Shown here: positions 1 through 64,000 of the stretch, in pieces
Layout: each line of letters opens with the position of its first letter
Numbering within the stretch: position 1 is the stretch's first letter
NCBI GenBank assembly: GCA_031213475.1
Contig: JARUPZ010000008.1
Span: forward strand, 9,863,076-9,927,075
Length of the DNA: 64,000 nucleotides
Direction: 5' to 3'
DNA from: Nereocystis luetkeana
Lineage: Eukaryota; Sar; Phaeophyceae; Laminariales; Laminariaceae
The notes under the pieces: generated by a model
What the model saw: the letters and a program-made list of their open reading frames with translations, nothing else
The model's database searches: none
What the model was told of the DNA's origin: nothing
Translations under genes and position numbers: made by a program

Positions 1-710
1 TTGGAAGGCTAAACCCCTGTTCGTACCCTGGCGTTGCGCTGATAGCCCTAGAAGAACAGAAGTAGGAAAGGGCACCTCAACCCAGTAGATATTGACTCAA
101 GAGGTGCCTTACTCTGGTGCAACACGCTTCGACAGGTAATACATGCCAGCCAAACCCCTACGGTATCACGCCCAAGGGCATGTCTTTATCGAAAAACAGT
201 TCTCGCAGAATTTCGTCTTATCTTTGAGAGAAGGGGTAAAAATAACGGGTAAAAATACCGAAACAAAATCGAAAAAAAACAGGGAATGTTTCTCAACCAG
301 CGGGACAGGGCGGCTATTGGCTCGCGAGGGGCCTTACTCTGGTGCAACACGCTCCGACAGCAAATAAATGTCAGCTAAACCCCTATTGAAACACGTCTAA
401 GGGCCGTTTTTAGAGAAAAACGTTTTCGCACAATTTCCTCTTCTATCTTTTAGAGAAGGGATGAAAAAAATGAAGGAAAACACCGGAAAAATCAGGAAAT
501 GTGTCTTAACCAGCTGTACAGGGCAGCTACTGGGTCGCGAGGTGCCTTTTGCTCCGGTGCAACACGCTCCGACGGCAAATGCATGTCAGCCAAGCCCCTA
601 TTTCAACAAGTCTAAGGGCCCTCTTTATCGAAAGACGTTTGCCAGAATTTCCTCGTATCTTTCAAAGAAAGGAGGGGTGTGAAAAAACAAAAAAAAAACA
701 GGAAACGTTT
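1..710. repeat. Tandem repeat, about 220-bp unit, three to four copies
   Basis: The landmark GAGGNGCCTTACTCTGG followed by GTGCAACACGC recurs near 101, 326 and 539. Each is followed by GCCA/GCTAAACCCCTA, then AAGGGC, then a CTTATCTTT-like segment and GAAAATGTTTCT-like sequence. The first copy is cut by the window edge (GGCTAAACCCCTG at position 8). The array probably continues outside the window. The short ORFs inside it are repeat artefacts. Confidence 0.85.
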
Positions 711-1639
711 CTCTGCTGAAGACCTTATGCCAATGGAAACGCGAAGTCAAAAAGGCCTTCCCTAAAAAAATATTGCTTTCAAAAGAAGAGCCGAAAATAT
801 CATCCTACCGCCGCTGTGGGAAAAAGAGGAAAATGTTTTTGAGTTTTTCTTCTTTTTTTGCTCACTCACGGCTGCATGCGGGGCAATTTGTTTTTTATAG
901 TTAGTTGCAAATTGTCAACACTGTGTGTGATAGAAATCATCTCGTGCGACGTTAGGCTCGACACTGACTCAGCCTACGGCCAACCCGCTTGATGGCGGGC
1001 AAGACCAACGATTATAGATGACGGGCCTCGGATATAGCAGGTGGACCTACCTATGGTCTACGAGGCTAGAGCTTGCCGGCGGCGTCCCAGGGTTTCCCCT
1101 CAAATCTGGAAAAAAAAAAAAAAAAAATGTCATTCGAAACGGATCGAGAAACTTTGTCATATTTTTTATCCACACTACTAGGAGATATTTGTTTATATTT
1201 TTATACACCTGGCCAGCGCCCGCCACATGCCACCGGCCGTTGTGCTAACACGATGACCCTGGCCTGGGTCGGAGCCCCTAAGAAGCGCACTGCGTTCAGT
1301 ATTCATGACGCAGCCCTTGGTCTGTCGATCGATGTCTGTTGAGGACTCGGAATGTCGCCGCTTCGAACCAAACATCCGCCCGAGTTGTTTTTAGGCCGAT
1401 GTTGGACCAATATCGGACCCAGAAAAAATCTGACCGGTATTTTCGGAATTCAATTGCTTTTTATGCGAATTTGGCGTTTCCATTGGTATAGGTCTACGTA
1501 TAAACTTTGGAATTTCAACAGAGGGCAAAATGTCGGCAACGCTTTGCATTCCAATAGGTCAATATGCCCCCCAGACAAGAGCACACAGACCCCAAGACTG
1601 GTGGACCCTTGATCATGGAGCTCAAGGGGATGTATATGG

Positions 1640-2990
1640 GCTGTCACAGTCGCCTGCCCCAGAGTACGGGACTATCAACATTCCTTGGCAGTGGCTTTCA
1701 CACCAGCGGCTTCGAACCCGTACGAACTCACGAACAGCCGCAACGGGACCTTGTCAATTTCCGCCCTCTCCGTGGACGACATTGGAAACAGCAGAGCCAA
1801 CCAGAAGGTAGTCAAGCGGTTGAAAAAGAAGTTCATGGACCGATTCGCAATATCGAACATGGGCGAGGAAACCCTTAACCTCGGCGTATCAGTTACGACG
1901 GGCTCAAGCAACGGAACGCTCATCATCTCCTAGGTGGATTACCCTCATAATGCCTTGTTGTTTGAAAGGTTTAGTACGCTCGAGTGCAACAACGTCAGGA
2001 CAGGTTGAAGTGGGCAGGACCCCTCCAAGAAACAGCCCGATCCATACTTGCTGGGCACAAGGGGTGTCAAGGCACACAAGGCAGTCCTGAGGTCGCTATC
2101 TCGTACAGGTTACACGCTACGACGTCTGTTTTACGGCCGACCAGCTCACTAGGGCGCGCAGTAAAGCCCTCAACATCCCACACGACCCCCGCAAAAAAAC
2201 TGCTCCGATACCAACCAAATATATATGCCTGGTTTAATCACCACCTACAAGGGGGGTCAGTTCACCATCGATGCTACACATACGCATTCCCCGCGACAAA
2301 CCCCGACGACTGGGGGTCGACGACAAGCTACCTGTTCCTGGTGAGTGGACGACCGCTCTGTTCCGGAGCGAAGGTGCCGGGACCGGCTGCACAATGAGCA
2401 TCGGAATCCGAGCTAATGGTTGCCATATACTAGTGAAGAAAACTCCCTCTCCATCTTCGTGAGGGAGCTGACATGCAATCTATTCAGCTCTGTGCCGATC
2501 GTCTGTGACAGAACGAGACGTGTTTGTCGAGGACGAAACGCATTGCCCGGGGTTCCTCCTTCCTTCGCGATGTTGGTCCAGACCGTCAAGATGTGATTTG
2601 AATGCAGGGGCACCAGGATTGGGCATTGGGCTAGCCAGCGTGTGGTAGCAACAAAGTTGGTAAGCACCACTAGCACGAAACAATAGGTCAAATCAAGGAG
2701 TTGGAATGAAGCTGTGGACAGTACCACCACTCCCATAGGCAGCACAACCACGGGTATTCACGGTGTTGCTGCTTTACCCGGGGCATCTTCTCATATCCTC
2801 GGGATCACACCAGGGGCAACGGTTATGGAAGCTGGTGGTTTTATCTCTGACGTCTACATTATCTGCACGAATGCAGCCGATATGCCGAAATATGTGAGGA
2901 ATGATGTGAAGTCAAGTTTGTGTCGTTGCCAGCAAATGTTGGTAATCCTTAGCCATGACCGGCACTTGGGTCAAGTTTAAATGGCTTTCA
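1640..2990 (+). pseudogene. Decayed coding-like stretch, unrecognised
   Basis: Several + frames read like protein but do not join. 1685-1933 gives NSRNGTLSISALSVDDIGNS and then VVKRLKKKFMDRF, ends at TAG, and stays open for about 25 more codons (VDYPHNALLFERFSTLECNN). Near 2714-2900 another frame reads HILGITPGATVMEAGGFISD. I do not recognise the family. It could be a degraded gene, exons of a gene with unseen introns, or chance. Confidence 0.25.
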
Positions 2991-3150
2991 ACAAGTGCTG
3001 GTGGTTATTAGCCGCGATCGGCACTCCAGTTGAGCTTTTATCGCTTCCAACAAGAGCTGGTGATCGTTGACCATGATCGGTACTTCAATCGAGCTATATT
3101 CTCTTCCAACAAGAGCTGGTGATCGTTGGCCATGATTGGCACTATACTCA
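2911..3150. repeat. 59-bp tandem repeat, about four copies
   Basis: Units begin near 2926, 2984, 3044 and 3103 with TTCCAACAAGAGCTGGTGAT or a close variant, followed by CATGATCGGCACT. The last two units are the most alike, so the array was probably extended there last. Confidence 0.85.
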
Positions 3151-5651
3151 TGTTTCTTGAGACTTTATCACATACAGGTGTCCGCTTCTTCTTTAGCTTG
3201 CGGGCGGGAGGCAAATTGGTAGGCGGTTCGTCATATCATTGGCGCAGAACGGGCGGAGACGCTGGTGTTGAGCACTACAGCAAATAATTAAATACGAAAA
3301 TCCTCTCTCCTTGGTTGGTAAATATTTTGCATGATTATCACCCCAAGTCTGGTAGCCAACCCTGCCTGTAGTATGCAGAAGAAGTACAAACATCTCCAGC
3401 GTTGTCTGAGGTTCGCCTGCCATTACGTGTGAACCCATAACCTATGGTGGCAAACTACAGTAGCTATGCGTGCGCACGTCAGGTTTTGATTTCCACGCAG
3501 AAAATAGCAAGGAGGGGAGAATAAAAATGCCCCCAAGGTAGCATAGCAACAACACATACATGACGTAGACAACCGCCAGACAGAGAGGTCTGGTATCCTA
3601 CAGTCGGCGTGATCGCTCGTGGTGGCGTGCTTGATGTAGTCTACTCTTGGAGGCGCGTTTAGCTTTCGATGGGCCCCTAAATAATACCGGGGGAGATCCT
3701 GAGTATCTATAACATGAATCTGTCTCAACATCGGGCGAGAAGCGATGACCGACCGAACTGTTGCACATACCACGGTAGCGTATGCTTCAGACAACACCCA
3801 GCGACGTCTGGCATCCTTCAGGCGCTTTCATTGCGATTGGTATCATGCTTTATATTTCTGGGGGCACGATGGCTTATTGTGCCCCCAATTCTGGGGGGGG
3901 CAATACGTTCAATTGCGCCCGTGAGCAATTCTACCATCTAAGATTCTCCCGAAAAACTACTAATAGCTGTGTGCGTTTTGAAGATTATGACATTAGAAGA
4001 AGCAGAAGTAGCGAGTACATTTATAAAATATTTGTTTAATTACTAAAAGCGTATACTACCCTAGTTTAGCAGCTCGGCATTGCTACCTTCATCTAAGAGT
4101 CGTGTTGGAGCTAGGATTTACGTGACATATTGTTTCAGTAGACAGCAATGCATCCATGGTCTGTAGCACGGCAGTCGTGTGGTGTATGTACCACGATACG
4201 ACTAGACTGATAAATGAGTATATTCGTGAGATACCTGGTATGTATTATAAATATTAATATTAATAGTATCCACTACAAAGGTGTACCGAGAACGTCGAAT
4301 CCGCGTTTGTTTGCAGTATTTAGACCGAATTTTTGAGTAGCAGGAATAGTTAGATAGTTCAAGCAGAGAGTTCGAGACCTTTTCGGGGTTTAGGAGTTTG
4401 AACGACAAGTCGTACAAGTAGCGCTTACGCACGCGGTCATCGAGATGAGAGGAACTGAAACGTTTGCACACGCTAACGTCCTCCATGCCTGTTCACACCT
4501 GGTTACCAGCTGGTGAACTCCCACAAGCTCATAGTGAAACCGCTTCTTCTACTACCCAGAGAGCGGGCGTTTGAACGTCGACAAAGCAAAACTCAATATC
4601 CACTAGAGAATCGACCCCCTGTTAATATCGGAGAGAATCATCCGTTATCGCTCGGCTCAACCAACATGGCAATCACATAATCGCAGGGCGCAGGACCGCC
4701 GATTTTTAAAACCCGTGATACATGTAGATACTCGTACGACGCGCATGATAGAGGGTACTTTCGCTGTGTTATTGACGTGTCGCTCAACACGCGAATGAAT
4801 GAGGTAGGAGCAACACGCAATGAAATTGAAGGCATATCCCCGGGGGGGGGGAGTGTAGGCACCTACTACTTCGGCATCGCCAGAGGAGGGTCTTTGGGTG
4901 AAGATTCTCCGGCGAGCTGAGCTGTGGAACTGGGAAATACAAGTGGCGACACAAAACTACCAATCCAATATATACTGCATAAATAGACAGATCGGGGACT
5001 GCCCTCCTGGGTACTGCTGTAGTACCAAAGGTCTATATATAGGATGACAATCGAACACCTCGGTCTTCAACGTGTTATCGAGAATCGAAGCTTCCCTAGA
5101 ACACCAGCTCTGATGGGGACACCGTTTGACAAAGGTTTGCTCCGAACTTGTGCGAGTTTCTCGCAGGGACAAAGCGTTGTGTATACCACAGCTTGCTACA
5201 GTAGTAGTACAGTTGTGTTGTGTTATTGTACTTGAAGTGAACTTCATATTTTGTTCATCATCATTTTTTGGGTGAAGACGATTCGTAACATGGTTTCTTA
5301 CAGCGGGCTAGATTTCACGGAAGTGATGTAAGGTGAGAGCATCACCATCATCCTAACCACCATCAGCATTGTCACCTTTATCGTCATCATCAGAATAAAC
5401 CTCTCTTATATTTTCGTGCACCTAGTTTCAAGGCGCGTACATGTGTACCTGATACAGAAGTATGCACTGCTGCTTGTAGTGTATACGCATTTGTTTGAGC
5501 AGTTCGCCGCATGCGTCTTTATCATCAAACGCATGGTACTGCAGCAGCTGCTGTAGGCATGCTGTTTGTGCTCGCCGGTCTTTATTTTGTTTCGTCTGTT
5601 TTTCCAAAGGCGCCACGCTTGCTCCGTGCAGACTCTCTCTCACCATCAACA

Positions 5652-5712
5652 GCTTCACCTTCCATGGCTCGAGAGAGTCTTGGCTTCACCTTCCATAGCC
5701 CGAGAGAGCCTT
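5652..5712. repeat. 31-bp tandem duplication
   Basis: CTTCACCTTCCATGGCTCGA and its continuation are repeated immediately at 5683 with five or so changes. Confidence 0.8.
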
Positions 5713-7847
5713 ATTGTCAGCACCATCCGGGGTCGTCCCTCTGAGAAAAAATCTCGTAACCAGACTTGAATAACTGCTGTGTACCTGGTATAGTCCAAGC
5801 GCCAATCCTTGGAAAAAGGGATACTAACCCTACCATTGCTGCTGCAGTACAACAAGTACAGAGCGACACAGCTGCCATATATCTAGTATGATGCAGAGAA
5901 TCGCCAACACAATCGAAACGCGGTGCGAAACAATACTACCGACCCTTGACCGGCCACAAATCCTTCGCGCTTACTGGTACGTATTTTGATCGAAGTATCA
6001 ACGCAGACAGCTTGCAAAGAAAGATGGGTTTCGACGAAATACTCGATATCACAGCTGTTTCTTATCTTTTTTTCAAGTATATTTAAAAACCCCAGGAAGT
6101 AAGTACGTAACTGCAGCAACTTATTCTTTCATCTTCTCGAAGTTACAACGAAAACGTTATTCTACTGGTTGTACTTACGATATGTAACAAAGGAAACTAA
6201 ACTTACGTACCAGGTACCAGGGATTAAATTTCGCAAACAAGAACATTAAACGTTGGAATTCGAATCAGAGAAATAGGAGCAGAACCGCTTTTTTTTGGCG
6301 ACAGGCACCACAGACCAAGAACGTGGTGTCAAAAGTACGAATGTTGAAGTTGTCTCTGCCGCTACGGAAACGCCACAATTCTATATATATCAAGAAGTAC
6401 ACAGCTACATAATGGTGGTAGAACAAACGACCCCCCAGAGAACGTTATCGTTGTGATTTCGAGTTCATGTGGTGAGGCTCTGCTTTTCCACGTACGGGTG
6501 TGTGTGCTTGAATCGTTGCAGCAGGCCCTCAAAACACGCAGCAAGCTTCGTGCTGTTAGCCACTACAGAGCACCTCTCTCGTACTACCAACATGTACTAA
6601 TAATGCTGTAGACCACTACCATGTGTTTCTTCCGCACTTTTGTTTTAATAGTTTTGTTTCTGGTAGGTACGGTATTCGAATGTCCACCGGTGATTTGGAG
6701 CATTTGGCATTTTTTGTTTCCCTACTTTTGCTTACAGCAGTATACTGTAGTAGTTAGTTAGTTATTTGCAGTGTAGTATCATAGGAGTTTTTTACGCATC
6801 TTCTTTTGGTCTCTTTTTTTCATTGCTATTTTTTTTTGTGTTTTGGTCGCTCTTGTGAGCAATCATACTACTGCTGTATGTATAAATCGTATTGGAGGCC
6901 GAAAGCGGAAAACAGAGCAGGATTCCCTTCATCGTGTAGAAACTCCAGGGTAGTTCGGTCGGTAGACGTGAGCCGACATTTAATTTCCGATTTGCTGCCC
7001 TAACATTATAAAAAAGCAGAGCTTTCAACACACAGCACCTGCCGCTCGCTGCCGATTCCTCGCCTCACGGGGCACGATATGACGCCAAACCTTCGAGGCC
7101 GTATGATCTCCACTGCCCTTAGAGTGCTCGACAAGTAAGTGTGACGGTCGTTGATGCTGTGTGGCCGGAGGTCTTCCTCAAGACATCGGAGCCTGACACA
7201 GTTCTGGCCGGATTTGTTTCGGACGGAAGTAGTGGGTCCCAGTTTCGTCTGACAAATAAACGGCCAGGAAAAGGTCAGGCTCTCACGTACGTCCCGATCG
7301 GGTATCCGGCCGCACAGCATCGACAAACCCTCGAACTTGGTAGCGAGCACTCGCAGAGTAGTAGTGGAGCCTATAGCCTCTAAGGTTTTGCGGCATCTAT
7401 CTGGTGCCCTATAAAGCGAGGAATCATCGGCGGTGATAGGTAGGTCCTGGTGGTGTGTGTTGAAAGCGTAGCTTTTTCCTGCTGCATGCTGCGGGATACC
7501 AAATAATCAATCCCATCGTCTGTCTGTGTGGGTTTCGACGTTTCAACACAACAAAGGGAAAATCATGTTCCGTCATTTAATATTATTAGTCGATGTCGGG
7601 TCCCACAACAAAAGTCAGCGGAGGAGTTTGTACTGAATTTCGAACCCCACGTGGGTCCGACGTCTGGGTAAATATTATTAGCAAAACGAGTAGGAAACGG
7701 AATCAACGGCTGAGAGCCCCCAGCACCGTGGTTTGGTGCAGTTCGAGGCGAGTCCAAAAGAAAAATAGGGGCTGGGGGTATCCTCGCGATAAGAACGCAA
7801 GGCGCGAATCGGAGTGGGATGCGGGGAGAAGAGCCATGTTTTTGATC

Positions 7848-8692
7848 CCGAATCTGAGGGCCGGTCTTAAAGAGGGAAAAAAACGAAAAAAAAACGAAAA
7901 AAAAAAAAAAAACTTTCGTTTTTCGCAAAAAAACAGCAGGTTGAGTCCTATCGGGGCAAAAAAAACGAAAAAAAGAACGAAACAAAAATAAGAACCCGAT
8001 TCGAATTGTTACGCGGTGCATGTTTTCGGAATGACTCAACCGCCACAGCACGTGGTTCCCGGCGATAGCGCTCGACAGAGACGGTGGAAACCCACAACTC
8101 GAACACGTAAGGCACCCTCCACAGCAGGCGGTTCTCGTGGTCCAACCCGCTCTCTGCGGAGTGCTCTAGAACTTATGTATCGGCCATCGCTGTTCGATGG
8201 CAGACGTTTGAATGTTGAGTGGGACTCATGTCGAAAAATATACCGCCACAGCCACTTACTTCCTGATCCCCCGGTTTCTTGCGAGGGCACCCCCTGGTGA
8301 TTCCCTACCCATACTTGCTCGCGCCGTCAGCAGACAAGCCGCGTGGCAGCCACGTGCACTACCTCGGCCATCGTGCGCTTGCCAACCGGTCGTAGAAACT
8401 TTATCGGAACTTTATCCCAACGCTTCGAGCTTCTCCAATGTTCCTCTTCGACCCTGCGTATCCCATATTTTGTTTATTATGTGGCACCCATTTTGTTTTT
8501 GTTTAAGTACTCTTTAAGTCCTTTGGGACTAAAAAAAAAGAACTGTGAAAACGGAGGTATCGGGATCTCCACTTCTAATTTTTATAATTTGACCAATAAA
8601 ATTCACGTACCAGGTACTTTTGAGTTCTGTTTACCGTTTTTCATTCCGTTTTTTTTTTTTTTTTTGCCCTCGATAAGACCGGCCCTGAGTGA
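7848..8692. repeat. Inverted pair of AGGGCCGGTCTTA-plus-poly(A) ends
   Basis: At 7856 the + strand reads AGGGCCGGTCTTAAAGAGGG followed by A-rich DNA. The reverse complement of 8651-8688 reads AGGGCCGGTCTTATCGAGGG followed by about 21 A. The two may be 3' ends of retroposed copies in opposite orientation. The poly(A) link is inference. Confidence 0.5.
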
Positions 8693-9066
8693 CTACTATT
8701 AATAGGTGGGAGTCAGATTGCGGAAATTCTCTGGACAATAAAAGAGCTCGATGTGTTTCAATTGCTCAGAGTTGGGAACCACAGCAGTATTTATGTAGAC
8801 GGCCAACTGCACTATTAATAGGGAATTATTCATAGTCTAGTGGGCTATCCTCTATTCTAATAATTGTTCAGGTCTATAACCTTCGTGCACGGTTGTACTA
8901 CTCCTATACCTGGTACCGCCCTAGGGGAAGGTGTAACAAAAGGACAGTTAAAACATGAGTATGATCACCAAGTGGTCTTTACATTTATTTGCGCTTGGAT
9001 TGGTATCGATATGTAGGACGAATGAAACCCGTCCCCGGGATCTCTGGCCTGCACATTGAATCTTGC

Positions 9067-9575
9067 AGTAGAACCCGGGTATCGTGGTAAGAGAACATGG
9101 AAGGCAGGGGCTGTTTTGAACTGGCTAGGAAGGCAGGTTCTCTTATTCAGGAGACTCCATGTGTTGTGGTTCTATTACGGGGGGCCATAGTTAACAGGAC
9201 CTATGGTATACATAAAAGCCTATATCTTTAACAATTTGTACTAACAATATTTGGTCCTGTTAACTATGGCCCCCCGTATTAGTCTTCTTCGTGACGAGGG
9301 GTGGGAGGGACCGGTTGAGAGAGATTCGTTAGGGGATTGATTCAAGACGGTAAGCCCACTCTGCTTTCCTTCTAACAACCCACTAGACGGGTTAAGACAC
9401 GTGGCTAAAAACATTTTTCCCCGGGCGATTGTCTGCTCTATCGACTATCCCAACCATTGTACTCCAAGGGAAACTGCAGAGCCCCGGGGAAGAAATTCTT
9501 CGGGTGTTACAAGTATTTGGTACCTCGGCTATCCCATGACCATTCTATAGTCCAGTACTACTACTCCGCATCACA
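9067..9575 (+). repeat. Dispersed repeat R5, copy 1 (split by MITE-1)
   Basis: It aligns collinearly with 11588-12005. Shared blocks include GGTTCTCTT.TTCAGGAGAC, ACCCACTAGACGGGT, TTGTACT.GAAGGGAAACT and CCCATGACC.TTATAGTCCA. It carries a 105-bp MITE-1 at 9175-9279 that is absent from copy 2, so the MITE came after the duplication. Confidence 0.8.
9175..9279. mobile_element. MITE-1 copy A
   Basis: 105 bp with terminal inverted repeats TTACGGGGGGCCATAGTTAA, flanked by TA on both sides (9173-9174, 9280-9281). No coding capacity. It is inserted in repeat R5 and has the same orientation as the inner copy at 62509. Confidence 0.9.
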
Positions 9576-9749
9576 TGAGCCCACCCTGGACAGTCACGTA
9601 TGCAGACCACACGGCGCTCGATGGATGATATCGGGGATAATATACGAAAAAAGCACCGAAAAGGAGGTGGAAGATGTGGCTATCCGAAAACACGAAACAA
9701 GGCTATATAGGCACTTTCCCCACACCTCGTAGTACAGCCGAGGCGCACA

Positions 9750-10106
9750 CGCAAAAAACATGGAAAGGAAGGGGTCAATACATGCCAAGGCACGGTAAAG
9801 ATACTTAGCCGCGACGCCAGCGCCGGGGTGAAGGGAACTCTGGGCGCACGCTTGCCCGCAGCCGGCGGCCGCGCTCGCGTTCTGCTGATCCAGCCGGTCT
9901 TCGAGGGTTTTCACATTGGGCGCTCCCCATCGGGGAAAGGCCGTAGACAAGCCTACAGCCTCTCGCACGGAACTCATCGCGGAGCGCAAGAGCGCCAATC
10001 GCTTCGGGGGGGGCACTCTAGGGTCGAGGCGAACAAGCACTGGAGCTTCTTCTGGTTCTCCGGAACAACCCACCTCCCTCTGCGAACTTTGCGAGTCGCT
10101 AGCCAC
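9750..10106 (-). CDS. Coding-like ORF, unrecognised
   Basis: A minus-strand frame from an ATG at 10106 reads MASDSQSSQREVGCSGEPEE, then LVRLDPRVPPPKRLALLRSA and VKTLEDRLDQQNASAAAG. This GC-rich first part looks like protein. The frame then runs on into low-quality Cys/Phe-rich sequence to 9594, so the real end or splice site is unknown. No domain is recognised. It could be a gene fragment or part of a retroelement. Confidence 0.3.
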
Positions 10107-10109
10107 CGG

Positions 10110-11580
10110 CCTCCTCTGTTCCTACCGAAGCCATGACCTCCCGATCAGCGTCTTTAGGGGCACGATACGAAGTTACGATCGGAAGGTCTACGACCGTCGT
10201 CGACGTCCGAGAGGCTATATATATCGTAGTGGAAAATTGTGAGAAATGAACACGGACTTGACCGATAGGAAGCTACCGAGAGGTCATTCCGGTGCAAAAA
10301 CGATACGCCCAATCTACAGGCATTGGGAAATTCGTACGAATGGAAGTGAAAATACAAAAAAAAAAAAAAAAACGTGGGGCACGAATGCGAAAACAGGGGA
10401 GATGCACGTTTCCATTACGCACATGGTGCAGGGAAAACGAAAGAGGCAATGAAAGAACCAGGCAAAACGTCGAGCTGATACTACAAGTAAGCTTAAACAG
10501 GAGCCGGAAAAATATGTGGGAAGCGTTATCCAACGTAAGTGAGCGGAACAATGGGTTAGCAAAACTAACGTATGAAGCCGAGAGCGCTCGCATTAGAGTA
10601 GGCCAAAAGAGGCAAAGAGGACGGATCGACAACGAACGTAAGGCTCGGGAACTCCCCCAGGGAGTGGACAGTGACATAGGGCTCACAAGATGTTGTTGAG
10701 CCAATGTTGTCGATTTTGTTCGGACCGAAACTCGGAAACTGGTCCTTTTGGCTGTTCCTGTTGGTCCCCTCGCACTCGTACATATATATGACTCAGGGGC
10801 TAGGGGGGTTGGCGGCCGACCTATACAACCTTTTACTTGTCCTTCACAAGGAATATTGTGGGGCGCCGACATATTGATGCACCTTGCAAAGCTCGACGAA
10901 ATCGAATCGTGCCGAACGACGGTGTGGTATCATCGTGTTTCAGCTCAAAATTGGAAGTGGGCACACGCACAACCCACTCCTAATTAATTGTCATCTATCT
11001 TCTATTCCGACAGATTACACCGCGTTAACGTCCTGCACTGCTGTGCATACGAGCTGCTGCCGGATGGTTCGCTCTTTTTTCGGCGTTTTCAGTGCACAAA
11101 ATGAAAGGGTACGGGAGTTTTTAATGCATGGTACTACTGCAGAAGTGACCTCACCTTACTGCAAAACGGACCCTACATCATTTATTTCCAAGTGGTTCAT
11201 CACCGACGCGTGTGTGCAGCTAACCCTCTTCGGAGGGGAAAACGGACGACATAATGTGACGATTGATTACAGTGACGTCCTCCTGGGTGATACCGATTTG
11301 TGTCCGAGTTACTACTCAAGGAGTCTCGCACAGCACGGGCGTGACTCGATCGTACCCGTGCTTCAGGGCGCTCACGGGTTCACTGGTTGATCTTAACTAA
11401 AGTTATCATCGTTTGGGTCGCCATTTATTTCTGGGCCACTTTTTGTTCCCTTTTTTTAGTACTTACTGCACTGCTGTTGTTGCTGCTGCGCAGAAACCTA
11501 ATTGTTTCTCTGGCGCTAAGTGTATTTCCCACACAATGAACGTCCAATCTTGAAGGGGCTATGCAAGGCTTCCGGCGACG
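10110..11580. other. No supported gene
   Basis: Contains an A17 tract near 10357 and unremarkable DNA. ORFs of 70-200 codons on both strands show no domain and much low-complexity Phe/Lys sequence. Confidence 0.4.
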
Positions 11581-11587
11581 CCAAGTG

Positions 11588-12005
11588 CAGTGAAACCCGG
11601 ATATTGTGGTGAGGTAATGGAATGCGGGGACTATATGAACTGGCGAGAAAGGCGGGTTCTCTTGTTCAGGAGACGTCATGCATTGTTGCTTTACTGCATG
11701 CCGTCCTCTTCGGGATGATGGATGTCAGGGAACGCTCGAGACTGTTTTCGATGGGGTGCATGATTCCAGGCACCAAGTCTACTCTGCTCTCCATTTATTA
11801 ACCCACTAGACGGGTCCATACACTTGTCTGAGGAAGGCTCCTTCCTCGGGCGCTTGTCCGCTCTTTTTTCCTATCGGCTTTTCCTAACCGTTGTACTGGA
11901 AGGGAAACTACTGAGTCCCGGGAATACTCTTAGGGCATTAAAGAGGATTTACACTACGGCTACCCCATGACCGTTATATAGTCCAATGGCATTCCATGTC
12001 ACAGT
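11588..12005 (+). repeat. Dispersed repeat R5, copy 2
   Basis: Uninterrupted counterpart of 9067-9575, about 2.5 kb downstream in the same orientation. It serves as an empty site for MITE-1 copy A. Confidence 0.8.
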
Positions 12006-14080
12006 CTGCAACAAAGAATACTACTCAGGGTTCCTCTCTCTCCTCGTTTTGCATCAATGCCAAGTTCCCCTCGTTCGTGCTGAATTAGATTGTTCCAACT
12101 CACCTGTCCCAGGTCTATCTACGAGCGAATGGGAAATTCGAATTTGTTCAGTTTGTCAGGAACGATCCAGCCCAGTCCGAACGCTCGGCTTCGTGCAGCT
12201 CAGATATCTCATTCAGTACAATGAATAGGGAAATATGGATTGCCTCATGCTACAGACATCGGAGTTTGTTCCTTCCGCTCTTTGGCGTTATTTGTTTGCT
12301 CGTGTTCGCAATAAATATGCTTTAGGTCGTAAGGGTATTTTTTTTTGTTGTCTGACGTTTTTTTCTTATTTATGTATGTCCTTTGTCCTTTCTTTGGAGT
12401 TTATTTGGCTTGTTTAATTTTATTCCTGTATTTTTCCACATTATTTCCTGTATTCTTCATCGTATGGGGCCGACGTATTATGTGAGTTGTTGGCGTATGT
12501 ATGTACGACACACACATGTATGTGTATGTTTTTCCGGTGGTTCCGATATTTTCGTCTTCCGTGGTTCTCTCTCGATGTATCTGGATTGCTGGCATGATGG
12601 CATTGTGTCCTTCGTATCCAGTACGATGGGGCATGGCAGACCTAAAACGTAGTACATCTATCTCTCTTTGTCCTAAAGTTGTGACGGTAGGAATAGGTTT
12701 ACAATCTGTGAGCTACGATCGATAGGGAGATTTTTCACTCGAAAATTATTGCGTAGCGCGATCTGCAATTAATTCGGAATCGTCGTCCACAGTTAGTTGA
12801 GAAATTTCCTGGTTCGATGTAAACGCGGCGCAGCCGCGTTTATGTCCAATTTTTGCCGCCGTTTTGGGTCAGGCCCTACGTTAAGGCTTGGGTCCTCGCC
12901 CGTATCGTTATCTCAGCAGGAACCAAATTACATGAACAGCCTACCAACCTGAAGATCCGAGCTCACAAATTGGAGTAGGACCTCGACGGCGTACCTCTTA
13001 TCTCTCCAAGATGACGAACCGCCACGGACACTGGGTGTGCTGGGTGTCGACGGGTACACAGAGAATGCACGATATCCTCGCCGTATTCGGTACGATTAGA
13101 TGGCGGTGAATTGTCTACTCTCCATGCCAGTACTGCATTTCTATTTGGTATTTATGTATTGAGACCATCGAGCTTGTTTTTCTTAAGGCCGCTCTGGCTA
13201 CCAGGCGCCTCCTGGTCCCCGGGTTCCCGACCACTTGAATCTCAAGGCATTTTATCGTTACAGAAACAGACGTCGCTGCTTCAACACACTGCGTTCAGAG
13301 CTCCGGTTGGTTTGTGCTTACCGGGGAGGGCCGGTGACTTCGAAAGAGGTTCATCCAGCAGCTTGTGGTCACCTCGAGACTGATCTCCCGCGGGTTCCCA
13401 ACCGAGGCCCCTACACTTTGACTTAGAGATGCTGCTGCAGTGGTCGAAATTGGTCGAAATTTGGGGTGGACGAAACCAGACAAATAACAACCAACCGTCA
13501 ACCGATCGTTTGCACATCACCTGCGGACAGCTACAGCATCTATCTCCTCATAAGAAACAATAACCCACTAAATTGAGGGATGTTCCTGATAAAGTCTGTG
13601 GGATCGTCGGGTGCGCCAGCCAACAGTCGTCGAGAGCGAGAAACGACTCACGAGGTGTTGTAGGGTATTCGAAATTTCGAGCTAGTGACACAAAAAGCTC
13701 GCGAAAACGCTAAAATGTTTTAAGCACACTACTGGCTACATAATCGATAAAGAAACTACCTTCGCTGAACCATTGCCGTTCTCTGGACGGTAAATATACC
13801 ATGGTATCTCTTATGATATCGTCGTCGAAGATGCTGCGGGAGGAAAACCTACATTCCCACGATGGGTCGAAGGTTACTGGGCCCATACAAACAAGCGCAA
13901 AAATAGGGCTAAAAAACTCAGGATTCCTGTATTTCTCATCAACTGTCTATTCCGCAAATATATACGAAATATTAATCTGGGTTGCAATTCCCCCAGTCTA
14001 GCTCCAAGTCGTGCGTACAAGTTGGCGAAACGCCTACGCGCGGGTACATGACGACGCATTCCCGAGGGGGCTAGCGTCCC
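12006..14080. other. No supported gene; short repeat pieces
   Basis: T-rich DNA near 12300-12560, then unremarkable sequence. GGGTGTGCTGGGTGTCGACG near 13035 recurs near 14200, and a variant near 18140 (GCTGGGTGTCCTGGATGTCG), so a short dispersed repeat is present. Confidence 0.4.
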
Positions 14081-14081
14081 C

Positions 14082-14173
14082 TTAACCGTTTTAGGACTGC
14101 AATCGCGTTTTTTTAGCAAACTATCTTACAGTAGAATTGGAGCGATATGTCCCCGAAACGGGACTGAGGTTCG
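14082..14173. mobile_element. MITE-2 copy, degenerate
   Basis: Begins TTAACCGTTTTAGGACTGCA and ends with GTCCCC.AAACGGGACTG, the right arm of the family. The far TTAA is lost. Confidence 0.6.
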
Positions 14174-14389
14174 GATCATCAGCACGGACACCGCAGTTTG
14201 GTGTGCTGGGTGTCGACGGGTACGAAGAGCACACATAGGGCCTTGTTATTGTACACCGAATAAGCATCAACACGACTAACCGAAAAATAAAAGGCATACT
14301 CTTTGGATGTTTGGATCGTTATAGCGTCGACGGCTACAAGGCGGGAGGCGTATATGTTCGCAGACGTTCGAGGGCTCGTCCCAGAAGCC

Positions 14390-14625
14390 AGATGAGACTC
14401 CCGAGAGGTCGGCTCACGTAGGGCACGACTATAGGCTGTCGACCGTTATTGGATGCCTAGTAAGCAGACACCAATTGAGTCCCCCGAGAGGTCGGTTCAC
14501 GCAGAGCACGAGTTTTGGCTGTCGACCATTCATTACCGGGTGCCCAGTAGCCAGAAGAAGCCAAATGAATCTCCCGAGAGGTCGGCTCACGTAGAGCACG
14601 ATTCTTGGCTTTCGACCAATATTGG
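14390..14625. repeat. Tandem repeat, 81-91 bp, three units
   Basis: CCCGAGAGGTCGGCTCACG, then AGAGCACGA, TGGCTGTCGACC and TTGGGTGC recur from about 14400, 14481 and 14572. The middle part stays open in a + frame (SPERSVHAEHEFWLST / SPERSAHVEHDSWLST), but the third copy and flanks do not extend it. Confidence 0.8.
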
Positions 14626-15539
14626 GTGCATTGTAGCACAGTAGTAGCTAGCAGTGTGCGCTACACTTCAAAAACGTGTGCCAGGGAAACGGTGCCACAC
14701 GATCTGCAATCCCGTTGCTAGTGACATCGACAGCAACAACAACAGCGGTGTCGAGTGTCGCGTGCCAGGACGGTCGGTCGCTATCACCACACCACACCAC
14801 TGACGGAAAGCACGAACAAACGAACGCAGAAACGAAACATCAACCTACGTATAACAACTCAAACACAGCGTGTTTAAAGAAACCAATGTGTATTACTGCT
14901 GCCGTACCATGCGTCTTGTCGAACCCGAAATATACCAAGCACTCTTCCTTGAGGGCAGCCTTGAGGCATTGCGATGCCCATTGTTGAGTGCGGTGGTATC
15001 TTTTATAGAGCTCGATGCTAAACAGCGGGCGGGGTATTTAGAAAAACATCGATCGGCTTGTTGATCTTCGTGGTGCACGGTCGTGCGTCCTAGCATGAAG
15101 GTTTCCTGCATATCTGTGTGAGTAGCCACACTTCGTCGCACAGGGCCCGGAGAAAATAAAACACACTGGTTCATCAGGGAAACGATATACTACGGCGGGT
15201 CATCGTCGCCGTCGTCAGCAACCCGCCGGGCATAAAAAACAGTGAACCCCGCGATGTTTACAAGCTAGACATGTACCTGGTACGGTATTTACTACTACTA
15301 CTTGGTTATGAACACTATGTTCCCCCGGAATAATGGGCAAACAAGTCATGATCACTTTGCGACCGTCTCTGGAGAAAAATGTGCAATTATCATTACATTC
15401 TGTCTGTGTGTTCTTCACGTTACACACCCGTCCCCACCAACCCAACAAACCTCCAACCCTCTCAATCAAATACAAACTCTCCCTCTCTAACCCTTCTCCT
15501 TATCTGTGGGCATTGGACACACTGATAGTGGTATACCAA

Positions 15540-17575
15540 CGTGGCATTTCGAACAAATTGATCGTCTCCTAGATCGATTGCCCTGGCAGTTCCAATCAAT
15601 AGACAGTCTCCCACAACATATCTCCGGCTAATAGAGCGTCTCTCAAACCAGTAATAAACTTATTATCCTAATACTAACAAATAGTCTATAATAGCAGTCT
15701 CCCAAACAAAGCAGTTGTTCGGACAATTCCAATTATAGTAGACCGTCTCCCACTGAAAACCAATTGAAACGACGAGTCGAATTAATGGACGGTCTCCCAA
15801 ATCAATTTTCCGGAATATCTCAACAATTAACATTAGCATAGTCTTATAACCATGTATTATCCTGACTATCGCAATTGTTAACACACTGTAGAGTGATCGC
15901 GTTCTAAATAAAGTGTCTGTGCAATTCCAAGCCTAAAACGATCTCCAGAATCGAATGACCGGACACTTGCAACTAATTAATATGAAAAAGTGCAGACTTG
16001 GGTATAAATGATTTACATGATTTAGAAAAGTATTTTCTGGACGAATTACATCTGAGCGCAAGGAAAGGAAGTATCGTAACGTTCCACTCTCCATACGGAC
16101 ACGTGCAGTAATTGATGTACCCCGGCCATTTGCTACTAACAACCAATGTCTTGGACGATGCAATGGACCTATTCATAAATAATAATGTATTATTCTTGCT
16201 CCAGCAGCACACTCGCGAACGGGCAACTGCCATTGACATGATGTCAGAGACTGATTTCCAGTAGTTAAAATTGGGGAGACAATTGATCTTGAAGGCTACT
16301 GGTATCAATTATCCCTTAGGACTGCAGTCAGTCCCGGTTTGGCGACAAACTGCTGCTAATTTGAGTGTTTTGTCCCCCAAACGGGACTGCAGTTAGTTTT
16401 CAAAGCATATGTTCGGACAATTGACTCGGTGGGACAATGACAGGTCAAACGGGTGGTTTGAATAGTTGGTGTGTGGTGGTCCATACCAATTCCAAATCGT
16501 TAGAACAATCATTTTTGAGCCCCTCTATAAATTATTTGAAATTGTCCTGACATTTAATTACGGATGCTGCCCATTGACTGGAAATGTCTGAACAGTTAGT
16601 GTATACCTGGTAGTGTTTTCAAAGAAGGGGAGTGGCCCAGACAAGTATAACAGAATCGGGGGCCTCCTATTACTAGTTCGAACTGCCCTGACAATCGATT
16701 TTAAGCGCTTCTTTTAAATTGAAATTGCCTTTTTTTTTAAACGAGGGGTGTATACGAAGTGGAGTTGTCGCGGCAACAGCTTCCGGAGTCCGTCCATTAG
16801 CTGGAATTGTTCCGACCATTGGTTTCGGAAGCGATTTGCCTACTACATAGGATCGTCCGGACAATCGAGTTTTAAGAAGGTTCTGTTATTTGAAAACTGC
16901 CAGCTACTTCTGGAGCTACAAAAATATAGGATTTAGTCAGTACCCTGGTACACCACAATAATACCTTGGCTAGTTTTTCCTCTATACCAGGTATATAACA
17001 GCATTATCGGGAATTTCCTATATATATATATCCAATTGTTTTTGCAACGTACTGAGATATACGATCAAGTATTTATTCGAGCGGTGTCTACCAATCCTAG
17101 TATACCTGGTGCAATTAATATGTTCAAAGCCATGGTTTTTCTGGAGCAATTGAGTTCTTGGGCGGCCACTGAAATGAATACCTGGTACGAGTGGGCTCTG
17201 AAATGAATACCTGTGGTATAGTGCTGAGGAAAATTTCGAATCGCCCAAATCAAGGGAATGGAGAATTCAGTACCCTAAATCCATTGTTTGGACAAATGAA
17301 TTTCATACAGACAGAACCTCAAAGAAAATGTTCGGGCAATCAAATCCGATAGACAGCACCCGACACAAATTCTGTTGACCATTCCAAGTATCGGACAGCA
17401 CCCAAAATCAACCGTCTTCGACAAATAAATACCATACCAGTTCATAGACAAGCGTCGAAACCAACTGCCTGAACAATTCCAACTACCTGGTATTACATTA
17501 TAGATGGTCCCCAAAACCGATATTCCGGACAGTTCTAGTCAACACACAACCTCCAAAAACCGTTCATCATCCACG
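15540..17575. repeat. Degenerate minisatellite field, about 40-60 bp spacing
   Basis: The phrases GACAGTCTCCCAAA and CGGACAATTCCAAT or close variants recur irregularly, for example near 15564, 15605, 15692, 15735, 15788, 16860, 17330 and 17510. This indicates an old tandem array. It is interrupted by a MITE-2 at 16311-16400 and contains four perfect TACCWGGTA palindromes. No gene. Confidence 0.6.
16311..16400. mobile_element. MITE-2 copy
   Basis: CCCTTAGGACTGCAGTC, GGCGACAAACT, TTTGAGTG, TTTGTCCCCCAAACGGGACT and GCAGTTAG occur in family order, with inverted-repeat arms. The flanking TTAA is not preserved. Confidence 0.7.
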
Positions 17576-19470
17576 AAAACGACTATCAACAGTCTATCGT
17601 CGACATGGTAAATGTTTAAGGTTTGTTGTTTTACTGGAATATTGCGCTGTACGAGCTCAATGATATATTCTCTATAATAATATCTCGAACAACAACTACA
17701 GGAATGCCTTTCTTCGGGCTCGATATATTTGGCTTCCCGCTGATAAGAACAGCTTTCGGGGTCGATCAGGCCCTAATTTAATGACCGCCTGGTGTTTCAT
17801 TCATCTTGTCCCCCCTTCTCGCCTAATAATCGAGTGCGTGCTTATATATATATGTACGTGAAGTAGCTGGCTAATTGCGTACTGGTAACAGTTACTGTAA
17901 AAAGTACCGGGGTATCCCATTTTGGACTGCACGCCCGTTTTTGAGACGATTGGGGACATACATACCCGATGAAGGTACTATATATACTCGGAATTGGAGT
18001 GAGTGTAGGTTCGCGTATGGGCAGCGCAGTCAACCGGAGCTGTAGCATCGAAAATAAGTACAGTAGTATTATTTCCGAACTACTTGTCGTGGCTTTATAC
18101 CACAGAGCTGATACCTCTCTAGAACGGAGAATCGGCACGGACGCTGGGTGTCCTGGATGTCGAAGGGTAAAAAGAAAACGGTCCGGGCATGTATGTTGTG
18201 AAGGACATACGCAGCTGGAACTTTTAGAGTACTACATACACTACTATCTGTACATTATTACACGTAACCCGGATATCCCCCTAGTTCCGAGTGTTGCGTC
18301 CCAATATCGGAACTGCGGTCCTAAAAGGGTTTATTAGTAGCGGGAGTGCAGTCTATAGGTGGAGAGCGGGCGACCGCTTTTCCAAACGACTTGATAGACG
18401 ACCTTGATATGCCCGCGAAAACTCACAAAATCCGCGTCCGTTCTCCTATAAATCTCCTATCAACAAGTTTGGAACGAAATTTGGGTGCCGTGCGCCGTCG
18501 TAAATATTGATAGTTAGTTGGCGCGCACGACCGCGTACTATTAATACGAAGAGGGCTCCACATACATTACATACAGATAAATGAACCAGAGTGTTGCGTC
18601 CTGAATGCTGCTCTGTTCCTGCTCGCTGTACCACAGCATACCGCATGTTTGGCGAAAAAAAAAAAAAAAAAACTCTCGTACGCGAAGTATATAAATATTG
18701 TGGGAGGGTGTGTGTCTGCGGTGTCTACTCTCTTCCTGCGGATGTGTTCTTTCTTCCCTTCAACTTCCAGAAATCTCGGTGTCCGTGCGTCCGTGTTCAT
18801 TCTTTTTTTGCCAGATCATATATAAATAAATTGTGTGCTGGTCAAACACTTCGACACGAATACAATAATATGGTTCCTGTGTCGTCGTAGATACAGCGTG
18901 GAGAGTAAGCAATTAATTCGGCGACATGCCAGCATGCGTGACCGCTGTGGATACGACGATCACAACATAATATACACGGCATCGAAGCAGAACACGGGGT
19001 CGCACGAAATTGAACGAGAGCAGCATGAAAAAGAAAAAGAATAACATATATATTATGCGCAATCGGTTTCCTCGGGTATCGTACGTACGAGTCCAGCATA
19101 AAAATGGGTGAATCTGTCCACGCGCGACGACTTGGGGCAGGAAAAAAAAAAACGAGAAATAAATAGAAACACGAGTATAGGGACGAACAGAGTATTATTC
19201 CAAAATTCATCCCATATAAAAAAAGCTGAAAATATCGAAATATCGGACCTCGGTCGGGTAATCGTCGTATTGCTATATATCTGTGTATCAAAGGAGGAGT
19301 GTGATACCTGATGATGCCAAAAACAGGCTACCATTATTACTGTAGTATCAGCAACACCTACCTAAAGCGTCGAAATGTATGATATCTATGTGCAGTGTGC
19401 AAGCATCACAGCGAGCGGTACGATACTAGCATGCATGTTATACCACTATTTTGAGTGAATCGACTTTATC
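17576..19470. other. No supported gene; A-rich tracts and repeat ends
   Basis: Contains a partial MITE-2 right arm at 18295-18335 (GGAACTGCGGTCCTAAAAGG) and A-tracts at 18655 and 19142. ORFs are short and low-complexity. Confidence 0.4.
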
Positions 19471-19474
19471 TATT

Positions 19475-19616
19475 AAGCTGAAAGTTGGCACGGAAGGGAG
19501 GTAGACTTGGTGCATGGGGTTCCTTTTGTTTCCGAGGTTTTCTTCTTTCGGGAAAAGTAATGAGTGATCCATGTTGTTGAAGATCATGCTGCACATTGTC
19601 GGATGGCAAGAGAAAT
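19475..19616 (-). repeat. Dispersed repeat R4, copy 1
   Basis: Reverse complement of 23264-23403 over about 140 bp. Both read CTTGCCATCCGACAATGTGC, then ATGGATCACTCAT, CCTCGGAAACAAAAGGAA and CTTCCGTGCCAACTTTCAGC. Each copy has an ATT-rich stretch before CTTGCC. Confidence 0.85.
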
Positions 19617-19619
19617 AAA

Positions 19620-20480
19620 AAAATATTAATAGGATAGCAGGGTGTTGTATTATTAATATTAATGGATGCTACTACGTGGTATTTGTTACCTCCGATGCAC
19701 ACACAGGCGAACACGTCGGTCTCCCACATAAACAACGATACGCAACAATAACGGTACAGCGTACGGGGAGGGTGTCAGATCCCTAGCGGCCGGGACCCCC
19801 CGCTTGCACGTTGTGGGCGCAAGTATATATATATATATATCGTCATGCTGACGTACAGCAGAAAAATAAACAGCAGCAGCAGTCTACTCTGTTGTAGCAG
19901 AGCCCACAAGATACTGACAACCTTCAAATTGATGCGCCCAGTGAGTGGTGTGCTACATTGTTCAATGCCCCCACAAGGACTGTTTTACGCGCACATTGTG
20001 CAGAGGTGGGGGGGGTAACTCGACTACTCGTCAAGGGTACTGGGGAGGTGGCAGGAAAGCCTACTATGGGGCCACGTGCTTGAGTTAAGGCCATAGGAGG
20101 GAGCAAGAGCAAGAGGGGCAAGACAACGTTAAACGCAAACCCAAGAAAAAACAAAAAAAAACAATATGATGATACTCGTACATCGGTAGCGTGTATACCA
20201 TCCGACGCCTTGCGGTACATCGGAACGGTTTTATGTACGACATCGGTAGTATGGTGTGTACGTACGACATCGAGTATATGGACCATGATCGGACGATAAA
20301 CAATCACGATCGTTCTGAACTTGAATCGCCATGTGTGCTGGCTGAATGTCGGTTACATCGTCCCTTTCCGGATGGTAAAATAATGTAATTTCACGTTGAG
20401 CGGGCAATTCTTCGAAATTAGACATTCAGAGTAACCAAACTCACACGGGGTATATTTCCTGGCTACTACGTACTGCTTTG
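19620..20480. other. Upstream region of epimerase gene 1, no supported gene
   Basis: Contains a TATA microsatellite at 19824-19840 and a short direct-repeat cluster around 20177-20290 built on GTACGACATCGGTAG. No promoter element can be assigned with confidence. Confidence 0.35.
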
Positions 20481-20698
20481 TATATCATATGTACCGACGA
20501 TATCCCATCCGAGGATCACTCAGCACTCCAACCTGCAGTATCCCGACGAGTTCCCACTGCCTACTGCCCCACTCACCCACTCTCGGCACAACAACAATCC
20601 TAGCGCCCAGCAGCGTAAACGGGCCGAAATTCACAGTGGTTCCCGTGGGCCGGCCAGAACAAACACCCAGGAGTGAAGGATAAGCGGCATTACTCATC

Positions 20699-21040
20699 AT
20701 GCTTCGGACAGTCGCTCTCTTCGCCATGGGCCTTCTGGCAGCCAGACTAGCCGATTCGGCTGACACGGTCTCTCCGAACGACCCAATACCTAAACCAGAG
20801 TGCGACTCGAACGTTACAGTGTCCATCCGATACGCCTCCACGACACAACGGCTGTACCTCGAGTCGGCGGACGGCTCAACACGAGGGGGCTGCGTTACGC
20901 TCACGCAAATCTGGGAAAACATGGCTGGCCGTGCGCCGCTTTTCCCCGTGGAGTCGACCAGCGGTGACGTGAGCGACACGGCGACAGGAACATGGCTTCT
21001 CACGGAAAGCCTGTACGTGGAAGACGGCATCACACTTCAG
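20699..21040 (+). CDS. Epimerase gene 1, exon 1 (signal peptide and N-terminal region)
   Basis: Codes for residues 1-114. It opens with a hydrophobic secretion signal (MLRTVALFAMGLLAARLADS) and then an N-terminal region shared with gene 2, including RLYLESADG and GTWLLTES. It ends CTTCAG before GTAATG at 21041, in phase 0. Length is 342 bp against 339 bp in gene 2. Confidence 0.9.
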
Positions 21041-24000
21041 GTAATGTAGTGATTTACGAATCTTGCAGCCTGTACGAGTACAACACACAAGATACCGCAC
21101 ACCCTGGAGTAATTTCAAGATATGTTTCCTCCCTATCCCAAAGACGCGCGCGCACACACGACGGGTCGGCGGCTTTGTTTTGGCAAGATCTCGTCGTGAT
21201 GTTTCTAGAAGAGGGCGTCCCGCTCGGTGTTTGCTTTCTCGAGGTTGTCAAGAACATGCGAATTGAAATTCGCATCCAGGAGGTGAGTTGCGTTGCATAT
21301 TTCACGTTAACGACAGAAAACCGAGATTATGGTGTGTCGTGTATGTCTTGTTCGCAATAATCCGGCATTTCTACCCGTCGATTATCGCCAGCGACTGGGT
21401 ATTTAATCCTGTACTACAACAGTAACTGCACTGCATAGCCGGAAGAGCTTGCGGCAGCAACCTAAGCATCACAATGCTCCACATCCACGCCTGTGGTATA
21501 TCTCCTTATCCGGCAGCCACTGATCAGACCTTTTCCCGTGACCGATGCTGTGCAGCTGTAGGGCGTCACATCTATCGGAGATGTGTGCGGTGCCTCTGCT
21601 GTATTGTCCGCATGACCGTCTTGATTTTTGTGATTCGTCGCGCGGCGCAGCTGTCGTGTAGGCCAGGATGTTTTGTCAGGTCACAAAATATCTCAGAAAC
21701 GCTTTGGTCAAGAAACGAAGGCAAAACGACATACCATAATTCTCGTATGTCTGACTCGAACGAAACTCACGACGAGTAGATATAAAGCTGCCTGTATGCA
21801 GACAAATCGTATCACCTACCTGGTATACGTTACTTTGGGTACACGCGCATCTTTCGCGTGCTGACACCAACTAGAACACGCAGTTCACACTTACTTGCGT
21901 CACAGACGCGTTCGCTGTGGCGCAGGGCAGCAGGGTCTGTGTCAGGCCACACTAGCCTGCCGCTGAACATAACACCAACTCGAGGATACGCCTGATTTAT
22001 GGTCCTCCCAACATGTTGTGCTCTCGTTGTTCTTGTGGCCAGGTGCACGGCACTTCGGCCGGGGGAGATACTGACGAGCTGCGCCTATTGAGCACGAGCT
22101 CGACCTTCATCAACCTGCGTGCGTACGGCGGGAACCTGGATTTCGTTAGCACCAAGGTGCGTTTTTGCGAAACTTTTGTTTGTCTGTCCCAGTCTTTTTT
22201 AAACCGTTTTTCTTCTCCCCGAGGACTTCCAGCATATGTATCCAGCGGTCGAGCTATATGATTACAGCCTACGACGCGGAGGTCAAATATTGTGTGATGC
22301 AGGGGAGGGAGAGTAGACAGGACAATGATATTCCATCATTGTGGATACGACAAGCATTACGATAGCATTTGATGCACGCACCCGCAACCCAAATACTCGA
22401 GGTCAACACACACATTTTGCGTTTTGCGCCTCGAAAGCTAAACCAATCTTCACGCCTTGGGCCTGTCTTCACAACTCTGCCTCGCGGCGTCCTCTCGATC
22501 GTAAGTCAACTGCTACGGCAGAAGAACTGATATCAGGTACAACACCATTCGGGTACAATAAGCTGTGTCGACCTGATCGGTCATTTTCCCCCGTACATAC
22601 TCGTATAAAAAAGACACGTTTCCTCGCCTCTCGACAATACTCGTCATTTATTTGCGGACGTCTCGGAAATGATCAATTAGGAGAGCTACGCTTCCCACCC
22701 AGGCCTGTGGGATGCGTGTGGCCAGAGTGGCTCCCAGACCTCAAACGGCACCTGCGGCCGGCTGTTTCTCGCGTCTGCACCTTGTGGGTGGAAACAAGAT
22801 GACAAACGGGAAGGGCCCACTGCGCGCCAAAGTACCAAGCCTGACCAGGGCGCCAAGCGCGGCTCGCCCACGCGATATACTGCCGTAGTTTTCTCTGGAG
22901 CTTGCAAATAGTTGCCTACAATGCGCCTGGTATATAATTTCGAAGGTTCGTTGAATGAGAGAGCAACGAAAGAACGAAAGAACAAAAGAAAAGAAAAAAA
23001 AAAGACAAATACAGCAGTATTAATAGTAGTGTATACTGCTGTGTAGGCGTGTTCTTCAGATCGTTCTTCCTGCTCGTCGACATCCAGCACGCTTACGTAG
23101 TGACTACATAGTGTTTATTCGCCCGATCATAGATACCAGGGTAGGTACGATCACTAAGCTCCGCGGGCACGAGCTATGAGAATCATGGTGTTGGTATGAA
23201 CCAAAGGCGCTGCATTGTTTATCAACATACCAGGTATCGCCTCTTTGAGCTTTTCGTTTATTATTATTTTTCTTGCCATCCGACAATGTGCAGCACGATC
23301 TTCATCATGGATCACTCATAACTTTCTCGAAAGAAGAAAACCTCGGAAACAAAAGGAAACCCATGCACCAAGTCTACCTCCCTTCCGTGCCAACTTTCAG
23401 CTTGTCTACTCTATTTTTTGCTGTATTTATTTGCTCCTTCCTTCTCATTACGTTCTATCCTTAAATCCTGAACTATTGTTTGTGTTATTATGGCCTTTAG
23501 TTTTGCGTCCACCGTAATTCCCATATATATGTTGCGTTTCGGTACAGTATAGTTCTGTTGAGTTACGCTAAATTTACCCATATATAAGATGTACACAATG
23601 TGTATCCTAAAACGCTTCAACTTGGGAATACATACCTGGCATTTTTCTGCCACTACCGTTCCCGTTCTAAAATCCACATAATGTATGTGTATGACCTTTA
23701 ACATACCACACTCAAATCCATACAGACAGGAATAAATGAGCAAATAAAGAGAGCCGGGTTGTTTTATCGTGCTCACAAAGAAAAAGAACCAACACTACCC
23801 AACCTCACCTACTACTACTACTATTGTAACACTAAGGGTATATGACCCAGACATTAGTAACAACACGTCGCATATTATGCCGTTCAAGCATCGGAATGCT
23901 CAACCACTGCTTAAGAAAGAAATGTAGAATTTGTGTATGTGTGTTCGTCACATTAAACGGTAACTGGTACCAGGTATCTACTTTTCATCTATGTACATGT

Positions 24001-27000
24001 CGACAATCCAGCACAACCAGTGTTCGTGCTGATTTTTCATCGCGGAGAGATACAAGCTCTGTGGCCACAGAACTACTGCTTGTCTCCTCGTACAGCACAT
24101 ATATACTGGTGCGTTCTGATATACCTGGTAGCAGCAAGCAGTGGTCTACCATGGTATCAAAGTGGAAACAACCATAAAAGAAAAAAAACCACGCGCCTGA
24201 AACCCAGATCGGATACGTTTAAAATTTGAGTACCGCAGTCCCTATTCGGGGGACAAACCATTCTAAGTCCGAGTGATTTGTCCCCAAACGGGACTGGGGT
24301 CCTTAAAGGGTAAAAGAAAAATAATGGAGAACACGGAAAAACAAAAGGCGGAAAGGAAGAAAAGACAAAGCAAGAAGGAGAAAATAATGGACGAATGAAA
24401 CTCGATCAAATGGTTAGATAACGAGCAGTACTCCGATCACATAGCACGAACCAGCAAAGAATCCCCAAAGTACAAGGGAAGCCAGCAAGGGCACACAGCA
24501 GTCGATAAGGAGACCGAAGCACGCAAAAAAAAACGGGTTAAACACACTTCTTAAGAGTCATGATCGGCTTACCAGGGATCGTCGGTGCTCGTCAGCAATA
24601 TACGGAAACAGGTCAGCATAGTATGTCAGGTTACAACTTAAGATCTTCATCCAACCATCGTGTTACTCTTGTCCACCTGGCAAGTTGAGTGATGTGTGAG
24701 TCCTGTCTGTGTTTTTCGCGTTCATCCGATACTTTCGGTGGATGTTGTAACAGTATAATAATCCAGTTATTTCCCTGAAGTATACCGTATGAACGTACTG
24801 TTAATATTATCAATATTATTAACCGTACAACCTCGAATAGAACAAGAGGTAATTACTGCTGTATAGGACGTAGCTGCCCGTTTTCGTGGGTTACTACGGT
24901 TTTCGCCTTGACCAGTGCCGGTGGACCCCTCCGCGCAACATCGCAGATCGTTGCCTGGAGCTTTGAACGGCAGAGTTTCTAGTTTGGGTTCCTCTATTAA
25001 GCCTTTTAAAACCGCAGTCCCGAATTGGGGGCAAAGCAATTAAATTATACATAGGTCACCCCCAAGACGGGGCGGCAGTCCTAAAATGGGTAATAGGCGT
25101 TTTTTTTGTTTTGTCAAGGCGTCTTTGTCGATCAAGAGGCGTTTCTGTATCCCAAAGAGCGCGACGACCAGCCCCCTCCTCCTGGACAGACAGTGCTTGA
25201 AGAACGATATTGTCACGTTCTTCAAAAAAATTTCTCGAAGCTAACCGTTGCATCCTCGTCTCTTTTCCGGACGCCGTCGGTGAGGCCTCCGCACCCCATT
25301 CGCGCCCCATTCATATTTAGTGTTAAATATCGAACGACAGTCGAGTTTGATGAGGGATCGACAAACAAACAAGAACAACAGCAGTGTCAGGCACTCGATA
25401 CGATTTCGATATTTTGATGCATTGAAGCTTGACTTCGGTGTCAACGCGGAGAGCACGAATTTTGGGAACAGCATATCACGGGGGGTGTCAGGGAATGGAG
25501 GAAGGCGCCATACACTGTCGATACGCCATGCCGATGTATCTCGAACCTTAGATACGAGAAAATACAACGCGAGTTCACGCGTTGGTTACCTTCGAAGCCG
25601 TCGAACACGCAATCTCTAAACAATGTTTTGCGAATCGAATAGTGATGCCGTACCGCCGTCGCACGTATCCCCCGCACCAAACGTTTTCGTTGGGTTCACG
25701 CGCCCACGCTGCCGCTTCGCTCTCAGGTGTTCGGCTGGGATACCTCCGACAACGGCCCTCGCGCGCCCGACGAAGATGGTCGGTCGTTCATCAGCGCCAT
25801 CTCGGAGATCATCACCGACAGCAGCGAGACCTGCGACGGAAATGCCAAGAGCAACATGGGAGAGGCGCGGATGGATATCGAGGACAGCGAAATAGCTTAC
25901 CTCGGGTTCCAGGATGGCGAGAGCTACGGCCTCACGTGGAAGGTGGGACGCGGTGGTGATTTTACTACTTTTGTCAAACACTATGTTGTGTCAGCAGTTT
26001 ATCGCATGTACAGGGTGTTGCACTGCGGTTACACCGCAGGTAATCGTTGTAGTTGTGGGCAGTTTCATGGGCTAGTATAGCGGGCCGAATTTTCTTAGAA
26101 CTGCATCTCCTTCTTGAAGGAGACACTTCTTGGTGATACTTTTCGACCCCTCTTGCAGTCGGAAACTGAAAAAAAAGAGAGTCGCAGAGGCGCGGGGGGA
26201 GGGGGCTCTCTGCTCCATTCCACAGAGAAGCTTAACAACCGATCGATTCCTGCTCTTCGGTAAACGTGCTACGCCAGTGGCCATTGCACATAAACCGACT
26301 CTGAAACCGTCCAGGGAGTACACTGGGGCGGGAAAGAGGGGTTATCCTTCCATCGCAAAGGCATACTGGCAAAGAAAATGCTCGCAGCCGGAAGCACCTC
26401 ACGTAGCGCCTCCATGAACGAATATCTAGCGCGTGAGGTTCTCGAGGCAGCCGCCACCGCCCTAATAATGGCCACAGGCGCAATAGGGACACGCTGCGCT
26501 TCGTAAACCAGCTTCTCGAATGTATTTGTAAGCGACTCAGAAAGAACGGAGCGTTTGCAGTCCAATCGTCGCCAGTGACGCGATCGGGTGGACTTTTCTT
26601 TTTGCTTCCCTCTTTTGCCAAGGCTAATTGATACACACTGTAGTATTTAATTGTTGAAGTAATAATGATGTACCAACCTGCATACACCCCTACCCTCACA
26701 GTGTACACCTCGGCTAAAGTAACACTTAACCCTTTAAGGGCAGACTGCAGTCTCGTTTTGGTGACAAATTACTGATAATTTGAGTGGTTCGTCCCCTAAA
26801 CTGATTTACTTTCGATAACAATGTTACTGCGGGCGTCAACGGGACTAGAACGCGACCTTGACCTATGTCAACGGGAAAACACAGCATCTACATGATACTT
26901 TAGAATTTCGAAGCTCACAATACAGGTCTGTTTTATCTAACGTATTGCGTTCCCACGTTTGCCTGCCATCTGCTTCTGCTGTGGTGCTCATTTGATCAAC

Positions 27001-30000
27001 TCAATTATATCGCTTCCGTGATCAGGTTCGAGGCTTGTGCAAGGACCTAAGCAATGTGGACATTTTCGACGATGTCAACGTCTATGGCAACATCTACGAC
27101 TCAGACATCCACCACAACCATTTCGGAGTGTACACGTACGGCCACGAGCACGGAGATTGGAGAAGGAACAAGATGCACGACAACACTGTCTACGGCTTCG
27201 ACCCTCATGACGACAGTGACTTCTTGACAATCCACGACAACGAGGTCTACAACAACGGAAACCACGGCATCATCGCCTCCAAGCGCTGCAACGGAGTGTC
27301 TATCCAGGTATGCACGAACGAAAGTAGCACATGGAGCTGTTCTCCCGCCTACCGTGTTGTGGAGGGGTTCTACGATAGAGGTTCATCCCTACATTTTTTT
27401 AGGCTCCTCACTTGAGGAGTTCCACACCTCAGCCACAAACAAAAATCAGGAAAAATCCATTTTCATCCCGATGAATAATCCCATGGCTCAAGTAAACAAT
27501 TACGCCATTTGTTTAAACAAGATGGGCATTCTGACGATTTTGGGTTATGGGGCCCCGTCATTCAGACAACATTTTTAGCTGAAATGTGCTACCTCTATCG
27601 TCGAACGCGTCTGTGGGTTCGCCAGCAGCCTCAGCATGTTTTCCGCCTCACGTTCATCATCCGAAGCCCCTGGTCACGGACCACGTCAACTGCTTGATCG
27701 ACCAACTGTATCGGCGTTCGGTGTCGAATCTCAGGGAATAAACAAAGCAAGAAACACACACTGCGTATCTTCAGTGCGCACAGAAGCTCGCGACGCTCGA
27801 GCTACCGTTAGCTTGGCAGATCGCGCCTCACCTTGGAGCCAGCGTCGGACCGTCCTGCATCGTATACCCCTACAGATTATCCTCTTTCTGGGAACAAAAC
27901 TCACTATTTCGTTTGTTTTGGTTCGTTCGCATTATGCCCCGTGTTCAGGGCAACGAGGTGTACGGCGGCGCAGAAGGATCCGTCGGCATATTCCTACACC
28001 GGAGCAGCGACGACGCCATTGTCAAAGGTGGGGAACTAAGCCAGCAGTTACGAATGCCCCATCTAGCCAAGGCTCGGGGCGAATAGTGGTGCGATCGGTG
28101 GGCATAGGCGCTCAAAGGCTGTCACCCTGGTATATAAGATTCATAATGGCGTGCTTCGCTGTGCACTACCAGGTAATGCTTATTTACAGCTGAAGCCGCT
28201 CAACTCTAGAGCCGGCGTCCCCGGTGGCTTGGTAGGTGGTCCGCTGGCCTGTCAAGATCAATTTCGTCGGTTCAAGTCTCACCGAGTGCACATGCTCGCA
28301 GGGGCGTTTTCGTGCATGGAGAAAATTGATTGGCGGAAAGCGCGAGAGCGTGAGTTCGCTACATTCGATGAAAATCGACGAGCAGTGGGAATGCTGAACC
28401 CTATGCGCGACAAAAAATAAAGGCACGTACCGGGGGGGAGAAGGGACGACACCTGTGACCACGGCTTGTCCAGAAGATCGTCGAGGGTAAAACCTCCTAC
28501 GAGCTAGACTGGAAAGTAAAAGTAATGAAGAACAAAAAAAAAAAAAAACATCTCAGCCTGAAATTCCTCTCTCGCAATATTCAACACATGCATGCCGTGT
28601 ACTGTATGCGGCAGGCACCATTACCGACACTATAGCGGCGGCCCTCACCCCTTCGCACGCCACCACGCTGGTGAACCCCAGATGTCTGACTCGATTCCGC
28701 AGGTGCTAAACCCGGGCAACCGGCGATATTGATCGACCCTTAAGGTATCTGACACCGCTCAACGTGTCAGTATAAGACAGCCGGGGGGGCGGGGGGCGGG
28801 GGGGGGGGGGGGGGGGGGTAAAACCTGCTTGGGGCACATACGTTAAAAACGTCTACAACAAAAATGTGCTCGACACGAAACTTCGACCAACGCGCAACTG
28901 ATGTATGTCGTGTGCAACGAGTATGGCGTCAAGACGGGAATATATCGTTGACCCCCATTTGTTTGTTTGTTTTTCACGGGCACCCTCATTGTCGATGCCA
29001 AGGGGGTTCGCTCCGCTTGCCGCGCCCGCAGCGACCATCCCTCGAATAAATACTGGCCGTCTCCCCGCGACTTTGAGGAACATCATCCGCGCTCAACAAT
29101 GAGGACGTGCTGATAAATGTCGTTCCGTAGCGTGCTGCTCTAACGCTCTGGCTTGACCCAGAAGTATCCGACACTCTGAGCGTTTGGTTGTGTACTGTTC
29201 GTAGTCGTGACAATGCAAGCCTTACTAGAGTTTTACTGGGTTGTCAAGGCTAAGGCAACTGCGCTGGGAAATGTGGCCAACGTCTTCCTCCGTCTTTGGC
29301 CGTGAACCAGGCAACTACGCGCACGACAACGGCGACGCTGGAATGGCGCTAATGGAGATTGTCAATGCCGAGGTGTCTGACAACGTGTTCGAAGACAACA
29401 CGTACGGCGTCAGGCTGTCGGTGGGATGCGCCGACAACGTATTCACCAACAACGTCTTCAGCGGCTCTGAAAAGTGAGAAACGCTACCGCGGTGTTCTGT
29501 GTCCGAGTTCTGGAAGAAGTTTGTTGTGACCTTTTGCCAGTGTCGTCGTAGTTGTTATTTATATTTATATATTATGTATGTTATTATATTCTTCTTATGA
29601 ATATTACCATTGTGTTATTATGAATAGTATCACCGCCGAAACGTTGAGGCTCTAATCCCCAAACGGCTGAGTATCCGCGGCCGACTCGCCGAGGTTCGGG
29701 GGCAAGCGCCCACGAAGCAGCCAGTGCTTGCCAGACGAAAATTTCCAAAGGTTCGTGTCGTCAGTTAGCCGTGATTTCTGGACGTGGCGCTCCCTCGCGC
29801 CTCCGCTGTCCCACACGGAAGGCTCTCGGCGGGCAAACATTGCCCATAAACAACTGCTGAAGAAGGACCTCGACGCAGGCGGTCTTGGATGCACCGCCGT
29901 CGACGGCATCCCGAAGGCCAGCAACAGGCAGAAGCACGTTGTCTAGTGTTGACGTCACGCCGAGGGTCTCTGTAGAACAGCTCGGAGGCCGCCTGCTCCT

Positions 30001-31399
30001 ACCTATGCAGCACATTAGCCGTCGATACCAATCCTCCCTAGGCTGCCGGCATAGGCAAAGGACGAGCCGCAGCAGCACCAAAAGAAGCGTTGGCCTGGAG
30101 AGCCTCGGCCTCGACTCGCCCAGCACGGCGTGCGTCGACGTCCGCATGCATAGCAGCTACAGCAGCATGAGCATTCGCCTCCGCTTGTGTTGCCGCAGCA
30201 AACCACGCAGCCCGCACCTCTCGCTTAGCAGTAGCAGCGTTAGCTTCGGCCTCCGGCGACTTGCTCTCGTCGAACATGCTGAACTCAAAAGTAGTCTGTA
30301 TCACACCTTGGACCTGTAGCTTGCCTCTGCTTCACTGCGCTGTTTCGTGTAGGTTGCGGCTACGTACCAGACAACGTGTGTGTACCAGGGGCTACAATTC
30401 ATGCCACCATGAACACGGCATTTATCTGATTGGCTCCAATATTATCGTACGTACAAAACTCACAGTCTCTCTTTCCTCCGAGAATACTCTGCTTATTATC
30501 CATGACGCGTTCTACGGTAAAGGTAGCACATTTTTTGCTAAAAACAATTCTGAATGACCGGGTTCCGTAACCTCAAATCGTTGGAGTGCCAAATCTGTTT
30601 CTCGAAAAAGGACGTTGTTTGTATACTTGGGCCATCAGATAAGTTATTTATCGGGATGCAAATTGATTCTGCTAAAAGTCAGTTTTCGGGCGAGGTATGG
30701 AGCTCCTCAAGTGAGGGGCCTCAGAAACATTACGGCGAACCTCTATCGTAGAACGTCCTCATTGTTATTATTACTACGAGGTACGTGTATTATTTAATAT
30801 CAAAGTGGGGTTTTCTATGTATCGTACTGAACGTGTTTCGCCCGCGGTCCGGTGACATCCGGGTTGCTTTTGTTTGGCTGACAGTAGGCGAGGGGTTCGA
30901 ATAACAAAATGTTGAAATGGACCAGGGCCTACTGCTTCGTTGTTAGGCATTGAAAAAATATCGAAATCGTATCGATCTCTTAATATTTTTTTTCGAGGTG
31001 GTCTGAAAATCGATTCTCGTTCTATATATATATACCAACACTCTGCGCGTATGGCTATGTCGTCCCGTCAACCCGTGATCACTCCTCTTTTCCTACAGAT
31101 ACAACGTTTTCACGTACGAGGGGACCGACGAGCCGTGGGTGCTGGACACCGGGCGGCCGCAGAACAACGTCTTCTCCGACAACACCATGATCGGAGGCAG
31201 GGAGAGCATCAAGCTCACGCTGGCGGACGGCACCGAGTTCATCGACAACACTTTCGAGGAAGCTGACACGGTCCGCTTCGAGGACTGTGGAAATACCCTC
31301 ATGTCGGGCAACACTGGCCTGGAGGGTGTCGAGTTGAAGGTCACCGAAGGATCTTGTTTCGCCGAGGGCTCGGACTCCGCCTACAGCCCCACTTGCTAA
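20699..31399 (+). CDS. Mannuronan C5-epimerase, gene 1 (seven exons)
   Basis: Encodes a secreted enzyme that converts beta-D-mannuronate to alpha-L-guluronate within alginate, the main brown-algal cell-wall polysaccharide (EC 5.1.3.37 family). The joined exons are 20699-21040, 22043-22156, 25727-25942, 27026-27307, 27949-28027, 29311-29473 and 31099-31399, giving 498 residues. All introns are GT-AG. Residues 1-22 form a signal peptide (hydrophobic core then ADSAD). Residues about 225 onward are Asn-rich turns typical of a right-handed parallel beta-helix. The active-site motif YGFDPHDDSD puts Asp283-Pro284-His285-Asp286 in exon 4, with Arg311 26 residues after His285. From memory, Pseudomonas AlgG has its catalytic His and charge-neutralising Arg at the same spacing (319/345). 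The ATG at 20699 is the first after an in-frame TAA just upstream. The paralogue at 46549-38034 has the same exon plan. Whether the enzyme is active is inference. Confidence 0.93.
22043..22156 (+). CDS. Epimerase gene 1, exon 2
   Basis: Codes for residues 115-152, starting VHGT and ending FVSTK. It is bounded by CCAG before and GTGCGT after, phase 0 at both ends. It is the same length as gene 2 exon 2 (114 bp) and 30 of 38 residues are identical. The preceding intron is about 1.0 kb. Confidence 0.9.
23264..23403 (+). repeat. Dispersed repeat R4, copy 2, in intron 2 of gene 1
   Basis: Forward counterpart of 19475-19616. Both copies keep a matching reading frame (RRKPRKQKE.HAPSLPPFRA), so the repeat may derive from coding DNA, but nothing longer supports a gene. 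Confidence 0.85.
24229..24311. mobile_element. MITE-2 copy in intron 2 of gene 1
   Basis: ACCGCAGTCCC, GGGGGACAAACC, GAGTGATTTGTCCCCAAACG, GGACTGGGGTCCTTAAAGGG. The arms are inverted repeats. Confidence 0.75.
24997..25093. mobile_element. MITE-2 copy in intron 2 of gene 1
   Basis: Begins TTAAGCCTTTTAAAACCGCA and ends with CCCCCAAGACGGGGCGGCAG then TCCTAAAATGGG. It lies less than 1 kb from the copy at 24229. Confidence 0.7.
25727..25942 (+). CDS. Epimerase gene 1, exon 3
   Basis: Codes for residues 153-224, from VFGWDT to GESYGLTWK. Acceptor is TCTCAG, donor GTGGGA, phase 0 at both ends. Length 216 bp, equal to gene 2 exon 3, with 48 of 72 residues identical. The conserved core is GEARMDIEDSE. 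The preceding intron is about 3.6 kb and contains repeats. Confidence 0.9.
26726..26810. mobile_element. MITE-2 copy in intron 3 of gene 1, right arm degraded
   Basis: TTAACCCTTTAAGGGCAGAC, then TGCAGTCTCGTTTTGGTGAC, TAATTTGAGTGGTTCGTCCC. The right terminal repeat has been lost. Confidence 0.7.
27026..27307 (+). CDS. Epimerase gene 1, exon 4 (active site)
   Basis: Codes for residues 225-318 and carries the catalytic DPHD motif (residues 283-286) and Arg311 in SKRCNG. The run of short Asn/His-rich repeats (DSDIHHNHFG, IHDNEVY) is typical of beta-helix coils. Acceptor ATCAG, donor GTATGC, phase 0. Length 282 bp, equal to gene 2 exon 4, with 78 of 94 residues identical, the best-conserved long exon. 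Confidence 0.95.
27367..27606 (+). mobile_element. MITE-3 copy in intron 4 of gene 1
   Basis: 240 bp starting GTTCTACGATAGAGGTTCA and ending ACCTCTATCGTCGAAC. It contains an internal inverted repeat at GGCTCCTCACTTGAGGAGTT and the phrase GGGGCCCCGTCATTCAGA. It ends about 340 bp before exon 5. No coding capacity. Confidence 0.85.
27949..28027 (+). CDS. Epimerase gene 1, exon 5 (79 bp)
   Basis: Short exon coding for GNEVYGGAEGSVGIFLHRSS and the next six residues, ending in phase 1. Acceptor GTTCAG, donor GTGGGG. Gene 2 has a matching 79-bp exon with 21 of 26 full codons giving the same residue. Confidence 0.9.
28218..28548 (+). repeat. tRNA-like element with poly(A): possible SINE or tRNA pseudogene
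   Basis: An A-box match TGGCTTGGTAGG starts at 28225 and a B-box match GGTTCAAGTCT at 28269. That 44-nt spacing is normal for a tRNA. GCCTGTCAAG between them falls where an Asp (GTC) anticodon loop would be. The acceptor and D stems pair badly, so it is not a working tRNA. An A16 tract at 28533-28548 could be a tail. It lies in intron 5 of gene 1. Calling it a SINE is inference from one copy. Confidence 0.35.
28781..28820 (+). other. G-rich run in intron 5 of gene 1
   Basis: CCGGGGGGGCGGGGGGCGGG continues into more than 20 consecutive G. It could form G-quadruplexes in DNA or transcript and is also a place where assembly length is unreliable. Confidence 0.7.
29311..29473 (+). CDS. Epimerase gene 1, exon 6
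   Basis: Codes for NYAHDNGDAGMALMEIVNAE to SGSE, further beta-helix coils (DNVFEDN, DNVFTNNVF). It starts in phase 1 after AACCAG and ends in phase 2 before GTGAGA. Length 163 bp, equal to gene 2 exon 6, with about 38 of 53 residues identical. Confidence 0.9.
29652..30304 (-). pseudogene. Antisense coding-like fragment inside intron 6 of gene 1
   Basis: GC-rich block unlike the AT-rich intron around it. In minus orientation three frames in succession look like protein. From 30304 an Ala/Glu-rich helix-prone stretch reads SPEAEANAATAKREVRAAWF. It is followed by LGVTSTLDNVLLPVAGLRDA and by LTDDTNLWKFSSGKHWLLRG, each in a different frame. It is therefore a frameshifted gene remnant, a spliced gene, or retroelement debris. 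I do not recognise the family. Confidence 0.35.
30510..30754 (-). mobile_element. MITE-3 copy in intron 6 of gene 1
   Basis: Opposite orientation to the 27367 copy. Begins GTTCTACGGTAAAGGTAGCA and ends CGAACCTCTATCGTAGAAC, with TTCTGAATGACCGGGTTCC and GGTATGGAGCTCCTCAAGTG inside. Confidence 0.85.
31099..31399 (+). CDS. Epimerase gene 1, exon 7 (C-terminus)
   Basis: Codes for the last 99 residues plus the codon split with exon 6. It starts after a good polypyrimidine acceptor (TTTTCCTACAG), runs from YNVFTYEG to YSPTC and stops at TAA 31397-31399. It is one codon shorter than gene 2 exon 7. The conserved core is LADGTEFIDNTF and VELKVTEGSCF. Confidence 0.92.
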
Positions 31400-33560
31400 A
31401 CTGCGTCCAGGCATGACTTTGGTCGGACGGAGGTTCGGACGGAGGCAATACATCCATAACATATTTCCCACTCTCTGCTGTTTTGGGGGGCGTGTGTGTT
31501 ATCGCGTGCTCCTGTTCCCGAGCTAGGCCTTTCATCGCATGCTCCAGTGCGGACCGTAGGCCGATTTGTAAGTTGATGGCCGTGACGGGGGGGGATGAAC
31601 AAAACTCCACGGTCCCATTAACGTACGGACAATCGATTGTTTCCCGTTGAGCGGATGTATTTAAGGGGACTTTTTCCAAGGGTAAAAGTTGCTCATGTTG
31701 AGCCCATCAGGGACCTTTTCGTGCCGCAACAGGGCATATCACATGTGGTCGCGAGTTGGACGGGGGTGCATTGTTGAGCGCGAGACATTGTCGAGTGCCC
31801 AAATCGCTCCCACGGCATGATGATGGGAATACGTCGAGGTGTGTCACCCAAGCCCAGCGCTTGCCAAACCAACACCACGGCGGCGCTAGTCCATTCTCAA
31901 CGGGTTGCTGCGGGAGGTACGTTGTCGGGCGTTCGGGCCCTTTGGGTGGGGTGGTCATTGTATAGGAAGGTCATAATGTACCAGGTGTGAGCGCTTGATG
32001 ACTTACCATACCATATACGGCCCACCGGATACAGCTATCTTCGGTATACTCCATTTGCATGTTGGCCGCGTGGCGAGGCCGTAGGCCCATAGGGCGTGAC
32101 ACGGGCATGGGAGTGAGGGCCTAGACGTGAAATCTACATATCGAGGTATGGCGCTGAAGGGCCTCTAATGCTCTGCGGGGAAAACGATATTTGGCCGGAT
32201 ATGCAGTTTTCCTGCGTTAGTTTGTGTCGAAAAGGATACGCGATGTTGCCGGTGTTCGAGAACCAAATCCACCATGCTTACTTTGTTTTCTACTAGCCCG
32301 CCGGGGAAGGTACTAGCAGCCCCCCTTCATGGCATTAACTCCAGTGCCGTGCTTGGTACGGAGAGGGGAAGCCAAGGGAGGGGAGGGGAGGGGAGGGGAG
32401 GGGAGGGAAGGGGGGTGCAAAAATTGTATTAATCGGAGGGAATTCGTGCGATAGGCTGCCCCTTGGGGAGCATGACAAGTCGACAGGGCATTGTCTTGTG
32501 GCGCGCACGGGAGACGTCTCTGTAGTTTCGTTCGGAGCATGTGTTTCAACTCATGCTATCCCTAATGCTGTGGTGTATAAGGAAAAGGAAAGGCTCGGCC
32601 AAGTGGCCTCTCCCTTGGAGAATTTTGAAGCGGAGGAGTGGTTGGTAAGGTTGGGAGTATATACCTGTATATACATGTAACGGGGGGGGGCACGCACTCA
32701 TGTTTTCTTGGGATGTGTAGTCCAGACGTGGGCAAGGGTACGCACGTGAGGGTCTCTTGAGGTGGAACTCCGATTTTATCTCGAGTAATGAAAAAGAGAG
32801 TTGGGGCGTCTTGTGCTTACCGTTAGGGATAGCCAAGTGCGTGAACAGGTACGTGTCCTTCTGGGTTAATCGCCAGGCGTTGGGGCACGGGGGGGGGGAC
32901 TATGTACACACCAAATCGGTAACATTAGAGACAATCGGCGCAAACCGGTTGTAAGCGCACACACTGCATGTAGGTCTCGACTCATCGCGTCGGGCTTAAT
33001 TCAGCCGCTGTACCCGTACCAGCCTGTAGTACACTAGCTTGCAGGATGGAGGTGTGGCAGCACAGGCATCGCATGCATTTCCCCACTGTAATTCGTATCG
33101 ATACTTCAAAGGTCGAGGTCGCGGTACTTGCTGCCGGCACAAACCCATGGACGTCATAAAAACAAAACAAAATCACGCGTGTCATGCAAGCGTTATCGTT
33201 GAATCTCGGAGAAAATGTACCTGGTATCCGACAGCGAACCGAACACGTGGGGGGCTTCTTTGCATGGTGCGCTGAGTCCTAAATATCTTCCTCGAGTGCT
33301 GCCTGTCAGGCACACGGTTCCGTTGGGTAGTCACGATGACCTGCGTCTACTTCTACATCCCCTACTGGCGTTGATGGTGATGTACGACCGGATGAACATC
33401 ACGTTCGTCCACCTTGTTGAGTCATGTAAGACGAACCAGTCGTTGATGTAGATCAGCCTCAGCCTCCTACAGCTCGCGTTAGGGTACCCGAACGGTGTCG
33501 ATCGCATGCCCTTTTCTCCACCACTACTGTCGGGTCGAGTAATGGCCAAGACGTTTCACT
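31400..33560. other. Start of the 3'-3' spacer, no supported gene
   Basis: Holds a GGGGA simple repeat at about 32371-32412 and several G-runs. I found no clear polyadenylation signal after gene 1. ORFs are short and overlapping. Confidence 0.4.
32371..32414 (+). repeat. (GGGGA)n simple repeat
   Basis: About seven units of GGGGA with one imperfect unit, ending in GGGGGG. Confidence 0.9.
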
Positions 33561-33566
33561 AACCGT

Positions 33567-34155
33567 CAGCGCTGATAGCGCTCAACAGCGAACGAGCCAG
33601 CGAGCCACGTTAGAAAAGCGCTGCCGTACTCGTAGATCTTCTGATGGATGTTGTCCCCAAGCTCTCCAAAATGGGGTGGCTGTCCGCGTGTCGTCTCACG
33701 ATGCCTGTTTTCCTGAAGATCGATTAGGGTCTTGAGACGCTAGCACGAAGTTGTGGCTAGAAAGGTCTGATTCTGCCTGCCTGCCGACGATCAGGAACAA
33801 GCCGGTGATGGCTTGAGGCTGAAGTGGCGCTCTCGGCCCACCGCAAGGTTTTCATCTCATTAACTGACAGGAGGTCCGCTACGAGGGTGAAAATCGAGTG
33901 GGCGTGATGGCGTGCAAACACTCCAGCTTCACGACGCACAATAGCGGTGCACACGTGCACCCCTGTTGAAGCTCCCGCGGGAGCGTTACAGGTACCTACG
34001 GGACACCTGATGACCAATGTCCCGGCAAAATTCAAGGACACGCTTACGCCGTGGCTAACGTCTTCAAGGCCGCACCCTTTCCCACGTTTTTTCCCACGAG
34101 TGCCGACTATAAATACCGCACAAACACAACCCGACCTGCTTGTCGTTGAGAGCAC
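33567..34155 (-). CDS. Coding-like minus-strand fragments, unrecognised
   Basis: The minus frame 33740-33567 reads LKTLIDLQENRHRETTRGQ then PPHFGELGDNIHQKIYEYGS and stops. Just upstream, 34155-33757 reads VSLNFAGTLVIRCPVGTCNA and IFTLVADLLSVNEMKTLRWA. Composition looks like protein, but I see no family motif and no confirmed splice pair. They may be exons of one gene or unrelated remnants. Confidence 0.22.
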
Positions 34156-34606
34156 TTAGGCGGCCCATCGGCAACAGCAGCAGCTGTTTGACAACACGTT
34201 TGAGGTATGGTCGACTGCTCAGCTGTTTGCCAACACCTTCTGTGTCCCAATCTGCCTAACCTGGTGAACTCCGACAAACAGTACAGCTGTACGCGAGCAC
34301 CGCATGTGAGAAAGGCCGTGGTAGGGTGGGGGTGTTTGTAAGTGCCCACCAGGTAAGTTGTCAGCCGCTCCAGGGTTCGTTTTCGATAGTGGTGACCACA
34401 TGTTCAGTGCGGTCTCCAGCATTTGGGGCTATCGGACCCGTGGTACTACAACAAAGGTATAACGTTCCGACTTTCGAATGTCCATGACGGATGGAGTGGG
34501 GCGGGACTTTTCCACTGAGGATCTACCCCCAACATCGTCGTTTTCACGTTCGTACCGTAACACCTGCAACCCCTAGGATCGTTCACCGGAGTGAAGGGTA
34601 AATAAA

Positions 34607-34816
34607 GTGTACAGAAATACATCAAGGCCGTTTTCTGGGGTGAGGGATATCGAGCACCTCAAAACGAGGGGGCTCGCCAAACGGCAGGCGCACCTCTACC
34701 GCGACATCCCGCTTCGGACTCGCGGTCTGCGCTGCGACCTTGTCGTTGAGAACGTTGAGCTCGCACAGGGGCGAGATGTTGGTTTTTGTCAGCGCTCGGT
34801 TTTGTCGAAGACGTGA
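34607..34816 (+). pseudogene. Possible GxxExxY / PD-(D/E)XK family remnant
   Basis: The + frame contains RGLAKRQAHLYRDIPLRTRG followed by LRCDLVVENVELAQG. In the GxxExxY family a similar order is found: a Gly-Leu pair, a basic-Gln pair, a beta strand, then (G)xRxDLxVE. Here the GxxExxY signature and the final ElK motif are missing, so at best this is a fragment. The opposite strand is also open, which weakens the case. Confidence 0.28.
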
Positions 34817-34829
34817 AAGGTTGCTGTCA

Positions 34830-37540
34830 ACACCGAACATACATGAGAGAAAGTTGGTTTCGGAAAAATCTGGTCGACACCCTTTTAACGTTCGGGAAAA
34901 AACAAATGTCGGGGGCTGAAAAAGCACCTTCTAGGGGGCTTTGAACTCTCTCATCGTTGTCAAGTAAACTCGCACCTCCCGACGCCATCTACCTTGAGTA
35001 GTGGGGGGGTCTTGTCGAACGCAAATAAATAAATGACGATTGCAGGCAGCATCGGCACGAGGACGAGGGGCATCCGGGCGGGCTACCGGGAGAGGGGGGG
35101 GGGGGTGCATCCGAAAAATACTTGCAATAAATAAACGGCGCTCCGCCGGAAGACACGCACGCAGCACGGTGATACGTGGAACTGACGGCGGGTTTTTGCT
35201 GTATAAAAAGGTTGATGCGACCACATTCATCGTGTTTCATGCTGTTTAGTTCTTCTGCTGTAGTACTTGAGTCCCAAACGGGATACGAGTTCGAGCCAAC
35301 ATTCGTTTGGGAAGTTCGTTTTCCGAGAAGAGGGGCTACAGAGACGCTCGCGCGAGTGTCCCGTACTCTGTGGTGATTCAATGAACTTGGAGGTGGCCTG
35401 GGTAGCCTCGGTCAGGACGTATACGGTATGTTATGTGCAATCTCGGCGTTGATTTGATGTGTAGGCGTAGAGTGGTGTCCAACACGGCTGACCCTCGATG
35501 TGCATTGCCTTGCTGCGTTTGGAAACGAAAACATCCTTGCACCCACCCCCTTAAGGACATCCGACTATGTCCATGCATGATAATAAGCACAATCCCACCG
35601 CTCACTCCCACACAGCGTAAATACCTGGTCTGTCGTGTTGTTTCAGCCAAACACACCAAACCCAGCCAGCTCGAGGTTACAGTGTACAGGACCGTAGCCA
35701 AGCGGACGTTATCGCAGTTTTCGTCTTCCACCATTGTCTCGGAAAACGCTGGACACCCTGGGCACGATGTCAGGATCTTGCGTTTGAACACCACGAGGCC
35801 GCGACGACGGTCGAAAGCGAACATATCTTGTGCAACTCCTCTCATTGAGTGCAGCACGAACACGAATCGATGGCGCGTGAAACCTCTGCTGTTGACCCGC
35901 ACGTATATATACAGAGTATCAGCCGCGGCCCGGCCTGTCTCCGTTCGAAGAATTGAGGCATGCTACGGTGGCGGTGCGCCTGCAAGCTTCTGAGGCCCCT
36001 CTCTGAAACAAGAGCTCCAGATGGCTCACCAGATTTTGTTTTTTTTTGGTTTTTTAATGTGAACACCATTCGATCTTCGTACCCCGTATCCAAGCGCTCG
36101 TTCCTGTTCCTCCTACAATGGCGTAGTACTCAATATTAATCCTATGCAATAGTCATCCCTTTATCTATTCTTAGAAACCGCTGCTATTTGCAGGCATGCC
36201 TTGGAGCACCTGGAACTGGTCCGTTCAGAAACAGCTGATAAAAAAAAAGGGTTTCTTCCAACGAAAACATCTGACCGCCGCTGCTGACCGTTTCGAAGGC
36301 CTGCTGTGATTGGTCGGGACACGGTTAGGTCGATAGCACCAGACGTAAGGCCTTAACCAAAAGTACGGGGTACGTCACCCTCTTTCGCTGTTCGTTACGG
36401 GGGCTATGATACTACATATATAACAATCGAATAGGTACTACTGCATGCGGCATTTGTGGCGGACGCATTTTGGGGGCGTTCGGTTCGAACCAGCCTGTAC
36501 AAGGTCTCTGCCAGTACGACTTTAAAAAGTTTACTGCAAACCCTCGACGCCATCATCTGCTCCCGCCGAGAGTAAGACGATGGCACCCCGCAATGCCGTA
36601 CGCACTTTTTTTGCACAGCAAAAAAAAAAACAAGACGTATGCTCCGGAAGGGGCGCGGCTGCAGGCTGCAGTTAGTTCCCCTCATCGCGCCTCACGCGAG
36701 GAGTTCAGTTGATACTATCACCACTAACAAGGGTGAGAGGCAAAGGGTACGCTTCATCCGTTGTTGGGTAATCCCATGATCGACCTCTCAATCAAATTTC
36801 CATCGAATACTCGTACACAAACGTATACCGGGTACGTACCCGGTATTTGTTTTCATTCTCGATTTATTTGAGAAGTTCCTGCCAGTCAGAAATAATTTGA
36901 GCCAAAGGTGCTGCCCATGTCGTATATAGCATGTATCACCATCACGGAGACAAAACCTTACAGCAGTAGTACACGATCACAAATTTTATGTAAATCAGGA
37001 CCGCAGACAGAACACGGCATCAGTCACAGACTATGCGCGAAGTCACCTAGAGGACCGTCCCCGGAAAAAAAAGCGCAGGAACCCAGGCAAACCAATACCC
37101 TCGTCCACATCCAATTTCGTTACTAAAGCGAGACTACAGTGGTGGAGCGAAGTCTGTACTACTGTTGTTCAAGTGCGGTCTCTTCGTGCGAATTTCGACA
37201 ACCATACGTTCTTAACCTCACATCACAAGCGTAAACTGACATGCACACACGCGGATCCGTATCTCGCTTGCTCTCAACCCTCGCGCGAGCGCACGCATGA
37301 TCGACGCCTTAAAAGTTTGTTTAATTGTACCCCTATTATACCAAAACGCACGCAAATTTGCTTCCGAAACGACACAATAAATAAACCGGCGAGTGGGTCA
37401 TAAAAAAAAAATGCCTCTGTCTGTGGCGAGGCTCTTCAACTCCGGGGCTACCAGCAAAAAAAATATATAGTGTATTCACACTGCAGGTCAAGTGGTTGAA
37501 AAAAAACAATTTACTAGTTCACACCTCCGAGTACGTATAA
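34830..37540. other. Middle of the 3'-3' spacer, no supported gene
   Basis: Contains a G-rich run near 35090 and a MITE-3 fragment near 35985-36025. Long ORFs at 35378-35993 are open on both strands without domain signal, so I treat them as chance. Confidence 0.4.
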
Positions 37541-37542
37541 TA

Positions 37543-37647
37543 TTACGGGGGGCCATAGTTAACAGGACCAAATATTCTTAGTAAAAATGGTTAAACATAT
37601 AGATTTTTATGTATACCATAGGTCCTGTTAACTATGGTCCCCCGTAG
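37543..37647. mobile_element. MITE-1 copy B
   Basis: 105 bp, TTACGGGGGGCCATAGTTAA at one end and its inverted form ending CCCCCGTAG at the other, flanked by TA at 37541-37542 and 37648-37649. It lies about 390 bp beyond the stop codon of epimerase gene 2. Confidence 0.9.
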
Positions 37648-38033
37648 TAGTCAAGTACGGCAGTTCAATATACAAAAGGCACCCTCCCCTACGTACCAAC
37701 CATTGTGTCTTTACACCCCCAGTCGTTTGATTTCTTACTATCAATAGGCCATGGGCTTGTTCGCCGGGTTGTGTATTCGTCTTTTGCTCTTTAGCGGTGT
37801 CTGGGTGGGGTACTCCTGTATGTAGAGAACTCTCTCCAATGAAGAGCCCCAGAGGGAATCAATGCTGCGCCCTGCTTTCGTAGCGGGCGTCCTAGTACTT
37901 CAAACTTAACGCCCAAACGCCAGAAACAACACGCAAGCCCTGAATTACGTTATGAGTTGACACAGCACTATATATAGCACTAGATCTCCCCAAAAAACAA
38001 CTGCATCTGCCAGAAAACACGATGTCGCCGTTT

Positions 38034-38337
38034 TTAGCAAACGGGGTGATAGAAGACGACGTCTGACTTTTTCTTGAAACACGAGCCGTCGGTGACCTTC
38101 AACTCGACACTGTTCAGGCCGGCGTTGTCCGACATGACGGTCCCAGTACTGTTCTGGAAGCGAACCACCTTGACATTCTTGAAGGTGTTGTTGATAAACT
38201 CAGTGCCGTCCGCCATGGTGAGCTTCAGGCCCTCCCTGCCTCCGACCACGGTGTTGTTCGTAAAAACGTTGTCCTGCGGTCGCCTGGAAGCCGCCACCCA
38301 CGGCGCATCAGACCCCGCGTACGTGTAGATGTTGTAC
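38034..38337 (-). CDS. Epimerase gene 2, exon 7 (C-terminus)
   Basis: Codes for YNIYTYAGSDAPWV to YHPVC and stops at TAA (38034-38036). Acceptor CCCGCAG. The C-terminal tail after GSCF differs most from gene 1. Confidence 0.92.
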
Positions 38338-41300
38338 CTGCGGGGGAAACCCAGAAAACGAACACGGTTCAACATTGATTGTTTTCGTGACACGTGCTGT
38401 GATGGCGGTCGCACCTTCCCGCAAAATTTACGTCTGACTAACAGGGTCCTGAGCTGAGGGATTACCCCGTCACGGGTGAGGGTGGGGCATTGGTCTCTTT
38501 ACGTTACTGTAGGTGCCTCAGAAAGTAAGGTGTGCGCCTCTTTTGCTAGCATGCACCACGTATTGTGACGATACGTCGACACGGTGTACATACAGCGTAC
38601 GAGATCGGCCGTTTGTCAGCGTCGAATCGGCTGGTGCAGAACCACTCACGAAAACACAGTAGCTAGAAACATGACAGAACGGAGCGTGTCCTGCTATGTT
38701 CATCCCACTGGACGACAGCACGCGCATCAGCGACAGGTGGGGTGGGGGTGGGGGGTCATGATTGTACATGGGGGTCATGAATGTATATTTGCCCACTTCT
38801 CCCGTCGATTTGCGGGGATATGGACAGCGCTGCTCACTTGTGTGAATCGCTGATGAGGTTGTTGGAGAATACGTTGTCGGCGCATCCCACGGACAACCTT
38901 ATACCGAACTGGTTGTTTGTGAAAATATTGTCGGACACGGTGGCATTGAAAATCTCCATCAGCGCAATTCCAGCGTCGCCGTTGTCGTGGACGTAGTTTC
39001 CTTTTAAACGAGGCGCGGGGGGGGTATTCGTCAGGTGACATCTGGTGGTCAAAGAAAAACGAATCTTACCCTGCGGGTTAAACCATGTCTCGAAGCTACC
39101 AACCTTGAGAAGCATATTGATCCCAGAGGTAGCGGTCTAGTGTGCCACCGGTCTAAAACGGCGTTCCTGCTGTCCGCGCCCAACCCACGACCCCACGAGA
39201 AGGTGCGTGAACAACCATAGGCAGCTCAAGCCAGCGCATCGTACCTTTGACGGTGACATCATCGCTGCTTCTGTGCAGGAATATGCCCACGGACCCAACA
39301 CTGCCATTATACACCTCGTTTCCCTGGGTATATATTCGCACGACGCAACAACAAGCACGTCGTGTGTGTCATGAAGGTTTCTCACGAAGAAGGAGGAACA
39401 CTGCAACCAGAGAAAGCTTACCGAATGCGCTCGACGCTGACAACATATGATTGCTAGAGGAATACATGTATTGGAGGCTACATGTATGTACCCGAGCGTC
39501 GTACGGTAACAGACGTAGGAAGCACGTGTCATGCCCACGTCCAAGGTTTCGACGGCAACTGCATGATCGGCTGTTTTCATGCCATGGTCGACAAAGGCGC
39601 GCAATACGGGTCAAGACTCCCGAAATGGATAACGCGTGAAACGGAGTTGGTGGCTGGAAGAGCGCTTAACAATTGCCCAAACGAAGCTCCTCGTGTTTTC
39701 GTTCTTACAGTTTCCGACTTCTTACCTGGATGGACAGTCCGTTGCAGCGCTTGGAGGGGATAATACCGTGGTTACCGTTGCTGTAGACCTCGTTGTCGTG
39801 GATGGTCATGAAGTCGCTGTCGTCGTGGGGGTCAAAACCGTACGCGGTGTTGTGGTGCACCTTGTTCCGCCTCCAGTCTCCATTCTGATGGCCGAACGTG
39901 TAGACCCCGAAGTGGTTGTGGTGGATGTCCGAGTCGTAGATGTTGCCGTAGACTGCGACGTCGTCGAACACGTCCGGGTTGCGCTCGTCCTTGCAATACC
40001 CTCGAACCTGCCCGCATCAACCATGCGAATCATTTGGCGGTTGCATGGAGGCGTGTTGTGGCAGGGGTAGGTAGCATCTTGATGTTTCCGGTGCAGCTCC
40101 TCTCGCACGAGAAGCTCTCTAAACCTACTATGAGAGCGGCTCCAGGATATGTAAGCCACACACATACACAATCCCACCATAGGCTTGGTATCAGTAGATT
40201 CCAAAATATTTGCCTGTTTCGTTGATTATTTTTTAGGGGGGGGGGGGAAATAAAAGCCGTTCCCTAACACTTAATGACTAGGAGTGTATGCACAGTACCA
40301 TGACTCAAATCGCCAAACTATTGATGGTTGAGTTTTCCTCCCCCATACCCTCTTCTTCTTGTCGTATCACACGGGAGATGAGACAACAACACACACCCTG
40401 GGAACAATATTCGGAGGCAGTTTTCTTCCTCCTTCAGTGAAGGGGGGAGCGGGGCACCACGCACCGTAATTTCACGTCTCTGGAGTGATGTCGTCGAGGT
40501 AGTAAGTTGTTGATAGACGCGCCCCTCGGGGCTTACTTTTTCTCGCTCTCGGACGTCGAGAAAACAAGCTTCAAAACTCGTTGGATGTGGGGCGGGCTGC
40601 CTTGCTTCTTACCAGTGTACGGTAAGGTAACTCCGTGCACTTTGAATACACACTTTGATGTTACTGCTGCTTGCTGCTGCTGCAGTTTGAATCTGCACAC
40701 TGCTACACGTGATATGTTACAGATAACCCCCTGTGTGCGGAGTGACAGGTTCTCCACCTCGCGCAACTACGGTCTACCTCAACAACCAGACACGATACCT
40801 GCCGACGCATGAAAATAAAGGGTCGCTGGTTGTGCATTTAGGTACCACGATGGCTGAGGAACCCCCCCCCAACGCCGGAGACAAAGCGTACCTGGAGCAC
40901 GCAAGACGTCCCGTGTCATGGACAGTCAGGGTATATTTCGGAGGTCAACAGGGGGTGGGTGTGAAACGCCATTAAAATATTCACTCGTGGTCATTTCAAC
41001 TTCCCCTACTGACTCACCCCTACCGTAGAGGTGTATATTTCAGTTCTCGGCTCAAAATATGACATGGCTAGTCGAGCTACTGAAGTCTTAGTGGGTAATT
41101 ATCGGTCAGTGTGATATCTATACGAAGTATACTTGTTTCAATATGAGCGCATAGAAACGTAGGTCGGATCATCATGCTCACGACAATTCTTTGAAGTAGT
41201 CATCATCTTTCTGGTGAGATGTTGAACCCCTCATCATCACGTACGTACGTACGTACAGAGCTGAGAACAAAAGACACCACCTCTTCTGCCGTGGCAAAAG

Positions 41301-44300
41301 CTCCGTTTTTTTACGTCTGATGAATGTCTGGTCACAGGCCGAGCTTTTTTTCTGACTGACGGAGGAGCCACTTTAGCGAGGAGGAGGTAGCACCCGGCAT
41401 TCCACTCCGTATTGCGCCCTTTATTTTGGACCACATCTAGGCGAAAAATGTTTGCTCCTGGGTACGCGCTTTCTCAAGAAGGAACCAAAATTGGTTGACG
41501 AAGTACATCATGCCAGCAGCAGTGGGGAACTCCTCGATCGCGCTGACCCAGAACAAATACGTGATACCTTACTCGCATATGACTCCTGCTTCCTCTTTGT
41601 GCTTTCCATTTCTTTCCTCCCTATAAGGGTGTACGGGAATCCTCCCTGGCTTCACTCTTTTTAAATAAATATGTACCCATGTATATATTCCATACATACA
41701 TATATATATATATATACATATTATATGCATATATACTTCGTATGTATATATACTTCGTATGTATATAGGTTGAAAGGTACGGGTAGTTTCCTCCGACAAG
41801 ATATTATTATTAATATTATTATTATGATTGTTTCTCTTGCCATCCGACAACGTGCAGCGTGATCTTCAACATGGATTGAATTCATCGAACGCAATGCCCG
41901 GTAGGGGGGGGGGTAGCTTGGCTTTTTTTTAGTAAATCACCCGAACCATGACTACTTCCGAAAAACGTATCTTTCCCTCGATAATAACCCGACCGACGTT
42001 TCTGCGCTCGTCTTGAAAGCGAATAGAACGTGAGACTTTTTATATTAATTTAGCTGGTACTATTACAGGGGGGGCATAGTGAACATGACCAAATATTGTT
42101 AGTAAAAATCTTCAAACATATTGGTTTTTATGTGTACCATAGGTCCTGTTAACTATGTTCCCCCGTAATAATAATAGTAGTTTCGCACTTCAAGAGGTCA
42201 AGCAGAGTACGAAAATACTTGCCGCAGCGAGGGAAAAAAAAAGTGCTACCCCTACTACTATAGTGGTATGGGTCACGAATTCTGGCGAAACGGACACTGG
42301 AGGAAGGTGCGTGCGTGCGGGAGTTGAGAGACCGCAGCGTCCTTCTTCTCGCCCCTCTTGCTTCGCTCTAAAGATGGAGCAACGCGTGCAGGCGTGTACC
42401 TGACATGAGCGCGCCACACGGGGTAGGGGTTGCTAGTTCGAACCGTAGCAAGGGTATCGATCCTCGCTGGCGGGGTTGACTGGTCTTGTCTTACGGTAGG
42501 GCGGGGGGGGGGGCTACCGAACTTTTATCCTCACCGCTTTTTAGGCCGCTCGGTCTGTAACGATGGCTGCGTGTATACATCCTCACCTAGTTTTAGCGTT
42601 GACGTCAGGGTGTGCTTTGACGGAGCAGTGCAAACAAAACGTCAAATCCGACTAGATGATGTACGGGAGGACCACAAGGCGGGAAACAGTAATAAGTCGC
42701 AACGAATATGGGTCGAGTCTCTCGTCTGAGTGGCGATGAGCGACTGAAGAGAAAGGACCTGAACATGACTCCCCCTGCCGTGCACTCATTGACGCTGCCA
42801 TCCATGATGTCGTACGCCTCACAACAAGCGGTTGTCAACAAGATGCGGCTCACCTTTAATGGGACTCGCCGGACACTCAACGGCGTTTTTGCGCTTGGTG
42901 CTAGCAATGTCCACCTGGTGGGTGAAAACCCGACATGCCCCGTGCCGGCACTGCAGAAATTCGAGGGCCTATGGCCACGCGACTACGGCCATGCGTGAAA
43001 TCGAGTGCATCTCTTCTATCGAGTACCTTCCCCCCCCTCCCTCCCTCGTGAGGTGTATTGTTCGGTTCTTACGAGAAAGAAAGGGGGGCTACGTCGATTT
43101 TCACTACCGCGTTCACGCCACACGGGGTGGGCGTGTCTCTGTGCGTACCTCTACCAAAATTGCAGTGAGGAAGTAAGTAGGTTGTGTGCTCTCGATGGAA
43201 CTGACTTTCCCGAGACCGCGGCAATCCATGCACATCGGGAAAAATAAAAACTCTCGCACACACCTGAGACTGGAAGTTAGTATATTTTACCTAACAGGGG
43301 CGGCGAAGAAGCTCTTGAACGGCTGGAAGACAATGAATGCCCTGAACGAGACCCCCCCCCCCCTGCCGTAACACCGGTCGGTGTGAGTCTGGATACGCGA
43401 GGTGTGCGTTGCGCAAATCGTTATGATATTGGTGCCTACGGTGTACAGTAGTAGTATAACCCGTAGTTGGGTGGGTGTATCGACTCTGCGAGTAGCATAT
43501 CGTTGCTATCGAAACGAGGCTGTTAGGTCAGGTATGGCGAGCTCTAAGCGTGACGGCCCCCAGTTCGGTTATTAGGGTGGTGTATCCTTGTGGCACGGCA
43601 ACCATGCCGAACGCTCCAGGCGAAAAACCGAACGATCGTGCATTAGCATTCTTGGACAGGCGCACGAACTGTCTGTCTCTCCCGCCGCCCTCAAGCTAGC
43701 TACCTCAAGCCACGAACGAGTTTCGCACGACGATTTGACCCCAGTCGCTACTGTACAGTAGCCACTAATTCCGTCCCTCTACGTACGCCCAATACGTCCT
43801 GCGCTTCATCACCTTCCATGTGAGGCCGTAGCTCTCGCCGTCGTGGTATCCGAGGTAGGCCATCTCGCTGTCCTCGATGTCCATCCGCGCCTCTCCCCTT
43901 TCGTGATTGGCACTGCCATTGCAGGACTGGTTTCGGTCAGTAATCACCTCTGATATGGCGCTTATGTACGACCGCCCATCGAATTCTTCCTCGTCGGGAG
44001 CATTGATATTGGTGTCCCAGGCGAAGACCTGGCGAGCGGCGGCTAGGGGCGTGAGCATGATGATGAAAAAAATGTTTCTATAGAGCTGCAACAAGATCAA
44101 AACATGCGAAACGTTATCGTATACGTACGTACAACGTATATTTACATATTATGGTGAATAAATGTGCATGAAACCTGTGCCTGGCGCATCATCGCTCGAG
44201 TTTCACATTGCCAGGGTAGTGCGAGTTCAAGGAACGCTTGCTCATAATATCATCAGTGAGTGTTTTCGTGCCCACGTTGGCCCCCGGCAAGGCATTGCAC

Positions 44301-46549
44301 TTATTTCCACCCGATATAACTTTTTACAAACGTGTCGTCCATCTCCGCAACAGCCTCTCTTCTACCATCCGGAACTAGTAAAATGTGTTGCTACCCAAAA
44401 ATGATTGCGAGCAACGATAAAGTTCTCTTCGAGTTTCTATCAACTCTGAAACAGAACGAGCTGTTAGTTGCTCCTTGGGACGTATATTTAGACTCATGAT
44501 AAGGTGCAGAGGTACACGGAAACATTCATAAAACTGCTACTCACTTTCTAGGAGCTAAGCCTCCATCTCTCCCAAGATCGTACGAACAAGTAGCCAAGAG
44601 GTGAACACTTTCATGGCCTAGAGGTGTCCCCTATAATTAGAGGGTGTCGTGGTTCCTCAGTGCAGGAGTCTCATCAGTCAGGAACGGTTTCTCTACACTA
44701 CCCTGCCCATGTCCTAGGGCGGTGGATCACCCATTTAAAATTAGTAATGCAGTCCCGTTTAGGAGACAAACCACCTAAATTCTCATGTTGTTTTCCCCCG
44801 AAACTGGGCTGCGTTCTTAAAGGGGTCAAGGCCGTGTACAAGAAAATCGTGTAGTACCTTTGTGCTCACGAAATCCAGGTTCCCTCCGTGGGCGCGCAAG
44901 TTGATGATATTGTCGTTCGTGCTCAGCAGATGAAGCTCGTCCGAATCACCTCCGGCGCGGGTGCCGTGCACCTGTGGTCCTCAGATTTGACGGGCCGATC
45001 GACGTCGTTGGTGGGTGGTTCCGTGTCGAGATAACGAACATGTTCACAGAGCTGATATATGTAATTGCTGCCCTGCGCCTACATACATAATATATATACA
45101 CACACATATATATATATATATATTCATGTAGTGTATACAGGCTACATATAATATATTATATATATATATATATATCATGCAATACGTGCAGGCGCTACGG
45201 TAGAGATTCCACGTTTGGTTCCGTCTCAACGACTTCTCGCCGACGGAGCTCTTCCACTCTGACTGGTGAGCAGTCTATCGCGAGGAGCTGTGGCTAATCA
45301 GAACCCCCACTTGGACCCAATTGTCGAGCGTCCCCGCGCGTCCCACACGCCGTAATTGTATTGTTCCAATCTCTACGGCGCGTTGCCCCGTACTGGCGTA
45401 CATGGTGGCGTCTGTGTTGTTGTCTCCCTAGCCCTCAGGATCGCAACTTAACCATACTACTAGTAACTGCTGAAATTCAAGGCATTTGGTTCTTAGCCCC
45501 CTGCGATGCGCACGTAGGTCTGAGCACGATCTCATCTACCGATCATTTAGATATCGTAGCACGCGTTTCGGTAGACGTTGGGCAAGATGCGAACATCACA
45601 GATCCAACCCGGGACCAAACCTACAATCCACCCCGGATGTTGTGCGGATTTTCTCCACCCGGAAACGTGAGCTATTATTAACTTAGAAGAAACAGATCGG
45701 GAGTGTATATATGCGCTGATTGATTGATCTACATTAGACCACCAAAAAGAGAGGGCCGAGAAAATGTCCCGACGTTGTACGACAACAGCAGCAGTGCCTC
45801 TTACGCGCTCGGTCGAAGGTAGTTATTGGGTGGGAGGTAATCGGCTCCTCAAATGAGGAGCATGAAGAGCCTCGAAACCTTCATATGCTACCCCTATCCC
45901 CCGCACGGACCGCGACGAACTACAGTATGTTTCGTCGACCCTAACAACGCCAAATAAAAGAAGCATAGATGCTAAATATTGATCGATGTGCGTACCCAGA
46001 ATCACAGAGGGCTTGCGTGTTGGCGCCTGGGTGGGTTGTTCTAGGTTTTCTTCGTGAAGTATACTGTACTAAAATACGTCTTACGGAAGCTGCGATTCTC
46101 GGCGCAAAGCCTTCGACGATGTTGTTCCCCGCGAGCGAACGTTCGTCGCGTGCATGCGTGTGCAGACAGTGAGATGCCGTCGAGAACAGGTCGTGCCGTG
46201 CATCCCTCACCTGGAGGGTGATCCCGTCTTTCACGTACACGGACTCGGTGAGAAGCCACGTCCCTGTCGCTGCATCGACCACGTCGCCGCTCGCGTTTAC
46301 GGCGTACAGCGGCACTCGGCCGGCCAGCTCTTCCCAGACTTTCTTCAGAGTGACGCAACCACCTCGGGTGGTGCCGTCCGCCGACTCGAGGTACAGCCGT
46401 TCCAAGGACGCAGAATATCGGAGCGCTATAGTGGTGTTCGCGTCACAAGCCGGTTTGGCGATCACCCGGTTGGGCGAGGCTGTGTCCGCCGCATCGGCTC
46501 GCCTGGCCGCCGCGAGAAGGCTCAGGATGGCAAAACCCGCGCGACGCAT
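38034..46549 (-). CDS. Mannuronan C5-epimerase, gene 2 (seven exons)
   Basis: A paralogue of gene 1 on the opposite strand, with the same predicted role in setting the guluronate content of cell-wall alginate. In transcript order the exons are 46549-46211, 44971-44858, 44028-43813, 40007-39726, 39323-39245, 39000-38838 and 38337-38034, again 498 residues with GT-AG introns and the same phases as gene 1. The signal peptide is MRRAGFAILSLLAAARRADA. The active site is Asp282-Pro283-His284-Asp285, with Arg310 at +26 from the His. The reading frame continues upstream to an alternative Met at 46660, but the Met at 46549 aligns with gene 1 and begins a proper signal peptide. A CCAAT box (ATTGG on the + strand near 46649) lies about 100 bp upstream; its role is unproven. 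No frameshift or stop interrupts the model. Confidence 0.93.
38838..39000 (-). CDS. Epimerase gene 2, exon 6
   Basis: Codes for NYVHDNGDAGIALMEI to LISDSH. It begins after TTTAAAAG and ends before GTGAGC, 163 bp. The two introns flanking it are short (244 and 500 bp) compared with 1283 and 1625 bp in gene 1. Confidence 0.9.
39245..39323 (-). CDS. Epimerase gene 2, exon 5 (79 bp)
   Basis: Codes for GNEVYNGSVGSVGIFLHRSS and the next six residues, ending in phase 1. Acceptor CCCAG, donor GTACGA. Same length as gene 1 exon 5. Confidence 0.9.
39726..40007 (-). CDS. Epimerase gene 2, exon 4 (active site)
   Basis: Codes for VRGYCKDERNPDVFDD to CNGLSIQ, 94 residues, including YGFDPHDDSD and SKRCNG. 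Acceptor GGCAG, donor GTAAGA. The upstream intron is 3.8 kb, whereas the equivalent in gene 1 is 1.1 kb. Confidence 0.95.
41671..41770. repeat. TA-rich microsatellite in intron 3 of gene 2
   Basis: ATATATATATA blocks with two adjacent ATATACTTCGTATGTAT units, then more TATATA. Confidence 0.85.
41829..41878 (+). repeat. Dispersed repeat R4, truncated copy 3
   Basis: TTTCTCTTGCCATCCGACAA followed by CGTGCAGCGTGATCTTCAAC and ATGGAT, then the match is lost. It is preceded by (ATT)n, as in the other copies. Confidence 0.8.
42063..42168. mobile_element. MITE-1 copy C in intron 3 of gene 2
   Basis: 106 bp, TTACAGGGGGGGCATAGTGA to CCCCCGTAA with TA flanks. It is somewhat diverged from the other copies. 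Confidence 0.88.
43813..44028 (-). CDS. Epimerase gene 2, exon 3
   Basis: Codes for VFAWDTNINAPDEEEFDGRS to SYGLTWK, 72 residues, phase 0. Acceptor GCCAG, donor GTGATG. It is more diverged from gene 1 than exon 4, mostly in the stretch before GEARMDIEDSE. Confidence 0.9.
44735..44829. mobile_element. MITE-2 copy in intron 2 of gene 2
   Basis: TAATGCAGTCCCGTTTAGGA, GACAAACCACCTAAATTCTC, TTTTCCCCCGAAACTGGGCT, GCGTTCTTAAAGGGG. It lies close to the splice donor of exon 2 on the minus strand. Confidence 0.75.
44858..44971 (-). CDS. Epimerase gene 2, exon 2
   Basis: Codes for VHGTRAGGDSDEL to FVSTK, 38 residues, phase 0. Acceptor CACAG, donor GTACTA. A MITE-2 copy sits about 28 bp into the downstream intron (44735-44829). 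Confidence 0.9.
45090..45178. repeat. TA/CA microsatellite in intron 1 of gene 2
   Basis: Two blocks of ATATATATATAT separated by about 20 bp, with ACACACACAT in the first. Confidence 0.85.
45838..45900. repeat. MITE-3 fragment in intron 1 of gene 2
   Basis: TCGGCTCCTCAAATGAGGAG, then GCCTCGAAACCTTC and CTACCCCTATC resemble the inner hairpin and one end of MITE-3. Confidence 0.45.
46211..46549 (-). CDS. Epimerase gene 2, exon 1 (signal peptide and N-terminal region)
   Basis: Codes for residues 1-113, ending GITLQ before GTGAGG. It matches gene 1 exon 1 in RLYLESADG, RGGCVTL and GTWLLTES. The signal peptide is rich in Leu and Ala and is likely cut near ADAAD. Confidence 0.9.
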
Positions 46550-46699
46550 CGCAGAGGCACGTATGTTGTATGCAACGAGGAGCTCTTGCGCACTTCGTCT
46601 CGTGGTAAGTTTGTTTTTGAGCCGGAAGCCTGACGATGCTCGCGGACCATTGGCCGACAAGGGGGGTGGTCTGGTGTCGGTGAGGTGTGGACTATAGGT

Positions 46700-48030
46700 G
46701 GGTTGGTTCGGATTTCGGTAACTCGCCTCGAGCTTTCAGCGACAGTCGAAACGAGAGGTGGTCAGGGTGCCGTGGACTGTGAACCCTGTCGGCAATGATT
46801 CCCACTGCGAGCTTGATTTCATCGGAAGGTCGAGATAGCAACAGCCGGTGTGGTGTTTGTTGTAGGCGTTGCTTCGATAATCTTGAAAAACTGAGCCTTT
46901 TCACCTTATTATGAGTGTATTCGCGGAGGGGATGCACTGCTCGAACAAAGACCATTTTTTTTTTCATCTTCACGGACGGTTTTGGGGGTTGCGTGGCCTG
47001 TCAAGAGATTTCATGACGTGGGCCAGACAAATGTCCCCCCGAGGCTATGAAATATGAAAGTGGCCATGAGTTGCCATGGAAGTGACATGAGGTGCTGTGG
47101 GGTATCATTATACGCTAGTATAAGCGGTTGAATCGCAGAGATTTCCCTCGGAAAAAAAACAAGGAACGCCCATTTTTACGGTATACTTTCGTCGATCTTG
47201 GCTGCAAGTGACTATCATAATTACCAAGCCAATACTCACATTTTGACAATGTTGATAGTTAGCCAACGGTGACAGTACCATGTATTTTTCATCTCACTCT
47301 CCAGTCTTGTTTCAGCCAGTTTCCAAGCAGTGGTAATGTTAGGGTGAGTAAGTGCGACCGAGCGCCACATGAAACTCTTCTTATAGCTGAACAGACTGTC
47401 GAACGCGACTTGCGAGTAGTTTGTACCCGATGAATCGCGTTGTGTTTCGAACCCTGACGGGTGCGGCGACAGGGAGGGGTACCATATTTGTTTCCCCCTG
47501 GAATACCCATGCTACGATAATGGGCTTAGCTTTGGGTCAGAATATCTCTGAATGACCGAGCTTCTTAACCCTATATCGGTCGATATCTATATATATATAT
47601 ATATACTGTTTTTAATAGTTCTTACCATATATATACGCCTAAGTACGGACATTGGTAGATCTAGAGTTTTCCTGTACTATAGTCGACTGAGGAGCCTCAA
47701 AACCGTTAGGTACCACCCTGCAAGGCAAGCACGCGTCATTTGATTGTCGGGGTTCTGCAACTAACTGGCGAAGTAGCCCTTGTCGATATTCGTATTTTAT
47801 TTCTGCTATAATAACGTACGTAACCTCAGTGAATACCGGCCTCCTATTTTCGGTTACGCGAGGCTCTCGGTTTATTGGGATGGAATGTTGAGAAGATTGA
47901 GAAGCTCTTAAAAGCTACCAACAAGGACTCATAGTGGCATTTCTCGCCGCGCACAAATGCTTACTTAGCTCTGAAGTCCAACATAGAAAAAACGAAAACA
48001 TATTCTGAACCTCTGAACTCCCAACTTACT
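46700..48030. other. Upstream region of epimerase gene 2, no supported gene
   Basis: Near 47040-47105 there is a short stretch of the CATGAGNTGC type seen at 49690-52330. At 47544-47735 lies a decayed MITE-3 (CTGAATGACCGAGCTTCTTA and GAGGAGCCTCAAAACCG). A TATA microsatellite occupies 47589-47606. Confidence 0.45.
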
Positions 48031-48031
48031 A

Positions 48032-48136
48032 TTACGGGGGGCCACAGTTAACAGGACCAAATATTGTCAGTAAAAAATGTTAAATATATAGGTTTTTATG
48101 TACACCATAGGTCCTGTTAAATCAGGTCCCCCGTAA
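48032..48136. mobile_element. MITE-1 copy D
   Basis: 105 bp, TTACGGGGGGCCACAGTTAA to GGTCCCCCGTAA, with TA flanks at 48030-48031 and 48137-48138. Confidence 0.92.
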
Positions 48137-48346
48137 TACCACGACGTGTCGCGCACGGTATTGTTCCAAAAATAGTATCGGGTATAAAAGTGCCTACTTA
48201 AAGGCCGAGGTCTAGCATCCTTTCCAACCCTGACCCCATCTCTAACCCCAAGCCAAAACGGTTTCTCGAAACCAGTGTTGAGGGAAGGTCAAGAGCTCAC
48301 GCAACTGAGGAGCCACAGAAAAACTAGGGTGCTGCTCCTGCCGTAG

Positions 48347-48964
48347 CACACGCCAGGTGTCAGTATTGACGGCCCCCGTGAGGGCACCCTCGTCTCTTGC
48401 CCCTTCCTTGAAGGCCATCCGTCGGCGCAGCGGTCAAATGCCTCCGTCAACGTAGCTGTCAAGTCAGCTACCAATAAATACGTCGAGGTAGACGTAAAAA
48501 AATACGTCAAGGGTGACGTCAAGACGGCGGTGGTTGTTGAGGAAGCTGTCAAGGCACCCGTCGAGGCACCCATGAGGGGATCTGTCGAGGTAGCCGTTGA
48601 TGGAGCCTTCACGAACCCCGTTAAGAGATCCGTTAAGAGATCCGTCAAGGGAGCCGTCAAGGGGGCCGTCAAGGTAACCGCCAAGGTAGCCATCAAGGAA
48701 GCCGTTAAGGAAGCCGGTAAGGAAGCCGTCAAGCCATTCACCGAGTATGAAGGGATATTGACCGACCAAACAATAAAAATAGATCATCACCCGATGTTAA
48801 AATTTGCCCGCCATATATATGGCTTACGTTTGTTCGTAGCTCTTATACTATTGCTGCAATTATTTTTGGTTGTTCTGTATCAATACGTGAGTAGTAGTGA
48901 GTTGTCGTGTAAGGCGTCGAGTATTCTGGGGCCACGGTATCTAAGGACTTCAGTTGTTCGATAA
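48347..48964 (+). CDS. Repeat-built ORF with a possible membrane segment
   Basis: Open for 205 codons between the TAG at 48344 and the stop at 48964. There is no early ATG and the first exon is unknown. From about 48440 it is a string of four-residue repeats (VKGAVKGAVKVTAKVAIKEA), encoded by a 12-bp repeat. After it comes FVALILLLQLFLVVLYQYV, a good membrane-spanning segment, and a short tail. The repeat tract is also open in two minus-strand frames, as expected of any 12-bp repeat lacking stops, so coding is unproven. Confidence 0.28.
   Translation, partial: HTPGVSIDGPREGTLVSCPFLEGHPSAQRSNASVNVAVKSATNKYVEVDVKKYVKGDVKTAVVVEEAVKAPVEAPMRGSVEVAVDGAFTNPVKRSVKRSVKGAVKGAVKVTAKVAIKEAVKEAGKEAVKPFTEYEGILTDQTIKIDHHPMLKFARHIYGLRLFVALILLLQLFLVVLYQYVSSSELSCKASSILGPRYLRTSVVR
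48442..48735. repeat. 12-bp-period minisatellite
   Basis: Units of the form GTCAAGGNAGCC repeat about 24 times with substitutions but almost no indels, so the period stays a multiple of three throughout. Confidence 0.85.
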
Positions 48965-49690
48965 GGTGATATTTGAAGCGGGGAGCGAAACATAAAGAAA
49001 TTGAGGATTTCAAATGTCCCAATCTTCACATACATCTCAATCAACATTATTAGAATGAAATATCGGCCCGCCAAATCTCTAATTAAAATCGAAAAGTGCT
49101 ACAGTTTTAGCGCCTAGTGCTTGAGTGAGGTAAATAGAGGACGCATACTACGGTCATGTTTAGGTTACGAGTTAGGGTTAGGCTCTTATTTCCTTGGGTT
49201 AGAGCTAGCCTTGTTTCTTGGGAAAATACCAGAGGATAGAAAAGACGAGGGAAGCGTTCGGGAAACGCTTGACAGGGTTTCGATGAACCATGCTGGCGTA
49301 CATATATATATAGGGGGTGGCGAGGGGGGAGGGGCGTACTGTTTTCCGATCCTAAAAGGAGGAGCTCCACGCCCCGCCAAAATACTGCTTTCCCTCAAAT
49401 ATTTTGTGAGCCCCCCCACCAATGGCGAGCCTATCAGCAAACAACGCAAATCATATTGGAAATATCGAGTTTGGCACGCACGTAGGTCTTCAGTTGACGA
49501 GAAACCCTTGTCAGCCGGAAATATTAAGGTTGAAAAATACTCCCTTTACGGTGGCATGGCTCCGTTCCCGGAAATGCACAGGCTCGACCTATAGAGGTAC
49601 TCGTCCCTGCTTCCAGCGTCATTTGATGGAATATGAACGGAGCCTTTATTGCGCCCCACGGGAGAAATCGGCACGTCGACACCTTATGCA
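48965..49690. other. No supported gene
   Basis: Contains a short GGTTA-rich patch at 49155-49202 (TTTAGGTTACGAGTTAGGGT) and no convincing ORF. Confidence 0.35.
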
Positions 49691-52330
49691 TACCTATATG
49701 AAACATGACAAAACCTCATAGCAACCAATTGCACCTTATGAACACTCGTGCTACCTCATGGTAACTCATGGTATACGATGGCACAGTAGGCGAAGTCGTG
49801 GCGAGCCAAGACACTTCAGCAACAAACATCTATGGTACCCCCTGAAAGCTCGTGGGAGGTCTATGACACATCGTGACCCCACATGAGGCGTTCTACGATA
49901 GAGGTTCACCCTGATTTTCTGAGGCTTCTCACTTAAGGAGCTCCATACCTCACCCCAAAACTGACTTAGCAAAAATAAAGTTGCATGCCGAGAATACTCC
50001 CATGGCCTAAGTATACAAAAACGTCATTTTTTTCACACTTGATTGGCATTGGGACGAGTTTGGGTTAAGGAGCCCCGTCATTCAGAAATATTATGGCGGA
50101 AATGTGCTACCTCTATTATTATTTCTCTTGCCATCCGACAATGCTACCTCTACTACTGTAGAAAGCGTCACATGGAGACCAATCGCGGAAACATAGAACC
50201 TCACAGCCCTCAGTGTCACCCCATTTCACCTCGTCGCATCTCTTGTTACCCCGTGGTGGTTACTGGTATACCTCGCGGACACTCATGGTAGCTGTTTGGA
50301 ACCAACGACATGCCATGGCGCTCCATGCAGCCGCGTGGTAACCCAGGACACTTGAGCAAACCTCGTGGCACCTGATAAACACCCTTCATGGCACCTGACG
50401 TTAGCCAATGGCACCTCAATAGCAGCTCGTGACGGTAAATGCCAGCGCATGGCACCGCATAGGGCTGCATGAGCGCCTCGTGGTAACTCACGGCACCTCG
50501 CGACACTGCAATCACCCCGATGACGACATCCTCCGGTAGCGAACGATCTATCATGGTATATATATATATATATCGTGGCAACGCATGGTACTCATCGGTA
50601 TCTCGTGGATGTTTGGGAGACTTCACACGTCGAAACTCCTGTAACAGCAGGGGACTTTATGTTGACTCGTTGTATACCAGTCCACACGATAGAAATTATT
50701 GGCACCTTGATCGGGCGTAATGGTGCTTAACGGCAACTGCACGACAGCCATACCCCTTACTCAGAACTGATGGCCCTACAAGTAACCCAGTGGCAGTTTC
50801 ATGGGCCCTCTTGGCATATCATTCCAACTATCGGGAAGTCATGGCACCTCCTTAAACCTTTGGGAGATTTCAGGATATAGCACATGGCACTTAACGCGAC
50901 GTCATAGCACGACAAGGCACGTTGTTGGACGGCCAAGCGATTCCATCCCATGGCGCTTGGAGGCATCTCGGAGGCAAGCACGGCAGTCCATGTCCAGTCA
51001 TGGCAACTCGTGAAACCTTTGGTCGTCTCAGGGAGCCTTTTACGTAGACCCCATGGCAATGGGAAACAACGAACACTCATGAGACACCTCATGGCCCTCC
51101 ACGCGAACCCACGGCTGCACACGTTTGGACGTTAACGGCGGTTCGGTGGACTCCCATTGTGGACTCCAGCGGCAGTTGGCGTCCATGCCACATGCGTCAA
51201 TCTCCATAAACTGCACTTGTCCGTCCCTGTACGCATATATATCATGTTTCACCCTCGTGACAGTCCCATGACTGTATACTGGCAGCCCCATGTTAGGAAC
51301 ATGGCACCCCGGGACATCGACGTGTGATCGGGTTGCCCTGGGGGTGCCATGAAACCTTCCTGGCAACCCATGACCCTTTTGTGGTATCTATTGGCGCCTC
51401 GTACAGTCTAACGGCCGATTTCTTGGTTTGGGATCGGCTCTTCCGATGAGATTGAGAACAGAACGTACTGGGTTTGGCTTCGTAAGAGTTTATGTGCTTC
51501 CTCGCAGTCACATGAAACTATGGAACACACCGCCATTAGCGACAGCCGTCGATGGCACCAAAGCGAAGCAAAAAGTCATCGCTGATTGAGTGAAACCTCG
51601 TGGCAATTGATATGGACCTACAACGAAAGTCATGAACCCTCGTGACACTTGATGGAGCGTTAGTGGCGCTTTCAATTTGCCACCTTGTGGAAGCGCATCG
51701 CTCTTGGTAACGCTGGATAGCACACTTTTGCTCCTCAGTACACCTCATCATGACATCCCACCACGACCCGTGCCACATCATGGCCCTCATGTGTACATGA
51801 CATTATCGACAGTCCATACCGTATCATGGTAACTCGTGGCAACCGATGGTCAGACATGGTACCTTCATTGCACCTCGAGGAACTGTATGACACTTTATGG
51901 CCCCTTGTATCCCTTTGAACGGTAGCTCATGATAAGTCGCTGTCACTCTTAACACTTCATTTAGCGCCGTGCGACACCATCGCAACACATTCATGGCAGT
52001 TAGTTTCGTAAAAAAATGTTTTTATGCAAGTCGATGCACTTTCCTAGAATTTCGTAGTGCTACGTGTGGCGATTCCATGACAGCAGTGACACGGTGAATT
52101 GCGCTAAATAAAGTCCCTTTCACTTTCATGAAAATTCCAGGGTACTCACATGGCAGTGCCATGGTCCCTGTGCTTGTTTGTGCCATAGCAATCCCATGGT
52201 ACTAATAGCTACGTGAAATCCCGGCGGTCCGATTGTGGCCCGACGGCCGCCACACGGCAGTCCCTCGAAAGCCCATGAATGAAGGCTTGTGGGTGTATTC
52301 ACGAACGTGCACGGCACTTGTCATGGCTTC
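49690..52330. repeat. Degenerate satellite-like field (CATGGCACCTCRTGG type)
   Basis: For 2.6 kb the phrases CATGGCACC, TCATGGTAACTC, CTCGTGGCA and variants recur every 15-30 bp with no exact long repeat. This is the pattern of an old decayed tandem array. It is interrupted by a MITE-3 at 49890-50169. ORFs in it are by-products. Confidence 0.65.
49890..50169 (+). mobile_element. MITE-3 copy carrying an R4 fragment
   Basis: GTTCTACGATAGAGGTTCAC through AGGAGCTCCATACCTC and GGAGCCCCGTCATTCAGAAA to GTGCTACCTCTA. At 50115-50143 it is broken by TATTATTTCTCTTGCCATCC (repeat R4), after which GCTACCTCTACTACTGTAGA is repeated. Confidence 0.75.
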
Positions 52331-52679
52331 GCGCTGTGGCTAATGAAACGGTTCGTTTATACACGATGGGCCATGTTTTATAGAAGCGAGACCGGCCTCT
52401 GCCGCCCCTCGCCATGCTTTCACCACAACGCCCTGTGGGGTACCCCGTCCCAGTCTGAAATACTTGATTACAGCACAGGCTCACCAAAGTGTAACACACA
52501 TGTAGCCTGAGCGAGCAGTAGAAACTTATTGCGACAGTCATCCTCCAAGAGCATAGCTTGAACATGGGTTATTTCCTTCGTGCATAGAGTACAGCTTAGT
52601 GCTCGCCGAATAGCACGATTTCTCCATTTCGTTCTCTTTCCTGAAGCCCCGCAAAACGTGAGCCTCATGATACTTCTTT

Positions 52680-52776
52680 TTAAACCTTTCGGGACTGCAG
52701 TCTCCTTTCGGCGACATACTGCTTGGAATTTGAGAGGTTTACCGCCTAAACGGGGCCGCGGTTCAAAAAGAGTTAA
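52680..52776. mobile_element. MITE-2 copy
   Basis: TTAAACCTTTCGGGACTGCA to GGGGCCGCGGTTCAAAAAGA then GTTAA. TTAA is present on both sides. Confidence 0.75.
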
Positions 52777-54250
52777 TGGGCCTGTACTACTGTTTCGCGC
52801 ACGTTGCGGGGAGAACCGTTTTGTCGGGCCCCACACCACGGTTGCACTAAGAGTCCACGTGTCACACGCAGCTAGCTTGCAACGACGAGGTTCGAGGTTC
52901 GATACCACCTCTAGCTGAGGTTGTCTTTTCTGATATCTATCTGTAAAGCTGAGAGATTCATGATGCGAGAGACATTATTACCCGACCGATCGTGACGTGG
53001 TGGGATCCCTTTACATGTGTGAATTTGATCGAGCATGTGTGCGGAACTTCGTAAGGTCCTTTCGAGGATCCACAGCCACAATAGGAATGCACCGAATTTT
53101 GCCCTGCGGGGCTATCCTGGCATGAGAAGCTATCTCTCTATATATATATGTTTGTAATATATATATATGTATTAATCCTTTCCTCGACCAAACACTGACG
53201 TCCAGAAACGCTGAGCGTGCAGCCCGATCGCCTACAGTAGTACTACTGTGGGTACCTACTCCAACAGAAAAACCGTAACAGCCACGAATGGGTGTCACAG
53301 GCCTGTTGTTGGGCAAGTTTCCTCGGTTACAAAACAGCCCCGGCAGTCAGGAAACGTTTCGGCTGAAAACGTTGTATACTACTGCTACGAGTATGGGCTC
53401 AAACGTAAAGAACGCTCGGTCTTCGTATTGATGTATGAACTGTCCTTATATTTCTCACGCAGAGTGGTTTTAGACCTACCGTCGTGTGATTTGTTTTTTT
53501 TTCTGCCCCGGAGAGCCGGAGAGCGAGAGGAAACCCCTGTCTGTCCACACTTATTTCTCAAGTTTTCGTGTACCGGTTCGAACCCGGTTCATTTCTTCCA
53601 CCTTGGTCGGGCCTGCCTGTGGCCGTCATTAAAGTGTGCTTTACTCCGAGGATGTAGGCACGTCAGTCTAGATATTATCTCTCCCGACACGACCGTCGTG
53701 CGATGCAACACCCTCCCCTCCCTCTTAGTAGAGGCAGCGACGAAGACTCTGTCAGGTTGTGGACTACTGTAGCATTACAGGACAGAGTGGGCTGGATGAT
53801 GTGGGCGGAGGAGGTAGGCTGTAAGATGTGTGAGTTATGAAAGTGATGCAACGAGAGTATCGAATGTCAGCAAGGTCGTTCTCCGGGAAGCCACATTTAT
53901 TTGCGACCGTTGCCATGCGTTTTCCGAAGCGCACTTTGTATGTATGTGTGGTTTTCAGCAGCATATATATGCCGTCACCTCCTTGTCGCTAACATACACT
54001 ACAGCACCGGTCTTAGAAAAAATGTCAGATGTGTACGTGTGTGGTACCACAGGTAGGTGTGCGTATCATAGGTGGTGCGGGCCATCCACACGCCACCACA
54101 AAAAAACATGTCAGTCAGTGACTAACAACAACGAAAACAGGGGCACTGGGTAGATGAAGCGACCGCAGCAAACAGCAGTCCCACCTTGAACAGTAAAACG
54201 AAACAACACGTACCAGGTACTGCTGTAACACCGTGGGTATACGCAAACGG

Positions 54251-54268
54251 GGGGGGGGGGGGGGCAGA
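54251..54268 (+). repeat. G homopolymer
   Basis: Uninterrupted run of about 18 G; length is likely variable and error-prone. Confidence 0.9.
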
Positions 54269-55383
54269 AAACCAAGTATCCCCGTGTCAAAAAATAGAGT
54301 TTTGAAAGGCCCTGCCCTCTCTGCACAATGATACAACCATACGTAGACCATTTTACATTATTTATTTACTAGAACGGTACTGTAACTGCCCGTGTCCAAA
54401 TCACCCCTATATGATCGGGGGGGAAAAACCTTGAAACCTGGTATATGGAGTACAAGAGGTACCTAGTACCGGTAAATACCTTGTAGGTACCTGGTTTGTT
54501 GCTTTTTTTCACTGCTAAATTTGGAGCCGTGCTAAAATAGGGGTCACAGCGAATTTGGTTACGACGCCTGGCGTGAGGAAGCTACATACCGTAAAGGGCG
54601 TGGCGTCCGCGTGGGGGTGCGCGATCGGTTTTCCAAGCGCTCGTTCTCTCGCAACAAGGTCGAAGCTCATGTTTTCTGAAAAGAGCTCCCTATCAGATCG
54701 TTCCGAAAAACACGGTGAAATTCGGTTTGTTGGCAACCTTAACCTTCCCCTTCTGGAAAGTTCGAACGCCGAAAACTCGACAAATTGCACACCGAAAAAA
54801 AGTTGACACACCCCTGTGCAACCACAACGCTCTTTACGCTATTATTATTAACAGTTCTTCGGTAGGGGAAACGCATACATTTGCTGAGCCTCCTCCCTTG
54901 GAGTATAAGCTCCATGCCTCACCCACTACCGTTTTTTTTCTTTCTTTTTATTAAACTTAAAAGCTACAGCAGCAGCTGTGAGATCGGGGATTTCGCCGAA
55001 GCTCATGTTTGCAAGAAGAGCCGTGTGTGGTGCTTTGATCGCGCGTACTGCGAGTTTGATATGGCCTATTTATGCAAGGAACACAGTCCGTATGTGAGGG
55101 AGACTAAATCTGAAGCCGCAGAATTCAAGGAGTGGAGATGTCAATAGTAGGGGCATATATCTATGTATATATATGTAGCGGCTTAACCCGATGAGCTGTA
55201 GTAGTTAAAGTAGGTGTAAACCCATAAATAGTGCAAAATTATATATTCGGATAATAACGGGTATAGCTCCTCAGCCCAGGAACTACTCGGAACATCAGAA
55301 CATGTTGGGCTGAAAAGTGCAAATTACCTCTATCATAGCACGCGTCGTTAACTCATCCCGGCAATCGACTTCGAGAAGAAGTG

Positions 55384-55485
55384 TTAACCCCTTTAGAACC
55401 GCAGTCCCGTTTTGGGGACAAACTACTTGAAATTTGAGTGGTTTGTCCCCACATATATATGGGACTGCGGTTCTAAAGGGGTTAA
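55384..55485. mobile_element. MITE-2, best-preserved copy
   Basis: 102 bp including TTAA at both ends. The arms TTAACCCCTTTAGAACCGCA and TGCGGTTCTAAAGGGGTTAA are perfect inverted repeats, and the inner arms GGGGACAAAC / GTTTGTCCCC extend the hairpin. A CATATATATG block has replaced part of the right inner arm. TTAA flanks with CCC termini fit a piggyBac-type MITE, but that assignment is inference. Confidence 0.88.
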
Positions 55486-55969
55486 GACATGCTCGATAGG
55501 ACACAGTAGTCGCACCGGGGTACGTATTATGTATATGTGTATAGTACTGGACACTCCATAGCCCAATTGAACGAGAGTCTTGGACGCACTCGAGGTCGTA
55601 CTTCATAACGGGTATTATAGGGAAAATAGCGGAAAACCTCCTCGTATAGCTGTGCATCAGTAGGCTACAGTAGGCTAGCGTTCGGCATTCTCATCGTATC
55701 TCGAACATTACCTGGCGACGTAAATTAGGTTGATTCCGACGCCCCCAGGCCGCAGCGTTGATGCGTATCGATTGGGTGCACGAACGCTATACGGGATGTA
55801 GATGAAACGAGATACAACTACCATATATATAGCCCTTAATATAGCACAACCTATTGGACGAATTATTCCCGCGCTGGCTTGCTTCAAAACATGGAGGGCG
55901 CAAACAACGAGGATGGTGGTTTACGAAACACCGCCGCCTCGTCTGCGGTCGACAAGGATGTCTGCAGCA

Positions 55970-58660
55970 ACGGCCGGCCAGAGTGCGGACGACGAATCTA
56001 TCGCTCATACCCAAACCGCGTGTGTGGGCGACAGCTCTATCTCTCGCGACTATAGCAAACAGTATGGTCGACAGCCCTGTCGCCCGAACCGCTGCCGTGG
56101 GTGTGGCCGACGAGGTTGTCGTCCATACGGCTGCACGATCGAAAAAACAAGGCTAGCACCCACACCCGTCGGGGTCTATGCAGGAGACTTTAGCCGTACA
56201 CACAACACGACACCCGAGCGGCGACACGCGCGTCGCCCCTCCGCGGGCTAGCCGTCGTACGGGCGACAATGGTGTGGTGTATCTCCAATATATGGTACAT
56301 GGGGCACGCTTCGCAGCTAACGACGTCTACCGTATGAGGGACAGGCTTGTCGCCACCGCGCGTTATGACATATAAGCCCGAGCGACGAACTTATCGCTGA
56401 TACTAGGCATCGATACGAAAACAACACGCACCTTGCCGTGATCGTCCACGATATACTCTGGCCCAAGCAAATGCGGCTGAGATTTGAGTGCTCAGGACCA
56501 ACGGGTTGTACACGAGGATACTGCTTGCGGGTATACGGCGCTTTACATCGACACTGATAGACAGAAACAACGTGATACGCACGTGATACGTTCGAACGCA
56601 TGACGGTCAATACGAGAGAAGAGGTATTCGCGGACACTAAACAACTGCAACATGAAACTTTTGTTGCGATGACGGCCATGTCCCCCATACGCCACCTCCC
56701 CGTGCGGGTGCTGACCGCAACACAACAACGGTACGACGCCCACGGACCGGCCCACACGTACCTTCGAAGGCCCGAGAGGCCTATCTCGAACTTCATGATT
56801 TCCCCCGAACTCTCAGAAGGCCTACCTTCTCCACCTCTAGCTGGGCGGACACCTGCCGGAGCCGCAAGGAACACCCGCATCAAAACACAGTGCATCAGGC
56901 TCTGGGAACGCACAGGTGCAACGGAGGCACAGAGAGAGCTGTCAACGACGACATGGTGCAAAACATTTCCCGGCCCACAGGTATCCGGCCACCTCACACC
57001 CTCGTAGCCAACTCCTAGCCCGTCAACGAGGCAATCGCGTCTTCGAACGCCCCCCCGTACCCAGCGCCCACCCAACCTTTCATCTACCTCCGTGAACTCC
57101 GAATCCGTGGTGTCTCGTAGATCAGACTCTTTCGAATCCGCAGCTAGCTGTGATCAACGCCACCACCTCTTTGCTCCGGCCCTTACCCCTGTGTCCTTCT
57201 CCCCCACCCCCACCATCACCACCACCGATGTTGTATGGCGCGTCCGGTTCATCAGTATCGGTGTCCCCGTAGGCAACAACGCTTCCCGGTACTACGACCT
57301 AAGAGAAACAGCGAACCCTCGTGCTTTGATCTGTCCGTATTAGGATCGAAGGCGGATCCACCCAGAACGTCTGCGCATCAGGCTTGCTTCGGGTTGTTCA
57401 GGTTCTCCGAGCAAAGGTATTCGTGACCCTCGAGTGACACCTCTCTTGGCCCTCTTGGTCGTATGGCGTCGCCTAGGCCCCGACCTCCCTATCGAACGAC
57501 GCTGGACTAATGTGGGCACAGAGTGACGGTGTTTTGTCGCCGAAGGTCCCAGGGTGCTTCGTGCTACTCCCTGCGTTTACTGGCAGGTTAACCCGCTCAG
57601 CTATCACGTGTGGAGTAATCAAATATAAACAAGTTATTCACCCGCCATACCACGCCCACCCCCCGATTGAAACGTGTATGGGCAACAAGGCCGTCGCCCG
57701 TACGTAAGCTCGGGCCCCTTGTGTAGTGTGCCCTACCGTGCCGTTGATACCCCCTTTGATATGGCGACGCGCTTGCCTCCCGTACGGGTGCTACGCGTAT
57801 CGGCAACATGATTGCCTCGTCACCTATACCTGGTACGTGTTTACGAAAGCCCCGTGATTTGTTCCCTTCCATGACGTTGAAATCCCTGTTTGAGGGCGGC
57901 GCACAGATCTCCCATGCTGGTGATACACGTGTCCGCGACAAGACCATCGCCTATACGGTTCGCGGAACCACTTGCATAATGTTGCCTCCACCACGACATC
58001 GGAACACCACCGTGAAGGCGACGTCCCTGTCTCCTACACGGGTGACGAGCACACAGGCCATAAGACAGCCGGCCGTACGTGTTCGAATTGTTTGCCCTAC
58101 TACCGTGCCATTGAGCCCCCTTTGACATGGCAACGCGCCTTTCTCCCACATGGCACTGTGCTTTAAATAGGGATATGGTCCGGGCGACAGGCGTGTCGAT
58201 GAGGTGGACCGAAATAGCTGATCAGGGGCACATCCGTCCGTTTCCCCTGCGCTTGTACACTCACAGCGAAACCGAAGGAGGTTCCGATGTAACGCATACG
58301 CTTACCGCCCGTGCGGGATTCGCGGTTACATTCCTGCGTGGGAAGCAAAGCCGTCGCTCATACAGTACCAGTACGGGCACTGACTGTATTCTCTACGCTG
58401 TTTGTCTCTTACGCAAGTGACAAGCGCACAGGTGGTGAGGCGGGCAGGCGCCCCGTACGGGTTGTCCAGACCTTCGCATGGTGCGCCCTTCCACGCTTTT
58501 CAACCCCGTCTGTGTTTTCACGCGGAGGTTGTCGCCCGTACGATACTGTGCGTGGCATCGTGATTACCCCGGCGACGGGTCTGTCGCTGGTATGGTCTCA
58601 ACTAGTTGGTCGCCTACATGACACGCCCGTCGCCCATACGGTGCCAGCCTCGTCGCCGCC
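55970..58660. repeat. GC-rich degenerate repeat field (GTCGCCCATACGG type)
   Basis: Variants of GTCGCCCATACGG and GGCGACAAG recur irregularly, strongest at 55975-56350 and 57660-58640. A longer unit (CTACCGTGCC.TTGA.CCCCC then TTTGA.ATGGC.ACGCGC) occurs at 57735 and 58098. Between the two dense parts, 56600-57010 has a + ORF of 135 codons and an opposite ORF of 252 codons, neither with a recognised domain. Confidence 0.5.
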
Positions 58661-58669
58661 TCTTGCGCT

Positions 58670-59985
58670 GCAATTGACCACACAAACATACGTTCCTGGC
58701 GCATGGTTAGGCATCGTCCCGCCCACGGATGAGTGTCCGGCAAAAATTCCCCGACCCCCCCCCCCCCCTCCGTCACCTTGCTTGTCGGGTTACGAACTGC
58801 GCAGGCAACATGGCTGAGATAGCGAGTGCCGAGCCTTACCTCGCCAACGACGACAGCAAGGACATCGGTGACAACAAATTGGAGGTCGTACGACTTGAAG
58901 GGTTGCCAGCCGGTGCCTAGGAGCATGTTTACACGGGGCGGGTTCGCCTGGGTAGCCGACAAGGTCCGCTGGGTGGACCCTTTCTGCCCGTACGATGGGG
59001 AGCACAAGACTCATTCACGGCTCATGTGTGACTACGACCGCACAGGGACGCCTAACGTGATCCATCTTTATATGTATCAGGCAACAGACTCCCTAGCTAC
59101 ACGAGACGACCGCATCGAAGGCGGCGACCACAGCTGCCGCACCGCTGGTCCAACCGATCGAGGGCGAGGATACGTTTGCAACGGTCAAGGACACGCCTTG
59201 TTTTTGTAGGTTGTTCGCTACGTTTTCTAGGGGAGGCAGGAACAGGCCTGAACTCTCAAGGATCTCGCTGCTTCTGATTCACCTCCCAATGATTCTGCGG
59301 GGGTGCTTCGGTCCTGGTGAGCTGCCGTGTGACGATGTGCTACGGCGCCTGCGCCGGTAGCACGCGCGATCAAGGTCGAGGAAACGGCTATACACGCCAA
59401 CGTAGAGTTTCGAACTCCTGCAACTACGGAGTGTCGGGGTGTCAGCAGTCCTAACTACCGCCACAACGAGGCCTCCAAAAATGTCCCATCGCTGCCTTCA
59501 GGCCAAACCGCGGTGTAGTGTAGCCAATATCGCCTCATTACACACGCAGTCTGCCACCCCCGACCCCACACGCCCCGCCCCAGGTGACCTCTTTCGACCA
59601 GACCCGCTGTTTGAAACGTTTGAGGTTTTTTCAGTTCGCCTTCGCTCATACCCTATGGTCCCTCTGCCGCAACGAAACTCCTCACCTTCTACGTAGCACG
59701 TTAGAGTGTCATGGCTGCGTGGGTGCTCTCCTGCTATGGATCGTCACGGCACGGTCCGTGGTGCATTGCCTGTTTCGCGATATGCGCCGGAGTGAAAAAT
59801 CGTGTTTCATTAGAATGGCGTTCTCTTACGTTTTGGTAGCCGTCTCGTGTGACGGCGGTCGCGATCGATTCACCCGCGGGTCCGACAGAGCGGCTCCGAC
59901 GGTAGGAGTCGAGACACAATCATTCCGCAAATTGATACCGGCGACTTGACTAAGGGTGCGGGCGGGTTGGGGGGGCTCTTTTAGG
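58670..59985. other. No supported gene
   Basis: A 127-codon + ORF at 58826-59209 has no recognised domain. ATTGCCTGTTTCGCGATATG near 59764 recurs, diverged, near 60794. Confidence 0.35.
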
Positions 59986-59987
59986 AA

Positions 59988-60045
59988 GCGTTCTACGATA
60001 GAGGTTCACCCTGCTGTAAAATTGTCTGGGCCTCATATGTCTCCC
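59988..60045 (+). repeat. MITE-3 left-end fragment
   Basis: GCGTTCTACGATAGAGGTTC then ACCCTGCTG and CTGGGCCTC; the rest is missing. It lies just before a full copy. Confidence 0.65.
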
Positions 60046-60104
60046 CAAGGTCAATTGCGGAATTCAACCGGGGCAATCTTATGAATGCGACCGATGCCAC
60101 AGAC

Positions 60105-60346
60105 GTGCTCTACGATAGAGGTAGACAATGCCCGCTATTGTTTCTGAATGACGGGGCTCCTTAACCCAAATTCGTCGGAATGTCAAACTTGTTTCGAAGA
60201 ATGGTGTCCTAGTATACTGGGGTCATGGACATATCCATCGAGAAGTGACTTCATTTTTGTTGAAGTCCGTTTTCGGGTGAGGTATGGAGCTCCTCAGGTG
60301 AGGAGCGCCTCAGAAACGTCAGAGTGAATCTCCATCGTAGAAAGCC
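60105..60346 (-). mobile_element. MITE-3 copy
   Basis: GCTCTACGATAGAGGTAGAC, TTCTGAATGACGGGGCTCCT, GGTATGGAGCTCCTCAGGTG, to CATCGTAGAAAGC. Same orientation as the copy at 30510. Confidence 0.8.
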
Positions 60347-61466
60347 TCCACACGCATCTCGTAGTACGTAGGCATTGTGCCCGACAGTGTAGAGCACAAG
60401 CCATATACTCGCCCTTCAACAGGCGCCCGGTAAGGACGCCGTGATGGCTCAGAGCGGTGTTTTCCGAAATGTGATGTCTCTGTCATAGAACGTTTTTCAG
60501 CCTATCAGACTCACCCCACGGTAGGGGTTGCCCCTTTTGAGCCAAAACATTCTGACCACTTGAGTTCCTTGAATGAATGAGGAACTACCAGTTTGGATGA
60601 AAATATTTCTCGTATGTTCGTTTTAGGGCTAGGGCATACAAGCGCCGGTCGGGTGACACGAACGAATTTCTTCTTAGTATCGGGTGAGGGGCTCAGGAAC
60701 GTCTGGTGCACCCCGACTGTGGGATGGCTCATCAGTGCCATTCGCGAGAGTGGATCACACCCTAGGCATTTTACGAAGAAAACGTTAGCAACATTGCCTG
60801 TTTCACGATACGCGCCGTAGTCAAAAACCGTGTTTACGCAGCGCCAACACGAAATTTGTAAGGTCGGTTTTTGAGTCATGTACAGAGCCGCTCGTGCGAG
60901 CGACCTCGACTCATCAGGGAAGTTGCGGTGGGATAATCCCCCTACCGCAGCCTGGGCCAGTCGCGGAACCACGCAGATGCTCGTGGTCAAGGGAGGCCCG
61001 CTTATCACTACGACGCGATTGTAGGTGGTGCCGATCATGGTGATACTGATGACGTAGGCGGACTTCGGCGTGTTGGGCGGCGTGACGTCCCGCTGTTTCG
61101 CCGGAGAAGCGCTCATCTGGTTTGGGGTCCTCCTCCTCCTCCTACTATTCCCCTCCCTCGATATTGCGCCGGCAACCTGTAGTCGGCGAGTACGGCAGAG
61201 GCAATATCTTATTTTTCGGGCGTCGCCACACATGCACACAAATGTTCAAGACGTGTCCACTAATCCACTCGCCCACCGCCGCGCGCGGGCCCTTCCTCCA
61301 TTTATTTCCTAGAAAGCTCTTCTTCTCTCCTGCCCCTGTAGAGCTAATATCTGGGACTGGCAGTGTGCCATACCGCTTGCACGACGTCGACGCCCATACT
61401 GTTTTTGGGACGCGTCTTACAGGCTAACGGCGATACTAGTCGAAAGACGTGCGTCTGTGCTACTGT

Positions 61467-62143
61467 CTAGACTTCCCGATAGTTGAAGTTGTCAATCTGT
61501 TCAGACGTGAGGCTCGAGCCGCAGACGCGAACGTTGTTGAACATTTCGCTGAAAATGTGCCCGGTCTACGGTGTGATGAACCTGCCGTTCGCCACAGATT
61601 TACCTGACCCTGACTTCGAAGAGTGTGTCACCTGGCTGGTCACCGGTGAACGAGTGTTTGGCGATGCCTTCCACTCTGATTCTGCCGGGAACCAGATCGC
61701 GAGATGTTTGACGTAGGGGGGGTAGTGTTGTCCGTTGTGAGATGGGGCGCCACTCGGCTGTTCGGATGTATCTGTGGAAAGTCGTGAAAGCCCTGCAGTC
61801 GAAACTCGTTGATGCCTGATGGGGTGAATCCGTTGAGTCGTAGGTCGACACCTACCTAAGATTCGATGATTTTGTCTCCGTTCACAGTGAGCTGAGACTG
61901 TCTGGAGATTCTATTCAAGGCCGCAAGCAGATAGATATTGAAAGTTTCTTCGTTGCTCGCTCTTGCGTCTCTCTCAGAGTCCCCCAGTACGTAAGCGGTA
62001 TCTTCTCTTTGTGGGAAACCCTCACGGACTTGGTGAGCGTCGATCGGGGGGGCGCTTGGGCGAAACGAGATACCATTGCCCTCTTCTGGGGAAATACTTG
62101 CGCGTATAAAAACGTGATAATCTTTCGTTGAGATTCTACCCAA
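61467..62143 (-). CDS. Possible LamG-like (concanavalin-fold) gene fragment
   Basis: On the minus strand, 62143-61859 reads EEGNGISFRPSAPPIDAHQV, SNEETFNIYLLAALNRIS and QLTVNGDKIIES before a TAG. The same frame goes on with VDLRLNGFTPSGINEFRLQG. After a plausible acceptor (TTTTCAG), 61548-61467 reads NNVRVCGSSLTSEQIDNFNY and stops. That last strand resembles the end of LamG/concanavalin-like domains, where VRI followed by a LSxEEI helix is usual. The join and the in-frame stop are unresolved, so this may be spliced or a pseudogene. Confidence 0.3.
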
Positions 62144-62470
62144 AAAAAAACTCGGACAAAGTCAGCGGGCCGCCGAATCCTGTGAGTGAAAGGGCCTCCC
62201 CCTCAGCGGTCATACTCGCGCTGTTTCCGTGATGGGCAAAGCGGAAACTGGATCCTGGCCCCGCTTCGTGCTGCCCTCGGCCAGGTCCGCGCAGAGCTCT
62301 TGACAAGCGGCATTGCTGGCGGTGCCGTACTTCTCATCGAGCGCATCCCGTACAGTATGCCCATCCCTGAGCCCCACCTACGTGCAACCGTGATGGTTAT
62401 CCGGCGTTGGGCTATTTGCAGACCGGCGGGCGAGTAGAGGATGGCGTTGTTGCGCCCTGCCACACTACTA

Positions 62471-62688
62471 TTACGGGGGACCATAATAAATAGGACAAAA
62501 TGTTGTTATTACGGGGGACCCTAGTTAACAGGACCTATGGTATACATAAAAACCTATATATTTAACCATTTTTACCAACAATATTTGGTCCTGTTAACTA
62601 TGGCCCCCCGTAATAGTAAAAAACAGCGAAACATTCTGGGTTTTTTTTTGTGTGTACCGTAGGTCCTGTTTAATATGGTCCCGCGTAA
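62471..62688. mobile_element. MITE-1, outer copy split by another
   Basis: Left part 62471-62508 (TTACGGGGGACCATAATAAA) and right part 62614-62688 (ending GGTCCCGCGTAA), with TA at both outer flanks. Removing the inner element and one TA leaves about 111 bp, close to the family length. It is more diverged than the inner copy, as expected of an older element. Confidence 0.88.
62509..62613. mobile_element. MITE-1, inner (younger) copy
   Basis: 105 bp, TTACGGGGGACCCTAGTTAA to GGCCCCCCGTAA. It is inserted at TGTTGTTAGTAAAAA of the outer copy, so the flanking TA pair is its target-site duplication. This fixes the ends of the family exactly. Confidence 0.93.
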
Positions 62689-62699
62689 TATATTTTTCG

Positions 62700-64000
62700 T
62701 CGATAGTGGGGTTGGAATTTTCCCGTGCCGTCGGTATGTGGTACAATTAATTGTGGTTGAGGTTGACCTTTTGACGCGTGCCCCCCAGTCGCTATCGGCG
62801 GTGTTCTTGGGCTTCCCGTTCCACCAAGGGAGGGCCCTTCGCTAGTGACGCCCCCGTTGTTCGAGTGCGGGTGGGGCTTCTACTTTCTGCGAAGAACGGC
62901 TTCAGGGTGATGCCGTGCGTTCCGAAACTTTTTCAGACTTACTTGGCGTGTTTTTGGCGAAGTGTTTCTTTGCAGCGCACTTGCCGCGAGCGAACGGCAA
63001 CGTTAAATTTTCTGTGCCTTCTTTTGGGTGCTTCGTCAGGCCACAAGTAAGTAAGTGTGGATCGGTTTGGGCTACCGCACCATCACGTATTCACTGTGCA
63101 CTCGCTAAACGCTTGGTGTGGGTGTCAAACGCAACGTCGGGGCACGGGCCGTGATCTCGGGCGTACCGCCCTTTCAGGAAATACATCCCGACGAAAGCAG
63201 TTTTGCAACCCTCGCCCCTTAGAAGTGCGAACACAAATGCTCGCCCTCCGCAGCAGTGACCCATCGACGCGCCGATGCACATGCTGCCTCGTACAAGTTG
63301 CACGCACTAGCTTAATCAGTGTTTTCGACTAATCGCCTCACCTGCAAGTATAAATGGTACATCTTGCCGAGCCGAGGTTCGATGCCGTTATCTCCCCGTT
63401 TCTCACGCTTTTCTTTCCGTATAGCCTGCTCTGACGATGTCGCTTGTCGATGCAACAACCGTGCCCCCGTCGGTCTGCCCCCATAAATTTATTTCCCTTG
63501 CGATTTATTGTCTACGCACCGTGCAAACCGAGACTCAGAACATAGCTGGAAAGAGTGTTAGCATCTCCTTGACAGGTGGGAGGACATGGTCGCACTGGAA
63601 GCGCTCTAAAACATTCCTGGCTGTTGTGTTTGGAAAGTCCATAAGATGCTTGAAAGGTTCAAAGTTATGCTTACGAACCCAGACATACACCATATAATAG
63701 ATGGGCGAGTGACCAGGGTTGCCGTGGCCGTTGTCTATCAAACTCAGCGAGATGTCCCCTACGGATCATGAAGACGTACTGACCACTCCACAGACATGGT
63801 CCTGGATTTCTGCTCTCCTCGTGGAAATCAGCCTTGGTCCCAGCGAGGTAGCTACCCTACGCTACTCTACCGTCGACGGACGACATTTATTTGTCTGGAA
63901 ACAATGCGCTTGTACATGAAAACTCGACACTAATTACTAAGCTCGTTCTAAAATACCACAGTGATTAGTAAAACTCGTAATTACGCGACTTAACATATAT
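62700..64000. other. Window end, coding-like pieces only
   Basis: The minus frame from 63760 to 63535 reads GDISLSLIDNGHGNPGHSPI, YYMVYVWVRK and LERFQCDHVLPPVKEML before a stop, after a possible acceptor CCGTAG. Another minus ORF is at 63303-63091 (CKTAFVGMYFLKGRYARDHG). I recognise neither. They could be exons of a minus-strand gene starting beyond the window, or chance. Confidence 0.22.

Follow-up and report, generated by a model that had tools for sequence, protein, structure and literature searches.

The question raised by this locus is why one nine-base palindrome, TACCWGGTA, should recur throughout a stretch of 64,000 nucleotides of Nereocystis luetkeana DNA (here called the window). 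An earlier note on this DNA had listed 18 perfect copies, all of which are present (0.44 expected; at most 3 in any of 100 dinucleotide shuffles of the window). Comparison of sequences suggests that TACCWGGTA is, very probably, what a TA-targeting cut-and-paste DNA transposon with CCWGG ends leaves behind as its excision footprint. The evidence comes from copies elsewhere in the genome, namely a seven-base gain, a two-sided target preference, one dominant product, decay-like variants, chaining and a parallel scar with a matching resident MITE, and we infer that the 18 copies in the window (Table 1) share a common origin with the copies tested elsewhere.

Abundance and distribution of the palindrome

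Genome-wide (465 Mb), TACCWGGTA occurs 182,395 times as compared to 1,744 times for the reversed control pattern. It is thus about hundredfold over-represented, at a density of roughly 180,000 copies or one per 2.5 kb, which disposes of the concern that genome-wide counts might lie near expectation. Further analyses used a sample of 282,054 bases (including 2,500 N) from the same genome, composed of the window, 20 fetched 10-kb stretches (a pair of these adjoins the window) and six of eight short loci picked for having a match. L005 and L006 were left out as near-duplicates of L004; L007 and L008 overlap by 1,223 identical bases, adding a few same-length pairs to the controls. This sample holds 114 copies of TACCWGGTA, which is its top over-represented nine-base palindrome by z-score (among words of at least three letters). 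Copies are spread unevenly in a descriptive count, with a mean of 4.0 and a variance of 9.1 per 10 kb over 26 bins.

The base to the left of the window copies is R in 15 of 18 cases and the base to the right is Y in 15 of 18, with both in 13 of 18, so that the reported extension of most copies to RTACCWGGTAY holds. The W centre is uninformative by itself: A and T swap with the strand. At 29 bp past the 17179 site a near-copy including the left flank is seen, as TACCTGTGGTA (17208). Rfam returned no matches at gathering score on the window, and ten open reading frames of the window compared with Pfam gave one weak match, below cut-off.

Table 1. Features of the window. Where the basis reads "motif match" without addition, the putative scar reading derives from other copies in the genome.
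Position	Strand	Feature	Basis or remark
4232..4240	.	TACCTGGTA	motif match
5782..5790	.	TACCTGGTA	motif match
6208..6216	.	TACCAGGTA and adjoining second imperfect unit (TACCAGGTACCAGGG)	motif match
8608..8616	.	TACCAGGTA	motif match
8697..8704	.	TATTAATA in TAC-TA context, read as MITE scar	word and left context
8907..8915	.	TACCTGGTA	motif match
9173..9281	+	105-bp TA-flanked MITE copy, ends TTACGGGGG	right end of copy imperfect
15274..15282	.	TACCTGGTA	motif match
16604..16612	.	TACCTGGTA	motif match
16941..16950	.	TACCCTGGTA, candidate longer scar variant	enriched TACCNNGGTA class
16985..16993	.	TACCAGGTA	motif match
17179..17187	.	TACCTGGTA	motif match
17484..17492	.	TACCTGGTA	motif match
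18539..18546	.	TATTAATA in TAC-TA context, read as MITE scar	word and left context
21817..21825	.	TACCTGGTA	motif match
23134..23143	.	TACCAGGGTA, candidate longer scar variant	same word at L016 3768
23228..23236	.	TACCAGGTA	motif match
23968..23976	.	TACCAGGTA, read as scar	motif match and scored related copy
24122..24130	.	TACCTGGTA	motif match
28167..28175	.	TACCAGGTA	motif match
33218..33226	.	TACCTGGTA	motif match
54211..54219	.	TACCAGGTA, read as scar	motif match; flank weakly like site L028 5025
57827..57835	.	TACCTGGTA	motif match
62507..62615	+	further 105-bp MITE copy	

Related copies, target preference and variants

Related repeat copies mostly display TA when empty and TA-CCWGG-TA when filled, a difference of exactly seven bases. 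With alignments below 50 bits and sites with less than 30 bp of flank excluded, a related copy was scored for 14 of the 114 sites, and for 1 of the 18 in the window. Exact removal of seven bases down to one TA fits best in 17 of 28 pairs in the 282 kb of own-genome sequence, seven of the 17 being supplied by L003_1501, where seven related stretches hold a single TA, and one of them (L018_1844) being AT-rich. In the other 11 pairs another length is best or there is a tie; unchanged length is best in a single pair, and one pair ties between zero and seven. At 600 random TANNNNNTA sites used as control, seven bases fit best in 23 of 839 pairs and zero in 706. Counted by site, the majority lies at seven bases in 7 of 14 cases versus 8 of 121 in the control (Fisher p 1e-4). 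The four pairs of L016_3808 fit 8, 7, 6 and 3, and the window site at 23968 scores 52.7 bits with nine bases removed and 49.1 with seven, in a gapped alignment. Among 29 insertion-type TA-N5-TA sites, the CCAGG/CCTGG core is found ten times and is the sole recurrent one, every other core being found once; among cores of one or two bases several words recur, and these are little informative.

Both sides of TACCWGGTA show the flank preference WANNNNR-TA (W at -7, p 1e-17; A at -6, p 9e-16; R at -1, p 3e-8; chi-square on 214 flanks, chained copies excluded). Units also chain as TACCWGGTACCWGGTA (15,917 versus 2). The chained motif was seen in nine stretches of viral contigs, each with just two or three copies, which we read as chance.

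One-mismatch forms number 111 versus 56 expected in the sample, and S-centred forms 13 versus 2.6. The one-mismatch excess is present at all four position pairs of the palindrome, and two of the 12 one-mismatch classes, one of them C-to-T at position 4, show none; the pattern is not fully regular. These variants look like decay, with which the excess would fit, and no sign of selective upkeep is apparent in them.

Candidate longer forms occur as well. The TACCNNGGTA class is enriched (6 versus 1.0 in the window, 19 versus 5.2 in the sample), and not alone, as spacings of six to eight bases are also above control. At L016 3768 the word TACCAGGGTA is aligned with a gap of 8 bp in the related sequence. 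TACWGTA was considered as a third scar (100 versus 43 expected) and stays a candidate on thin related-copy evidence: 4 of 19 pairs lie at the predicted 5 bp and 4 at 0, and among insertion-type sites the CAG/CTG core makes up 5 of 22, level with TAA/TTA.

Excision model, resident MITE and alternative readings

We propose that a transposon whose ends begin CCAGG... (or CCTGG...) would insert at TA, duplicating it. At exit, the transposase would cut one strand about five bases within the element, after which each side of the break would retain TA and a CCAGG tail. The two tails could then anneal through four G-C pairs that enclose one A-A (or T-T) mismatch, and repair would close the break, with the mismatch becoming A or T, to give TA-CCWGG-TA. 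We infer the element as such, the sequence of its ends past CCWGG, the five-nucleotide stagger and the pairing step. Two guesses of the earlier note, the mark of a repair process and a short mobile sequence, come close to such a repaired excision scar. Its remark that the palindrome looks unlike the end of a transposon would be half right: TACCWGGTA would be the product of two short ends after the element had left.

A resident 105-bp MITE, with further copies near 37541, 42059 and 48030, provides an internal control. Its ends, TTACGGGGG, predict the scar TATTAATA, and this word accounts for a gain of 6 bp in 32 of 38 related pairs versus 50 of 550 in the control. The exact-length control pairs, at six bases as well as at seven, may themselves be other scars. 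TAC-TA-GTA flanks are common to TATTAATA and the MITE, and because the two match in ends and target preference, true excision scars seem to be common in this genome. The MITE resembles the system proposed for TACCWGGTA in being TA-flanked, with a TAC-TA-GTA target and a TA scar missing from related copies; its scar and target differ, however, from those of TACCWGGTA, and it therefore represents a separate family. Two CCWGG-type inserts at TA were seen in 35 MITE matches (CCTGGTT in L018, CTGGTA in L009). Viral contigs contained no match to one exact 22-base segment of the MITE.

No intact TA-CCWGG...CCWGG-TA element was found in the 282 kb, a sample too small for a low-copy donor and one that elements longer than the fetched stretches escape. 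Inverted repeats starting with TACC (74 pairs, 50-8000 bp, at least 16 of 24 bases), TA-flanked inverted repeats (196 pairs, 40-2500 bp) and convergent half-site pairs (71; best 6 of the next 10 bases) yielded no CCWGG-ended repeated family, nor did 117 TACCWGG half sites yield one with ends beginning CCWGG. Other TACC-ended inverted repeats (e.g. in L022 and L014) are without CCWGG. The 15-mer TACCTGGTTTATATT, found in three places, was dropped as an element end because the part following the insert in the L018 MITE copy is native MITE sequence. One short pair, TA-CCTGG(15 bp)CCAGG-TA, is confined to a single locus (L007 2208-2236, also within L008) and may be a filler-type scar.

The absence of a donor beside 114 copies of the motif is odd. 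Scars might vastly outnumber donors if excision with a five-nucleotide stagger were far more efficient than persistence of the element, which would be cleared from the genome perhaps by a tamed or developmentally run transposase; we regard this extension as doubtful. If true, it would mean that a eukaryotic genome records the past of a transposon almost completely, and by scars alone.

A donor missing from 282 kb would also agree with a 5-bp insertion at TA without any prior element, for example by abortive transposase or nuclease cleavage and templated or end-joining repair, with which the TA target and the set length are equally compatible. However, a fixed five-base core comes naturally from element ends and not from repair at an empty TA, and TATTAATA does correspond to a resident MITE in ends and target preference, so an element-free origin appears improbable. 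That the palindrome is short, sharply defined and unevenly spread would speak for a protein-binding site (in transcription, chromatin or replication) under selection, as the earlier note had suggested. This guess finds no support, because the testable copies mostly arise as 7-bp insertions at TA and the variants resemble decay; TATTAATA likewise arises by 6 bp, the one-mismatch excess at four position pairs gives no hint of upkeep, and a genome-wide number of this order argues further against a selected site, which we hold to be highly improbable.

In bacteria, CCWGG is a classical target of cytosine methylation. HIP palindromes have been linked to methyltransferases (PMC4390886), and TACCWGGTA might by this token be an iterated palindrome of the HIP1 kind, which mismatch repair coupled to methylation would generate and keep up. 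Such a process would create sites by in-place base changes, whereas the testable related copies mostly differ in length, and it would not be expected to give flank preferences at distances of six and seven bases; we find it less probable still. Neither a regulatory nor a methylation motif reading is supported. The probability that a single longer repeat family, strongly diverged, comprises every copy verges on the negligible. In the wider sample, weak flank similarity was seen for two pairs of sites (window 54211 and L028 5025, 75% over 52 columns; L010 3800 and window 23968, 80% over 50; both E 6e-4), but the flanks are otherwise unrelated in the window, as the earlier note had observed, and in the sample, and no window repeat pair of at least 40 bp has sites on both sides.

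With TACCWGGTA taken as an excision footprint, the genome is best regarded as preserving a very large record of past jumps that can still be read. In many cases transposon scars are ragged and difficult to separate from chance; here, if our reading is right, one clean product would be visible by eye at about a hundredfold over-representation, beside at least one parallel scar type. Excision could then be counted, dated and mapped genome-wide without the element being present, and the rate of leaving versus staying, break repair in this lineage and the seeding of new sites by scars would become testable. A further caution is that a short palindrome, when over-represented in a genome of this kind, should not be assumed to be a regulatory motif.

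Comparison with known systems

The footprint of Sleeping Beauty has the form TAC(A/T)GTA with a central mismatch, and thus a core of three bases as compared to five (CCWGG) here. In this Tc1/mariner element, the ends give rise to three-nucleotide 3' overhangs, which are joined to leave a short footprint (PMC7827188); the duplicated TA target, the end-joined overhangs and the short footprint would be shared by the system proposed here, which differs in its approximately 180,000 word copies and in being known from its scar. A TA target with TA duplication, as in Tc1/mariner elements, is seen at the level of the scar. Tc1/mariner footprints measure 2-4 bp (PMC7913693), a length that is typical and not strictly defining, and the 5-bp core lies outside it; we therefore describe the putative element as Tc1/mariner-like in its working and do not file it as a member.

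In rice, 8 of 94 excisions were perfect (PMC4423477), so that one clean product at the scale of TACCWGGTA would be unusual. Grass Stowaway MITEs leave short end fragments between TA duplications at empty sites and re-insert at old scars, but five distinct putative footprints are described at one intron site (PMC1925063), in contrast to the one dominant product here. Ciliate DNA elimination would be alike in outcome to the doubtful scar-only reading, under which, however, each event would leave a palindrome. Finally, cyanobacterial HIP1 is also a short palindrome of very high genome density (PMC4390886), but TACCWGGTA, where its origin can be tested, mostly arises by a 7-bp insertion at TA (the length change seen in 17 of 28 related pairs) and not by base changes in place.

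Abundance of TACCWGGTA in the window and in the genome

All 18 perfect copies of TACCWGGTA claimed in the earlier note are present in the window at the positions given, where dinucleotide shuffles of the window give an expectation of 0.44. Their flanks look unrelated, as had also been claimed, and no window repeat pair of at least 40 bp carries sites on both sides. Among window 9-mers, the palindrome is prominent alongside microsatellite-like words. The window corresponds to C8:9863076-9927075 of a 465 Mb assembly. The genome-wide count that the same note had proposed as a check yields 182,395 copies in this assembly (one per 2.5 kb) versus 1,744 for the backward control. The excess is a real, strong and genome-wide signal.

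A sample of 282 kb was compiled from the window, twenty 10-kb stretches picked without regard to content, and six short loci. It contains 114 copies versus 2.7 expected, and the 200 kb of the twenty stretches alone hold 85. Other enriched palindromes in this sample are CTATTAATAG (15 vs 0.08), CAGCTAGCTG (15 vs 0.21, for which a repeat array in stretch L016 accounts for at least part), and CTACWGTAG (24 vs 1.8), a candidate third TA scar whose core would be the 3-bp CWG.

One-mismatch relatives are barely raised in the window (18 in 24 classes vs about 11.7, listed expectations summed). The 282-kb sample holds 111 one-mismatch forms vs 56 expected, and 13 S-centred forms vs 2.6. This excess is seen at all four position pairs and is missing in two of the 12 one-mismatch classes (C to G at position 3 and C to T at position 4). 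It suggests a change of about 6% per site, and the copies are presumably unselected, fairly recent DNA; imprecise products instead of decay may account for part of the excess. Units chained at 7-bp steps (TACCWGGTACCWGGTA) number 15,917 vs 2 genome-wide, as would be expected if the TA of an old scar were reused. Longer variants (TACCNNGGTA) are found 19 times vs 5.2 expected in the sample. Counts are also raised when the spacing is 6, 7 or 8 bases (13, 11 and 19 vs 3 each for the control word), with chained units contributing part of the 8-base count.

Gain of the palindrome by insertion at TA in most testable pairs

The flanks of each site were joined after deleting between 0 and 9 bases of the site, and the joined sequences were compared with the remaining sample. 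A scored related copy, i.e. a similar repeat stretch, was available for 14 of the 114 sites, giving 28 pairs. Removal of exactly seven bases, leaving one TA, is the best fit in 17 of these; the remaining pairs favor 9 (three), 8 (two), 6, 5, 4, 3 and 0 bases (one each), with one tie between 0 and 7. As a control, 600 of 1,100 TANNNNNTA sites were chosen at random (121 with a related copy); nothing removed is best in 706 of 839 pairs, exactly seven bases in 23. Site majorities are the fairer count because pairs from one site are not independent, and they favor seven bases at 7/14 palindrome sites vs 8/121 control sites (Fisher p 1e-4). In most testable pairs, TACCWGGTA was gained by insertion at TA with a length of 7 bp.

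Clear cases are position 1501 of stretch L003 (CACTA-CCAGGTA-CATATTACGATC vs CACTACGTGATACGATC or near in seven related stretches), L002_1501 versus L018, and L019_9581 versus L023. The most telling single case is an L016 repeat copy (3768-3816) which carries TACCAGGGTA, TATTAATA and TACCTGGTA within 49 bases; none of the three inserts is present in the related copy at 4950-4824. The four pairs of the TACCTGGTA site divide into 8, 7, 6 and 3 bases. Within the window, site 23968 is the only one of the 18 with a scored pair, for which removing nine bases (52.7 bits) is a slightly better fit than removing seven (49.1). The window's own copies presumably have the same origin.

Outside the scar, each flank separately displays a target preference: counted from TA, position -7 favors W, position -6 A and position -1 R (chi-square p 1e-17, 9e-16 and 3e-8; 214 flanks, chained copies excluded) and weaker signals at -3 and -2. 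Palindromic preferences around TA are known from other elements that target TA; one example is the pogo relative Passer, with AAGTACTT (PMC9976928).

A resident element as internal control

The 105-bp MITE is flanked by TA, has the ends TTACGGGGG...CCCCCGTAA, and is abundant, given 35 matches in the 282-kb sample. Excision keeping two bases per end would give TA-TT-AA-TA. The corresponding TATTAATA had a related copy at 11 of 64 sites, and 32 of the resulting 38 pairs show six bases gained at TA, whereas control pairs were unchanged in 412 of 550 and favored six bases in 50; six-base site majorities are 8/11 vs 12/90. Its left flank (T 0.67, A 0.65, C 0.54) fits that of the resident MITE (T 24, A 21, C 20 of 33 ends). 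Element, target preference and scar are therefore concordant in this genome. TACCWGGTA behaves like the MITE scar, but with another core and another target.

Inserts were further surveyed at TA-Nk-TA sites of the sample with an informative related copy. Insertion-type sites carry CCAGG/CCTGG in 10/29 (k=5), TTAA in 9/66 (k=4), and CAG/CTG in 5/22 (k=3, equal to TAA/TTA). Apart from TATA-like microsatellite words, these are the chief recurrent longer cores. At k=7, CCAGGTA, CCTGGTA and TATTAA-containing words recur, overlapping the same scars; k=1 and 2 yield several recurrent, little informative words. Five inserts of at least 4 bases are listed across the 35 MITE matches, two of them of the CCWGG kind at TA: CCTGGTT (L018) and CTGGTA (L009).

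Features in the window and in other sampled stretches (L numbers)
Feature	Location	Strand	Remarks
105-bp MITE, ends TTACGGGGG	window 9173-9281, 37541-37649, near 42059-42170, 48030-48138, 62507-62615		
Second hairpin element family	window 55381-55488, 24226-24314, 52680-52776, 24997-25093, 44741-44829, 16302-16394, 26719-26801		about 100 bp, ends near TTAACCC; diverged more than the MITE
Inverted pair, 158 bp	window 19475-19632 / 23250-23403		90% alike, 3.6 kb between
Piece of the inverted-pair unit	near window 41814-41876		
ORF	window 38034-38498	minus	NosD-like, weak (E 0.0021, under Pfam cut-off); resembles mannuronan C5-epimerases
Local repeat array	L016, about 3380-5170		GCAGCTAGCTGC-like words abundant in both orientations; one unit holds three different TA scars
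TA-CCTGG-15 bp-CCAGG-TA	L007 2208-2236 (= L008 422-450)		either filler-type scar or tiny internally deleted element

Excision as the most likely origin

TACCWGGTA is most likely a transposon excision scar (TA-CCWGG-TA). With Sleeping Beauty and mariner transposases, the initial nick lies three bases within the element; the overhangs are then sealed by end joining, which leaves a footprint (PMC7827188). For Tc1/mariner, a footprint of 2-4 bp is given (PMC7913693). The stagger of the putative donor would leave a five-base CCAGG tail on each side, and the tails may pair with themselves via four G-C pairs and one mismatch. Such pairing would account for a symmetric scar centred on W and for the dominance of a single product.

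Some points count against excision. No donor element was seen beside the 114 copies of the 282-kb sample. Perfect excisions, with nothing but the two target copies remaining, made up 8 of 94 in rice, the others having deletions or filler (PMC4423477). Ectocarpus has 11,912 Mariner-Tc1 copies (PMC12477816), and the scars would far exceed such an element stock if the present genome is similar.

Of 217 papers containing at least one of the motif strings, the 20 listed seem unrelated, judging from their titles. Among the papers listed on mariner/Tc1 footprints, on palindromes with footprints, and on brown-algal transposons or palindromes, none describes such a scar in its title or the start of its abstract; the words 'footprint' and 'excision' are absent from the main text of PMC12477816. 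Transposon excision scars are a known kind of sequence; the present candidate stands apart by its abundance, by the prevalence of a single product and by a core of 5 bp.
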